Part shown: positions 1-64,000 of the stretch, piece after piece | How the letters are laid out: each line of letters opens with the position of its first letter | How positions within the stretch are numbered: position 1 is the stretch's first letter | Assembly: GCF_000002425.4 (NCBI RefSeq) | Contig: NC_037267.1 | Location: 9,003,398 to 9,067,397, forward strand | DNA: 64,000 bases | Source: Physcomitrium patens | Lineage: Eukaryota; Streptophyta; Bryopsida; Funariales; Funariaceae | Direction of reading: 5' to 3' | Made by a program: the position numbers and the translations under genes | Notes under the pieces: model-generated | What the model was told of the DNA's origin: nothing | Database searches by the model: none | The model's input: only the letters and a program-made list of their open reading frames with translations

Positions 1-3000
1 TTTTTTTTTTTTTTTTTTTTTTGGGCCATTTTAAATCAAAGATTTTACCTTAACTTCTATTCTAATTTAAATATTTGATGAAAATAAAAGCTATTACTAT
101 AAAATTAAAATTTTATACTAGCTAATTTTTTTTAAAAAAAACTATCTATTTTGGAATTCCTTCTCAAAGAAAACTCTGTAAGAGCCTTATTCTTATAACT
201 AATATTCAATTATTTGCTATCTATCTCAAAATTCTTTCTCAAAATTCCTACACCAATTCACTAAAGTAGTGACATTAAGCACTATATGTATATTTTTTTT
301 AATATTAAATACACAAGTGAATTCACAAGGTAATTAGGTTGTTGTATCATTGCAAGGATTTCAATCAATTATATCCAAATTCTCTTGCAGTATATATGCA
401 ATAGTATTAAAAAAAAAAAAATGCCTCTTACATCTAAGCTCATACATTCTACGGCATTGTTGGAACTAGAATTCAAGCTTTATACAAAATAACTTGGAAC
501 ATCATGGCATTATTAGGGCTTAGTTGAGCCAGTCATTCTAGATTCATTATGTAATCTGAATTGTAGTTTGTAGAGATTATAAATTACAAATTAGTTTTCT
601 GTCCAATTGATTATTCCAAATTATAAATTTATATAGGAGTCATATACTTGGTTATTGTGCTAGCAATTGAAATTGATTCTTTGCTTCAAATCATTGTTAT
701 CATTTAAGCAGCAGCTTCAAAAAAGAGCTTTTGAGCTAAAGTTGCTACTGCTGTATTTTGAATCAGAGTAGTTACTACTGACATGGAGCTAGTCACAAGT
801 TGCATCTTATTTTTCATAAGAATTTCAAAGGGGACTAGTTAAGTGGATGAAAATAAAATTGGATAGATCATATAGATGCGAATGAAGTAGGATTAGGGTT
901 GAATTAGGTTAGTTTCAATGAATAAGTTAAATTAAATGAAAATATATTTGGATGAATTCTTATACTTGAATGAAAAATTCTTCAAGGATAAATTTTTGTT
1001 AATGGATGAATTTTAATTATTAAAAAATAATAATAATAATTAAAAAAGAATTAAATGAATAATTTATTTTTTAATACATAGATTTATAGTGACTTATTAT
1101 TATAAGTATAAGTTGTAGTGACATTTTTTTCTTGACTATTTGGATGATTTAAAAAGAATAAAGAGTGAATTGATTAAAATTTCAATAAGAACTATAAATT
1201 ATAAAATTTTCATAATTAATTTACTTATTTTTAATTAGAATAAACTTCCAATTAATGGAGGTTTATTTTAGCTCACACGTATTTTAGAATTTTCAAAAAT
1301 AATTCCATTAAAAATTTGTCAATTCTTAGAATGCAACTTGTCAGTAGATCTTTAAGTGCTTTATAGAATTTGTCCTTAGAAAGTGGTATTTTAAGTATCT
1401 TATTCATGTTAAAGGTCACCTTCTTTGAAACCTTGCTCCAATAGAGCTGATATTGAAATTCGTAGTTAGTAGAGGTGCCTTAAGTTGTAAAGAATTCTCA
1501 ATAGTATCAAGTAGCATAGTTGGCCATATTAGTATTGGTGGTAAATTCTTAACGACTAGGATGGCAAAGGATTTAGATTGGTAGTGTGGAGTAGGTATCT
1601 TTAAGGTTAAAGAAAATATCTCAATTCATGTGACCATGAATTTATGTCCATCAAATGGATGAGTAGATTGTAGTACATTCTATTGATTTGATCTTGATAT
1701 AAGTTTATTCTTGTGTAGCCACAATTAAGGTTGTTTATAAGAAAGAATTTGTGGTATCAACGTAAAGTAACCATTTTGTTATAGGTATAGTTTTTTTGAG
1801 TTGTTTTGTGTGATTTTACCAATCTTGTATCCTAGAGATGCCATATTCTTTGCAATACATTTTGATCTTGTTTAGTATAGAAGCCAACCATATTGACTTA
1901 TCAAGGTCTCTCAGATAGAAGTAGAAGAAATATGCCTATTATATTTTTAATTGATCTATCAAGTTGAGAATTTTAAAGAAAAAAATTTTAAAACAAAATT
2001 ATTGATTTTCTTTCTTATTTGTATATTATCTTTGTGGTATATATAAAAATAGAAGGTGACCTAAAAAGATTCTATAATCTTTTAAAATGTTGATTTTTTT
2101 TTCTAGCTTCTGCTTAGTTTTCTATGTAAAACTTATCAAGGCATGCAAATAGGTGTAAGTAGTCAGTTTATTTACTTGACTATGAATGAAAAAGAGAATT
2201 AATATATATAAAGTCATTTGATAATCAAGAGTCTATAAGCTTAAAAAATAGAATTAGATGATTATAGGCTCTTTATTTATCCCAGTTAAATTACTTAAGG
2301 GTGGTGCCGCTACAATCACAATCATGTTCAATTATATTATAGTATCAAGGACATAAATTTTAAATAACTAAAAAATAAGTATATTCTTATATTATTTAAA
2401 AATTCTAAAAAAATCATTTAAAGATGGTATAATATTAAACTAGAATAGCTATTGCTAAAGAAAAAAAGACTAAAAAGTCTTGAAAGAAGACTAATAATTA
2501 AAAAGGCATTGATAAGAGTAAAGAAGGCTTCACTCTTGCATCTATATATACTATCTAAATAGGAGCAATACAGCAATAATTTGCACAACTTCCAACACAT
2601 GTCTAATTTATGAAACATGTATCTACCTTACAAGACAAATTTCTTATATGTCTGCCATATATTTAGCTTATTCTACAAGCTACTAACATGTCCATCACAT
2701 AGCTAACTTATTGGCCAAGTTTCTAACCTATTAATCAACTACAAATACATATAAAGTCAAATATGCATATATGAAGCTTTTAAGAAGCTTCACTACAAGA
2801 TAATATCAAATCTACTTAATTTTTTTTCTATCTAATATTTCTTATCTAGATAAATATGTATAACTATGACATATAATTGTATCCTATTATCCACAAAGAT
2901 GGTTTAGAGAGGCCAAAGCTAATAGTATTTTAAAAGATGGCTTAATCATTACTTTCATTAGGAACATAGAGATTTAAAAATCTAATTATTTAGTGATGCA

Positions 3001-4081
3001 TGTTACATTGGATCCACTATATTTGGATTGGAATGAATATTTTAGAAACTATTATTGAGTATAATAAGGCAATACTTAGGAGAATTGTTATACCACCTCT
3101 ATATCTACCGATTCTTAGATTTAAAGTGGCATTATTTTAAAGGCCATATCTATAGCATAGCTTGAAAGAGCCTAGTCTATTACAATTAATTTGTGCCATC
3201 TTGTATTCTTAGATGATAAATTTTCAAGTTTTAGATATATTTTATGTAGGTGTGTATAAAATCTTCTACATTTCACCTTCTTTTTAATGCAATTAGAGAT
3301 GATGCATACATTTGAGGAGATAATGTTGATGTTCCTAACCATAAACAAAGGTGGAAGAGGGAAAGAAGAAGGAAGGCTCAATTATTGTCTAAGAGAGAGA
3401 TAATAAAATATTATATTAAATAAATTGGAGATTATAGAATTTTAGATTTTATTCCATCTCATTGTGAAGCTTGTATAAACTTATAAAATAATGATCAATA
3501 TGTATTGATTCTAAAAAACTAACAATTTTGTAATTGAGAGGTAATAGATTTGTTATAGTAGAGCTTTGCCAAAGGTGTGTTTTAGGAAGAGCCACAAGGC
3601 TACTTGGTCAATGATGGCAAATTTGAGGAATTTCTAATTATGCTAATTTGTAGCCAAGATGTTGTACAATGGCGAAATAAGTTTGGCCCTGGAAGTATTG
3701 ACTAATATATTTTCTATTATTTGTTGTAGTATTTTTCAAAGAATAAAGTTAACCTTGAATAGGAAAGTATCTTGAAAAGAGATGGATGAAGAATTCTATA
3801 GATGTAAAGAAGGTAATCTTCTATGATGTAGGAAGTACTTAAGGTATAGTAATGAAATATTTGGATACACTTATTTTAGCTTAGTTGTATGCTAGGATTT
3901 TAGTGAGTCTAAGAAGATAGGTATTTTATTGTCCAGTTCTAGAATAGGCATGGTTGTTATGATGAACTGAGTGTCTTTCTTACAGAACTTATTTTTTCAT
4001 GATTAGCTACTTGAAAGAATCATAGTCCATACTTATTCTAGTTATGGATGAAATAGAATTGGGCTCTTCAATGGCACTATC
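1..4081. other. AT-rich intergenic DNA, no gene recognised
   Basis: A long AT-rich stretch starting with a 22-base T run. Only short, low-complexity open frames are present and none carries a recognisable domain. It contains an inverted-orientation copy of the dispersed hairpin repeat (1233-1275) with TTCATCC-like segments to its left. Otherwise nothing can be supported. It ends exactly at the target site of the Ty3/gypsy insertion. Confidence 0.6.
1233..1275 (-). repeat. Dispersed palindromic hairpin repeat, copy 1
   Basis: Inverted-orientation copy of an element whose consensus reads GTGAGCTAAAATAAAC, a short centre CTCTACTAGTTGGAA, then GTTTATTTTAGCTCAC. The two ends are reverse complements. 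TTCATCC words lie on the left side, as expected if this copy is reversed. Confidence 0.65.
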
Positions 4082-4642
4082 TGTCACGGCCATAATCATG
4101 TAAGCTAATAATTACATATAGAAATAGGTAGAAGTAAGTAAAAGTAGATAAAAGTAAGTTAATTCTATAATATTTAATATAGAAGCTTCTTAGAAACTTC
4201 CTAGACGTTGCTTTGACTTCATAGGTGTCTTTAATTGACTTTTTGGATTAGAAACGTGGTCAACAAGTTGGCCATGTGCCACACATGTTGTTAGCTTGAA
4301 GATCAAGCTAACTATGTGGCCCACACGTAGAAAAACTTGCCTTGTAAGTCAAGGCATGTGTCCTACAAAATCAACACATATTGGAGGTCCTATAGAACGT
4401 CGCAGCGTTGCCCCTAATTAGATAGTATATATAGAGACAAGAGTGAAGGCTTCTTCACTCTTGTCAACTCTTTTCTTGCTTCTAGTCTAGTTTCAAGGGT
4501 CTCTAGTTTTCTTGTCTTTTGGCAATAGCCATTCTAGTTTTTCTTTTCAATATACATACTTATTATTCATATTTTGTTACTTTTCTTTGAGTGAAGGCTT
4601 ACTTGTCTGAACTATTTTTTCATCGAGTTCTTGTCCTTGACA
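4082..4642 (+). repeat. 5' LTR of the gypsy element
   Basis: 561 bp, TG...CA termini, matching 9912-10472. It contains TATATAGAG near 4435-4443, a likely TATA-type promoter. About 23 bases after the LTR lies TATCAGAGC (4665-4673), the core of the initiator-Met tRNA primer-binding sequence common in plant LTR elements. It sits farther from the LTR edge than usual. Confidence 0.95.
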
Positions 4643-4856
4643 GATTGATAAGAGTGTACTTACAATATCAGAGCTTTGTTTTTCTTGAGTAAGAGTGGAT
4701 TACCCCTTTCTCTTGACGAGGCATAAGCGTATTAGAAGTTTGCGGATTATCCACTTCTAAACTGATATTGTTCTTAGTATCTTCTTTGTTATCAAGTCTT
4801 TTTTTTTTTTTTTTGTCTTGAGCAGTATCAAACAAATTTTTCTTCTTAGTGTCATT

Positions 4857-5861
4857 ATGGCAGAGCTTGTTGAAATGAAGAGTTTAATGGCACTAATGCA
4901 AGAGCAAATGAGGGAGTTAATGCTTGCGATGCATCAACTCAATTCACCAACACAAGAAAGAACAAGAATAGCAAAAAGTGGGGATATAGAGATGATCGGA
5001 GCTGCTTCAACATCTACAACAAATCACGTTCCTTCTCCAATTGTACAACACCCTATAAGCACTAGAGAACCAAGAATTGCCTTACCTGAGAAATTTGATG
5101 GTACGAGATCAAAGTTTCGAGGGTTCATCAATCAAGTACAATTGGCAATTGAACTTCAACTGCAAAGCTATCCAACTCCAGGATCACAAGTTAGGTTTAT
5201 TGGCACTCTACTTTCTGGTTCTGCATTATCGTGGTTTTCGTCTTTTCTTGAACAACGAAATCCAATATTGGACAATTTGGAAGCTTTTTTGGCGGAGTTT
5301 TGATCTATGTATGGTGAACACGATGCAACTTGTGTTGCAACAAATAAGATCCGAATTCTGCGATAAAGAAATCACTCAGTAACAGTATATGCTTCACAAT
5401 TTCGACAACTTGCAATTGACATCAAGTGGGATGATGCTGCACTCATCAGTCAATTTCTTTATGGATTGCAATACGAAGTAAAGAAATTGATGCTCAACTT
5501 ACCTAATCCTCAAACTTTGAGTCAAGCAATCGATTTTGCGATAAAATGTGATAATCGACTTTTCGAATTTCGATCCGAGAATCATTCACGGGAACCTCAA
5601 CATTATTACTCAATGGCAACATCAACATCTTTGCCAAACGTACATTCGGAAGTAGAAGACATGCAAATTGACGCGGTACGTTTTAAATCCCTAACTGAGC
5701 AAGAAAAGATTCGTCGTCGTCAAGAAGGATTATGTTTATATTGCGGAGAACCTAAGCACACTGCTCAACATTGTCCAAAGAAACGACGCAACTATAAAAT
5801 GAGGGGTATGACGGTCAAAGAAGACAACATGCCAGAAAACGGATTCGTCCAGCTACAATAG
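4857..5861 (+). pseudogene. gag (capsid/nucleocapsid) of the Ty3/gypsy element, two internal stops
   Basis: Gag polyprotein. The start is taken at the ATG at 4857 (M-A-E-L), because the upstream open frame has no better ATG. The central part carries the retrotransposon gag capsid pattern, including a W-F-S-S-F segment. The C-terminal part has one zinc knuckle, C-L-Y-C-G-E-P-K-H-T-A-Q-H-C, a CX2CX4HX4C motif that binds the RNA genome. The frame is broken by TGA at 5301-5303 and TAA at 5364-5366, both one C-to-T change from CGA and CAA. The frame is otherwise continuous over 335 codons. It overlaps the pol frame by about 64 bases. Confidence 0.9.
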
Positions 5862-8800
5862 GGACCGTGCAGCTGGAACCTTGTACAATTCCTAATGAAG
5901 GTCCTATCCTCTCCTCAGAACCCTCTCCTTGTTTTATAATAGACTTATATTTAGGACCTAAGAATTACAAAGCCTCTGCTTTATTAGATTCGGGAGCCTC
6001 AACATGTTTTTTAGATGAACAATTTGTTAAAAGTCGTAAAATACCCTTTGTACAGAAACCTAAACCAGTACATGTAGAAGTCATAGATGGTCATCCCTTG
6101 TCTTCTAGAGATGTCACTCATGAAACTCATCCTATAAAAGTAACAATAGATGGTCATGATAGCTACATAGCTTTTAACATAATTAAATCCCCGTCCAATT
6201 CAGTTATTTTAGGTTTATCCTGGCTAGAAAAATATAACCCTCGAATAGATTGGAATTCGCGTAAACTTGACTTTTCCTAGAGCGTTATTAATAGTTCTAC
6301 CAACCAAGTAAAAAATTATAAGTCTAGTACAGTAAAACCCGTACTGATAGGTGCAAAAGCATTTATACACGCAGCAAAAGAAGGATCAACTTTTGCTATT
6401 TATGCTGCACCTATTTTTGAAAACGTAAAGACTTCAAGTGGCATTCCAAGTCAATATCAGGAGTATCAAGACGTTTTTGAGAAAAAGAATGCAGATATTC
6501 TTCCTGAGCATCGCCCATATGATTGTTCAATCGACCTCAAGGAAGGAACTCAGCTACCATTTGGACCAATTTACAGTTTATCGCAAGATGAGATGGCTGA
6601 ACTCAAGACATATATTGACGAGAATTTAGCAAAGAATTTCATACGCCATTCAAAATCTCCAGCAGGAGCTCCAATTCTATTCGTAAAGAAAAAAAATGGA
6701 TCTTTACGAATGTGTGTTGATTATCGAGGACTCAACAAGATCACAATCAAGAACAGGTATCCATTACCTTTGATATCAGGACTCCTTGACCAGTTGAATC
6801 AAGCTAAGATCTATACAAAAATAGATCTAAGAGGAGCATATAATCTAGTATGGATCAAAGAAGGAGATGAATGGAAGACTGCGTTTCGAACCAGGTATGG
6901 ACATTTCGAATATAATGTCATGCCCTTTGGACTCACGAATGCACCAGCTGCTTTTCAACATCTCATGAATGATGTATTTCGTGAATTCTTAGACAATTTT
7001 GTCATCTGCTATCTAGACGATATCTTGATCTATTCTAAGAACGTCGAAGAACATGAAATACATATTCGTCAAGTATTACAAAAACTTAGAGATGCAGGAT
7101 TGTACGCCAAGATGGAAAAGTGTGTATTTCACACTACTCAAGTTGACTTTTTAGGATACATCATTTCAAATGATGGTCTCATGATGGATTCTAAGAAAGT
7201 CCAAACAATCATGGATTGGAAGATTCCAAGGACAGTAAGAGATGTCCAATATTTCTTGGGATTTGCCAATTACTATCGGATCTTCATCAAAGATTTCTCA
7301 CGAGTTGTAGCTCCACTTACACTCTTGACTAGTAAAGATAAATTCCAATGGAATCAAGAAGCGGAAGCAGCATTAGAAGCCTTCAAGACATCATTTGTCT
7401 CTGCACCAGTCTTATATCATGTTGACTTTTCCAAGGCATTTTTTATGGAAACAGATGCATCAGATTTTGCCTTGGGTGCAGTTTTATGACAAATGGGAAC
7501 AGATAACAAACTTCATCCGATAGCTTTTCATTCAAGAATATTCTCAGCAGCCGAGATCAATTATGAGATCCATGATAAAGAACTTATTGCGATCGTGGAT
7601 TCCTTTCAAGAATGGCGTCATTATCTAGAAGGCGCTTCTAGTCCAATCACTGTGTATACAGATCACAAGAACCTTGAGTATTTCATGTCAGCATGCGCGT
7701 TGAATCGTCGTCAAGCTCGTTGGAGTATGTCTTTGTCAAGATTCGAGTTCATTATCACTTATCGGCCAGGAAAACAACAAGGTTTGTCTGATGCCCTATC
7801 TAGACGTTCTTATTTTGCACCAAAAGAAGGAGATGCAGCTTTTGAGCAACAAAGAACGGTCCTCTTGAAACTGGAGCAATTTCATCTCCGAGCAATGAAA
7901 TCAACATTGATTGTTGATTCAACTTTTCTCAAGCAAATCCAGTCCAGTATGTCCTCAGACCCTCTTATTTATGATATCGAGAATAATTCTTCCAAATCTC
8001 ATGATCCTTCTAAGTTCGAGTTCAAGAATAATCTATTATATTTTGAAGGACGCCTATATGTTCCAAAAGGAGAAGCGTGTTTACGTGTTCTTCAAGCACG
8101 TCATGACTTTCCAGCAGCAGGGTACTTTGGATATAATAAGACTTTGGAACTCATATCAAGAGATTTTTGGTGGCCACAAATGTGGAAGTCAGTCAAAGAC
8201 TTGTACAATCATGTGATATTTGTTCAAGATCAAAAATTCCTCGTCATCGACCTTACGGACTTCTTCAGCCATTACCTATACTAGAACAACCATGGTCTTC
8301 TGTTTCTATGGATTTCATCACAGATCTTCCAAGTTCAAGATCTTATGATTCTATATTTGTGATAGTAGATCATTTCACCAAGATGGCATATTTTGTGCCA
8401 TGTACAAAATCTATCATAGGTGAAGAAACAGCTAAGCTTTTCATTGATAATATCTATCGCTATCATGGATTACCTAAAGATATCATATCAGATAGGGGAA
8501 CTCAATTTGTGTCAAGATTTTGGAGGACCCTTTTCAAGATTTTAAAAGTGGACATAAAGCTATCTTCGGCTTTCCATCCTCAAACTGATGGACAAATAGA
8601 GCGCGTAAACGAAGTCTTGGAGCAATATTTAATGTGTACTATCAACTACCAACAAAATGATTGGACAAACCTTCTGCCATTGGCAGAGTTTGCTTATAAT
8701 AATACGGTACATTCTTCCACGCAACAAACACCTTTCTTTGCCAATTATGGCTATCATCCACGACTTGATACTTTTGATTTTTTAAAAGTTGATAATCCTG

Positions 8801-9354
8801 CAGCAGAAGATATGGCAAATCGGTTGATAGAGTTACATGCAATAATGAAGACGCAATTGAAGGAAGCTCAAGAACGACAAAAGATAAACGCAGATCTATA
8901 ACGTAAAGAGCAACCACAAATCAACGTGGGTGATAAGGTATGGTTAATTCATCGCAATATCAAGACTACTCGACCTTGTGACAAGTTGGACTATCGTAGG
9001 CTTGGCCCCTTTTTTGTTTCTGAACAGATCAACCCAGTTGCATATCAGTTACATCTACCGGAGTCAATGAAGATCCATCCTGTATTCCACGTGTCTCTTC
9101 TTGAACCATATAAGACAGTGGATATACAAGGAAGAAGACAAATGCCACCGCCTCCTATAGAAGTAGATAATAATGAAGAATTTGAGGTGGAAGAGATATT
9201 AGACTCAAGGCGGCGTTGAAATAAGCTGGAATATCTTGTTCATTGGCGCGGATATGATATTAGTGAACGCACATGGGAGCCATCCAGGAATCTAGCAAAT
9301 GCATCAGCTAAAGTCAAAGTTTTTCATCAACGACATCCATCAAAACTAAGATGA
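5798..9354 (+). pseudogene. pol of the Ty3/gypsy element: PR-RT-RNase H-IN-chromodomain
   Basis: Pol lies in the -1 frame relative to gag, open from 5798. Domains in order are: aspartic protease (L-L-D-S-G-A-S near 5978); reverse transcriptase (V-D-Y-R-G-L-N near 6717, catalytic Y-L-D-D-I-L-I-Y near 7010); RNase H (T-D-A-S near 7450, T-D-H-K-N-L near 7660); integrase with HHCC zinc finger (C-D-I-C near 8210) and D,D-35-E core (M-D-F-I-T-D, S-D-R-G-T-Q, E-R-V-N); a G-P-F-type C-terminal domain; and a chromodomain (L-V-H-W-R-G-Y, W-E-P-S, about 9225-9340) that in chromoviruses steers integration to heterochromatin. Stops lie at 6278, 7487, 8899 and 9217, and a 1-bp deletion lies near 8203 in the zinc finger. 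Confidence 0.95.
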
Positions 9355-9448
9355 AAATCTCTCTTATAAAAGAGACAAGATTGAGGCAAGATAACATTCA
9401 ATTTCTTATCCTTGTTTGTAACTTCTTTGCATTTGTGATGCTAATTAG

Positions 9449-9871
9449 ATGGAGAGCCAACAACCAGTGGATTCAACTCAAGAACCTTCGTTTGCTGACC
9501 TGCCGGACGAGACATTACGATTGTCACAACCTTCAAGACGACGCAATCGAGATGAAGATCTTCAAGAATGACATGTTCTTCCTCGAATAGATGGTGAGAT
9601 ACAACGCGTTTGGTATCACGATTTGGGAAGGGACTCTCGATGTTTGGTGATTTTGCTAGAGGTAGGAACAACTCCTGATGGTGTTTCGAATATTCTATTC
9701 GAAGGAAGTTACGAAGGCCTCAACAATGATCAAATAACTGGGTGGTCTTCCCGCCCTGGTATGGGACACTACCGATGGTTGAGAGGCCCTATCAATCATC
9801 TTCGAAGAGAACAAAGATCAGAGTATGTGGCAAATACAATTCGTCGCATCATAGATTTCTTCAACATATGA
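9449..9871 (+). pseudogene. Extra ORF between pol and the 3' LTR, function unknown
   Basis: A 141-codon frame beginning M-E-S-Q-Q-P, downstream of the chromodomain and upstream of the polypurine tract. It is interrupted once, by a TGA (about 9569-9571) that would be CGA before a C-to-T change. Otherwise it is open to a TGA after F-F-N-I. The N-terminal third is polar and the C-terminal part is Arg-rich and mixed (R-W-L-R-G-P-I-N-H-L-R-R-E). I see no signal peptide or membrane span, so it does not look like an envelope gene. Ordinary chromoviruses have no ORF here. It could be an accessory gene or a captured fragment. Confidence 0.55.
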
Positions 9872-9911
9872 TGACCGCTCCTCGTGGAACTCGTCTCTAG
9901 AAGGGGGGTAA

Positions 9912-10472
9912 TGTCACGGCCATAATCATGTAAGCTAATAATTACATATAGAAATAGGTAGAAGTAAGTAAAAGTAGATAAAAGTAAATTAATTCTATAA
10001 TATTTAATATAGAAGCTTCTTAGAAACTTCTTAGACACTGCTTTGACTTCATAGGTGTCTTTAATTGACTTTTTGGATTAGAAACGTGGTCAACAAGTTG
10101 GCCATGTGCCACACATGTTGTTAGCTTGAAGATCAAGCTAACTATGTGGCCCACACGTAGAAAAACTTGCCTTGTAAGTCAAGGCATGTGTCCTACAAAA
10201 TCAACACATATTGGAAGTCCTATAGAACGTCTCCACGTTGCCCCTAATTAGATAGTATATATAGAGACAAGAGTGAAGGCTTCTTCACTCTTGTCAACTC
10301 CTTTCTTGCTTCTAGTCTAGTTTCAAGGGTCTCTAGTTTTCTTGTCTTTTGGAAATAGCCATTCTAGTTTCTCTTTTCAATATACATACTTATTATTCAT
10401 ATTTTGTTACTTTTCTTTGAGTGAAGGCTTACTTGTCTGAACTGTTTTTTCATCGAGTTCTTGTCCTTGACA
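9912..10472 (+). repeat. 3' LTR of the gypsy element
   Basis: Direct copy of the 5' LTR, preceded immediately by the polypurine tract and followed by the CTATC target duplicate. Scattered substitutions against the 5' LTR cluster around 10026-10038 and 10216-10240. Confidence 0.95.
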
Positions 10473-11340
10473 CTATCTAGTATAGTATCTTGAATAGTTT
10501 CTATTAATATCTTCTAAGTATGTACTAACATTTGAAATGGATAATAGTCTTTTGCCATCATTTCTTAGTTTGGATATGTTAACACCTTCAAAACTTCTAT
10601 TTCCATTTAGTTGTGAATAAATTCATCAAAAAAAAAAAAAAAAAAAAAAATCATCAAAAGTAGGAATTTCCATCAAGGCAAGAATATGACAAAGTAAAGT
10701 GCTATTAGATTGATTTTGCTACTTGTCAATTCATTGAATGGATTCTAAGGGAAGAATATAATTGTTTTGTTGGTAGAGCATAGGTTGATAAAAATTACCA
10801 TTTGTAATTGGTTCCAATAAGTTTCTTTGATTCTTTCATATGCTTAATATGTATTGGTGGAAAGGACAATTTTTATGTCTTGTAGCTCATCTTAGATCAA
10901 GATAAGATATTATTTGTTTTTATTTTGTGCAATCATATATATGATTGATCATATTTACATTCTTTTTCCTCCTTTACTCATAGTATTGAAAAAGTTTAAA
11001 ATATTCTAGACTAATTCTTTGAAGATACTAGATATTAACAGTTTCTTTTTGTTGAAAGAATTTCATATAATGAATCCATTTGAAATATGCTTCTTTATTA
11101 GTTTTTCTTTTCTTTCAATAATTATCTACGAATCTATATTTTTTGATAAAGAGATTGAATTAGGTTTTTTCTTGGTATGAAAGAATCTGCTTACATATAA
11201 AGAAATAATATCCATGATGTCCATAACTTTGTCCTTGAATAACTAGGTTAATTGAGGCTTTTCTTGTAGTTGGTCAAGTATTTTATTAGTTTTTAATGAC
11301 AAGGTTTATTTTTCATTAATCAAATATGAATCAATAATAG

Positions 11341-11390
<50 letters not shown>

Positions 11391-13360
11391 TTGACATTTG
11401 ATTATTTCATGGCTAATTTTGAGATAGTTACTATATTGTCTTGGAATTTTTTTATACTCAAGTATGATTTCTACCTTTTGAAAGATCATCAAAATTGAAA
11501 GTATAATTAAAGATGAGATTGAGTGAATATCTAAGATCAATATATATATATATATATATATATAGATGGAATAGAAGATTTCTTGAAGTAGTTTTCTTGT
11601 TTCCATGTCCATAATACCTTTTCAAATGAAGTATAGAAATTTGGTTATGCTTTATGAAAAATAGTATTAAGCTTTGGAAATTTGATCTATAGGATCAATT
11701 GGATATCTTTGGAAGCTAGAAGGTCAAATTAGAGCCACTAAGAGTGGAGATACATGAGATAGGAGCCAAAGTGCAGAGAGTTGTGTTGTAGCAATGTTAT
11801 ACAGTAATACAATTATAGGATGAAAAATAAAGATATGGATGTTATTATAGAAGAGCTTAGCAAAAAGATATAATAGAAAAATAAGAATAAATGATGAGAA
11901 GATAGTAAAAATTTTAGTCTTAATATTATCTTTTATAGAAGAAACTTCTATTTATTTTGTAGAAGCATAAATGCCTCAAATTAAAATAAATGAAATAATT
12001 TAATAATATAAGTATATTTTAAAAAATTAATAATAATTTTAAACAAAATTTACCTCAAATTACCAAAAATTGATATTCAAAGAGGACTGGTTGTGAATCT
12101 GAATCAAAATCAAATCCTAAGATACAAAACCATGAACTTGTAGTGGTTTTAGGATTCTTTTATCAATTAAAGAATAGGATTTGAGAATAGACTTGTTAAG
12201 AATTTTTTGAGAGTTGGATTCATATCATTTGGATTAATATTGAGGTTTTGAGAGATTTTAAGAAATAAAAATAAGTTTACAAATTTGAAGATGTTGTAAA
12301 TTTTATAGCATATTTATGGATGATTTTTTTTTTAAATTATTTTAATTGTGTGTGAAAGAATTATGGTCAAGTAGTTAGATTAAAGAATATGAGAGTTTTT
12401 GTAGATTATGATCTCAAATAATTAAAATTTAGGATTAGTAAGGAATTTTGTAATTTAGCACTATCTACTAGTTTGATTAAAGAAAAAATTGGTGAAAGCA
12501 ATTTAAACTTAAATACCTATATACAATCCAATTTTGGAGCAATTAAATAGTTCAACTAAGAAAAAAATTTGTTGAAAGATCAACATTCAAGTGAGAGAAG
12601 GAGGGGACCAACAATGGAGAAGGTTTGAGAGGTTTTGGGAGCTTTCTTATAGGTGGTAAGTCCGATTCTTTTCAAATTTTGTATGCTTGATAATTGCTTC
12701 TTAATTAAAATATAGATAAAATTTTAGTCAAGATCAGTAGTTCAATTAAAATTTATTGAGGTTTCAATGAGCTATAATAATTGATTAAGATTTACTTAGG
12801 ATTTTTTTGGAATTTGATTAGGATTTATTTAGGATTTAGGATTTAATTAAAGTTGGTCTAGGATTTAGAATTGGATTAGGATTTGATTAAGATTTAAGAT
12901 TTCATTTGGATTTTATTAAGGTTTAATTTAAAATTTGATTAAGGTTCATTAGAATTTCAATTAAAATTCAATCAAGATTTGACCTAGGATTTGGTTATGT
13001 TTCAATTAGGATTTTAATTAGAATCTAATTAAGATTTGACCTAAATTTTGATTAAGATTTATTAATATTTTAATTAAGATTACATTAGGATTTGATTAAG
13101 ATTTATTTAGGATTATTTATTATTTCTTCAAAATATTATTTTTTATATTTTTTTAAAGGTTATTATTTTTATATTTCTTTAATTTTTTTTATTATTTTTC
13201 TTTGAAATTAATTTATGACCTCTGTGTGTTTCTTTTGTAACTTTTTCAAAATTTACTTTAAATTGATTAAATTTTAATAAGAATTATTAAAGATTATTTA
13301 AACTTTAATTAAGATTTTATTAGACTTAGTAGGGTTGTTGTTGCATTCCTACTTATGTAA

Positions 13361-13401
13361 GTTAAAATAAACCTCTACTAGTTGGAAGTTTATTCTAGTT
13401 C
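13361..13401 (+). repeat. Dispersed palindromic hairpin repeat, copy 2
   Basis: Reads TTAAAATAAACCTCTACTAG, then TTGGAAGTTTATTCTAGTT. Same stem and centre as the other copies. A second, more diverged copy follows within 100 bases. Confidence 0.7.
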
Positions 13402-13492
13402 TTAATGAATGAATTACAGTTAGTCCTCAAAATTTTTAGTTCTTTTTTAAATCCCAATTACTTCACTCTTAACCTCCTTAAATCATCCATTT

Positions 13493-13538
13493 GTGAGGTA
13501 GAAATAACCTCTACTAATTGAAATTATTCCTAGCTCAC
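13493..13538 (+). repeat. Dispersed palindromic hairpin repeat, copy 3
   Basis: Starts GTGAGGTAGAAATAACCTCT and ends ATTATTCCTAGCTCAC. The outer stem ends GTGAG/CTCAC are retained. It is more diverged in the centre. Confidence 0.6.
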
Positions 13539-13839
13539 AACAATTGAATTAACTATGCAATTAACAATTTATAATTCTTATTTAATCTAATTTAATTTGC
13601 TAAAAAAACTCCTTAATTCATCTAAATAATCAAGCAATTCCTACGACCAACTCTCACATATAAAATAAGTCAGTCCAATATGTTAGTCAATTTAAAACTT
13701 ATTATTAATAATATTTTGATAATTATCTAATTTAATAATTTATTTAGAAATTATTAATTAATTAATTAATTAATTAATTAATTATTATTTATTGTTTTAA
13801 TTTTGAATTAACATTCATCCCTTCTTAATGCCAAATTGT

Positions 13840-15260
13840 AGAATTCGGCTTCCTAGCACCGCCGCTTCCATCGACCAGCACTCATGCACACCGAAATTAC
13901 ATGGAAAGAAAATAATTGCAAGGACAACCTACAGCCACTACTCCGGACCTTCAAAGCGGAACCTACATAGAAACTAAGCAACCGCAAGTTACTCCTGCGA
14001 ATCGAGTCGCTAAATTGCTCCTTGATGAGGTTGTAGCTTTAGCCCACACTAGTGCACACCCAACAGTTCTACCAGCAACGTCCTTGGACACAAAGCCAGC
14101 CCCAAGGTACAACACCCAGATCATTGGAGGCATAAATGGTCGATGCATACACACAGACTACCACTACGAAGGTTCTTCAAAATAATCATGCACACTGTAC
14201 GACTCGGAGGTATCCCAACTGGAATTAATTCAATAGAGCAAAAGATCGCCGTAAGGTTGGAGCTCTACAACAGCTACCGAGCCACAATTGATCCTTGCTG
14301 GTGGCAGTGGCGTGTTTGTTAACTAAGGACCTGAACGTTTTTTTTATGAATTGATGCGAACAGTTGCAAAAGTCATAGATACGCTCAGTTGAGTCATGCC
14401 ATCTTGGTGATACAATTTCTTGTGTGTCGCAAAAGTACTCTCCTGTAGCTACTGCGATATTTTGTCAATACCTATCCTGTAGCGGATTGCTGCCAAAATA
14501 AGCACGAACCGTCTACGAAGAATCAATCAATTTTTTTTTGAATATTGGTCCAATTACACGTTGACCTTCTCGAGCTGCTTCGTATCTCTAGTGAGGAGGT
14601 GCCTAACTCTGCAATTTCAACGACGGCTCTATTGAAGTACCTTTTGTTGTACAAATCGAGCTTATAGTGTACATGGAAAAACTATCTGAGTTTTGAGTGC
14701 CGCATTCCAAGGGCAATGAAGCTCCTTAGCCCTCTACGAGCGCTGTGATGCACAAGTGCTTTAAATGGAGGAAGGCACAAATCTAGGCGCAGCCCTCCAG
14801 CACCTCCCAGAGCTCCGACAATCCAAGCCGAACTCCAATCAACAACCTCGACCAATCGTAGCACCACTGCAATCACGTAAAAAGAGCCCTTGGTCGTCGA
14901 CAACAACTCAATCCAGCCACGATCGCCGACGACGAGGAAACAACCTAGATCTGCTTAATACAGAGTTCTTTCGGAGCATACAACGTAATAAAAAAACCGA
15001 TCACCACCGCACTTTGGAGCTCCACGTTGACCAAACCCGAACAAACCATTACACTGCAGCGCCTCATCAGACGCGGACACAGCTGCCACCACCACCGAAG
15101 ACTAGCAACTTTCAAAACCAGAACAATAGCAAATAAAAGAAAATAGATTCCTTCGGCCACCAGCACGAGAACAACGATGTAGGTAAGCTGGCAGTACCAC
15201 CACAGTCCTTGCAAATCCAAAAGAAAAAATAGTCGAAATGCCGCAACTTTCTCACACCGG
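13840..15260. other. GC-richer island, no convincing gene
   Basis: The base composition jumps from very AT-rich to mixed. Short ORFs exist, such as a 123-codon frame at 14765-15136 rich in Gln, Asn, Pro and Arg, but the opposite strand is equally open and no domain is recognisable. The island lies downstream of two copies of the hairpin repeat and a TTCATCC-bearing AT-rich leader, an arrangement repeated at about 30.3-31.5 kb and 38.7-41.1 kb. It could be a captured gene fragment inside a transposon, or a decayed exon cluster. Confidence 0.4.
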
Positions 15261-15379
15261 AACAGAATAATAATAATAATAATAAGATATTAATATTACA
15301 TGAGGTGAGTTATATGGATGGGCAATATAAGATATTAATAATATATGAAGTGAGTTATATGGTACTTGCTCAAATGTGA

Positions 15380-18300
15380 AAATTTGAATTGATGATGTTG
15401 GAATGGAACAAAATTTCTTGGTTCAAGATGCAACATCTTATCTTTTTATTTTGAAACAACTATATATTATTGCAACTTGGATGGAAATAAAGGTACTTGA
15501 TGATGGTTAAGCTTATGTATGAATTTTTAGTAAGGATGAAAGAAAGGCACTACAATTTTTGACTATGCCTCCAAATCATGAGCAAAATTGAGACAAATTG
15601 AAAGAAAATCTATTGTCAAGGGTTGTTGAAGAATTCAAAGATTTTTTAGAATTATAGAGGTATAAAAGGGAATGTACTTTCATAAGATGTAGGTAACTTT
15701 GATATAGGATTTATTAGCATTTTTGAGAATCAAAGTATTATATATAAAAAGATTGAAGATTTAAAAAGAAAAGAAAAGAAAAAGATTGTATTCTATTAAA
15801 AAAAAATGTATGGATTAGAAATAATAGAAGATAATGAAAAGATTATTGGTATTTATAAAAAAAATAGATTGAAGGATCTTTTAAAATTAATTACATTTAT
15901 CAAATTAATTGATAATAATAAACTTCTACAAATTCATTTGAAAGAAGTTTATGATATGATTGAAACTTTTCAAGCATTAGAAGTTATGATTGAAACAAAA
16001 TATGGGATATTAGATAAGGAGGTGAAACTTATTACTTGATTTTTATCAAAAGATTCTAAAGAATAGATGGAAGAAGTATCAAGGAAAAAAAGCTTAAAAG
16101 ATAAAAGGAATATTAGACATAAATTTACTAAAGCGACATTTAAAGAATTGAAGATTGATTTTGTTAGTTCTTTGTTGTCAGAGAAAATTATGTACTTCAA
16201 AGAAATGTTGGTAAAACGAGATAAATCATTTGCCTTTGAATCTCATAAAATTGGGTGTGTGGATCCAAATATTACAACACCTATGGTTATTTTTACTATA
16301 TCACATGTCTCTTAGAATTTGAGTCCAATTCCAATGCATATTTACTAAGCTTGGTGGAATTATTAAAAGAGAAGATGAAGATGAAGATTTTAGAGCTATC
16401 TTTTGTAACATATTTTAATTGATAGTTTACAATATCTAAAACAAATGGATTCTTACGGCTTATTCAAGCTATGCAATCAATAAATGTAGTGACTATAAAG
16501 AATACAAGAATTGGATCAATAACAGATGAATTTGTTGAAGCATTTTCAAGAATGACAATCTATTCAATAGGTGATTAGTATTCAAGCTATGATCAATTTC
16601 AACTTGCAAAAAAAAGTAGAGACATGACAACAATGAGAATACTACTTAGGTTAATTAGAATGTGTATTCTTCTTCAAGGTGCTACTAACTTAGTTGTACA
16701 TATGATGAACGAAATGAATAAGGTGTTGAAGAATTTTATTCTTTAGAGGACTATTCCTTTTTTAGATGATATTTCTATTAAAGAGTACAAAAAGAAGATG
16801 AGGATGAAACTTTAGATAAACAAAGATATTATAAGTATGTTGTTAATCATATACAAGATTATAAAAAACTATTGACTTAGCTTGAGGAAGATCATTTTAC
16901 ATTATTGGATGCAAAATTTACATTTGAAATACAAAAGGTTGTATTTATTGGATATTTATGTGGATTTTATTGAAGAACATCAGATTCAATCAAAGTTGAT
17001 GCACTTGAAAGAATGAAAGAGGATTGTAGTTCTTTAATAGAGATATATAGATTTTTGGATGCATGTATATTTTATCATATTTAGATTCCTGACTATGCTT
17101 ACATTACGAATCTATTGTATGAATTATTATTCAAGGATTATTGGTTTAAATAGAAAAAAAAACATGTTAAAGCACTGTAAAGATTGAAGAAATTATTGAT
17201 ATTACCTCTAGTATTGAAAAAAAATGATTATAAGTACAATAGACTATTGATTTTTATAGTGGATACTAGTCCAATTGCCATTGGATGAATTGTAGGTCAA
17301 GATGATTTGAATAAATATAAATTTGCAGTATGATTTAGAACTAAGGTTTTAAAAACTTGTCAATGTACATATTCTCAAATAAAATGGAAATTATAGGGAG
17401 TTGTTTTAGCTATAAAACTAAAAAAAGATTATTTGATTGGCACAATGGTGGTGATTGAAATAGATTATTTGCTTTTACTTGAAATGATTATTAATTGTAC
17501 AACACCAAATATTGCAATATTGAGATATATTATTTATATCAAGTCATTAAATCCAAAATTTAGGCATATTGTAAGAATAAATAATCTAATAGAAATTATA
17601 TTATCTTGAGTAAAATATAATAGAAAAGTTGAGTTGATTGAAGATATTGATGAGTTGATTTAAGATATTTGATTTCACAATTAAACAAGAAAAATAAGTT
17701 ATTTTATGAAAAAAATTATAAAGGAGAGTTATTAGATATTGGACATTGTTTGTCTACATTAATTAAGCATGGTAATTGGTTGATAGAAAATTTTAATTAG
17801 ATAAAAAAAAATGACATATAAGTTTATATTATAAGAAAGATTACTATGGAAGAGGCCAAAATCAAACATTAAAATGCTACAATGTGTAGTAAGTACCAAA
17901 AAAGATCAACAAAAACTATTCAAAGAATTTCATGATAATTTATGGGATAGACATAGAAGAATTTGAGTTACTTTTGCTAAATTGAAGAAAAATTATTGGT
18001 AGAAGAATATGTATGAAGATATAGCTTTATTTGTAGAATCTTATGTAATTTGTTAGATGTATTCAAATATACAATATTGACATGGTCTACATCTAACATA
18101 TTCTTTGGTTATTTATTTTAAATAGGTTGTAGATTTGATTATTATGTCAATGGGACTATGATAAATGAAGTATTTATTTTTGGCTTATAAAGATTTATCA
18201 AATGAAGTGGAAGGCAAGACACTAAGCATAAAGTCTACAAAAAAAATTTGCAGATTTTTACTTAAGGATGTTATTTGTTGCTACGGATGTATAGAAAAGA

Positions 18301-19168
18301 TTACTACAAATCATGGAGAATTGGATGCACATGAAGCTCGTCAATTCTTTAAAAGATGAAAAATTAAATTATCATTGACTATTGCTTATAATCCAGAGAG
18401 GAATGCAAAGGATAAACATGGACATCCACTAATTGTAAAAGCCTTTATTAAAGCTTGCAATAGAAGAGTGAAGAAATAGGCTCGACTTCTACCTTATGCA
18501 TTATGAACTAATTGATAAATATATAGTTCAATGTCAAGATATATGCCAGTGGAATTCATGAAAAATCAAAAACTTACTATATTGATTGAAGAACATGTGC
18601 CAATTAGAGTATATTATACTAAGAATATGAGTTGATAAGAGAAGAATTGTTGGCTATTAGAATTTGACAACTTAAACAACGATCAAAAGATGTGAAGCTA
18701 ATATTGAAAAAATTACAAAAGATTAAGCTAAAAACTAAGGCTTGATTTGATAAACAATATTGATTGAGGCTTAGAGCAATTGAAGAAGATAATAAGATAC
18801 TTTTCTATGACAACAATTTGGATAACTAGCATAGTACTTTGCAGGAGTTTTTAAAATGTCAGTTTGGACAATACATGGTAGTAACAGTGTCTGATAATGC
18901 CACATATTTATTGGAGTTAGATGGTATAAGGTTGAAGATACCTATTGCTGAGAAGCAAGTGAAGATATTCAAAAGTCAAGATAGAAAAATAATGTAGAAG
19001 ATCATGTTGAAGATATTAATATTTTTAAAGAAGATAAGTATTCCCAAATGAATAATAAAAATAGTAATAAAGAGATTGATGCAAAAAATAAAGAGATGGT
19101 TTGATGTTAATTATGACATATGGTTTATTTGATACATATCAAATAATGAACATATTCAAAAGAGGTGG
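15380..19168 (+). mobile_element. Heavily decayed Ty3/gypsy relic, plus strand
   Basis: Fragmentary translations recover gag-like sequence at 15430-15660, protease/RT remnants, an RNase H region at about 17230-17640 and an integrase region at about 17880-18600. The integrase segment at 18165-18359 reads K-D-L-S-N-E-V-E-G-K-T-L and E-L-D-A-H-E-A, followed by A-Y-N-P-E-R-N-A, the pattern of Ty3/gypsy integrase cores. Many stops and frame changes are present. A purine tract A-A-A-A-G-A-G-G-T-G-G-A precedes TGTTGTATTG at 19169, a plausible start of the 3' LTR. The lineage differs from the intact element at 4-10 kb. Confidence 0.75.
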
Positions 19169-20857
19169 ATGTTGTATTGTAATACAACTATATGGTGAAA
19201 ATATAATAAAAAATAAAATTTTAATCAATATCTAATCATCTTAATTCAATATTAATTCAAGAAACATAAACATGGCTTTTATAAAAGCCTCTTAGTTTAT
19301 TTTCTTGTCTTAATAGCTAGTAGATTAAAAGTTGGTTAGTAGTTTTACCTTCTAGGCTATAGAAATTTTTTTATTGCCTTAAAAAGGTTTGAAATTGATA
19401 AAAATTGAATAGAAAAGATAAATAATTAGTATATTTGATACTAGGATTAAGTTGAGAGTAGGATTATTCTAAATAATTCCTAGGATAGGTTGGATTGATA
19501 CCTAGAGGTCGACCATTTGCAGAATAGGGTCAAAATCAGACCTCTAGCTACTAAAATGGCTGCTTAAGATAAAAAATAGGAAAATTTAGAAATCAAAAAT
19601 TAGAATTGGAGAGTTAGCTTTAAGTTTGTTTTAATACTTGTTTTAATAAGATTTGGCATAACTTTGCAATTGTTGTTCAAAATTAGGATTTACATTGGTA
19701 ACTTTAAATTTATATAATACAATTAGGGCTAATATTTTTGGCTAGTTTATGCAATTGGTATCATATCTATAGTTTAAAACTTAAAAATGCTTGGTTGATT
19801 GAGTATAATAAACATGCATAATTATTTTTATTAATCTAATATTGTAGTTAAAAGATATTTAGTTTTTGATACAAGAGGATATGAAAAGTTGGTAATTTGA
19901 CATTGAGTAGAGTTTCTATAACATCTAAAGATCTATTAGTTGGAACAAGGTTAAATTTGGCATGGTATTAGAAGACTTAAAGTTCAAGCTACACACCAAT
20001 TTTGAATTGAGATTAATAATTAAAGAAGGAGAAATCGCTATAAGAACATCTGCAACAACTTTTGAGTTGGTGGCCGAGTGACATTAGTGCAGATATTTGG
20101 ACATTCTCTCACAATCTGTAAGTAGGATTGAGCTGAATTTTTTTGAACATGTAGAAGACTTGTAGTGACATTATTATGCAAAATTTTGCACTAAGTAGAT
20201 AGTTAGATTAGAAGTTGTAGCTTACTAAAGCTCATTGACAAGGATTAAGACTTGTAGAGAGAAATTAAAATTGCCAAATTATAAAAGTAATAAGGCAATT
20301 AGAATTTGTATATGATTGAAGTTATTAAAAATAATATTTTTGAGCACTTTATATTTACTTTAAGCACTTTTGAATTAAAGTTTGAATTACATTTGTCTTA
20401 TATGGATGAAACCAATTGAGATTTTTTAGATATTTATAAAACACAACTTTATCTTCTACAGCTAAGTGCGTAATGTATTTTCAATAAAAAAAAAAACATA
20501 TAATAAAATATCAGACCTTTATTGATAGAAAGGTTGTTGGAATTTGGACGTAGCCTCTCACCTTCCCTCCTTATCTTTCTTTCTCTATTTTTATTTTTAT
20601 TTTTTTTTTCATTTTTTTTTTCCTTTTCTTTCTTTTCTTCTTTTTTTTCTACTTTATTCTAATTTTACTTTTTTCTCCCTATTCTCTCTTATTAATTGCT
20701 TACCTTCCTTCTTTCTATTTTTTTATTTCTTTATTTATTTTTTAATTCTTTTAATTCTTATATAATTCATTAGATCTGATTTATATTTAGATCCTAGTCC
20801 AATTAACCTTTTAATGAAAAAATCTCTTATAAAAAACATCATAAATTTCTATTAGCT

Positions 20858-20898
<41 letters not shown>

Positions 20899-23642
20899 AA
20901 AATCTCTTCTCAAAGATAATTCTTTTTACAACTAACATTCTATTTTATTTTCTATTTTCTATTTATCTCAAAATTATCATACTAATTCACTAAATTAGTG
21001 ACTTTAAATACCTTAAGTAAATTTTTAGTACTAAAACACACTAGTGAGTCAATTTCGTGACTCACATATGGTGACCATTTAGGACAACTCAAAGAGGCAA
21101 AGAATCCAAAACTCTTGCTTTGTAGACAAGTCCTTATTTCAAGTTAGGCATATTAGATTTAATAGTCAAGAATATTCTAGTAGTGCTATAAAACCAAAAT
21201 AGAATTATTTACAAGAAAAATCATGGTCAGTATTAATGCATTCCTATCTTCTAGTATTATTTCTTTTGAATTAGAAGACTATTGGAGACATTAGTCTATT
21301 TAATAATGTAAGGTGAGATAATTCTATGGAATGAAAAAATAAACAAAATTAAAGAGGTACAAAAATAGAAAAAAAATAAAAAAATAAATATAAAAAATAA
21401 AAAATCTAAAAATTAGTACTATATAAATCTTATTCAGAGAAAAGAATTCAAGTTAGAAGCCATGAGGCCTATATATCTTCTATATTGCTCAAGTTGGCTA
21501 CTTTCTTACTTTAACACTAGTTCATATAGATAGCTATCTTTACAATCCAATGTCGTGTTGAAAAGTAGCATAATATATAAAAATAACATGAAATGTTATA
21601 AAAATCTAGAATGTAATTAAAAATAAAATAAAATAAAAGTTAAAATAGAAATTAAATATAATAAAATATTTATCTAATTTATTTAAGTTTATAATTTAAG
21701 TTTTGTAATTAAAAATAGAAGTTGTAGGATTTATTAAAAAGAAGTTTAAAGGGGCTTTGGAGTCAAAAGTATAATATTTTGACTTCTCGACAATGCCATG
21801 TAGATAGATAATATGAGCAATAGAGGACTTTATTCCTATTGGTTGAAAGTCATGTCTAATGGATTTCAAGATGTTATTTAGGACCACATTAGAATTTGAA
21901 ACTACTTTAGGGCAATCTATTTGAGACAAGGTGGGTCATTTGAAGAAATGCAATGAATTTGAAGTTTGGAGGTTAGATTCAAAAATTTTGTTTTTTGAGC
22001 TAGAATTTAGATAAAAGAAATAGGTGATTTGGAGTGGTAATAAGAAAGTTATTGTTGTTTGAAGTTAGGATCATATTTTGGTACCTACTATTATTTTTTT
22101 AAGTATATAATTATTATAATATTAGCCAACTAATTGCATGCTATCTTCTCTGCATTGATGGACCAAAATTGATTCCTAAACTTGGTCTTAAACTCCTTCC
22201 AGTTACAAAGTCCACCTTAAGCTCCATAGCTTTAAGCTTGATATTGCTATCAAATGGTTCTTGTACCTTTCAAATAGCTAGCGGCATATATAATTCTTTT
22301 GGTGGTATTTGTCTTAGATACTGGGAGGTATTGTTGCATGTTGAAGAGCCATTGGCATATATTTTCTTGCCTTAAAGTCTTAAAGTATGTATTAAGATTA
22401 CTTAATTTTAGCCTAACAAATGTTGCTTCTCTTGCCCTAGAGGCTTCTATTTGTCCTTATACAATAGCTATTTGGCATAGAAGGTGTTGTATCTGAGTCT
22501 CCATTTGGAATTGCTAAGCCATATCTTCCATGCTGCAATTTCCTTATTGAATTCTACTATTGTAATGCCTTCTTCTTTTTAGCTGATTTCTTAAAAGTAG
22601 CTTGTACTAACCTCAAAATAATATTTGATATAACCATAATAAATGACTTCCAACTAGATGGTGGCTATCAATACACTATCAAAAAATAGACTAACACTTA
22701 CTTTGATACCTATGAAATGGGAGTAGATTATCTCTTAGATCTAAGACCCTTTTAATTCGTAGCAATATAAAATCTGTTATAATATAGGACAACATAGATC
22801 AAAATAAAATTGAACAAAACTAAACAAAATGGAACATAAAAGACTAAATAGAGAAAAAGAGAAAAGAAAAGTGCAAAACCAAACTTAAGTAAGAATAAAA
22901 GACCAAAGCTATAGTTGACTGGATATCCAAATGGCCTTGACTAGTCCTATTTATACTTTATCTAATCATCTTGGAATTTTTTAGAATGTACCTAATGATG
23001 GGCTCCACCTAGAAAATCGTCTTAAGCTCATTCTAGAATGTTCCATGGTGGGTCTTATATAGACCACCAACTTAGTTCCAATTCTAAAAACTTCTAAAAA
23101 CTTCTCAGACATGGCTCCAACTACCTATTTCTATGCATCAATAATACAAATATCTTATCCATATCACGTTATATTGCCTCTCCTTTTGGATGTTTTTCCA
23201 TGGAAAATTAAACTTGTTCATCCAACATCCAATCAATTCTTTTAAGCCTAATTTTATAATTCTTCTGATAATTGTATCTACTACAACTGCTACAACTAAA
23301 AAAAAAAATTATAGAAGAAATTAACAATAATGTCAACTTTCATAAAGTCACATAAATAAATAAAAAAATAATAAAAAGAATTAAAACCTTAACTAAGTAT
23401 CTATCATATAAGACAACTTGGGTATAATACAAAGAGACAAAAAAATCTTCGAATTAGCTATAAAGAAGGAAATTTGGAAAATATGGGAGTATAGAAACTA
23501 AAGAACAAAAGAACAAAGAAATATAGGAACATGGAAATAAAAGAGCATGGATGAACAAGAAAATGGATGGATATACAAAATATCACAATGCCCAATGGCA
23601 TGAATTTTTGCTAGTTATTTATATATGTCAAACTTAAAATAG

Positions 23643-23675
<33 letters not shown>

Positions 23676-24100
23676 ATAACAAAATAACAAAGATAATTAT
23701 GATAATTATTCACAATAAGTTCTTTTAGAATTGTAATTCAATAGCCATAATTCCACAACATCTAACAAGTTGGACAGAGTTAAACCAACAACCAAAGGAA
23801 TTTTGTAGGAATTGAAAGAATTTGGCAATAAACATCTCATTGATTGAAGCTTGGTGTCAATGATGTCTACTAGTGTATCCTACCATACGGCAAAGAGTCC
23901 TAAAAGTACCTGTTATTGTTATCTTGGAAAAACCAAATCAAATTATTGTTGAGGCCATGATAAAGTATTGATAATAATGTGCACCCGAAACAGATAGTAT
24001 GGCGGACTTCTAATATGAGGTTATCCCAAACACTTAGTAAAGTGGGTTTATACCATTGATAAGATAACGTAGATTAGTGTGTGAATGGAGTCAGATGCTC
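19169..24100. other. AT-rich DNA, probable LTR remnant and simple repeats
   Basis: The first few hundred bases may be the 3' LTR of the preceding gypsy relic. The rest holds a T/C-rich tract (about 20560-20760), a TA run (about 20867-20893), an A run of about 33 bases (23641-23672), and a repeat segment at about 21430-21540 related to sequences near 33330 and 41290. No gene can be supported. A low-complexity open frame at 20544-20765 comes from the pyrimidine tract. Confidence 0.5.
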
Positions 24101-24168
24101 ACCCTACTACGCTTGTTTCTACAATTCCACGATCAACCCTTCGGGACTCTCAGTTTATTAGACTTTAG

Positions 24169-24390
24169 TTAAGCTGCGGTCATTAAAACTTGTTTCAACT
24201 GAGCAGATAACTTCGTTGCTTTTTGTAGCTCCTGGTTTATGACATCTGCTTGGTTTGGAGAGGGGCTGCAAACAACTTCCACAATACGTGAGAACAAGTT
24301 GCCAAAGGAGTCCACAATAGGATGTTTAAATGAATTGATGCTTATTAACATCAAAACCTCACATATTGATGCGTGCAATGTCACTTTCAT
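24169..24390 (-). other. Possible terminal exon of a host gene
   Basis: Minus-strand open segment ending in N-Q-E-L-Q-K-A-T-K-L, a run of K/Q/L residues that looks like real coding sequence, then a TAA stop. A TTGTTTGCAG sequence just upstream in the minus sense resembles a plant 3' splice site. It lies 3' of the coiled-coil ORF on the same strand, so it could be a last exon of that gene or belong to another. This is inference from composition and a single splice-like motif. Confidence 0.3.
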
Positions 24391-24937
24391 AAAAAATGGA
24401 CGACGTTCTCTTTAGTAAAAGCTTCTTTTGAAATCTATCATTGCAAATCCAGATTTATTAGGGCAAAATTATACCCCAAACTTCGCAAAAACACTCTTTG
24501 TAACTATATACTTACAATCTCTTCGTACAGGAACAATTCCCCAGTTAACTAAATCATTCTGAAAAAATTCTCAAGTCACTATTCATATATAACTAAGCCT
24601 TCCACATCTCCTCCGATATGCTGTTCGAGTTGCTGATGAGTCGCTGGTGCTGTTGGAGTTCAAACCAAATAATTGGTGTTGATGGTATATTCCATCATCT
24701 CTGAACACTGGTACTTCCTTCTAAAATCGTAGAGCAGCTTATTTGACAACCAACGTCGGTCGATAAGGTGGAACGGAGGGAAGAAACGAGTGAAAGATCC
24801 AGCCATGGAATCGCCATAGCTGCTCGAAAAATGTGGAGTCAAAACCTGATCACTTGAAAGCCATGTGTTCCAGCGCAGCCTATATCATGGTCACACTATT
24901 ACCTATGTACACCCAAGAAATGTGCGTGAAACTGAAT

Positions 24938-25807
24938 CTATACAGAAATCACAGCATGTTGTGTCCTTCGCTGCGTATCAAGGCTTAAACTCTCAGATCT
25001 GCACAGTTGAGGAGGGGCTCTATACTTCTCTTCTTGAATAGTCTTACTCTCGCTTCGCCAAGAATTGACAAGTTTCGCTAAAGCAAGCTCCTGCTGCAAC
25101 GTTGCAGCTTCGACTTTCGCCTTCTCAACCTCTCCTTGTAGTAGCTCGGTTTGCAATCTCATCTTGTCACACTCATGAGTGCACTTGGATAGTTGAGCAG
25201 CAAGGTCCATTGTTCCCAGTTCCTTCAAAGAAAGCTTACTTTGGCGCATTAACTCAAGCTCAGCCTGAGCTAGTGAGAGCTCCTGCTCCTTCCGTGCAAG
25301 GGATTGTGACAATGAAGCACTTTCTGCGTTAAAGAATCGATTCTGCTCCATGAATTCTGCTTCCAGACCTCCAAGCTGCGCGACCAGCCTTTCTTCGGCA
25401 TCTTCTAGAGTCTTGAGTGCAAAAACCAATCTTTGTATATCGTTCAAGTACCCGGTCTTCATCACGGTCATTTCGTGATTATGCTTATCGCCTTGATCAT
25501 CCAACTGCTTTCTCAGGCCTCGTTCTTTCAATATCCGTTCTTCGAGCTCTTTCTCAAGTTCCCTGTTGCGTGCCATCGTCTCAGCATGCTTCGCTTGCTC
25601 AGATTTCAAAGCTGCAGTTGTGGATTCAAGGTCTCGTTGCAACTTGCCAATGCTAGCATCTTTCAACCGAGCATCCACGGCCATGGACATAATCTGCTTT
25701 CTCAAATTCGACACAGTCTCTGTAGGATCAGCAACTAACGGTTCACTTGAGTCGAGGGCTTCCGAACCGCTGAAGTCCCTTTTGAAATCTTCCCAACCGT
25801 AAAACAT
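24938..25807 (-). CDS. Host coiled-coil protein, 289 residues, function unknown
   Basis: Intact single-exon frame. I take the ATG at 25807 (M-F-Y-G-W-E-D-F) as the start, because the open frame upstream has no ATG supporting an earlier start. After about 30 acidic and Ser-rich residues, roughly residues 35-245 form long heptad-like helices rich in Glu, Lys, Leu, Ala and Gln (E-L-E-K-E-L-E-E-R, L-A-R-K-E-Q-E-L-S-L). This is a classical extended coiled coil. The tail is basic and Ser-rich (R-S-E-S-L-S-L). No membrane span or catalytic domain is visible. Codon use is GC-balanced, unlike the virus insert and transposons, and there are no premature stops. It is the best candidate for a functioning host gene here. 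A scaffold or cytoskeletal role would be a guess. A further 3' exon is possible. Confidence 0.7.
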   Translation of the reverse strand: MFYGWEDFKRDFSGSEALDSSEPLVADPTETVSNLRKQIMSMAVDARLKDASIGKLQRDLESTTAALKSEQAKHAETMARNRELEKELEERILKERGLRKQLDDQGDKHNHEMTVMKTGYLNDIQRLVFALKTLEDAEERLVAQLGGLEAEFMEQNRFFNAESASLSQSLARKEQELSLAQAELELMRQSKLSLKELGTMDLAAQLSKCTHECDKMRLQTELLQGEVEKAKVEAATLQQELALAKLVNSWRSESKTIQEEKYRAPPQLCRSESLSLDTQRRTQHAVISV

Positions 25808-27620
25808 TTTGGTGAACTTCCAATGACAATATAATCCGCGATGTTGCAGAGCGCAGGATACTAATCCTTGACAAATAACAGACGTAAAGCGAGTTGCTCG
25901 TATGGTAACTGACAAAAACACTACACCACACGATTTTCTCAAACTAACAAAAACCTTCACCTTTCTAACAGCGTGACGAAAGCACTTCTGTACTCGAGCA
26001 CAACAACAACTGCTGGGACTCGATCCAATCACAAGTGCAACGAAAACTTGGAAGACACCAAGAAACCAAGAGAACGAGAAGAATGTCCTGCGTCTTTGAG
26101 CTGACCAAACAAAAGCAATAAAATCTTCACAGTGCACTACGTACTAAAGGCTCTTCGTAAGGGGGAAAAAAAAGAAAAGAAAAAGAAACAGAAACAGACG
26201 CTCTTGGCTTCCACCTACTCAACGATGCACCAACGCAGAAAACAACACGACCTCTCAAACAACACACGCGTCTTAAAAGCTACAACAGCAACTCCACAAT
26301 CTACAACATCGAACTAAATTGAGAAAGCCAGTGAGAGCGCGAGCAGAGTCCTTCGGCAGCACGCAAGTGTCAAGCAGCCATTCCGCCGTCGAACACAGCG
26401 CCCGTTAGTCGCAAAACCTACGGCCACCTCAATGCCAACTCTCTACCTAACTAATCTCCGGACCATTCCTTCATTTATACACCCGTCAAACACTCCATGC
26501 AAACTTGCAAGAAGATCACGAAGCACTTCCCTCGCACCTTCGCCGTCGGCCGCGATCTGGGAGCTTCGCCGGCAACTCGAAAAACTTTCTAGTAACAAGT
26601 CAAAAGAAGACCTTCAAGTATTACCCCTTCCGGCAAGCATAGGAGCAACAGTGCAGAGTGGAATTGTCGATACGGGGAAGCTCGTACAAGGCAAAAAGAA
26701 GCATGCACGGACCGGAGCAGAGGGCAGGAAGGCGGGATGTGTGGCACCCAAGCACGGATTCAAGCCGAATCAACCGGCCTTTGTTACTGTGGGACCGTCC
26801 ATTCTAGATTCCCACGTCCAGCTTCGCGGCCAGGTGCACTGCACCGGAAGGTTCTTTGTGTGGCGTCCAGGTTTTCCTTCCTCAACCCGCTTTCAGGAAT
26901 GTTTCATTTTTCGTCCAATCCTACGACTTTCTCACCATCCAATTCCCTGATCATCCCAAACTCTTGGGTAAACAACTTAGAGACAAACCCCGATGGCAAA
27001 TCCTGAAGCTCTCACACATTTCACACTTGGAACCCAAAAAAACAACAGCTCTAGCAACCTCCATAATATCCTAAGTAAAAACTGATAGTAACTTCTGCAT
27101 CTGTGATTACTGCGAGCGGCGGGCAGTCACCGTGCTGGTTGAAGAAAGGCTTTGCAATTTCAGTTGAGGTTATTATTTGTCGCTGTATTAGGGAGGAGGA
27201 ACAGAATGCGAGAAGCTGCACCATATGCAGCGCAATCCAGGCCACAAAACAAGCAGGCCGAGGAATGGTCTCACAATTGTAACGAGGCTGGCTGACTGCC
27301 TGATGAGGGATATGGGATGTGGGTAAAGCATGAAAAAGACTGGGCTTCTTCTTCTTCTTCTTCCGATCGCTGCTGCTACTCCTGTGGCTCAAATTGGCGT
27401 CGCCGCCGCATTCCCAATTCAATAATTTTGATGGACCTTTCGTTGGTTGCATGTGGTTGTGGTGCCAACGCAACTGGCCCACTACGATCCCATCGGGAAC
27501 TCATCGGGAACTCATCGGGAACACTCACGCTCCCATTGCGTTCACACACGTCCTCCTGCACCTATACATTGGAGCGTCTAGGAATTGGTTGGTGTTCATG
27601 TTTTTGATGATGATGATGAT
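25808..27620. other. Upstream region of the coiled-coil gene, GC-rich
   Basis: GC-balanced DNA flanking the coiled-coil ORF. It probably holds its promoter and 5' UTR (minus strand, 25808 upward) and perhaps the start of another transcription unit. An open frame of 172 codons on the plus strand (26432-26950, ATG start) has no recognisable domain, and opposite-strand frames are also open. Short tandem repeats include CTT units at about 27345-27362 and three CGGGAACTCAT-like units at about 27495-27530. I cannot support a second gene. Confidence 0.4.
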
Positions 27621-28653
27621 TTGTTTTGATGTTGGTCTTGTTGATATTTTGACACAAATAGAACATACAAGATTGCATTGAAGTAAATTTAACCCTATAC
27701 ATGTTTAAGTTGAATAAAGTATTTGAATATAAAATAATAAATTATTAAATTACCTATAAGAATAATATATTTCTTTTCTAAAACCAAAATGATTTTTTTG
27801 TTGTTGGGATATCCACAATTTTTCTTTAATTTTCATATTTTAATCTAAACACAAAGATAATCTTTAGTAGCACATAGCTAAGTTATTTGATTGAAAATTT
27901 TCATTACCATTAGTTAGAGTCTAATTAATTAGACAAAATTTGTAAAATATTTTTTTATAAAAATAAAAATAATTCTTTATATGAAAGGATTTTAAAATTA
28001 GGATTCTTCTGAAAAATAAATAATGAAAGGTATTTAATAAGAATTATAATCAAATAAATTTAAAATTATTATTTTATATTTTTTATGTAAAATTAATGAT
28101 TTATTTCTATCTTGTGTATTTTAATTAATTTAACATAAAAAGAAATTTTCTAATAAAATATTTCATGTACACTAGATAATAACAAAAATGTCATGAAAAT
28201 ATAATTTTTAAAATATTTATTTATAATTTAAAAATAAACATTACAAATTTTTGTTGAAAATATGTTTAACAATTTATATTAGTTTTACACAAGGGGGATT
28301 TTCGAGATCAAATATTTATTCTATAAAAAAATGCAAAACGAATTTTAATTTATCTTAGTTCTGAATATTCAAATTTAAAAGTAAATTTAAATGATTAAAA
28401 TTATTTATTTATGTTAAATATATACAGTATCGTCTTATTATACTATACTATGAGGTATTATATACAAAAATAAATCGTCACAAAAAGACATCAAGTTTTA
28501 ATTCATTATAATGTATGTTATAAAAAAAATTCAGAGTAAATATATTAATATAAGATTTTATGTATTTGGGTAATGGATTTTTGAATAATTTGTAATATGT
28601 CAAGATATGTAATTATTTTTTTTGGTATATACACACACACACACACACACACA

Positions 28654-28686
<33 letters not shown>

Positions 28687-28825
28687 CAGACATGAGTTTT
28701 GTTTTACAATATATTAAGCAACTGTTTCTTTTAGATAACCATTTTCTTTGAATGCACATAGTTTTCATAATTTAATACATACCCGAGTTTACCAATTTGA
28801 AATTAGAGATTATCATTGATTATTT

Positions 28826-28875
28826 TGTGCCTTCTAAAAATTCCTCTTAATTCCTCTTAATTTTAGAAGGCACAA
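28826..28875. repeat. Perfect 15-bp hairpin
   Basis: TTGTGCCTTCTAAAA at 28826-28840 is the exact reverse complement of 28861-28875. The 20-base loop holds two tandem TTCCTCTTAA units. It could be a small foldback element or the core of a MITE. No coding context. Confidence 0.7.
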
Positions 28876-29198
28876 TTTATTCTAACAATTCCTCTTAATT
28901 TTATCTTTTGTTTCTTCTTCATTTCTACATTATGTGAAAGTGTTATATAGAAATAATAGATAATAATAACATAAAGCAAATTTCTAAGTTTGTTTTATTA
29001 AATTCATATTAAATTTTATTGTTTTTATTAACGTCATAAAGTTTTTATTACTATATTTTCTCTTTTAAAATTACATCTATACTTAAAAAAAAAATCTTGA
29101 GTTGAAGTTTTTGAAATGAATTGAGTTAAAAATTATGAAACAAATTTTGAAATACTTATTAAGAAACAACTTTACATATTTATTATATTATTTTATTA

Positions 29199-29321
29199 TT
29201 ATAACCATAACATTTACATAGTTTCAGTATTTATAAATATAAAATATAAAATATTCATTTTTGAAGAAAAAAGGAAAAAAAGAAAAAAAATACTGAAACT
29301 ATGTAACGGTTATGGTTATAA
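29199..29321. repeat. 33-bp foldback with 57-base loop (MITE-like or miRNA-precursor-like)
   Basis: 29199-29231 and 29289-29321 are reverse complements over about 33 bases with two mismatches, in the middle of the stem. Total length is 123 bases. The loop is AT-rich with an A-rich tract. The length and stem quality fit either a short MITE or a plant pri-miRNA foldback; nothing in the sequence separates the two. Confidence 0.65.
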
Positions 29322-29364
29322 TTTAAGTTAAATGTAAATTTTTATATGTAATATTTTAAAATTT

Positions 29365-29402
<38 letters not shown>

Positions 29403-29841
29403 AGAAATCAATTCACCTAAATCTTATGATTCAATCTATGTAACTGCTTTTCTTTTTTAGAAGTTGGAAAACTCATAAACTGATTTGTTGATTTTACTTT
29501 AATCTCTTGAAAAATTTGAAGGTGGAGGGATAAAGTTTTGTGATAGAAAAGAGGAGGGAAAGGGGGTAAATGGTATGAAGTGAGTGGGTGCTTTCATAAT
29601 AAATGTGCTTGAATTGGGTACTTTAAAGTGCTACAAAATCAAAGCAAGTACAAGGTGATGCACGGTGGTGCAAGAGAGATCCTAAATCCCTTCTTCTCAA
29701 GGAAGATCAAGGAAGAACTTGGATTATTCTTTGCAGTTGTCTATTGAATTTACAATTGTTTTTTAAAAATAAAAATATAGTAACACAGATTAAATCATGG
29801 AAGTAAAATGCATCAATTTAAATTTTAGGTTGCTAAATTTA

Positions 29842-29880
<39 letters not shown>

Positions 29881-30295
29881 TTTTAAATTTTAAATTAAAA
29901 ATTAATTAAAAAATATATCTATATAAAAAAAATTATTTATTAATTTTTTGTGTAGATATTCTCTTATCATAATTATTTATGTATGTATGTATTTATAAAA
30001 AATATATGTAATATAATGTCTTTTATGAAGTTTTTTCCATGTAAATTTTCTAATTGTTTAGAAAACTGAATCAATATATAAATAAAATTAAATACGTCAT
30101 TCTTTGCCAAACCAATTTCTGAAATTTCAATTTTTTATGTTTAAATATTATAAAACATATGGTTTATTTTATTTATTTCGAAAAAAACTTAATTTATTTA
30201 GAAAAAAATAAAATAAATGAACAGTGTTATGAAATAATTTGAATAATTATTATTCTTTTAGTCTATGGATTGATTGAATATCTCTCAGCATATTT

Positions 30296-30342
30296 GTGAA
30301 CTAAAATAATCCTCTACTAGTTGGTAGGTTATTCTAATTCAC
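30296..30342 (+). repeat. Dispersed palindromic hairpin repeat, copy 4
   Basis: Starts GTGAACTAAAATAATCCTCT and ends TTATTCTAATTCAC. It is followed by the same kind of AT-rich leader and then a GC-rich island. Confidence 0.65.
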
Positions 30343-30649
30343 AACAATTAATTTATCTAATATTTTCTTTTTGATTGTAACTAGTGCTTAAGCATTATCC
30401 ATTAACTCTTAACGTCTCTAAAAATTAATCCATTACTCAAAACAAAACCTTAACCACAAAGCACACTTACAATAAAAAATTCCAATACATTTGAGAATTT
30501 TTTTATATATATATTTTTATAATACTCCATTTATTAAGAAATATTCATCCAAGAATGAGAATTCATTCGAGAACTAATTTTCATCTGGAAATGAATTCTC
30601 ATCTAATACAAGTTTTTATCTAATTTAAAATTTCACCTTAAACCTAACT

Positions 30650-31450
30650 TCATCCGTTCTCACCAATGGTAGAAGAAGTCGACCGACGATTAAACAAAAT
30701 AGGAAGTTTGATTCCCTTGCGCCCAGCCTCACATGAATTTTGTAATCCTTGTGCAAAATCTGTTGTAATGCCTTGTATATTTTCTTTTTAAGCCCTCAGC
30801 TTCTAACACTTTTCTGGTAGCTTCCTACGGTTGTGGGAGCTAAACCTCTTCCTCCTACTTTCGTCTGCAATCCTATTCACTGGCCGGATCTAGTAGGCGT
30901 ACACAACATGCCCAACTGATAGCTTGATAAAACATGACATCTGGATCTACTAGGTGCGCAGGATGGCTCAATTAAAACGCTAACCGTAGACACAACCTTC
31001 ATCTGTCACTTGACTGCCTGAAGCTCCTGGAACTGGACTCAAAAACTCTTCACACAGGACTTTTGCTCCACCGCAGCGCTACCGACAATCACAACTTGCT
31101 CTTGCCTTGAATTCAGAAACACATAACGATTTCTTGCGAAGTACAACCCGCAACGAAGAACCAGCAACTTGTTACGCTCTCTTGTTAGAATCCTTCGAAC
31201 AACTAGCTCCACTGCCACCAATGGCCAAATGGTACAGAGCTCTATAACACTGCTCATCGCCGCTCACCTAGCAAGGACATGAATGAGGCACCACCCCAGC
31301 CTGACACAACAACAAGGAACAATCAAAGAACTCAATGCAGCAGCAGCAGGAGGTGTTCAGCGGCATCCAAATCACTTTGGTGATGAACCCACTGAATCGT
31401 ATAAAAATGTGCCACTAACTCACTCACCCTTGAGAAGCTCAGTTGCAACC
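30650..31450. other. GC-richer island inserted against the copia relic
   Basis: Mixed-composition DNA with only short ORFs. It begins after the hairpin repeat (copy 4) and leader, and ends where Ty1/copia RNase H coding sequence begins on the minus strand, so it appears to truncate that relic. No gene recognised. Confidence 0.4.
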
Positions 31451-32590
31451 AGGATTAATTTGTGGCGATTTCTCTTGCTCCGTCGTATAAAGCTTTGTAT
31501 TCCGCTTTAGTTGTTGATAATGCAATAGTTTCTTGTAAGTTGCTACTGCAATAAATAAGTGAAGATCCAAATTTATGTAACAATCCTGTTACTGATTTTT
31601 TAGTATCTGTATCTCAAGCAAAATTTGCATCCGCATAAGCCTGTTATTCTCCTTCATCACAAAAAACAAAATTCCATGATTCATTATTCTTTTGAGATAT
31701 TTTAAAATATTTTTGGCTGCCATAAGATGTGCTCTATTTTTGGCTGCGATAAATATTTTTTCTTCAAAAATGTCATTTAAAAATGTAATATTGACATTTA
31801 AATGTCTAATTTCTATTTTCTTCTAGCAATAAGTGCTACAACACATCTTATAGTTGCCAATTTTACCACAAGAGAAAATGTTTTAAAATAATCAATGATT
31901 GATTTTTGAAAATCTCTTCTTGTTATTAGTCTTTCCTTGTATTATTTAACATTTTTATTATTGTTTGTTTTAGCTTTAAATATCCATTTTGAATCAATTG
32001 ATTTGATTCAATCTTGTTGATTAATAAGATTCCACATAACATTTTTTCTAATAACACTTATTTCTTGTTGAATTGCTTCATTCTACTCTATAGAATTTAT
32101 TGCCTCATAAAAAATTTAGATTCTCATATTTCATGTTTTTCTACTATCTAAATGTAATCTTCTAATCTTGAATTTGATTTCTTTATTCATTTTGATTTTT
32201 TTCAGATTTATCTCTCCAATATCATGATTTTTTTATTTTTTTATTTTTATTTTTATTTTTTTTCTCTTTGAATAGTATTGTTTGAAATGTTACCTTTTGA
32301 ATTTGCTAGATGATCATCCTTATAATCAGTTTTGTGGAAGTTCAAAACATTCATTCTATACCTTAATTTCAATATTGTTTTCATTTGGTTCTATATATAT
32401 ATATATTTTTTATTGAAATACTTCTTGATCAATATGTTCTTGATTAATAATTAAATTAGCTTTGTCATATGTTTCATAATTTTGAATATTTATTGCCAAA
32501 ATTTTGATTGACTTTGTACTAGTTTTGATCATATTATCAATTTTCACAAATCTAATTTTGGATTCATCAAATATTACATCTCTGCTAAGA

Positions 32591-32621
<31 letters not shown>

Positions 32622-32960
32622 GTGAATTGTATAATCTATACTCTTTATTCCTTTCATCATATTCCAAAATGATACATCTCAAAGTTTTGGATTTATTTAC
32701 AATCTTTTTTCCTTAGGTACATGTACATATGCCAAGCTATTTATAATTCTTAAATGTTGAACTTTTGGTTTCTTCTTTGTCCATCTTTTTTGATGTTTCT
32801 TCTCCATTAGCCCTTGTAGGTCTTTTATTTATAAGAAGATTCTTTATATTTACTATTTTTGATCAAAGATATATAAGTAATTTTGCTTTATATTGGAATT
32901 TTTTTACCTTTTATGAAGATAAAACTCATCCCTCAACTCAAATTATAAAATAGCCTCAAT
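31450..32960 (-). mobile_element. Ty1/copia retrotransposon relic, minus strand
   Basis: Minus-strand fragments read as copia pol. RNase H shows E-T-I-A-L-S-T-T-K-A-E-Y-K-A-L (about 31490-31540), and just before it D-A-N-F-A and K-K-S-V-T-G-L-L, the usual copia D-A-D-F-A-G and R-S-T-T-G blocks. An RT-type segment with a K-A-K-T-N-like block lies near 31950. Stops and frameshifts are frequent, and a 25-base T run interrupts at about 32596. This is Pseudoviridae-type and clearly dead. The 3' end is cut by the adjoining GC-rich island. Confidence 0.75.
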
Positions 32961-32969
32961 TAAAAGCTG

Positions 32970-33836
32970 CTTATAATTGGTGGTGTGAAGTAAAAAAAAA
33001 TTAACAAGAACAAAAGAAGAACAAATACAAAACAAGTGAAAGGAATGTATTCAAGCAAATACACACTCCAAAACTTAGTCACAATTTGTTCATTAGATTT
33101 TCATCCAATAAAAAGTAAAATTTATATTTTTAAATAGTCACTTTTATTATCTTTTTAATAACATAAAAAACTTATAAATCCAATTTATTATGAATAATTT
33201 ATAAAAGTTTTTAAATATCAAATAAATAATAAAAAAAATTAAGTAGAAATATTTTACTTGAAAGATAAGTTGCTCATAGATGAAAGGTTCAAGCCTCACC
33301 AAGGCTCACATATAGTGTATAAAGGTTGCTGAGAGAAGCCATGAGGCCTTAGTTTTATCTTCCTAACTATATTCAAGGTATTACAACTCATATGAGACTT
33401 GTGTATTTTCCTTGTTATAAGAACTAGATTAGCTGTTGGTCATCCTATTTTATACCAATAAAACTAATATTTTTATATTTTTGATTTAACAATGATGTTC
33501 AAAAATATCCACTTAGCCTAGAAACTTTATATGGCCTATAAATCTTGCTCCATTTCTTCATAATATCTCCTAACGTGGTAATAATTTAATTTTATCAAAG
33601 TCTCAAAAGTTTCTTTAAAAATTCCTAAAAAATTCTAAATAAATTCTAAATTATTTATAGTATTTTATAATTCTAATATCAAATATAATCTAATTTACTT
33701 ACTTTGATAAATTTTTATAGTGATAAAATCAATTTAAATCTACTAAATTTTTTATTTTTAATATAACTAAAAAAACATGAAATTTATTTTCATGCTTTTT
33801 ATAATTCTTGACTTATATTTTTAGATTTTTAATAAA

Positions 33837-33876
<40 letters not shown>

Positions 33877-34740
33877 AATAAAAGACCAATGTAGACATTG
33901 GTCTTAATAACTAATCTTTAATACTTCATAATAAATAAAAATATTAAATTAACTAAAATAATTACTTCTAAGACTTATTAAGATTCTATTTTTATATATT
34001 TTTTCTATAAGATACTTCTATCTTATAAAAATTTCTAAATTCTAATGAATAATCAAATTATCAAAAAATCTCTAATACTAATATTTTTATGTATAAAATA
34101 ATCAAAACTTATATTTTTAAGAATTTCACCAATTAAGATCTATTAGTAGGACTCACATATGGTGATCATCTAAGATTATTTGTGAAAATAGAAATAATCC
34201 AATTGTTATCTTTGACAAAATTAATAATAATAAAAAAAATTATCAAATTAAAATATTACTATACATATTGGAATTAATATATCTACATGTGTAGCAACTT
34301 TTTACTTTGTCACTAGTTCAATATAGATAGTACTTATATTTCTATCAAGATTTGAATTGAGAACTACATGATTTTAAATCCATAATAATTTAATCTAGTC
34401 TTATTAGACACATAGAGGATGATTGTGACTTAAGAAAATATACTTAATCATGCTTGCCACCTTTGCCTTGAGCCTAGTGTCTCAATATACTAAAGATATA
34501 AGTAATCTATAGATTTGACTTAGAACTACTAATAAATATGACAATGTATATTATTTTTAGAATTAATGTTTGTATCCAATATTCTTTACAATGACTTCTA
34601 TGAATTTGTGTAAGAAATTCTTCTCTTTCTAATATTTTGAGTTGAATTGAATTATTATCAAAAACTTCTTTAATAATATACAATTTTATCCAAAGTGCAT
34701 CAAATTTAGTTAAAAACTCAAGTTTTTTAGAATCTTGAAC
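32970..34740. other. AT-rich DNA with LTR-like repeat segments
   Basis: No gene. Segments near 33300-33420 and 34140-34330 resemble those at about 21060-21540 and 41290-41390 (CATGAGGCC, GGCTACTTTCTT and CTCACATATGGTGA-type words), so a repeat family, probably LTRs, is scattered here. A TA repeat lies at about 33839-33872. Confidence 0.45.
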
Positions 34741-34742
34741 TA

Positions 34743-35453
34743 TTATCCATATCCATAGAATAAGAAGATATTTTTTAAAGTTTTTTTAATAAAAAATCTT
34801 CTTCTTTCTCCTCTAAGTAGTTTGTATGTATTGAGTTGCAAATTTTGAAATCTCACTAAGTCTTTTGAAATTCCCAAACATTCTTTCAAAGATTGAAAAT
34901 CATCCAATCTTTTGTTAATGATAATATATAAGGATGGAACTTTAAATTCTATAAACAAAATGGCTTCTATTCCATATACCAAAGAAAAAAGTATAGCTCT
35001 TATAGAAACCTTGTAAATAGTTTGGTAAGCCTTAAGTACCAACATAAGCTTAAGATCCCAATCATGCTTAGAATCCATCTCAATTTTCTTCAATATTCAA
35101 ATCAGGGTTTTGTTGTCTCTTTTTGTAAGATCATTTATTTGAGGATGATAAAGAATAATCTTCTTATGATTGATAGTTAATAATGTGGTCATTTTTTTAA
35201 TAGTCTTATTTAAAAAATGATTACTATTGTCACTAATAAAGATTTGTGGACATTAAAATGAACTATGATATTTTCATACAAAAATATGAGAGTTTATTTA
35301 GCATCCACCTTCTTCACAACTTTTGTTTTTGCCAATTTGGTCAAATATTTTGTAGCTACAAGATAAATGGATCTAATATGGTGTATATCTCATTTTTAAA
35401 TGAAATAAATAGAAGTGAGGGATTTAAAGGCATTGCTAGATTTAAATCATTGT

Positions 35454-35502
<49 letters not shown>

Positions 35503-38500
35503 AAGCAAGCATTACAAGATCATATAAAAGATTCTAAATTGATAAATAATATAGGCCAAAAATAATATATTCTAAATATTTTTTGAGTTTTTAAGTGATT
35601 AAAGAAGTATCTACCACAAGCACTTGAATGACAAGCTTCTAATACAAGTGGTACTTCTTCATAAATAAGATAACATCTTAAAATTTTATCAATTTGTTAA
35701 TAATATAGTTTCTTGGCTATAAGAGCATAATGGATATTATTTATTCTAATCTTTTGTTCTTCATTTTTTTGATAAGGCATTGACTAGTTGTTGAATACTC
35801 AAAAATTCAACAATATGTTCATATCATGTAAGTGCCACTATAATATAGAACAAATGAATATCCAAAATTTCATCATCTATATCTTTGATACCTATATTTG
35901 TAGATAATCATGAAAGATAATTGGCTTATTTAAGTTGTTTCTCTAGTTTCTATTATATTGTATAATCAAATTTTGCTAAAAAAAATATCCATCTTATTAA
36001 TCTATTATTTAAATTTGATTTACTTACAATATATCTAAAGGCCCTGTGATCTACAAAAGAAATAATCTTATTCATGAAAAGATAATGGTAGAATTTTTTG
36101 ACCTTAAAGACCATAGCCAAATATTTTCGCTTTGTGGTTATATAGTTACATTTAGTACTTGTTAATTCTTTATTAGCAAAAACAATTAGATGAATTACAT
36201 CCTTATCATGAAGTTGATATAAGGCACTACCTACTGCCAATTTAAAGACATTACAAAAGACATAGAAAGGTTGATTCTAATTTGGTGGTAGTAGACAAGG
36301 ATATGAAAGCAATTTGGATTTAATTACATCATAATCAACTTAATATTTAGAAGTCCATTTAAATTTGGTAGTTATTTCAACAAATTAGTCAACGGAGAGG
36401 CATGAATAGAATATAATTCAATCAAATCATGATACCAATCCATATGTCCTAAAATCTTTTGAATGTCTTTTATTCCATTTAGAGGTGGTTGGTTTGCAAT
36501 AACCTTTACTTTTTCAAGATCAAGTTCTTTCTTCTTAGAAATGATATAATCCAATAAAATTCTTTTTTAACTGCCAAATAAATCTAATTTGAGTTGAAGA
36601 AAATTCCTACTCTTCCACAATGTTGGAAGCACAGTTGAAGGCTTTTATGGTTATTATTTTTTGAAGATTGATAACTAAAATAATCAATAAAAATTGACAT
36701 AGTTTTTTGAAGAAGGTCTAAAAATATGTAGATCACAACTCTTTGAAAAGCTCAAGGATCATTGCATAAGAAAAAAAACATTATTATATATACAAAGTTT
36801 CTTTAAAGTAATTTAAATTCAATCTTGTATCAATCTTCAAAAGCTATTGATATTTGATTGTTACAAGAGTAGCCATCTACAAAACTATAGAAGTTATGAT
36901 CCGCTATATTATCTATTATAGAAGTAATAAAAGGTAATAAAAAATGATCTTTTTGAATATACTTATTTAGATCTTGATAATCCATATACACCTTCAGCTT
37001 ATTCCTTATCTTTTTCTTTACCAAGACATTATGAAACAACTAATCCGTAATTTCTATAGTTTTTATAAATCCTATTTGAAGTATTCTTTTCAATTTTGTT
37101 TTTATAATAAGTTGGATCCTAGTATTGAGTCTTCTATGTTTTTGTCTATTAGGTATTGTATTTGAAAGAAGTGGGACAATGTGTCAACAAATGCTAAAAG
37201 AAATACCTTTTAAATCTTTATAAGACCATGAAAATATATTAAAATATTCTATTACTAAGAATATGTAATTTTCACATTTTTTTTTTTTTACCTAATTGAA
37301 ATCCAAATTTGACATATTTGGATTCTTCTTCATCATGATTGATTAGAATTTTGATCCAATTTTATTCTACCACATGTATGGGGTCAATAGGTCTATGGTA
37401 CCAATTTTTAGGTACTATTGGATAAGTCAGTATATTACGTTCAGCTGCAATGCTTTGAGAAGTATGTTTGAATTACAAAAGAAGAGACATGACGGTTTCT
37501 TCTTTTATGATAGTATTCAAATTGTCTACTTAAATTCCATGAATTTCGAAGCTAAAAGATTCATTTATACAAATATCATCAACCAAAGTTATAAGATCTT
37601 GACAATCATCTTTAAGTTCTAACCAATCAATTATTTCTATAAATTGAATATAGATGTCTTCTTCTTTGTAAGGATTCTCTTTTAACTATTTGAAAAAATC
37701 ACCTTCATCTTCATATTTATATAATCCAAAACCAATACATCTTATTGGTGCAATAGTTGGATTTGAATTAGATTAGATAAAATTGCTTTAATTGGCTTCT
37801 ATGGATGTGAGTCAATTGTAGGTACTATTGGATAAGTCAATATATAGTCAATATATGACTATATTAATTGAGCCAAGGATTAGAGTTTAAAGTAACTAGA
37901 TACTATGATTGTTGTATAATTGTCTAAAGGTCCAAATATGAAGTAAGGTTTAGAAGCCCTACAATTTGTTATTCCTTTACATTGCTTCAACTATCCTCTT
38001 CCTAACAAAAGAGGGTAATTCTCTGCTTCTTCATATAAAAGTAGCACATAAAATGATATTACATAATCTAGACCTTTTGCTTCCATACAAAGATCACAAA
38101 TTTGACCTAAATGTTGATAAGGTCTTTGATTAGTTATTCTTACTTTCATAATTGCCTTGTGAATGATTTTCAAACATACTTTGTTCATGGTGGATTTAGG
38201 CATAATATTGATACTACTTCTATCATCTACTATAACCTTAGGAATTATTTTATCTACAAATTTTACATCTACTTCAACAAGTCCATATTTTCTATTGTTT
38301 TTTTTTCTTCTAAGATAATATTCCCTTCTAAATTACCAATTTCAATTCTAGCTATTCTTTCCATCTTCTTGGTTTTTTTTGTAATGTAACTCCTTTTTTG
38401 AGGTCATTTTTGATACTTGGTGCTATTTGAACCAATTGTCTAAAAGAAATGTAGGCTCTAAATTCTACAAAGAACTTACCATATGTCATAAGGTTCTATA

Positions 38501-38715
38501 AGATTAAAGATTCTATTAATTGTTGGTTGTTTCAAAAAGATACTGTTTTGGATATATGTTATAAATCCTTGTAATGTCCTATGATTGGTTTGAACAATCG
38601 TTGAAGGATGATAATTTAGACCATTGCTTGAGAGATCATAATACATATTTGATGGATCCTTTGTAATAATAGAATCTACAAATTTAACTTCCCACATATT
38701 CCCTCTTGCTTGGTA
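34743..38715 (-). mobile_element. Ty3/gypsy relic, minus strand (PR, RT, RNase H, IN fragments)
   Basis: Read right to left: a gag C-terminal/protease region at about 38700-37980 (L-L-L-G-R-G-W-L near 37990), RT at 37039-36830 (V-Y-M-D-Y-Q-D-L-N-K-Y and F-V-D-G-Y-S), an RT tail at 36554-36372 with the I-Q-K-I-L-G-H block, RNase H at 36240-35953 (F-V-D-H-R-A-F-R-Y), and the integrase end at 35170-34743 (Y-H-P-Q-I-N, D-W-D-L-K-L, L-V-Y-G-I-E-A, V-P-S-L). Many stops. The RT motif spacing resembles plant non-chromodomain gypsy lineages. Both LTRs are unclear. A TA run sits in the flank at about 35456-35500. Confidence 0.8.
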
Positions 38716-38761
38716 TGAGCTAAAATAAACCTCCACTAGTTGGAAGTTTATTTTAGTTCAC
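38716..38761 (+). repeat. Dispersed palindromic hairpin repeat, copy 5
   Basis: Reads GAGCTAAAATAAACCTCCAC, then TAGTTGGAAGTTTATTTTAG, close to the consensus. It is followed by an AT-rich leader with several TTCATCC words and then the 39.1-41.1 kb GC-rich island. Confidence 0.7.
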
Positions 38762-39129
38762 AATAAGTAAATTAACTACAGAAATTTTAGAAGTTTTAGC
38801 TATTATTTAAATTCCAATTATATCACACTTCATCCTTCTTAAAACAACCAAGTTCTTGAGCAAAACCTCCACCATTAATTTACTGTTATAATAGAAAATT
38901 ATTCACACAATGTATATCCAAAGGAATTCCTATTAATTCTTAATTTAATCTTTTGTTTAGTTATTTTATTTTATTTTATTTTTATTTAATTAAGATTCAT
39001 CCATAAAATTCATCCAAATATAAGTTATCATCTATAAATAACTTTTCATCCATGCTTAGGATTCATCCATGAAAACTTCATCCAAATTAACTTGTCCAAA
39101 CCCTAAATTTTCTAAACCCTAATTAAATT

Positions 39130-41110
39130 CATCTAAATCTACTCTACTATTGATGTTCTGTATTGTAGTTCTCACTGAGCTGGAAGAAGTTGCGCTGCTC
39201 GACTTGTTGTGAGTCGACTCCCACCAGTCCACCACGATCCGCCATAAGCTGCCTTACCACCGTTGAAATCGCCGTCTTCCTCCTTCGTTCACTGTCTTTC
39301 TACAGTAGCACCCAATTCCCTTGCCTTACTTCGATGAGAGCTATTCCAGGGAAGTTTCTATTGGTGAGCTGAGTTTTGGAGTGGTCTGCACACACAAGGG
39401 TACTGGACAATGTACGAGATGGGATTGTTGAGCCTCCTTAATTTGCTCTCTTGAAGGAGCAATAATCAGTATCCTATTTTCATCTGACCATGCGGTCATA
39501 GCGACATAGAAAGAACAAATTCTAAACAATTGATTGAAGCTTATAAATAGCACTTGGATTGCACTTATGTCCAGCTACCGTCTATGCAGTGCCAAATACT
39601 TCAACAAGGACTCCTATAGAATTATTGTTGGAAAGAAGAGAATGTTTGGACTGTCCATGCTGGTCAGTTTAATTAGTTTAATTAATTGGAACTGACGAGG
39701 TCCTTGTTACTTGCTCGAGTTGCGACATATCACCACTCGTAGCGATTCCTCACGACTCTGAAGTTCAGGGAAGTCGTATAGCTCCTAGATCATTATAAAG
39801 TTGTGTCTAAACTGAGATATTAAAAGAAGTTTCAATACCTATGAGGATCGAGGCTCTACAATCTATACTACGTGTGTTGAGGTAGGAAGACGATCAAGGT
39901 AATTTGGAAAGAAATATACTGATCCATCAACACAAGCTCAGATTGGGCATGTTGATGCACGAGATGATTTCAAGTTGACTGATTCACTAGTGCTGCACAC
40001 AATGTGTTGTAATTGCAGGAAAGAGAAGGTTGCTAGGGACACTTGATCGCTCACCATGCGGCGACAGGTGTCATCTTGAACTTGTCCAAGTTTGCCAACT
40101 ACTCCAGGTCTGCTAGAAGGGAGAAAATCTAGATTTTTTCCACCGCATCAACCACCATAATGCGATCAGGGAACTAGAGGGCAATGTTGGAGCAGCACCG
40201 CGAAACCACCGATGGCACATGGAGGAGAAAGAATGCGAAGGGTGGTGCCGGTTAGCACAACATTGCAACCGATGTTGAACAAGGGAATACAGCACGCCCT
40301 GCCGCAGACAACCCTGCCGCTCCTTGCACCAATCCAGTAACTTCTAACCGCACTCCAACGCTATCCACACTCGGAGTCGAGAGGAGTCGAGAGCTTCACC
40401 GAACAGTAGCATCGATCAACCACCGCGCGACACCGCCATACAATGTTGAGAACAATCACTAGTACGACAACTTAATCACGATACGTCGCAGGAAAAAAAC
40501 CGCCTCAATAACAGGGAATTACAAAATTTGAGAGCGACGTTGCAGAGAAGAACCCTCAAGCGCCTTCAGCCGCACTAATTTCAATCGAAAAACAAATGGC
40601 ATCCAAAATCCTCTTGGAATCCACCGCTCGACAACAAGCAACAACAGCCATGCCAACAAAAATGGAGCAAGACTAGATCAGGTGGCAGAATCCTTCGACT
40701 GTAACAATGGTTCAACGGCCGACCTCGAATCACAACCTAGCGAGGATATAGGCACTAGATCAGCGCCGCACCCGCGCCTCTCCTAAAGTCAAACTAAAAA
40801 GAATAAGGAAGGAAATGAAGAAAGTTGACGCTCCACGGCAGCTAACTACAACTTTTCCAGTACAAACGAAAAAGAAAAATGAACACAGTAACCTTGATTC
40901 TTTTGCACCACTGCTGCAGGAGGGAAAAAATCGTTGACCAACCGCTTAAGCCGCTGTACAACACTTCCGCTCTGTAGGAATAACTAACCAATCCAAACCA
41001 GAACCGGAAGCATCCACGCTCCTCTTCCATCGACCACACCTGAAAATAAACACAGAAAAAACACAAGGAAGCACTAACTTTGTCTAGTCGCAGCTAGCAA
41101 GAAATACGGA
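39130..41110. other. GC-richer island, no convincing gene
   Basis: Mixed-composition segment downstream of hairpin-repeat copy 5. Short frames on both strands, none above about 75 codons, no recognisable domain. It ends near CACTACAAAAAAAAT at 41118, which resembles a CACTA-type transposon terminus, but no matching inverted end was found. It could be captured gene sequence or a degraded exon region. Confidence 0.4.
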
Positions 41111-41414
41111 GTTATTGCACTACAAAAAAAATAAAGGAGAGATGGAGATGATGATATTTTTTATAGTAGCTTTCTTCTATCTTACTACTTTTGATAGAAG
41201 GAAAATCAAAATGATAGAAAAATAGGAAGAAAAAAAAGAAATTTAATTAAATTTAAAAGTTAATATTATGTAATTCTCCTCCAAAGAGAGGAATATAGAT
41301 TAAAAGTCATAGAGGCCTACATATCCTTTAGGTTGTGCAAATTGGCTACTTTCTTGCTTTTATACTAGCTCATATAAATAGTTGTCTATGTGAACCAAAT
41401 TCAAATGCAAATCA
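41110..41414. other. Host DNA left of the viral insert
   Basis: AT-rich. Begins with CACTACAAAAAAAAT and contains a stretch (about 41290-41390) related to repeat segments near 21430 and 33330. No gene. Confidence 0.5.
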
Positions 41415-41517
41415 CTTCTTATATTACCACTTTTGTGGCCAATTATCCAAAAATTTGAGGATGCTAAATTACTTTTTATTATCTCTAAATCTTATAAAAT
41501 AACATATATATATAAAT
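41415..41517 (+). repeat. Host flank, left copy of inverted repeat around the viral insert
   Basis: About 100 bases of AT-rich host DNA ending in a short TA run. They are the reverse complement, with scattered mismatches and a small indel, of the host DNA right of the insert at 60671-60810 (shared words CCAAAAATTTGA, TTATTATCTCTAAATC and CTTATAAAATAACAT). Viral sequence starts right after it. Confidence 0.75.
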
Positions 41518-41535
41518 GATTAGAATTCCTCTTAA

Positions 41536-43061
41536 TAAATCGCTTATCTTCTATGTCAGAGAAGTTCAGTGGAAATAAGAAAGTAGATCTACCATACAAA
41601 GAAGTATTCGACTTATACGAGAAAAGGGATAAAGAGTCTATCGAGACTATTGCAAGATATTGTATAGAAGATTCATTACTAACGATTGCATTGTTCGATA
41701 GTATGAACATATGGGTCAGTGTGACAGAGATGTCAACTGTTGCAAGAACAAGAATTAGAGATCTCTATACCAGAGGCCAATAAATAAGAGTAAAGTCTCA
41801 GCTATACAAAGAGTGTTATGACAAAGGTGTTGTATTTGACAGAACACATTCTCTACTTGAAGAGTTTGAGTACGAAGGAGCTATAGTATCAAATCCTACT
41901 CCTGGACTCTATAAATGGTGTTTTTTACTTGACTTTTCAAGTTTGTATCCTTCTGTTATAATAAGTCATAACATATGCTACTTAACGTTTATTAAGAGGA
42001 ATTCTAATCAACCTTGCTTCACTGTGTAAGTATCTGATAAGAAGTCTTACATGTTTGCTAAAGAGCCTTTGGGATTAGTACCATCTCTGTTAAAGACATT
42101 AATACTAAAGAGAAAGGAAGTTAAGATACAATCTAGTACAGCTATAGGAATAGAAAAGGTAGTTCTTGAAAGGAGACAACTTGCTCTAAAGATATCAACT
42201 AATTCCGTATATGGTTCATATAGAACTCGCAACTCTTCATACTTATAGTTTATAGAAGGTGCAGAGTCCACAACAGCAATAGGTAGATTTATGCTTATGC
42301 ATGCATCAAGCATCATATCATCTAGATATCTAGTACAGCTAGTGTATGGTGACACTGACTCGTGTATGTTCACATCTGATACTGCTCAAGATTATGAATC
42401 ATGTAAAGCATTAGCTGTACGTATATCTAATGAGGTATCAAAAGAGTTTCTTTCACCTATAAAGCTTGAGTTCAAGGCTGTATTTGAAACATTCCTTTTA
42501 ATAACAAAGAAGAGATATATAGGACTTATAGCTGGTGAACGTAAGATGATATACAAGGGAGTTGTTGTATCCAGAAGAGATAGTTGCATATTTCTGAAGC
42601 ATATGTATTCGTCATTAGTAGAAATGATTATGAATTCATCACCATATGAGCATATAATGGAGTTTGTTAGAGCTGAGCTGTTGTCTCTAATAAGAGGTCA
42701 TATCCCTTTGGAAAGCTTAGTAATTACAAAGACATTAGAAAAAGAATATTCTAGTACTAGTACACCTTTGCTAGTGTATAGTAATAGATTGAAGGACCTA
42801 GGTATTGAAGCAAAGCCTGGTGATAAACTTGATTTCGTATTTGTTAACACCAAAGAAGAATTCAAGCTGCAAGGGTACAAAATGTGTCCACCTCACTTAA
42901 TATTGCCTCACAATCTTGAAATAGATTACTTATACTATATCGAGACTCATATATCTAATCCTATTGATCAAATCCTACAACTGTTAGGATAGAAATCTTT
43001 AGTGAAGGAATTCGCTGGTGCTATTAGAGGCTTAGCTATGGCATGAATTAACACTTATTAA
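41536..43061 (+). pseudogene. Family B DNA polymerase, left copy, 5'-truncated
   Basis: Viral replicative polymerase fragment. It begins at the host junction in what looks like the end of the exonuclease domain (L-S-S-M-S-E-K-F, then Y-C-I-E-D-S). It then holds palm motif A (D-F-S-S-L-Y-P-S, 41931), motif B (K-I-S-T-N-S-V-Y-G, 42189) and motif C (Y-G-D-T-D-S, 42345), all with catalytic residues present, and runs to the C-terminus. Stops in frame: TAA 41781, TAA 42027, TAG 42246, TAG 42990, then a TGA near 43044. All but the last are one C-to-T change from Gln codons. TAA 42027 and TAG 42246 are shared with the right copy; TAG 42990 is CAG there. The N-terminal half of a normal enzyme is missing. 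Confidence 0.93.
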
Positions 43062-43270
43062 AAAAATATATTTCTTTTAATATAAGGATTATAATATCTT
43101 GATTGAATCTTCTAATATATCAAACTCTTCATTAGCTTTAATTGAGAACCATCTTACTTTATGCTTTAAGTATGTGCAATTATATATTTGTCTTAGCATG
43201 TTGATGCTAAGTTCTTTTTTGTTGTAGTACTTAGTATCCTCTAGCTTTCCATGGCTTTGTATCTCAGCAA
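41992..43270 (+). repeat. Outer inverted repeat, left arm (polB plus FEN1 tail)
   Basis: 1279 bp, reverse complement of 59391-60670. It covers the 3' two-thirds of the polymerase fragment and the 3' end of the FEN1 gene. It is more diverged than the inner arms: more than 20 amino-acid differences in about 250 residues of polymerase. Most differences I inspected are C:G to T:A, with one single-base indel. Confidence 0.93.
43089..43270 (-). pseudogene. FEN1-type nuclease, left copy, 3' fragment only
   Basis: The last 61 codons of the FEN1-like gene (A-E-I-Q-S-H to I-K-I-L), matching 59391-59572. The rest was lost in the 6.6-kb deletion of the left arm. It reads open across the junction for a few codons only because of the tandem repeat. 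Confidence 0.9.
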
Positions 43271-43374
43271 AGATATTGTTAGACACACAAATTATCTCAG
43301 TGCAAAGATATTATTAGACACACAAATTGTCTCATGGTCCAAAGATATTGTTAGACACACAAATTATCTCAGTG
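43268..43374 (+). repeat. Tandem triplication at the deletion junction of the left arm
   Basis: Three units of 35-37 bases starting CAAAGATATT at 43268, 43303 and 43340. The third is the genuine edge of the inner arm (part of the D5 gene); the other two are extra copies. On the FEN1 side the sequence ends ATCTCAGCAA and the D5 unit ends ATCTCAGTGCAA. This microhomology joins two places that lie 6.6 kb apart in the right arm. Confidence 0.9.
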
Positions 43375-45023
43375 CAATCCTTGACTTCATTGGGTTCTTC
43401 AAGACCATAAGTTAGATATTGCTTGTACTCTTCTATCACCAATTTCATGAATACGGGAGCAAAAAAATGAATCTTATTGGAGAAGTTGATGTCCTTCAAG
43501 TGTGTTGTAAGAAGATCATGAGATAGTTCTATCTTGTCAACAAATGTTGATACAAATGGCATTATTCTAATTCTACTCCACACTGCTTTATCAAACATAC
43601 TCATTTGTGGAATCCTATTGGCAATGAGTATAAACTTTGCTGTCTGAGGTATGATGGTTCCTTCTTTGTATAGTCCTCTAACATAGAGACTATCATTGCC
43701 TGTAATCTCCTTCATAACACTAAGGTTGAGCTTGTTACCTTCATCAGGCTCTTGAACGAGAGCTATAAGTCTTCCTTTAAGCATTGCTAGCTCAGGAGTA
43801 GTTGTTGATGATTATACTCTCTTTTCCATAAGCAATGATGTTGGCATCTTTATTGCATAGTCTCCAAACACTTGTTCAATTAGAGAGACCATAATAGTCT
43901 TTCTGTTGTCTCCAGATCCTGACCATATAGAGAATATCTTGTTTGTGTTTCGTCCTTCTAAACATGATGAGATGAACCTCATAAAGTATCTTCTTATGTC
44001 CTCGTTAGAGAATACCTTTGCTAGGAGATCAAGAACCTCATTAGTTGCTTCTGAGTTATAATCAAGTGGTACAAATGAAATCCTAGTTGACAATGTAATA
44101 TAGTCATCTAGTTCCATCATTCTAAACCTATCTTCTGTAAAGTTGTACACACCACTTTTCATACCTATTACATCTCGTTTAGAGTCCAAGAGTTCTTCAA
44201 AGCCCTCTTTGTATAACATTCCAGCACAGGTATACATCATCTTCTTTCTATTGTCAGATGATTGTATAAAATCTATTATCTTAGTGGCAGGCTCGATGGT
44301 CTCCATGTAGGACTCGCATACATCTGTTATGAACCTATACATTCATGTGAGAATCTCCTTCATCATTGATGCTTTAGAGCTCTTTAGAGCCCACTTCTTG
44401 GTGTCGAAAAAATATAGGATTATCTTGTCAAAGTTGGAGCATACAAACTTGTCATCGTATATCACACAAAATATCTTTGAAGTAATAAGCTCAGGATTCT
44501 TAGGACATACGCATACTAAGTCCCTTACAATCTCCTTCTTTCTACTCTCTGAGCATTGTATACTGTAGATGTCGCAAGGCCATGTAGGTGATATCTTTGC
44601 ATACATGTCTTTCTTGCCTCTCTCTTCAAGTTCTATAATCCATGTGGAACAAGCTTCTACCATCGTACTGTAGTGCTTGCTCTTGTTGCAGCTTAGACCA
44701 AGATATCATACAGCATCATCGGCATCATTACAAGGAAAGCAGAACACTGCTTCCTCCACAATACAAGATTTATTGGTTGAGAATATAGCACTGGAACTGT
44801 TGGAAGTAATAGTTGTTAATGAAGATATTAGCTTGTAGTCTGTAGGTATTGTTGGGAAGAAGTAGACATAGGTATTCTCTTCTGATGTTTTAAAGGCTAC
44901 GCACATCCTATGCACATCTTCTACAATATACTTTCCATTGTAGGTATCAAGAAACTGTAACATTGGATCTTTAAATTGACCTTGAGAAAGCCCAAAAAGC
45001 TTTACAAAGATTGATGCCATCAT
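43337..45023 (-). pseudogene. D5-type SF3 helicase, left copy, 3'-truncated
   Basis: Mirror of the right-arm D5 gene, starting at ATG 45023, with the same stops at the same codons (106, 227 and 404). It loses the last 67 codons at the deletion junction. Few amino-acid differences separate it from the right copy (for example L/F, H/Y and N/D), each a C:G to T:A transition. Confidence 0.92.
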
Positions 45024-45120
45024 TGATGCAGTATCACATACGGTTGTAGCTGAAAGGATATCACTTCTGTGATTGCCAGGTATTATTGCCTATACATTGC
45101 AATATTGAACACCTGTAAAG

Positions 45121-45855
45121 ATGACCAAGATGTACAAAGGAAAGATGTTCTACGATACAATAAAAACTGGTCCGTTAAGTAATATCTTAATAGACAAGGA
45201 CAGATGTATAGTCCAACGAGTAGATGATGATGATAGGAGGTACTTTGCTTTCTTTGAAAGCTGGGAGTACTTCTTATTATGGTACAAAAGACTACTTCCT
45301 AGTGAGAGGAAGTTCTCAGAGGTTATAAGAGAAGGTCCTCAAAAGTTCAGACTTGATATAGATTGTCCTACTGATAAGTGGAACATGGAAACAAATGTTT
45401 TTATAGAACATATAACTTCTATCCTAGAGAAAATATTAAGAGAAAGAATAGATGTTTTTGTGTATCAAAGTATTGACAATAGTAATATGAAAGTATCTTT
45501 TCATGTTGTTGTTTCGAACTTGTACTTTGTCTCATTGCAACAATGCTTAGCAGTTGCTCATGTTGTACATAGTGCTACACACTTTGGTGATTTTATAGAT
45601 ATGGGAGTTTATAAGAGCTTACAGTGCTTTAGACTCGAAGGTAGTACTAAGCAAAGGTCTGATAGATTTAAATACCTAATAGGCAAGTACGATATATCGG
45701 AAAGATTTTTTGATGGTGTTATAACTAGTATTAGTAATTGTTTGCAATCTACACTACGTAACGTGCTTAGCAGACCTATTGTATCTTACTGTGAATACTT
45801 AAGCAAAGGAGTAAAGCATAGCAATATCAAAGGTATGCCGTTTCATACACTGTAA
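45121..45855 (+). CDS. Archaeo-eukaryotic primase (AEP), left copy, intact
   Basis: 244-residue frame with the same translation as the right copy (50261-50995). See that entry for motifs. It lacks any premature stop although its neighbours are broken. Divergent from the D5 copy on its left and convergent with ORF91. Confidence 0.75.
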   Translation: MTKMYKGKMFYDTIKTGPLSNILIDKDRCIVQRVDDDDRRYFAFFESWEYFLLWYKRLLPSERKFSEVIREGPQKFRLDIDCPTDKWNMETNVFIEHITSILEKILRERIDVFVYQSIDNSNMKVSFHVVVSNLYFVSLQQCLAVAHVVHSATHFGDFIDMGVYKSLQCFRLEGSTKQRSDRFKYLIGKYDISERFFDGVITSISNCLQSTLRNVLSRPIVSYCEYLSKGVKHSNIKGMPFHTL

Positions 45856-45947
45856 TCAGAAATGCAGGCAGTGCCTGATACTCTAATTGGCCAAAAAGAA
45901 AAATGTACTAGTTGTACCAATACATTTTTTTTTAATGAGAGGTCTAC

Positions 45948-46220
45948 TTATGTATCAAACATGTGCATTGTTCCTGCAATAGCTTTGCACATATCATTAT
46001 AGAATTTGGTATCATAAACTCTGAGATATTTTAAGCAATAGTAACATCCTTCACTTTTCTTTCTAATGTACTTTAGTATTCTAGTTCCATCATTAGCCTT
46101 GTCATAAAATAAAAAAGCCTAGATACAGTGCTTAAATACAAACTTCCAGTTGTTGTCTGGCAGATTTCCATCACATCTAATACACTTTACACCTCTAGCT
46201 TCGGATGAAGCATTTTCCAT
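45948..46220 (-). pseudogene. ORF91, small Cys-rich protein, left copy
   Basis: Mirror of 49896-50168 with the same internal TAG at codon 34, so that stop predates the duplication or was spread by conversion. Confidence 0.7.
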
Positions 46221-46399
46221 TGTAGAGTATGATAATTGTGATCTACTTAGCAACTACACGCTAATGCTAAGTTAATATACCAAAAATCAATCAGTAAAAT
46301 TCTTCTTAGTAAATTTTTTTGTTTATAACGTTGTGGGTGTAGCATGTGCCATTCAATAGTACAAAGTATTAAGTCACTAGCAATTTAGGCGCAGAAAGT

Positions 46400-47302
46400 A
46401 TGTCAACATATTGAGCTCCGTTATTGACAGTCCTTGATGGAAACAAAACACCAATGAAAAGTCTAATGACAGATAATGGGTGTAAAGTTCATCTTACAAA
46501 CAAGTACTGTGGATGGGGTCTAAAAGGGAATAAAAAGTCTTATGAGTAGTTTATCAAAGACTTTCCAGACCCAAATAAATGGAGCCTTCATAGTATTACA
46601 TCATATGGTATGGACTTTTTCATTACCAAGTATGCTGAAGTCATAAATGGCTCAAAGGAGCTATCCGTGTGGCCAGTACTCCTAGTGGAGGAAAAGTCTA
46701 CGTATCTGTTGAACAACGATGTGTTACTTCATCTCAAAGTAAAGTCTTTTCAGGAAGCTATAAATAATAATATCGTAAAGTGGACAAAGATCACTTCCTC
46801 AGCAATCTCCACTGTGATCTTTACAGGTGCAGAACAGATATGGAGATAATTTAGTAAATAGATCAAGCTGGTAAGTATTGTGGTTGCAGTAATTATCGAA
46901 AGTATTTTCTTTGCACTCCAATAGAAAAATGCAAAAGATAAGATAATTCATGTGGCTGCATTTATTGTTCAAGTAGGTCTCTGCATCGGTGGATTTATTG
47001 CGTATTGAGCTACGAAAGCAGTAATGATTGCAGCTGGATATTCATCAGCTATAGTAAGTATCGCAACGTTTGGTATAGATGCGGTAGTAGGTGTTACAAG
47101 TATGGCAGCAACTTACTTGTTTAATTGGCTAAGTACCAAAAACTCTCTAGGGCCTTTCTGTCCCTATTTGCGTTTCAAGGATGTATACTCACTATCATTC
47201 GAAATGAAAATATTTGAAGTAGTTTCATGCCTCATCAAGAGCATCAATGTTGAAACTTTTGGTATTCATGACATGAAGTACAAGCTAAAGTCCATTCACT
47301 AA
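46400..47302 (+). pseudogene. Multi-span membrane protein, left copy
   Basis: Mirror of 48814-49716. All five stops of the right copy are present, plus one more: a TAG at 46542-46544 where the right arm has CAG. Otherwise nearly identical (one V/I difference). Confidence 0.75.
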
Positions 47303-47392
47303 GAATCATACTAGTATCATATTATTATATGGTAGATAAAATGTTATAACATAGAAAAGGACGCCATGGTACATATATTATAAATTTTTTTT

Positions 47393-47921
47393 TTATACAT
47401 TATCTTTCTCATCCTTTATCTTAAATAGGCTCATATCCAGTGATGGAGTAGCTCTATCTACTAGCTCTACTACGGCTTTTGAAAGCTTACATTGTAGAGA
47501 AGCTCTACTACCAGACCAGAAGTACAAAGAGTCAAAGAGTAAAGCAGGATACATTCGATAATGAGTTCCTTCTAGAGACTTAGAATCTACCTTCTCTTGC
47601 TTTGTGTTGCAAAAGATTGTCCATACCTTCGAATCTTTGTTGCTTACAATAAGCTTTGCATACATTCGCATTGTTGTGATACCATCTTTTGTAAACTCTT
47701 TCAATGGATGCTTGAATATATCATCTATTGTATCCTTTGATACTTTGATATCAACATCTTTGGGATGCTTTATGATATATTCTTTCAGTGATCGTATATT
47801 GCATGGACATTGGCACAAAATGCATTCTCATTGGTATCTTTATTATTTTCTACACTTATGCTAATGCACGTATTCTTGCTTCCTTTGTTGCTAGATCCTG
47901 AAAAAGAATCATCTTGTATTC
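47393..47921 (-). pseudogene. ssDNA-binding-like protein, left copy, 5'-truncated and frameshifted
   Basis: Inverted copy of the 245-residue gene at 47986-48723. It lacks the first 69 codons, which lie in the unduplicated spacer, and carries a 1-bp deletion near 47787. It also differs by D/G, I/M and T/I, all transitions. This shows that the left arm is the derived copy. Confidence 0.9.
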
Positions 47922-48193
47922 TAAAGGAGTAGATGATAAATAAATAATACGACGTCATAGTATATATTATCAACATCAACTAGTCATGGCCTCTAAAAGG
48001 AGAGTTATATATGATTTGAATCCTTTGAATGTAATGTTTACACCTATAACAGATACATTCCAATTTTCCGGGTCAAAAGGAAAGTCTCCAATCCCATCTG
48101 CCGGAAAGAAAGTTGGTATATCATACAAAGCAGAGAATGGAATAAAGTACCCTTTGATACTAGCACCAAAAGGATGTATGTTCTACTTGTTAG
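47922..48193. repeat. Unduplicated spacer at the centre of the palindrome
   Basis: 272 bp present once. It holds the 5' end of the ssDNA-binding-like gene and its short upstream region (TATATATTATC-type sequence before the ATG at 47986). In a folded transcript or cruciform it would be the loop. Confidence 0.9.
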
Positions 48194-48723
48194 GAATACA
48201 AGATGATTCTTTTTCAGGATCTAGCAACAAAGGAAGCAAGAATACGTGCATTAGCATAAGTGTAGAAAATAATAAAGATACCAATGAGAATGCATTTTGT
48301 GCCAATGTCCATGCAATATACGATCACTGTAAAGAATATATCATAAAGCATCCCAAAGATGTTGGTATCAAAGTATCAAAGGATACAATAGATGATATGT
48401 TCAAGCATCCATTGAAAGAGTTTACAAAAGATGGTATCACAATAATGCGAATGTATGCAAAGCTTATTGTAAGCAACAAAGATTCGAAGGTATGGACAAT
48501 CTTTTGCAACACAAAGCAAGAGAAGGTAGATTCTAAGTCTCTAGAAGGAACTCATTATCGAATGTATCCTGCTTTACTCTTTGACTCTTTGTACTTCTGG
48601 TCTGGTAGTAGAGCTTCTCTACAATGTAAGCTTTCAAAAGCCGTAGTAGAGCTAGTAGATAGAGCTACTCCATCACTGGATATGAGCCTATTTAAGATAA
48701 AGGATGAGAAAGATAATGTATAA
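47986..48723 (+). CDS. Intact 245-residue viral protein, possibly a ssDNA-binding protein
   Basis: Complete ATG-to-TAA frame with no internal stop. It starts in the palindrome spacer and runs into the right arm. The pattern is that of a compact beta-rich protein: Y-P-L-I-L-A-P-K, then I-S-I-S-V, a long helical middle, V-W-T-I-F-C-N, and a C-terminal segment (Y-R-M-Y-P-A-L-L-F-D-S-L-Y-F-W) ending in a short acidic tail (K-D-E-K-D-N-V). A beta-barrel core with an acidic tail is what the T7 gp2.5-like SSB family reported in large DNA viruses looks like, and the gene lies among replication genes. I do not recognise the family with certainty. Convergent with the membrane-protein gene, with an A/T hairpin between. 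Confidence 0.65.
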   Translation: MASKRRVIYDLNPLNVMFTPITDTFQFSGSKGKSPIPSAGKKVGISYKAENGIKYPLILAPKGCMFYLLGIQDDSFSGSSNKGSKNTCISISVENNKDTNENAFCANVHAIYDHCKEYIIKHPKDVGIKVSKDTIDDMFKHPLKEFTKDGITIMRMYAKLIVSNKDSKVWTIFCNTKQEKVDSKSLEGTHYRMYPALLFDSLYFWSGSRASLQCKLSKAVVELVDRATPSLDMSLFKIKDEKDNV

Positions 48724-48813
48724 AAAAAAAATTTATAATATATGTACCATGGCGTCCTTTTCTATGTTATAACATTTTATCTACCATATAATAATATGAT
48801 ACTAGTATGATTC

Positions 48814-49716
48814 TTAGTGAATGGACTTTAGCTTGTACTTCATGTCATGAATACCAAAAGTTTCAACATTGATGCTCTTGATGAGGCATGAAACTACTTC
48901 AAATATTTTCATTTCGAATGATAGTGAGTATACATCCTTGAAACGCAAATAGGGACAGAAAGGCCCTAGAGAGTTTTTGGTACTTAGCCAATTAAACAAG
49001 TAAGTTGCTGCCATACTTGTAACACCTACTACCGCATCTATACCAAACGTTGCGATACTTACTATAGCTGATGAATATCCAGCTGCAATCATTACTGCTT
49101 TCGTAGCTCAATACGCAATAAATCCACCGATGCAGAGACCTACTTGAACAATAAATGCAGCCACATGAATTATCTTATCTTTTGCATTTTTCTATTGGAG
49201 TGCAAAGAAAATACTTTCGATAATTACTGCAACCACAATACTTACCAGCTTGATCTATTTACTAAATTATCTCCATATCTGTTCTGCACCTGTAAAGATC
49301 ACAGTGGAGATTGCTGAGGAAGTGATCTTTGTCCACTTTATGATATTATTATTTATAGCTTCCTGAAAAGACTTTACTTTGAGATGAAGTAACACATCGT
49401 TGTTCAACAGATACGTAGACTTTTCCTCCACTAGGAGTACTGGCCACACGGATAGCTCCTTTGAGCCATTTATGACTTCAGCATACTTGGTAATGAAAAA
49501 GTCCATACCATATGATGTAATACTATGAAGGCTCCATTTATTTGGGTCTGGAAAGTCTTTGATAAACTGCTCATAAGACTTTTTATTCCCTTTTAGACCC
49601 CATCCACAGTACTTGTTTGTAAGATGAACTTTACACCCATTATCTGTCATTAGACTTTTCATTGGTGTTTTGTTTCCATCAAGGACTGTCAATAACGGAG
49701 CTCAATATGTTGACAT
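48814..49716 (-). pseudogene. Multi-span viral membrane protein, function unknown
   Basis: A 301-codon frame from the ATG at 49716 (M-S-T-Y), interrupted at codons 5 (TGA), 150 (TAA), 154 (TAG), 175 (TAG) and 203 (TGA). Each is one C-to-T step from CGA, CAA or CAG, with no frameshift. Residues 1-150 are polar with scattered Cys and Trp. Three hydrophobic stretches follow: about 155-174 (L-V-S-I-V-V-A-V-I-I), about 182-202 (A-A-F-I-V-Q-V-G-L) and about 209-240 (I-A-A-G-Y-S-S-A-I-V), then a soluble tail. This fits a virion or internal membrane protein. No family recognised. Confidence 0.7.
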
Positions 49717-49895
49717 ACTTTCTGCGCCTAAATTGCTAGTGACTTAATACTTTGTACTATTGAATGGCACATGCTACACCCACAACGTTATAAACAAAAA
49801 AATTTACTAAGAAGAATTTTACTGATTGATTTTTGGTATATTAACTTAGCATTAGCGTGTAGTTGCTAAGTAGATCACAATTATCATACTCTACA

Positions 49896-50168
49896 ATGGA
49901 AAATGCTTCATCCGAAGCTAGAGGTGTAAAGTGTATTAGATGTGATGGAAATCTGCCAGACAACAACTGGAAGTTTGTATTTAAGCACTGTATCTAGGCT
50001 TTTTTATTTTATGACAAGGCTAATGATGGAACTAGAATACTAAAGTACATTAGAAAGAAAAGTGAAGGATGTTACTATTGCTTAAAATATCTCAGAGTTT
50101 ATGATACCAAATTCTATAATGATATGTGCAAAGCTATTGCAGGAACAATGCACATGTTTGATACATAA
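49896..50168 (+). pseudogene. ORF91, small Cys-rich (zinc-ribbon-like) protein
   Basis: A 91-codon frame, M-E-N-A-S-S to F-D-T-stop, with one internal TAG at codon 34 that would be CAG before a C-to-T change. Cys pairs C13-I-R-C16 and C59-Y-Y-C62, with H31-C32 between, suggest zinc binding. In viruses of this kind small zinc-ribbon proteins are often transcription or packaging factors; the role here is unknown. It is convergent with the primase gene, with a hairpin in the gap. Confidence 0.6.
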
Positions 50169-50194
50169 GTAGACCTCTCATTAAAAAAAAATGT

Positions 50195-50220
50195 ATTGGT
50201 ACAACTAGTACATTTTTCTT
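50195..50220. terminator. Hairpin between ORF91 and primase genes
   Basis: AAAAATGTA at about 50187-50195 pairs with TACATTTTT downstream, with a 13-base loop that is itself partly self-complementary (GGTACAACTAGTAC). It lies in the convergent gap 50169-50260, mirrored in the left arm at about 45900-45930. Confidence 0.4.
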
Positions 50221-50260
50221 TTTGGCCAATTAGAGTATCAGGCACTGCCTGCATTTCTGA

Positions 50261-50995
50261 TTACAGTGTATGAAACGGCATACCTTTGATATTGCTATGC
50301 TTTACTCCTTTGCTTAAGTATTCACAGTAAGATACAATAGGTCTGCTAAGCACGTTACGTAGTGTAGATTGCAAACAATTACTAATACTAGTTATAACAC
50401 CATCAAAAAATCTTTCCGATATATCGTACTTGCCTATTAGGTATTTAAATCTATCAGACCTTTGCTTAGTACTACCTTCGAGTCTAAAGCACTGTAAGCT
50501 CTTATAAACTCCCATATCTATAAAATCACCAAAGTGTGTAGCACTATGTACAACATGAGCAACTGCTAAGCATTGTTGCAATGAGACAAAGTACAAGTTC
50601 GAAACAACAACATGAAAAGATACTTTCATATTACTATTGTCAATACTTTGATACACAAAAACATCTATTCTTTCTCTTAATATTTTCTCTAGGATAGAAG
50701 TTATATGTTCTATAAAAACATTTGTTTCCATGTTCCACTTATCAGTAGGACAATCTATATCAAGTCTGAACTTTTGAGGACCTTCTCTTATAACCTCTGA
50801 GAACTTCCTCTCACTAGGAAGTAGTCTTTTGTACCATAATAAGAAGTACTCCCAGCTTTCAAAGAAAGCAAAGTACCTCCTATCATCATCATCTACTCGT
50901 TGGACTATACATCTGTCCTTGTCTATTAAGATATTACTTAACGGACCAGTTTTTATTGTATCGTAGAACATCTTTCCTTTGTACATCTTGGTCAT
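50261..50995 (-). CDS. Archaeo-eukaryotic primase (AEP), intact
   Basis: 244 residues, ATG 50995 to TAA. The AEP catalytic pattern is visible: R-L-D-I-D (D79 and D81, metal-binding motif I), S-F-H (S126, H128, motif II), and D160-M-G-V-Y followed by F-R-L (R171, motif III) with a nearby S-T-K. In large DNA viruses this domain is usually fused to or encoded near the D5 helicase. Here it is a separate gene, divergent from D5 with a 97-bp gap, which could hold a shared promoter. No stop codon in either copy, unlike most neighbours. It synthesises primers for viral DNA replication. Family assignment rests on motifs only. Confidence 0.78.
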   Translation of the reverse strand: MTKMYKGKMFYDTIKTGPLSNILIDKDRCIVQRVDDDDRRYFAFFESWEYFLLWYKRLLPSERKFSEVIREGPQKFRLDIDCPTDKWNMETNVFIEHITSILEKILRERIDVFVYQSIDNSNMKVSFHVVVSNLYFVSLQQCLAVAHVVHSATHFGDFIDMGVYKSLQCFRLEGSTKQRSDRFKYLIGKYDISERFFDGVITSISNCLQSTLRNVLSRPIVSYCEYLSKGVKHSNIKGMPFHTL

Positions 50996-51092
50996 CTTTA
51001 CAGGTGTTCAATATTGCAATGTATAGGCAATAATACCTGGCAATCACAGAAGTGATATCCTTTCAGCTACAACCGTATGTGATACTGCATCA
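50996..51092. promoter_or_regulatory. Divergent promoter region between primase and D5
   Basis: 97 bp separating two start codons on opposite strands, duplicated in the left arm (45024-45120). It is less AT-rich than other gaps. It must hold both upstream regions if the genes were expressed from their own promoters. No motif is recognised with confidence. Confidence 0.4.
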
Positions 51093-52979
51093 ATGATGGC
51101 ATCAATCTTTGTAAAGCTTTTTGGGCTTTCTCAAGGTCAATTTAAAGATCCAATGTTACAGTTTCTTGATACCTACAATGGAAAGTATATTGTAGAAGAT
51201 GTGCATAGGATGTGCGTAGCCTTTAAAACATCAGAAGAGAATACCTATGTCTACTTCTTCCCAACAATACCTACAGACTACAAGCTAATATCTTCATTAA
51301 CAACTATTACTTCCAACAGTTCCAGTGCTATATTCTCAACCAATAAATCTTGTATTGTTGAGGAAGCAGTGTTCTGCTTTCCTTGTAATGATGCCGATGA
51401 TGCTGTATGATATCTTGGTCTAAGCTGCAACAAGAGCAAGCACTACAGTACGATGGTAGAAGCTTGTTCCACATGGATTATAGAACTTGAAGAGAGAGGC
51501 AAGAAAGACATGTATGCAAAGATATCACCTACATGGCCTTGCGACATCTACAGTATACAATGCTCAGAGAGTAGAAAGAAGGAGATTGTAAGGGACTTAG
51601 TATGCGTATGTCCTAAGAATCCTGAGCTTATTACTTCAAAGATATTTTGTGTGATATACGATGACAAGTTTGTATGCTCCAACTTTGACAAGATAATCCT
51701 ATATTTTTTCGACACCAAGAAGTGGGCTCTAAAGAGCTCTAAAGCATCAATGATGAAGGAGATTCTCACATGAATGTATAGGTTCATAACAGATGTATGC
51801 GAGTCCTACATGGAGACCATCGAGCCTGCCACTAAGATAATAGATTTTATACAATCATCTGACAATAGAAAGAAGATGATGTATACCTGTGCTGGAATGT
51901 TATACAAAGAGGGCTTTGAAGAACTCTTGGACTCTAAACGAGATGTAATAGGTATGAAAAGTGGTGTGTACGACTTTACAGAAGATAGGTTTAGAATGAT
52001 GGAACTAGATGACTATATTACATTGTCAACTAGGATTTCATTTGTACCACTTGATTATAACTCAGAAGCAACTAATGAGGTTCTTGATCTCCTAGCAAAG
52101 GTATTCTCTAACGAGGACATAAGAAGATACTTTATGAGGTTCATCTCATCATGTTTAGAAGGACGAAACACAAACAAGATATTCTCTATATGGTCAGGAT
52201 CTGGAGACAACAGAAAGACTATTATGGTCTCTCTAATTGAACAAGTGTTTGGAGACTATGCAATAAAGATGCCAACATCATTGCTTATGGAAAAGAGAGT
52301 ATAATCATCAGCAACTACTCCTGAGATAGCAATGCTTAAAGGAAGACTTATAGCTCTCGTTCAAGAGCCTGATGAAGGTAACAAGCTCAACTTTAGTGTT
52401 ATGAAGGAGATTACAGGCAATGATAGTCTCTATGTTAGAGGACTATACAAAGAAGGAACCATCATACCTCAGACAGCAAAGTTTATACTCATTGCCAATA
52501 GGATTCCACAAATGAGTATGTTTGATAAAGCAGTGTGGAGTAGAATTAGAATAATGCCATTTGTATCAACATTTGTTGACAAGATAGAACTATCTCATGA
52601 TCTTCTTACAACACACTTGAAGGACATCAACTTCTCCAATAAGATTTATTTTTTTGCTCCCGTATTCATGAAATTGGTGATAGAAGAGTACAAGCAATAT
52701 CTAACTTATGGTCTTGAAGAACCCAATGAAGTCAAGGATTGCACTGAGATAATTTGTGTGTCTAACAATATCTTTGGACAGTTCTTAAGTGCTAATGTTG
52801 AGAAGAATAACAAGAATATAGTTGCTATAAAAGAGCTGTATGATCTCTACAAGTACTGGTCAAAGGACATGTTTCCAATAATGAAAGTAAAAGATATATC
52901 ATCCCTACGACAGTATCTAGTCAAGAACTTATAAACTATAGATGCTGTAGATCAGATTCCAGGATTATCTCTACTGTAA
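51093..52979 (+). pseudogene. D5-type SF3 helicase, right copy
   Basis: A 629-codon frame. The N-terminal part (to about residue 230) is poorly conserved. The D5-N-like region follows, then the SF3 helicase: Walker A G-S-G-D-N-R-K-T (369-376), Walker B V-Q-E-P-D-E (423-428) and a sensor asparagine in I-L-I-A-N (469). The Gly before the Walker A lysine is Arg (AGA; GGA in the family), a G-to-A change likely to harm ATP binding. Stops at codons 106 (TGA), 227 (TGA), 404 (TAA) and 614 (TAA) all fit C to T. The D5 helicase unwinds the viral replication fork as a hexamer. Convergent with the 2OG oxygenase gene. Confidence 0.92.
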
Positions 52980-52982
52980 CTA

Positions 52983-53004
52983 ATGGAAAAAAAAAGTTTT
53001 TTTA
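52983..53004. terminator. A/T hairpin between D5 and 2OG genes
   Basis: GGAAAAAAAAAG followed by TTTTTTTATCC forms an A/T stem right after the D5 stop. It lies in a convergent gap of 165 bp. Confidence 0.4.
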
Positions 53005-53144
53005 TCCTATACAAATTATAACAGTGTTTTAGAATTTTACAACAGTTGATGTTTTAAATACCACAATATGTTAAACGTTCTATAGCCCTATTTATTGTCT
53101 CGCAGTAGAAAAGCTATATCAATATGGTAAATAACAGATTAACT

Positions 53145-54014
53145 TCATAGAACCAAAGGCGTATGACTACTCTTCTTCCCAATAAAGCACGAGAAAGAGA
53201 CTCTTCTTCCTTTCGTGATACTCTCTATTGCATGAACGTTGTGGAAATTAAAGAAAATCAACTCTCCTACTTGAGGAATTATACTTATACTCCTCTAGGA
53301 TAAATAGCTTTCATTAATACTATAAGAGCTACTATCTTGAAACAATTCATACTCTTCTTTGCGTAGAGTTGTTGGCTATATCACAAGATCTCTACCATTG
53401 TCAACAACGGATAAGTGCACATTAGTAGCTAATTGTGCCTCCACTTCACGACTCTCGATGTCATTTGGGGCATCCCAGGAGAATACATCCATATGTGGTT
53501 TTGCTTCTGATCCCTCTTTGAATATTCTTACAAGTCCACAGAACAGCTTCTTGTTATTGAGACATACGATTGATGCACCGTGTGGCTAGAGTTCATCTAG
53601 TTCAAGCCTTAGTTTGTCAATAGGTGACATATAAGGATTTATCTGTGCTCTTATTTGTTGTATCCACTCAACTGCTTTGTGGTCGTAGTATTTACGCTTC
53701 TCAATGCAGTCTGAAGTATCAAAAAGAATCATACCAACACGTGCTATACTCTCTGCCTCTGATTGAGTATAATTACCATACAAGGGACTGTTGATGATGC
53801 TCTGGACTATCACGTGTATGTGCTTAGGATCATAAAAAGAACTAATACGAAGAGCTGTAGTTCTGCCTTCTATCAAGTCACATAGGTCACTCAAATGCAG
53901 TTTGTCCTTCTCGACTATTATTCCAAACTTAGTCTGATTTCCTTGAAAAATATGAATAGGTGTTAGTTCTTTTGATTCTGGGATACAAGCACAACATAGC
54001 AGCGTAGACATCAT
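53145..54014 (-). pseudogene. 2OG-Fe(II) oxygenase-like protein
   Basis: A 290-codon frame with three TAG stops (codons 143, 213 and 240). The C-terminal half carries the double-stranded beta-helix signature of the 2-oxoglutarate and Fe(II)-dependent oxygenase superfamily: H174-M-D176 (iron ligands), distal H261 in F-N-F-H-N-V-H-A, and R270/R271 in G-R-R-V-S-F-S, which would bind 2-oxoglutarate. The N-terminal 140 residues (C-C-A-C-I-P-E, then I-H-V-I-V-Q) are unfamiliar. Such enzymes hydroxylate proteins or nucleic acids and occur in several large DNA viruses. Substrate unknown. The ORF visible up to the first stop contains none of the catalytic residues. Confidence 0.82.
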
Positions 54015-54161
54015 GGCCTTTAATTGTGCTGCAGCATCAAACTCTTATTTCGATTTGGTTGAAGATGTACAAGACCAAGACAACTTTACTAAGGAGAATC
54101 AATATCCAAGTCCTTTGGTGATACAAAAAAAACTTTTTTATATGAGCGCAAGAACATTTGT

Positions 54162-54824
54162 TCATTGTAGAAGAACGACTTCATATCTTATTCTAATCTT
54201 TTCTTTGATCTTCTTTATGGATACTACGTCAATGGCTCCAATGTCTTTTATATGTTCAACATGTGTCCCTCCATAAGGAATAGCCTGATAATTGCCAATC
54301 TTAAGTACTCGACTGGAGAATGGATCTGCAATTATTTGTATGAGTGCATCATTTGATACAATATCTTTCAGCTTTACATATAAGTCCTCTTTCAATTTCT
54401 TAGTGAGAGGGGCACCCTAAAAATCAACTCGTGCCTCGCTTGAAAATTGGTGTCCCGAAACGATATTTAGGCCCATGTCACTATCTGCCTCAATGACAGA
54501 TGCAATCAAATGTCCAGCAGTATGATAACAGGTGTTAACTCGCCGCCATTGGACATTGATAATGAATGGATACTCTTTACCAACAGATAGTCCATCAACA
54601 GTATCAATGAAGTGGTTGACTACTCTATTTTCTCTGTACTTTACATCGATGACATTGGCATGTACAATTCTTCCACGATCGCCTTTTTGACTACCACCCT
54701 AAGCATGAAACCATGTCTTCTCGACATGCATAATTGGTTTCTGAGAGTCAACGATGATCTTTGAGATTCTCACTAATTTCGGTAGCATTTGAGATTCTAC
54801 AAGATATTGCTTTATGGTGGCCAT
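54162..54824 (-). pseudogene. AlaX-type aminoacyl-tRNA editing protein
   Basis: A 221-codon frame from the ATG at 54824. It has the editing-domain zinc site of alanyl-tRNA synthetase and its free-standing AlaX relatives: H101-T-A-G-H105, and G-G-T-H188-V. The second motif is normally Cys-G-G-T-H; here the Cys is Tyr184 (TAT from TGT, a G-to-A change), so a metal ligand is lost. An N-terminal G-G-S-Q-K-G-D-R-G stretch matches the conserved GGQ-GD-G turn of the family. Stops lie at codons 42 and 136 (both TAG). AlaX proteins hydrolyse mischarged Ser- or Gly-tRNA(Ala). It is an unusual cargo for a large DNA virus. Same strand as the 2OG gene, 147 bp upstream. Confidence 0.85.
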
Positions 54825-55463
54825 AATGGGCACTTGCTATCAGTAGGAGGATAAGAAAGTACTTCAGGCTAAGAAAACATCTTAAGTGTACATTCAGTTT
54901 TCAATACTATGAACGTTTGCACCCCGTATAGGTGATATGAATAAATAACTATTAATGAAGAAAGATAGCAATAGTACAGTTAATGTAGATGAATTATACA
55001 ACAATCGTAGGTCTTGGTCGATAAATATATTTTTAACAATAAAAACAAGGGATACATTATTTCTTAAAAAAAAAGTATATACAATAGCATATTTGTCAAG
55101 CATGATATTCTACACAAAGCTTATATAACTTTCAAACTTTATTACTAGAGATACGTACAAAGTATTAACTAGATTGAACAGCACGTATTAGTATCAATAG
55201 ATAATACGTACCCCTTAACTTAGTCGTTAGAGAAAGCATTTCGGTCCCTGATTTAAAAGATAATAGTTTCAACCCTGCTCTGCTTGGATATCTTTTTACT
55301 TCAAGTTTATGTCCAAGAAGTCCTCCAAACAGAAACACTTTATCAAACCATGTATTCAAACTCAAGTCACCTAAAGTCTTCTATGTCATAACCTCGAGCT
55401 CTAGAACACTTCAACTTTGATACCATCGCGGATAATGCCGTTTTCTATAACAAATACTAACGA
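54825..55463. other. Gap without a clear gene in the viral segment
   Basis: AT-rich. A 64-codon plus-strand frame at 54937-55128 (M-N-K, TAA at codon 4, then open to L-I-stop) could be a small decayed gene of the same C-to-T type. A 66-codon minus-strand frame at 55165-55365 has no recognisable features. A tRNA-like stretch lies at about 55211-55277. Nothing else is supported. Confidence 0.35.
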
Positions 55464-56984
55464 TCAAAATCTTTGCTTGCTAGTCCACATTTCGTACTTC
55501 TTAGATCTAGGTGTAAGACATTCAATGAATCTTGGAAAGTAATCTCCAACAACAGATCCTTTGGAACAATCAGAGTCATATTCTTCATTGTCACCTTCGT
55601 AGGGATTATCCTTGTTCTTTATTACCAGATTGTTACTAAATGTGGACTTTCTAATTCTTTGTCCATCTTGAAGCCTTTTAAGTATCTTGTCATCACGGGA
55701 GTTCTATTTCTTGTGTACGTATATTGTTTTAGTTATTGTATTTGTTTCATAGTAACGATGATCTGCTGGATTAAAGAATTCCTCAGGTTTTCTTCTACTT
55801 CTTATCATACTCTCTTTTAGTCTATCATTAGGTAACTTAGTTGCAATGCCTGTTGGTACAAATGGAATACATTTCTCCTTCATTTCTTCTTTGTATATCC
55901 TCATACTGAGTCCAATACGATCTAGATTTTGTTTATCCATCAATGGTATTTCTCCATTTATAGTCAATTCAAATCTTTCATCGTACTTATGATTAGGTGT
56001 AGCTCTATATTCTTCTCTTCTTTCACAATACTCACCAATGGATATTATTCTTATCCATTGATGAATATGAGGATGCTTAACTTGGAACTCCTTGAGTGAA
56101 TCGTACTCTTCTTGTGTTGTCATTGCTCGTATGTTATCCCACGCTTCTTCAACACATTCATTTGGTAGTATGGGATACATTCTCTCATTGACCATCCTGC
56201 ACTGTAGGTTCCATTTATCTCGATATTGGTAAGGAATCATTCCTGACTCTTCAGCTTCTTTTATATGTTCTTATGTAGGAGGTTGATCAAGAATTGCTTC
56301 TGTCTCCCTCTCTTCTTCCTCTTTCATCTTTACGGCTACTTTCAACTTTGTAACGTCCTGCTTTATTCCTCTGGATAGATTCTCTCTACCTTGTTCGAAC
56401 CTATCTGGATGAATCGATGGCACTGCTACACAATCATCAAGTATAGGTATCTTTATTCCTTTTTCTTTTAATCTGTTAAGGTAAGGTTGAGCTTCACAAA
56501 GCTTTCTTATAGATTCGTCTCTGTCATGCAAGGTATCAAATGCTTTAGGAACTGCATTTAAACCATTGGGGCGATAGTTTCTATGAACACCATAAAATGA
56601 TGAACTTGGTTTTGCAAGATGTTTACATTGTCTCTTTTGTAGCGTGTAGTTGTGAACTATTGCTTTACAACATTTTGGCTTTTGTACAACACCATCTTTG
56701 TCAACTACAATTGCTCTCTTGTGTCAACTGCAAAAAGGAGTATTGTCCTTTATTTTGTTCAAACACCTTGAATCTTTGTTTGGTCCTGTAGCAAGTGTTG
56801 CTTCATATTTAGAATCAGATGGAAGTGTCTTTGGAGCTGCAGTACCTCGAGGAGTCTTACCAGTCTTGCTAAAGTACTCGACCAATTCATCAAAGATCTG
56901 TTGCTTCATGTGAAGTAAGACTTCTATAAGAACGTTTTGGATCTCCTACATTACTGCATCTTTGATTGCTTGAATGTCCGACAT
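55464..56984 (-). pseudogene. Large viral ORF (507 codons), function unknown
   Basis: One continuous frame from the ATG at 56984 (M-S-D-I-Q-A-I-K) to a TGA at 55464-55466, interrupted at codons 13 (TAG), 87 (TGA), 238 (TAA) and 427 (TAG), all C-to-T compatible. Visible features: a Cys/His cluster at about residues 85-135 (C85, H88, then P-K-C-C-K and R-Q-C-K-H), which may bind zinc; a charged helical stretch before codon 238 (K-M-K-E-E-E-E-R); and a basic region after residue 380. No membrane span. I do not recognise it. Its size and composition would fit a virion or DNA-associated protein, but that is a guess. Confidence 0.7.
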
Positions 56985-57195
56985 GACTCTGTTACGATAT
57001 AGGACCTATGACACCTATAACTACGACACCTACAACAACCTGTAATTGTTACACATATGTCTAATAATATATTACTTACGAAATATCATTTGATTTGTTC
57101 ACAATGACTCTTGTATGAATCATTGTTTGTTTTAAGTTAAAAAAATATATTTTTTATATTATATATGCTTTGGCTCCTCCAAGATACTAAAGCAT

Positions 57196-57705
57196 TCAAG
57201 CATTGTCAGTCATGGTATCTTGCTCCTCTACAATATCTGCCTCGCGTACCAATCTCATGTCACGCTTGAGCTCATCGAGTGAAGAGCATACGTATATAGT
57301 ATGTTCTTCTATGATGGACATTAGCTCCTTAGCGCTTGTCCTATATATGGTATCGTGAGGGTTATTAGCTGCAATTACAACAATCTCATTGCTATTTATT
57401 TGTACTTCTTCAGGGACATTATTGAGTACAATGTAGTTATTCATATTGGTAATCTTCTCACGTATTTCTTCTATCTGTGTAAATAGAAAACCACCACTTT
57501 TTTTTGTACATTTGTTGATTAGACCCATGACATACTCTAGGTCATCACGAGATACCTTAAGACCACTAGTAATGTGGTTCTCGAGAATAGTACTAATACC
57601 GTCTATGGCCTTCGCTGTTGCTACAGCACATCTCTCAGATGCATCCACTTTCTTTTCTAGTGAGGATATCTTATTCTCTACAAAAGACATTATTCTATTT
57701 TCCAT
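57196..57705 (-). CDS. Viral coiled-coil protein, 169 residues, unknown function
   Basis: Intact ATG-to-TAA frame (M-E-N-R-I-M-S-F). The first 60 residues are heptad-like (I-S-S-L-E-K-K-V) and likely form a coiled coil. The middle has I-E-E-I-R-E-K-I-T, and the C-terminus is acidic (V-E-E-Q-D-T-M-T-D). No catalytic motif. It lies in a run of four minus-strand viral genes. Confidence 0.65.
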   Translation of the reverse strand: MENRIMSFVENKISSLEKKVDASERCAVATAKAIDGISTILENHITSGLKVSRDDLEYVMGLINKCTKKSGGFLFTQIEEIREKITNMNNYIVLNNVPEEVQINSNEIVVIAANNPHDTIYRTSAKELMSIIEEHTIYVCSSLDELKRDMRLVREADIVEEQDTMTDNA

Positions 57706-57739
57706 CGAAGAGAGCTGACATGTCCTGAGAGGGTGGTTG

Positions 57740-58099
57740 CTACTTTGGTGCTTTAGGTCTGATACTAAAAGTGCTAGACTTTAGCGCAGGAGCTTGCACA
57801 TCCTTCCCATTATTAGATCGCAAGAGGATACCTATAGGTCTATTAGCAAATACAAACAATAAACTTTGTAAGTCCACTTTATTACTTAGCTTGAATGGCA
57901 TTGCATCAAACCTCATCCTTAGTGGCTCCACATCATCCTCGTCAGAAGATGCTTCATGCTTATGTAGCTGGCTGCTACTATACATAAAAGCTTGTGACAG
58001 GGGATGGTGATCCTCTCCTTCATCATCTGCCCATCTTGTTGCACCCTTCTTCAAAGCATCAGCCTTGACCTGGAAGGAACTAAAGAACTTTGAAGCCAT
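57740..58099 (-). CDS. Viral protein, 119 residues, unknown function
   Basis: The ATG at 58099 (M-A-S-K-F-F-S-S-F) is chosen. The open frame extends 31 codons upstream, but that extension is hydrophobic and AT-rich and probably non-coding. The protein is intact, with an acidic stretch (S-S-D-E-D-D-V-E) in the middle and a basic, Pro/Lys-rich C-terminus (R-P-K-A-P-K). Family not recognised. Confidence 0.55.
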   Translation of the reverse strand: MASKFFSSFQVKADALKKGATRWADDEGEDHHPLSQAFMYSSSQLHKHEASSDEDDVEPLRMRFDAMPFKLSNKVDLQSLLFVFANRPIGILLRSNNGKDVQAPALKSSTFSIRPKAPK

Positions 58100-58199
58100 A
58101 GTATGTATGTTAAACAAAACAATAAAACAATGAAACAACAATATCGTATATATTATATAGACTATGGACATAGGAGCATAGGAACATGTCACTAGACCA

Positions 58200-58505
58200 T
58201 CACAGCTCCAATAATCTTTTCAATTTTTTTGATGGAGTTTCTACTCTTATAGCAGTTGATGTCGTAATAAAAGGAGGCAAAGATGATCCTTTCTTACCTG
58301 CAAGAAACACATTGTTGTCTTAGACGCATATCTTTCGTATAATCTTTATTTTGTCCTTTTCAAATTGCACATCGTCTGTCTTGATCATACCCAATTTCAA
58401 ATAAACTAAAATGATACTAGCGCCCTTTTCGAGATCCTTGCCTAATAATCTAGTGTTGATCTCGAGATATTCTTTTACAACATTTCTTGCAATTAGCTTT
58501 GCCAT
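58200..58505 (-). pseudogene. Small viral ORF, 102 codons, unknown function
   Basis: From the ATG at 58505 (M-A-K-L-I-A-R-N) to a TGA at 58200-58202, with one TAA at codon 62 that would be CAA before a C-to-T change. Lys-rich, with no domain recognised. It lies back to back with the FEN1 gene, leaving 122 bp for both promoters. Confidence 0.55.
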
Positions 58506-58627
58506 TTTGACATATATAATAATCTTGCTATTATATTCATATTGATACAATATCATTATTGTCTATAGTAAGCACAAAGGTATTTCAGTCCACCACATTG
58601 GTAAGAAATTAGAATACTAAAACCATC

Positions 58628-59572
58628 ATGTCTCCAACTGGCATTTCAACGTTGTTATCTCCTTTGATACAAAGAGTGTCCTTATACAAAATAGAACGCA
58701 TGAAGATTGCTCTTGACATTAATGCTTTGACGTTCATTATGTCCAAGTGTGTGATACATCATCGTATAAAAAAGAAATTCTCTTTAAAGGAAGCTAACGA
58801 TGTGCTACATCATGATGAGTTCAAAAGGGCAGAGTATGGTTCATACTGTATCGACACAATAAAGAAAGCAATGGAAATCCTAAGAGATGAATTCTATTGT
58901 ATCTTTCTGTTCGATGGAAAAATATCTCCTGAGAAATAATTAGAGATGGAAAGAAGATCAAAGAAACTTATGGGAGCGAAAGAAACATTAGCGACAATGA
59001 GAAGGTTATTCCAGCACGATACATCAAACAAAAGAAACACAAAGCAGTACTATGATGCAATCTTTGAATGTATAGAGCTAAGCATATCGGAGGCTCCTAC
59101 ATCTCTTGATGTATGTGTAGTAGGAGAATATGAAGCAGATGTTACATGTGCTCATATGTACCAAAGCGGAGAAGTAGATGCCGTACTAAGTAGTGACTAT
59201 GATAGCTTGTTATTTGGATGTCCTTATCAAATAAAGGACATTGACATGATAGAAAGATATGCAGATGTTGTAACACTATAGAGTATATACGGTCATTTCA
59301 ATATAGACCGCTTCCAAGCAATAGACATGTGTATTCTAATGGATACAGACTATAATAAGAAGATCAACAGGGTAGGGCCTAAGACAACTCTTGCTGAGAT
59401 ACAAAGCCATAGAAAGCTAGAGGATACTAAGTACTACAACAAAAAAGAACTTAGCATCAACATGCTAAGACAAATATATAATTGCACATACTTAAAGCAT
59501 AAAGTAAGATGGTTCTCAATTAAAGCTAATGAAGAGTTTGATATGTTAGAAGATTCAATCAAGATATTATAA
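58628..59572 (+). pseudogene. XPG/FEN1-family flap endonuclease
   Basis: A 315-codon frame from the ATG at 58628. The N-terminus G-I-S-T-L-L matches the family's M-G-I start region. All the acidic catalytic positions of the Rad2/XPG fold seem present: D30 (A-L-D-I-N), D96 (F-L-F-D-G), E169 and D171 (Y-E-A-D), D190 and D192 (S-D-Y-D-S-L) and D241 (M-D-T-D-Y), followed by a helix-hairpin-helix-like G-P-K-T-T-L-A. Stops lie at codons 104 (TAA) and 218 (TAG). FEN1-like nucleases remove RNA primers and flaps during viral DNA replication. Its last 61 codons lie in the outer inverted repeat. Convergent with the polymerase gene. Confidence 0.92.
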
Positions 59573-59600
59573 TCCTTATATTAAAAAAAAATATATTTTT
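59573..59600. terminator. A/T hairpin between FEN1 and polymerase genes
   Basis: Between the two stop codons a long A run is followed by a T run (TATTAAAAAAAAATATAT then TTTTTTTAAT). These are near-perfect inverted halves. The left-arm copy lies at about 43060-43080. Similar A/T foldbacks sit in other convergent gaps of the insert. A 3'-end or transcript-termination signal is likely by analogy with the hairpins at mimivirus gene ends. Confidence 0.45.
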
Positions 59601-60668
59601 TTAATAAGAGTTAATTCCTGCCGTAGTTAAGCCCCTAATAGCACTAGCGAATTCCTTCACTAAAGATTTCTGACCTAACAGTTGTAGGATTTGATCAATA
59701 GGATTAGATATATGAGTCTCGATATAGTATAAGTAATCTACTTCAAGATTGTGAGGCAATATTAAGTGAAGTGGACACATTTTGTATCCTTGTAGCTTAA
59801 ATTTTTCTTTGGTCTTAACAAATATGAAATCAAATTTATCACCGGGCTTTGCTTCAATACCTAGGTCTTTCAATCTATTGCTATATACTAGCAAAGGTGT
59901 ACTAGTACTAGAATATTCTTTTTCTAATATCTTTGTAATTACTAAGCTTTCCAAAGGGATATGACCTCTTATTAGAGACAACAGCTCAACTCTAACAAAC
60001 TCCATTATATGCTCATATGGTGATGAATTCATAATCATCTCTACTAATGACGAATACATATGCTTCAGAAATATGCAACTATCTCTTTTGGATACAACAA
60101 CTTCCTTGTATATCATCTTACGTTCACCAGCTATAAGTCTTATATATCTCTTCTTTGTTATTAAAAGGAATGTTTCAAATACAACCTCGAACTCAAGCTT
60201 TACAGGTGCAGGAAACTTTTTTGATACCTCATTAGATATATGTACAGCAAATGCTTTACATGATTCATAATCTTGAGCAGTATCAGATGTGAACATACAC
60301 GAGTCAGTGTCACCATACACTAGCTGTACTAGATATCTAGATGATATCATGCTTGATGCATGCATAAGCATAGATCTACCTATTGCTGTTGTGGACTGTG
60401 CACCTTCTATAAACTATAAGTATGAAGAGTTACGAGTTCCATATGAACCATATACAAAATTAGCTGATATCTTGAGAGCAAGTTGTCTCCTTTCAAGAAC
60501 TACCTTTTCTATTCCTATAGCTGTATTAGATTGTATCTTAACTTCCTTTCTCTTTAGTATTAATGTCTTTAATAGAGATGGCACTAATCCCAAAGGCTCT
60601 TTAGCAAACATGTAAGACTTCTTATCAGATACTTACACAGTGAAGCAAGGTTGATTAGAATTCCTCTT

Positions 60669-60670
<2 letters not shown>
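59601..60670 (-). pseudogene. Family B DNA polymerase, right copy, 5'-truncated
   Basis: Mirror copy, shorter: it starts just after motif A at the right host junction. Motif B is altered (K-I-S-A-N-F-V-Y-G instead of N-S-V-Y-G), and motif C Y-G-D-T-D-S is intact. The C-terminus is open (L-L-G-Q-K-S) and ends with TAA at 59601-59603. It shares two premature stops with the left copy. Substitutions against the left copy are largely amino-acid-changing and transition-type (GGA to AGA, CCT to CTT), as expected for relaxed decay. It is convergent with the FEN1 gene. Confidence 0.93.
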
Positions 60671-60708
<38 letters not shown>

Positions 60709-60809
60709 ATTTTATAAGATTTAGAGATAATAAAAAGTAGTTTTGCATCTTCAAATTTTTGGACAATTTTGCCACAATAGTGGTAATATAAAAAGTGATA
60801 ATATAAGAA

Positions 60810-60810
<1 letters not shown>
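60671..60810 (-). repeat. Host flank, right copy of inverted repeat around the viral insert
   Basis: Begins with a TA repeat of about 35 bases at the viral junction, then TGTTATTTTATAAGATTTAG and onward, the mirror image of 41415-41517. A second TA repeat follows (60811-60842). Together with the left copy it shows that the insert sits in, or was duplicated with, a palindromic AT-rich host sequence. Confidence 0.75.
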
Positions 60811-60846
<36 letters not shown>

Positions 60847-61290
60847 ATCTAAATTTTTTGAAAGTCTAATTAAATATTCTTTTCGTCTTCTTAGAATTTC
60901 TATGATGGTTTGGTGAAGAGAACTAAATTGAGAGGAAGAGAAGACCAATGAAGAATTCTATTGCTTGTCTTGAACTCAAATGTTTACTTTTTAGGATGCA
61001 TCTGGTTTTGATAATTTTGTTAGTTTAAAGAGTTGAATAAGGGTAAATACAAGGATGAGACAATTGACAATGTGCATGAAAAAATCACACTTGATATTTC
61101 TTGTATCGATTGCCAAAAGTTCTAATAAAAAAATCTTTTCTTTTGAGGATTTGCAACCAAATTGAATTATTAGAAAAGATGGCTTTACTTAAGTAACGAT
61201 CCAATCAAACGTCATCAAATTTATTTAGGAAATTTAGTTTGCTTAGATTGTCACTTTTAACATTATCCTATAAGTCTACATGGCTACAAA
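60811..61290. other. Host DNA right of the viral insert
   Basis: A TA repeat (60811-60842) followed by AT-rich DNA that may be loosely mirrored by about 41190-41260 on the left. No gene recognised. Confidence 0.5.
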
Positions 61291-63660
61291 GAGCCTTGTA
61301 TCACAATCCTGTTTAGACATTATTATTGTTTTCTTGAAAATATTAATCAAGGTTTGGTTGATTCTTTTTGTATGCCCGTTGGTTTGAAGGTGATAAGAAG
61401 TAGTTTTCTTATGATCAATTTTAAATCATAAGATCAAGTCTTCTATCATCTTATTTAAAAAATATTTATTTCTATGACTTATCAAGATTTATGGGTATTC
61501 AAACTTAGTGATGATTTCTTTGTAAAAGAACTTGGTAGCTTACTTGGCATTATTGATTATAATTAATTTTGCCTTGGCCAACTTTGTTAAATATTTAATC
61601 ACTACCACTATGTTTTTTATCCTACTAGTAGAATTAAAGTGAATTCTTCAATATAATTGATTTTTTATTTTTTAAAGAGAATTAAAGATAGAAACATATA
61701 AAAAAATTCATCTTTAGGTCATTTCTAATATATTGTTGACATGTGTTGTATGTCTTGATATATCTATGTACATCTTAGAATAGTCTATATTTTTATTTTT
61801 TATTTTTTATTTTATTTTTTATAATATAGACTAATAGTAGGCAACTCTAAAGATTTTTTTGACTTGTCAAGGTTCTTGAAAAATGATCCATACATGCACT
61901 ATTATGACATGCTGATAGAATAATAGGAATTTCTTCTTCTATCACACATCTTCTTAACATTCTATTAACTCCACATCTATATAATTTGCCACCAAGTATG
62001 GAAAAGTATCTAATATTGATTTTCACCTTTTACATTTTATTTTAGAAAGATGAGAAGGCAAGGCTTGGGTCATTAAAAAACTTGGGAATTAATTCATAGT
62101 AAGTGGGAGTGGTTGAAACAAAAAACAAACTTTCATCCATGAAGATGTTATCAATTGGGGCTTCACGAATTTGTTTTGACAACCTAGATAAATGATTTAC
62201 TTGCTTGAATATCTTTCTGAGCTTGTATTCTATTATATAATTAAATTATTCTAATAGAAGCATCCACTTTATTAATCTATCACTCAAATGAGCATTTTTT
62301 ATAAGGTACTTGATTGCTATGTGATCTACAAAAAAATCATATAGATTCATAAAGAAGTAGTATTTAAACTTCTTAATAAAAAACTATGGCAAGGTATTCT
62401 CTTTTTGTGGTGGTATAATTTCTTTCTATAGGATTTAGTTATGTATTAGCAAATGTTATAGGATAATCTTTACCTTTTTGTTCTCTTTGCTTGATACAAT
62501 GTTCTTTCTACTACCACAGATCAAGTATCACAAAGCACATAGAAGGGTAATGATCAATTGAGTGGTCTTAAGATGAAGAAAGTACTAAGTTTTTCTATAA
62601 AGATATCAAATGATTTTTGGTATTTTTTACCTTACTCAAATTTCATATGTTTTTGTATTAATTGAATTATAGGTATAGAAAGTATAGCATAATTTTGTAT
62701 GACTTTTCTGTACAATCCTATGTATTGTAAGTTTCTTTGTAGCTCTTTCACCATTGAAGGAAGATTTAATTCTATTATAATTCTATCTTTCTCTGAGTTG
62801 GATTTCCTACTCTTTTTTAATACTATATATTCTAGTAGAACTTTTTTTTGAATTGTTAGGAATATTTTGTTAAGGTTTAGTATAATCCTAGCCTTCCTAT
62901 ATCATTGAAGACTAACCCAAATACATTCCAAATGTGTTGTCTTAGAAGATTGGGTGCTAAAGTTGTCAATGAATATTGTTATTGATTTATATAGAAGGTC
63001 AAAGAAGGCATAGGATATGGCCCTTAGATATGCCATAGGAGCATTATAAAGGCTAAAAGATATTATTACATAAATAAAAGTACTTCATAGTATAGTGAAA
63101 GTAGATTTGTGATGATTCTTTAGGGCTATAGATATTTGATTATATCCCAAATATCTATTTGTAAACATATAAAGTATATGACTTGCTACTTCTTCTAAAA
63201 TAATATTAATAAAAAGTAAAAAAAAAAATATCTTTTTGAGTACACTTGTTAAATTTTTTATAGTCTATGCATACTCAAAGTTTTTCATTCTTCTTTTTGA
63301 CTAAAACCATAGGTGAAATCCAATCCGTAATCTCCATAGGTTGAATAAATCCAACTTAGAGGAGTTTTTAAAATTTTGCTTTGATAATTAATTGTAGATT
63401 GAAATTTATTCTTTTTAATTTTTGTCTCACAAGAATTGAATTGTAAATGAGAAAGATTTTATATTAATCTACTTTTAGAGGTATGTCCTTAAAGTCTTTA
63501 TAAGACCAAAAAAATACATATCTATATTTTATAATTAATGACTTGTAATTTTTCAAATCATTCTCTATTAATTTAATCTTCACTTTGATGAGTTTTGAAT
63601 CCTCATTTTTCAAAGATATAAGTCATTGAATTGACTCATCTAAGTATTTAGTATAAAAAA
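61290..63660 (-). mobile_element. Ty3/gypsy relic, minus strand
   Basis: Reading right to left: RT at about 63340-63230 (M-V-L-V-K-K-K-N, then V-C-I-D-Y-K-K-F-N), an RT tail at about 62750-62600, RNase H at about 62400-62200 (D-H-I-A-I-K-Y and D-R-L-I-K-W), and an integrase end at about 61470-61290 (Y-H-L-Q-T-N-G). Frames are full of stops. It resembles the relic at 34.7-38.7 kb in orientation and type, so the viral insert may lie between two related relics. Confidence 0.72.
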
Positions 63661-64000
63661 TGCACTTATTGTACTTAAAATCATAGATTTTGTGAGTTAG
63701 TAGTAGAATTTTTAGGAAAAAAATAGAAAATAGATTGCTAATAGCAAATAAGCAACCTAAGATAGAAATTATTAAGACAAATTTTTATGATGAATAGGTT
63801 TTTTGTAGCTAATATTAGATAATGGTCAATGGAAGTATTTCTCGTGCTAAAAAAGAAAGAGAAAAATATAATCTTTGTAGTTCTTAAAATAAATATAGGT
63901 GCATGTTAAAAATAAAATAAAAAACAAAGTAAATAAATAAATAAATCAAAAGAAGTAAAAAGAAGAAAGAGAAGAAAAGAAGAAAAGAGAAGAGAAGAAA
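63661..64000. other. AT-rich end of the window
   Basis: Ends in a purine-rich GAAGAAAAGA-type tract. No gene seen. Confidence 0.5.

What the first reader, a model, noticed from the sequence alone, without database searches (positions are those of the whole stretch)
41518..60670. Endogenised giant-virus-type segment in a plant-like genome
Seen: adjacent intron-free genes for family B polymerase, D5-type helicase, AEP primase, FEN1-type nuclease, AlaX and a 2OG oxygenase, flanked by retroelement relics. Known: these replication genes are hallmarks of Nucleocytoviricota, and footprints of giant-virus relatives have been reported in mosses and lycophytes. Inference: a past infection or ingestion event left a 12.7-kb genome fragment that was later inverted and duplicated. 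Both host junctions cut through the polymerase gene, so a fragment integrated rather than a whole genome.
Basis: partly seen in the sequence, partly recalled or inferred. Interest (0 to 1): 0.9.

Follow-up and report, generated by a model that had tools for sequence, protein, structure and literature searches.

The report
Giant-virus fossil in a moss genome
A stretch of moss chromosome holds the decayed, mirror-duplicated remains of giant-virus replication genes, a kind already known from this moss, and sister copies elsewhere in the genome suggest that the ancient viruses carried exchangeable extra genes, one of them from a land-plant family.

Summary
The segment is real. It lies in Physcomitrium patens or a very near relative, where endogenous giant-virus DNA is already in print. 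polB, D5 helicase, FEN1, an AlaX domain and a 2OG-oxygenase-like gene are present and broken by stops; the AEP primase is not confirmed. polB groups with metagenomic relatives, apart from the named cellular polymerases.

The locus is an inverted duplication made after integration: both flanks carry the same copy of a dispersed moss repeat. The 'two junctions through polB' are one junction, copied.

18 of 18 other polB loci examined carry the same region. Differences between copies concentrate at third codon positions (142 of 209 pairs at p<0.001), but not within palindromes, so several diverged virus strains were probably endogenised.

The unexpected part is window 53017-55462, between D5 and the next viral ORF. 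Cargo there differs between loci: 2OG+AlaX here, DUF247 plus a secreted-type ORF, or a protein kinase. DUF247 is described as land-plant specific; of five DUF247 loci found in the moss, four adjoin this slot in virus blocks. That suggests gene capture from plants.

The parts
41411..41517 (.). left host flank: dispersed moss repeat, same copy as the right flank
41519..41539 (.). 21-nt inverted copy of 41988-42008 at the host-virus junction
   Evidence: seen, exact match checked
41540..42992 (+). polB, truncated at its N-terminal side and broken by stops (left copy)
43089..43270 (-). FEN1 C-terminal scrap, end of outer arm (41992-43270)
43337..47921 (.). left inner arm of the palindrome (D5, putative primase, unknown ORF, truncated DUF2738)
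43332..44342 (-). D5-type helicase pieces (left copy)
   Evidence: DUF5906 1.8e-5 below cut-off, D5_N 4.8e-8
45121..45855 (+).
47922..48193 (.). unpaired centre of the palindrome
47986..48723 (+). DUF2738 gene, open frame
   Evidence: 1.2e-9
48194..52779 (.). right inner arm of the palindrome
50261..50995 (-). putative primase ORF, right copy; not confirmed
   Evidence: same sequence as the left copy
51774..52934 (+). D5-type helicase pieces (right copy)
   Evidence: C962R, 3e-7
53017..55462 (.). variable slot between D5 and the next conserved viral ORF; no other match in the genome covers 53100-55122
53376..54044 (-). 2OG-oxygenase-like gene in two pieces
54162..54698 (-). AlaX-type editing domain gene in two pieces
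   Evidence: tRNA_SAD 8e-6 in the C-terminal piece
55464..56945 (-). conserved viral ORFs of unknown function; their end is the slot's right edge
57196..58192 (-). conserved viral ORFs of unknown function (open as 311 aa at locus C25)
58613..59572 (+). FEN1-type nuclease in pieces
59601..60670 (-). polB C-terminal part (right copy), part of the outer arm 59391-60670
60692..60799 (.). right host flank: inverted copy of 41411-41517

Best explanation
A stretch of the genome of a moss-associated giant virus (pithovirus-like according to the literature) integrated into a moss chromosome beside a dispersed moss repeat, with a junction inside polB. The chromosome later copied the integrated stretch together with about 100 bases of host flank as an inverted duplication centred in the DUF2738 gene; the left arm then lost the stretch from FEN1 to the slot. 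The inner arms were homogenised or copied much later. The replication genes are decaying and the locus is an inert fossil. It is one of at least 19 such loci, which descend from several diverged virus strains. Shown: kinship of polB, embedding in host DNA, duplication of the host flank, stops, codon signature. Inferred: the order of events, gene conversion, end-joining integration (from a 21-nt inverted copy at the junction), inertness.
For: Pfam and PDB matches; polB tree, moss rows one clade with metagenomic rows, in a set of 59 rows (support 100) without any named cellular row; flank repeat 92% alike between the two ends, 80% or less to the 38 other listed copies; outer arms 50 of 1280 mismatches, inner arms 11 of 4449; 18 of 18 other loci examined carry the region; third-position excess at p<0.001 in 142 of 209 pairs and at p 0.001-0.05 in 53 more, absent within both palindromes.
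Against: No virus name stands on any row of the tree, so the family is taken from the literature. The capsid search was uninformative. The pairs of the codon test are not independent; 7 of the 14 pairs without clear excess join different groups of loci, and two copies (C25, C2b) show a third-position excess in private changes too. Single-event duplication with later conversion and two separate duplications fit the arms about equally well. No reads were seen, so the palindrome rests on the assembly.
Confidence: 0.87

Rival explanations
1. One virus insertion was multiplied by the moss (segmental duplication or transposition), so all loci descend from a single event.
For: Some groups of loci differ without third-position excess, as copies of one insertion would: C6-C1b-C14, C15b-C2c, C11b-C8. 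Moss copies form one clade.
Against: Third-position excess in 142 of 209 pairs at p<0.001 and in the sums of five other ORFs (0.40-0.49); different cargo at the same slot; polB-side ends at 11 different distances among the copies compared.
Confidence: 0.1
2. The palindrome is viral: terminal inverted repeats or a head-to-head replication intermediate that integrated as such.
For: A second locus, C13:10769936-10792262, also has polB in inverted arms around D5 and DUF2738.
Against: The window's arms include the same moss repeat copy on both sides, which a viral repeat would not; most other polB loci listed show a single polB; both palindromes differ in centre and extent and their arms are closer to each other than to the other palindrome.
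Confidence: 0.08
3. The DUF247 genes near the viral blocks are ordinary moss genes trapped between two insertions, or copied along with one, and say nothing about the virus.
For: DUF247 is described as a land-plant family, and one moss locus (C5) shows no virus sequence in the 4.4 kb fetched. A moss repeat is inserted in the DUF247 region of C10a and C1.
Against: DUF247 lies next to the same viral ORF or next to D5 at four loci: both edges seen at C1 and C13, one edge at C10a (ORF) and at C18 (D5), with junctions at win 55463-55465 and 52999-53016. C1 DUF247 is only 34-44% identical in protein to the others beside D5 that is about 91% identical, which copying by the host would not give. Viral DUF247 is AT-rich like the virus genes (0.36-0.38 against 0.52 at C5).
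Confidence: 0.25

Closest known systems
NCLDV-like regions of Physcomitrium patens (Maumus et al. 2014; Lang et al. 2018; neither was held, seen only as cited)
   Same: Same host, giant-virus polB and D5, silenced and methylated relics according to papers that cite them (passages)
   Different: I could not read them, so I cannot say whether the palindromes, the strain signature or the variable slot with DUF247 are described there
Putative Pithoviridae / Pimascovirales (Gallot-Lavallee and Blanc 2017; Sphagnum virus MAGs 2025)
   Same: The moss DNAP and D5 are placed with putative Pithoviridae, with MCP, ATPase and VLTF3 columns empty (Table 1); Sphagnum MAGs related to the moss remnants lie in Pimascovirales (passages)
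   Different: My tree has no named member of these groups, so membership is not tested here
Giant endogenous viral elements (GEVEs) of algae and protists
   Same: Integrated giant-virus DNA with transposon invasion, duplication and decay (abstract of the Euglena paper PMC12455990 in a search listing)
   Different: Here fragments of the same region at many loci, two of them palindromic; no near-complete element seen
DUF247 plus secreted-partner pairs of the grass self-incompatibility loci
   Same: A DUF247 gene close to a gene for a secreted protein of no known family, with high diversity (passages of PMC9825253)
   Different: Analogy only: no sequence link between the secreted partners was tested, and the viral genes are broken

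Membership tests
Nucleocytoviricota | family B polymerase that groups with viral, not cellular, enzymes | tested here: met
   88 rows chosen from the 141 at hand (139 proteins, one moss ORF, one IMG/VR ORF); separated from all 17 named cellular rows by a branch with support 100; viral identity of the neighbouring rows is inferred, only L001 comes from a virus collection
Nucleocytoviricota | D5-type primase-helicase | tested here: met
   D5_N 4.8e-8; C962R of a solved structure 3e-7; helicase part only
Nucleocytoviricota | major capsid protein | tested here: inconclusive
   PF16903 has no match in the moss genome, but the control rang in none of 14 genomes
Nucleocytoviricota | packaging ATPase and VLTF3 | not tested
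   VLTF3 request unanswered; ATPase not asked
Pithoviridae-like / Pimascovirales | polB and D5 nested with named members | not testable with these tools
   no named members among the hits; literature only
Endogenous giant-virus element | viral DNA joined to host chromosomal DNA | tested here: met
   flanks are a dispersed moss repeat (40 matches listed); reads not available
Endogenous giant-virus element | silencing by cytosine methylation or small RNA | not testable with these tools
   literature only (passages)
DUF247 (PF03140), for the cargo at other loci | profile match over the curated cut-off | tested here: met
   C13 5e-23, C18 1.3e-23, C10a 3.3e-20, C1 1.2e-11, C5 1.5e-12

The most novel reading that the evidence does not exclude
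The viruses behind these fossils carried a hypervariable cargo slot between D5 and the next gene, and one of the cargoes was a land-plant gene, DUF247, followed by a fast-diverging secreted-type protein. The virus would then have taken genes from plants and truly infected plants, and most DUF247 genes of this moss would be viral relics. A published reading that takes the single moss DUF247 gene as outgroup of the plant family (passages of PMC10221614) would need checking for viral origin.
Probability: 0.55. Interest if true: 0.78.

Novelty: new member of a known kind. Interest (0 to 1): 0.57.

Why it matters
No giant virus of land plants has been isolated to my knowledge (recalled). A plant-family gene inside the fossil genomes would be evidence that such viruses infected plants rather than passing by. 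The codon-position test separates change in the virus from change in the moss, which makes the number of strains and the order of integrations open to estimation. polB relatives with full-length reading frames, 81-83% identical, exist in public assemblies, so a present-day lineage may be findable.

Tried and rejected
Capsid search with PF16903: no match, uninformative. Prokaryote genomes with the 2OG piece: nothing. Single-sequence model of the AEP ORF: mean pLDDT 39, not used. I first read the drop from 95% to 99.7% near 47783 as a conversion edge; it is the ragged end of the arm, so the p value printed rests on a wrong split and is replaced by that (11 of 4449 against 50 of 1280, p 4e-23). 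I suspected that the secreted-type ORF beside the moss's own DUF247 (C5) is kin to the viral one: 38 to 160 of 500 shuffles scored as high, not supported, while the DUF247 parts are kin (0 of 500). A C-X8-C-X2-C (DUF26-like) reading of the secreted ORF is a recalled motif; Pfam did not support it. Viral terminal repeats as the cause of the palindrome: rejected for the window because. Papers: Maumus 2014 and Lang 2018 are not held, so I cannot say what they contain. A search for DUF247 with 'giant virus' gave 0 papers; one asking for any two of DUF247, NCLDV, Nucleocytoviricota and 'endogenous viral' gave 191 papers, 8 listed, DUF247 in none of these 8.
Full report
What was checked. The window is contig 15, 9003398-9067397, of a 470-Mb assembly in 101 contigs. 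The closest named proteins to its polB are Physcomitrium patens records at 82-91%, so the host is that moss or a very near relative. Stop-to-stop pieces match DNA_pol_B, D5_N, DUF5906 (below its cut-off), XPG_I, DUF2738 and tRNA_SAD. The D5 piece finds the C962R protein among solved structures (E 3e-7), the nuclease piece FEN1 and EXO1. The 2OG reading rests on a 37% relative with PF13640 at 1.6e-6. The AEP reading has no support beyond position.

Anatomy. From left to right: moss repeat 41411-41517; a 21-nt inverted copy (41519-41539) of 41988-42008; polB cut at 41540; a FEN1 scrap ending at 43270; an inner arm 43337-47921 with D5 and the putative primase; an unpaired centre 47922-48193; the mirror arm 48194-52779; the slot; conserved ORFs; FEN1; polB ending at 60670; the same moss repeat inverted at 60692-60799. 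Outer arms differ at 50 of 1280 sites, the flank repeat by about 8%, the inner arms at 11 of 4449 sites (p 4e-23 for inner against outer). The flank query has 40 listed matches in the genome (81 candidates, 40 scored). Apart from the window's own stretch, the other end of the element is 92% alike (107 nt), the 38 others 80% or less. So moss DNA was copied along with the virus DNA: the duplication followed integration, and both visible junctions are one junction. The inner arms are younger or were homogenised by gene conversion; I cannot separate these two.

A second palindrome. C13:10769936-10792262 is also an inverted duplication with polB towards both ends (arms 97.0% over 5968 nt, the part compared with the window's outer arm 99.0%). 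Its arms are nearer to each other than to the window's (91%), so it arose separately.

Copies. Of 45 polB matches in the genome, three of them in or next to already counted places, I fetched the surroundings of 18 loci outside the window (20 stretches). All 18 match the window's viral segment on the polB side, over 664-1737 nt at 76-93%. The remaining matches, mostly short, were not examined; some are surely the moss's own polymerases. Upstream of polB, 15 of these loci and the window were compared (C14, C2c and C3 were left out): they are colinear and end at about 0.15, 0.34, 0.45 (window left), 0.67, 0.68, 0.73, 1.1, 1.6, 3.2, 3.7 and 3.8 kb, the others running to the end of the stretch. Retroelements interrupt or adjoin several.

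Several strains. Differences between polB copies were counted by codon position on 21 rows. Of 209 pairs with at least 200 codons and 20 differences, 142 have a third-position excess at p<0.001, 53 at p 0.001-0.05, and 14 none at p>0.05. Those 14 include both palindromes (C13: 22/19/20; window: 12/11/16), the trio C6-C1b-C14, C15b-C2c and C11b-C8, but also seven pairs across other loci (C10b-C14, C2c-C16b, C11a with both C13 arms and with C2c, C1b with the window's right copy and with C3). Five other ORFs show third-position shares of 0.40-0.49 in the sum over pairs, the C13 arms not in the three ORFs they share. Among 19 rows (C11b and C8 left out) informative sites are 48% third-position and changes private to one copy 38%; private changes of C25 (13 of 19) and C2b (47 of 102) are in excess too. 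Pairs share data and are not independent. The simplest reading is that most differences between loci arose while the genes still worked, in viruses, and most private changes after integration, so several strains entered the genome.

Kin. A full-length polB reading frame open at locus C25 found 521 proteins among 7997 scored candidates, 120 listed: moss records; P0021 and P0022 at 83% and 81% with frames of 849 and 844 aa on contigs of 28 and 8 kb (sources 'lgn' and 'ena', which I take for public read or sequence archives); proteins at 41-51% (P0026-P0028, P0030-P0034); then others near 30%. In a tree of 88 rows (86 listed proteins, the C25 frame and the polB of IMG/VR locus L001; quick method, the tool warns of long branches) the six moss rows are one clade (100), next to P0022 and P0021 (100), then the 41-51% set (99), then L001 (99). 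All these lie in a set of 59 rows (100) that holds none of the 17 named cellular rows. No row carries a virus name, so I could not place the clade among known families. Gallot-Lavallee and Blanc 2017 (passages and Table 1) list the moss DNAP and D5 as putative Pithoviridae; a 2025 Sphagnum study (passages) finds related virus MAGs.

The slot. Searching the genome with 53100-59300 gave 37 matches including itself; 11 of the other 36 start at window 55442-55484, and none covers 53100-55122. Reading other loci shows why. Homology to the window stops at 55452-55484 in 8 of 8 loci whose fetched stretch reaches it (C1, C13, C10a, C10b, C16b, C25, C14, C2 at 11.67 Mb) and resumes at 52999-53016 in 3 of 3 where D5 was seen (C1, C13, C18). 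C10b shares a further 55 nt at 55372-55426. Between these edges lie: here, 2OG and AlaX genes; at C13, C18 and C1, a DUF247 gene followed by a secreted-type ORF, then D5; at C10a, DUF247 split by a moss repeat, which also stands in the C1 slot; at C16b and C14 a protein kinase (6e-29 and 3e-18), at C2 DNA 86% alike to that of C16b, with a TPR match below cut-off in the next ORF of C16b; at C25 and C10b only short unnamed ORFs. The D5 side was not seen at C10a, C16b, C14, C2, C25 and C10b, and the ORF side was not seen at C18, so these have one known edge. At C14 the conserved ORF and polB lie 17 kb apart and I take them for one block. C14 has the kinase like C16b but groups with C6 and C1b in polB, which hints at exchange of cargo between strains.

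DUF247. The whole genome has 7 matches at 5 loci (a lower bound by the tool's words): C1, C10, C13 and C18 in virus blocks, and C5, whose 4.4 kb of surroundings show no virus sequence. C5 is GC-rich (0.52) where viral copies are 0.36-0.38; its DUF247 part is kin to the viral ones (0 of 500 shuffles as good). C13, C18 and C10a are 90-92% alike in DNA in this gene; C1 is 34-44% identical to them in protein although D5 beside it is about 91% identical. polB of C1 and C13 differ with a moderate third-position excess (56/43/78, p 0.002). The family is described as almost unique to land plants, with three sequences in mycorrhizal fungi and one gene in P. patens taken as outgroup (passages of PMC10221614); another paper counts more moss orthologues (passages of PMC11941796). 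Which locus the single published gene is, I did not determine. In grasses DUF247 genes and a secreted partner form the self-incompatibility loci (passages of PMC9825253); the resemblance is an analogy only.

How it most likely works. As it stands the window segment is a fossil: polB, D5, FEN1, 2OG and AlaX are interrupted here, while the DUF2738 frame is open. In the living virus the slot would have been a place where accessory genes came and went. DUF247, a membrane-type protein in plants, with a secreted partner, would fit a role at the plant cell surface, for instance in recognition or in blocking re-infection; that last step is a guess.

Verdict. As an endogenous giant-virus segment it is a new member of a known kind in a species already known for it. 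The slot with plant-type cargo is the part worth following.

Noticed in passing
L020:706-1549, L118:2066-3148, L117:770-3115, L113:1437-2746: DUF247, a land-plant family, inside or beside giant-virus blocks at four of the five DUF247 loci found in the moss genome.
   Followed up: yes
L111:119-1825, L115:4034-4822, L116:307-2384: A protein kinase gene stands in the same slot at three other loci; at one of them a second kinase-like ORF follows (L116:3019-3999, by eye).
   Followed up: partly
G000:C13:10769936-10792262 (L019-L021): A second, separate inverted duplication of the same viral region.
   Followed up: partly
P0021, P0022: polB relatives at 83% and 81% with full-length frames in public assemblies; their hosts and neighbouring genes are unknown to me.
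   Followed up: no
P0008 (UniProt A0A2K1JUM7): A P. patens polB record only 47% identical to the window's, perhaps a second virus lineage.
   Followed up: no
L029 (C11:9614000-9623900) and L030 (C8:10766000-10775900): Two loci about 21% different from each other without third-position excess, and 20-23% from the rest: an older or faster-decaying pair.
   Followed up: no
window 4082-10472: Retroelement with reverse transcriptase, RNase H, integrase and protease pieces; relatives at 92-96% interrupt or adjoin viral loci at C10b, C14 and C2c.
   Followed up: no
P0140: A 96% relative of the 2OG-like protein on a 2.6-kb contig of source 'lgn', possibly another moss accession.
   Followed up: no
L013:6933-7853: Next to polB at locus C25: an ORF with DUF5757 (1.5e-29).
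   Followed up: no
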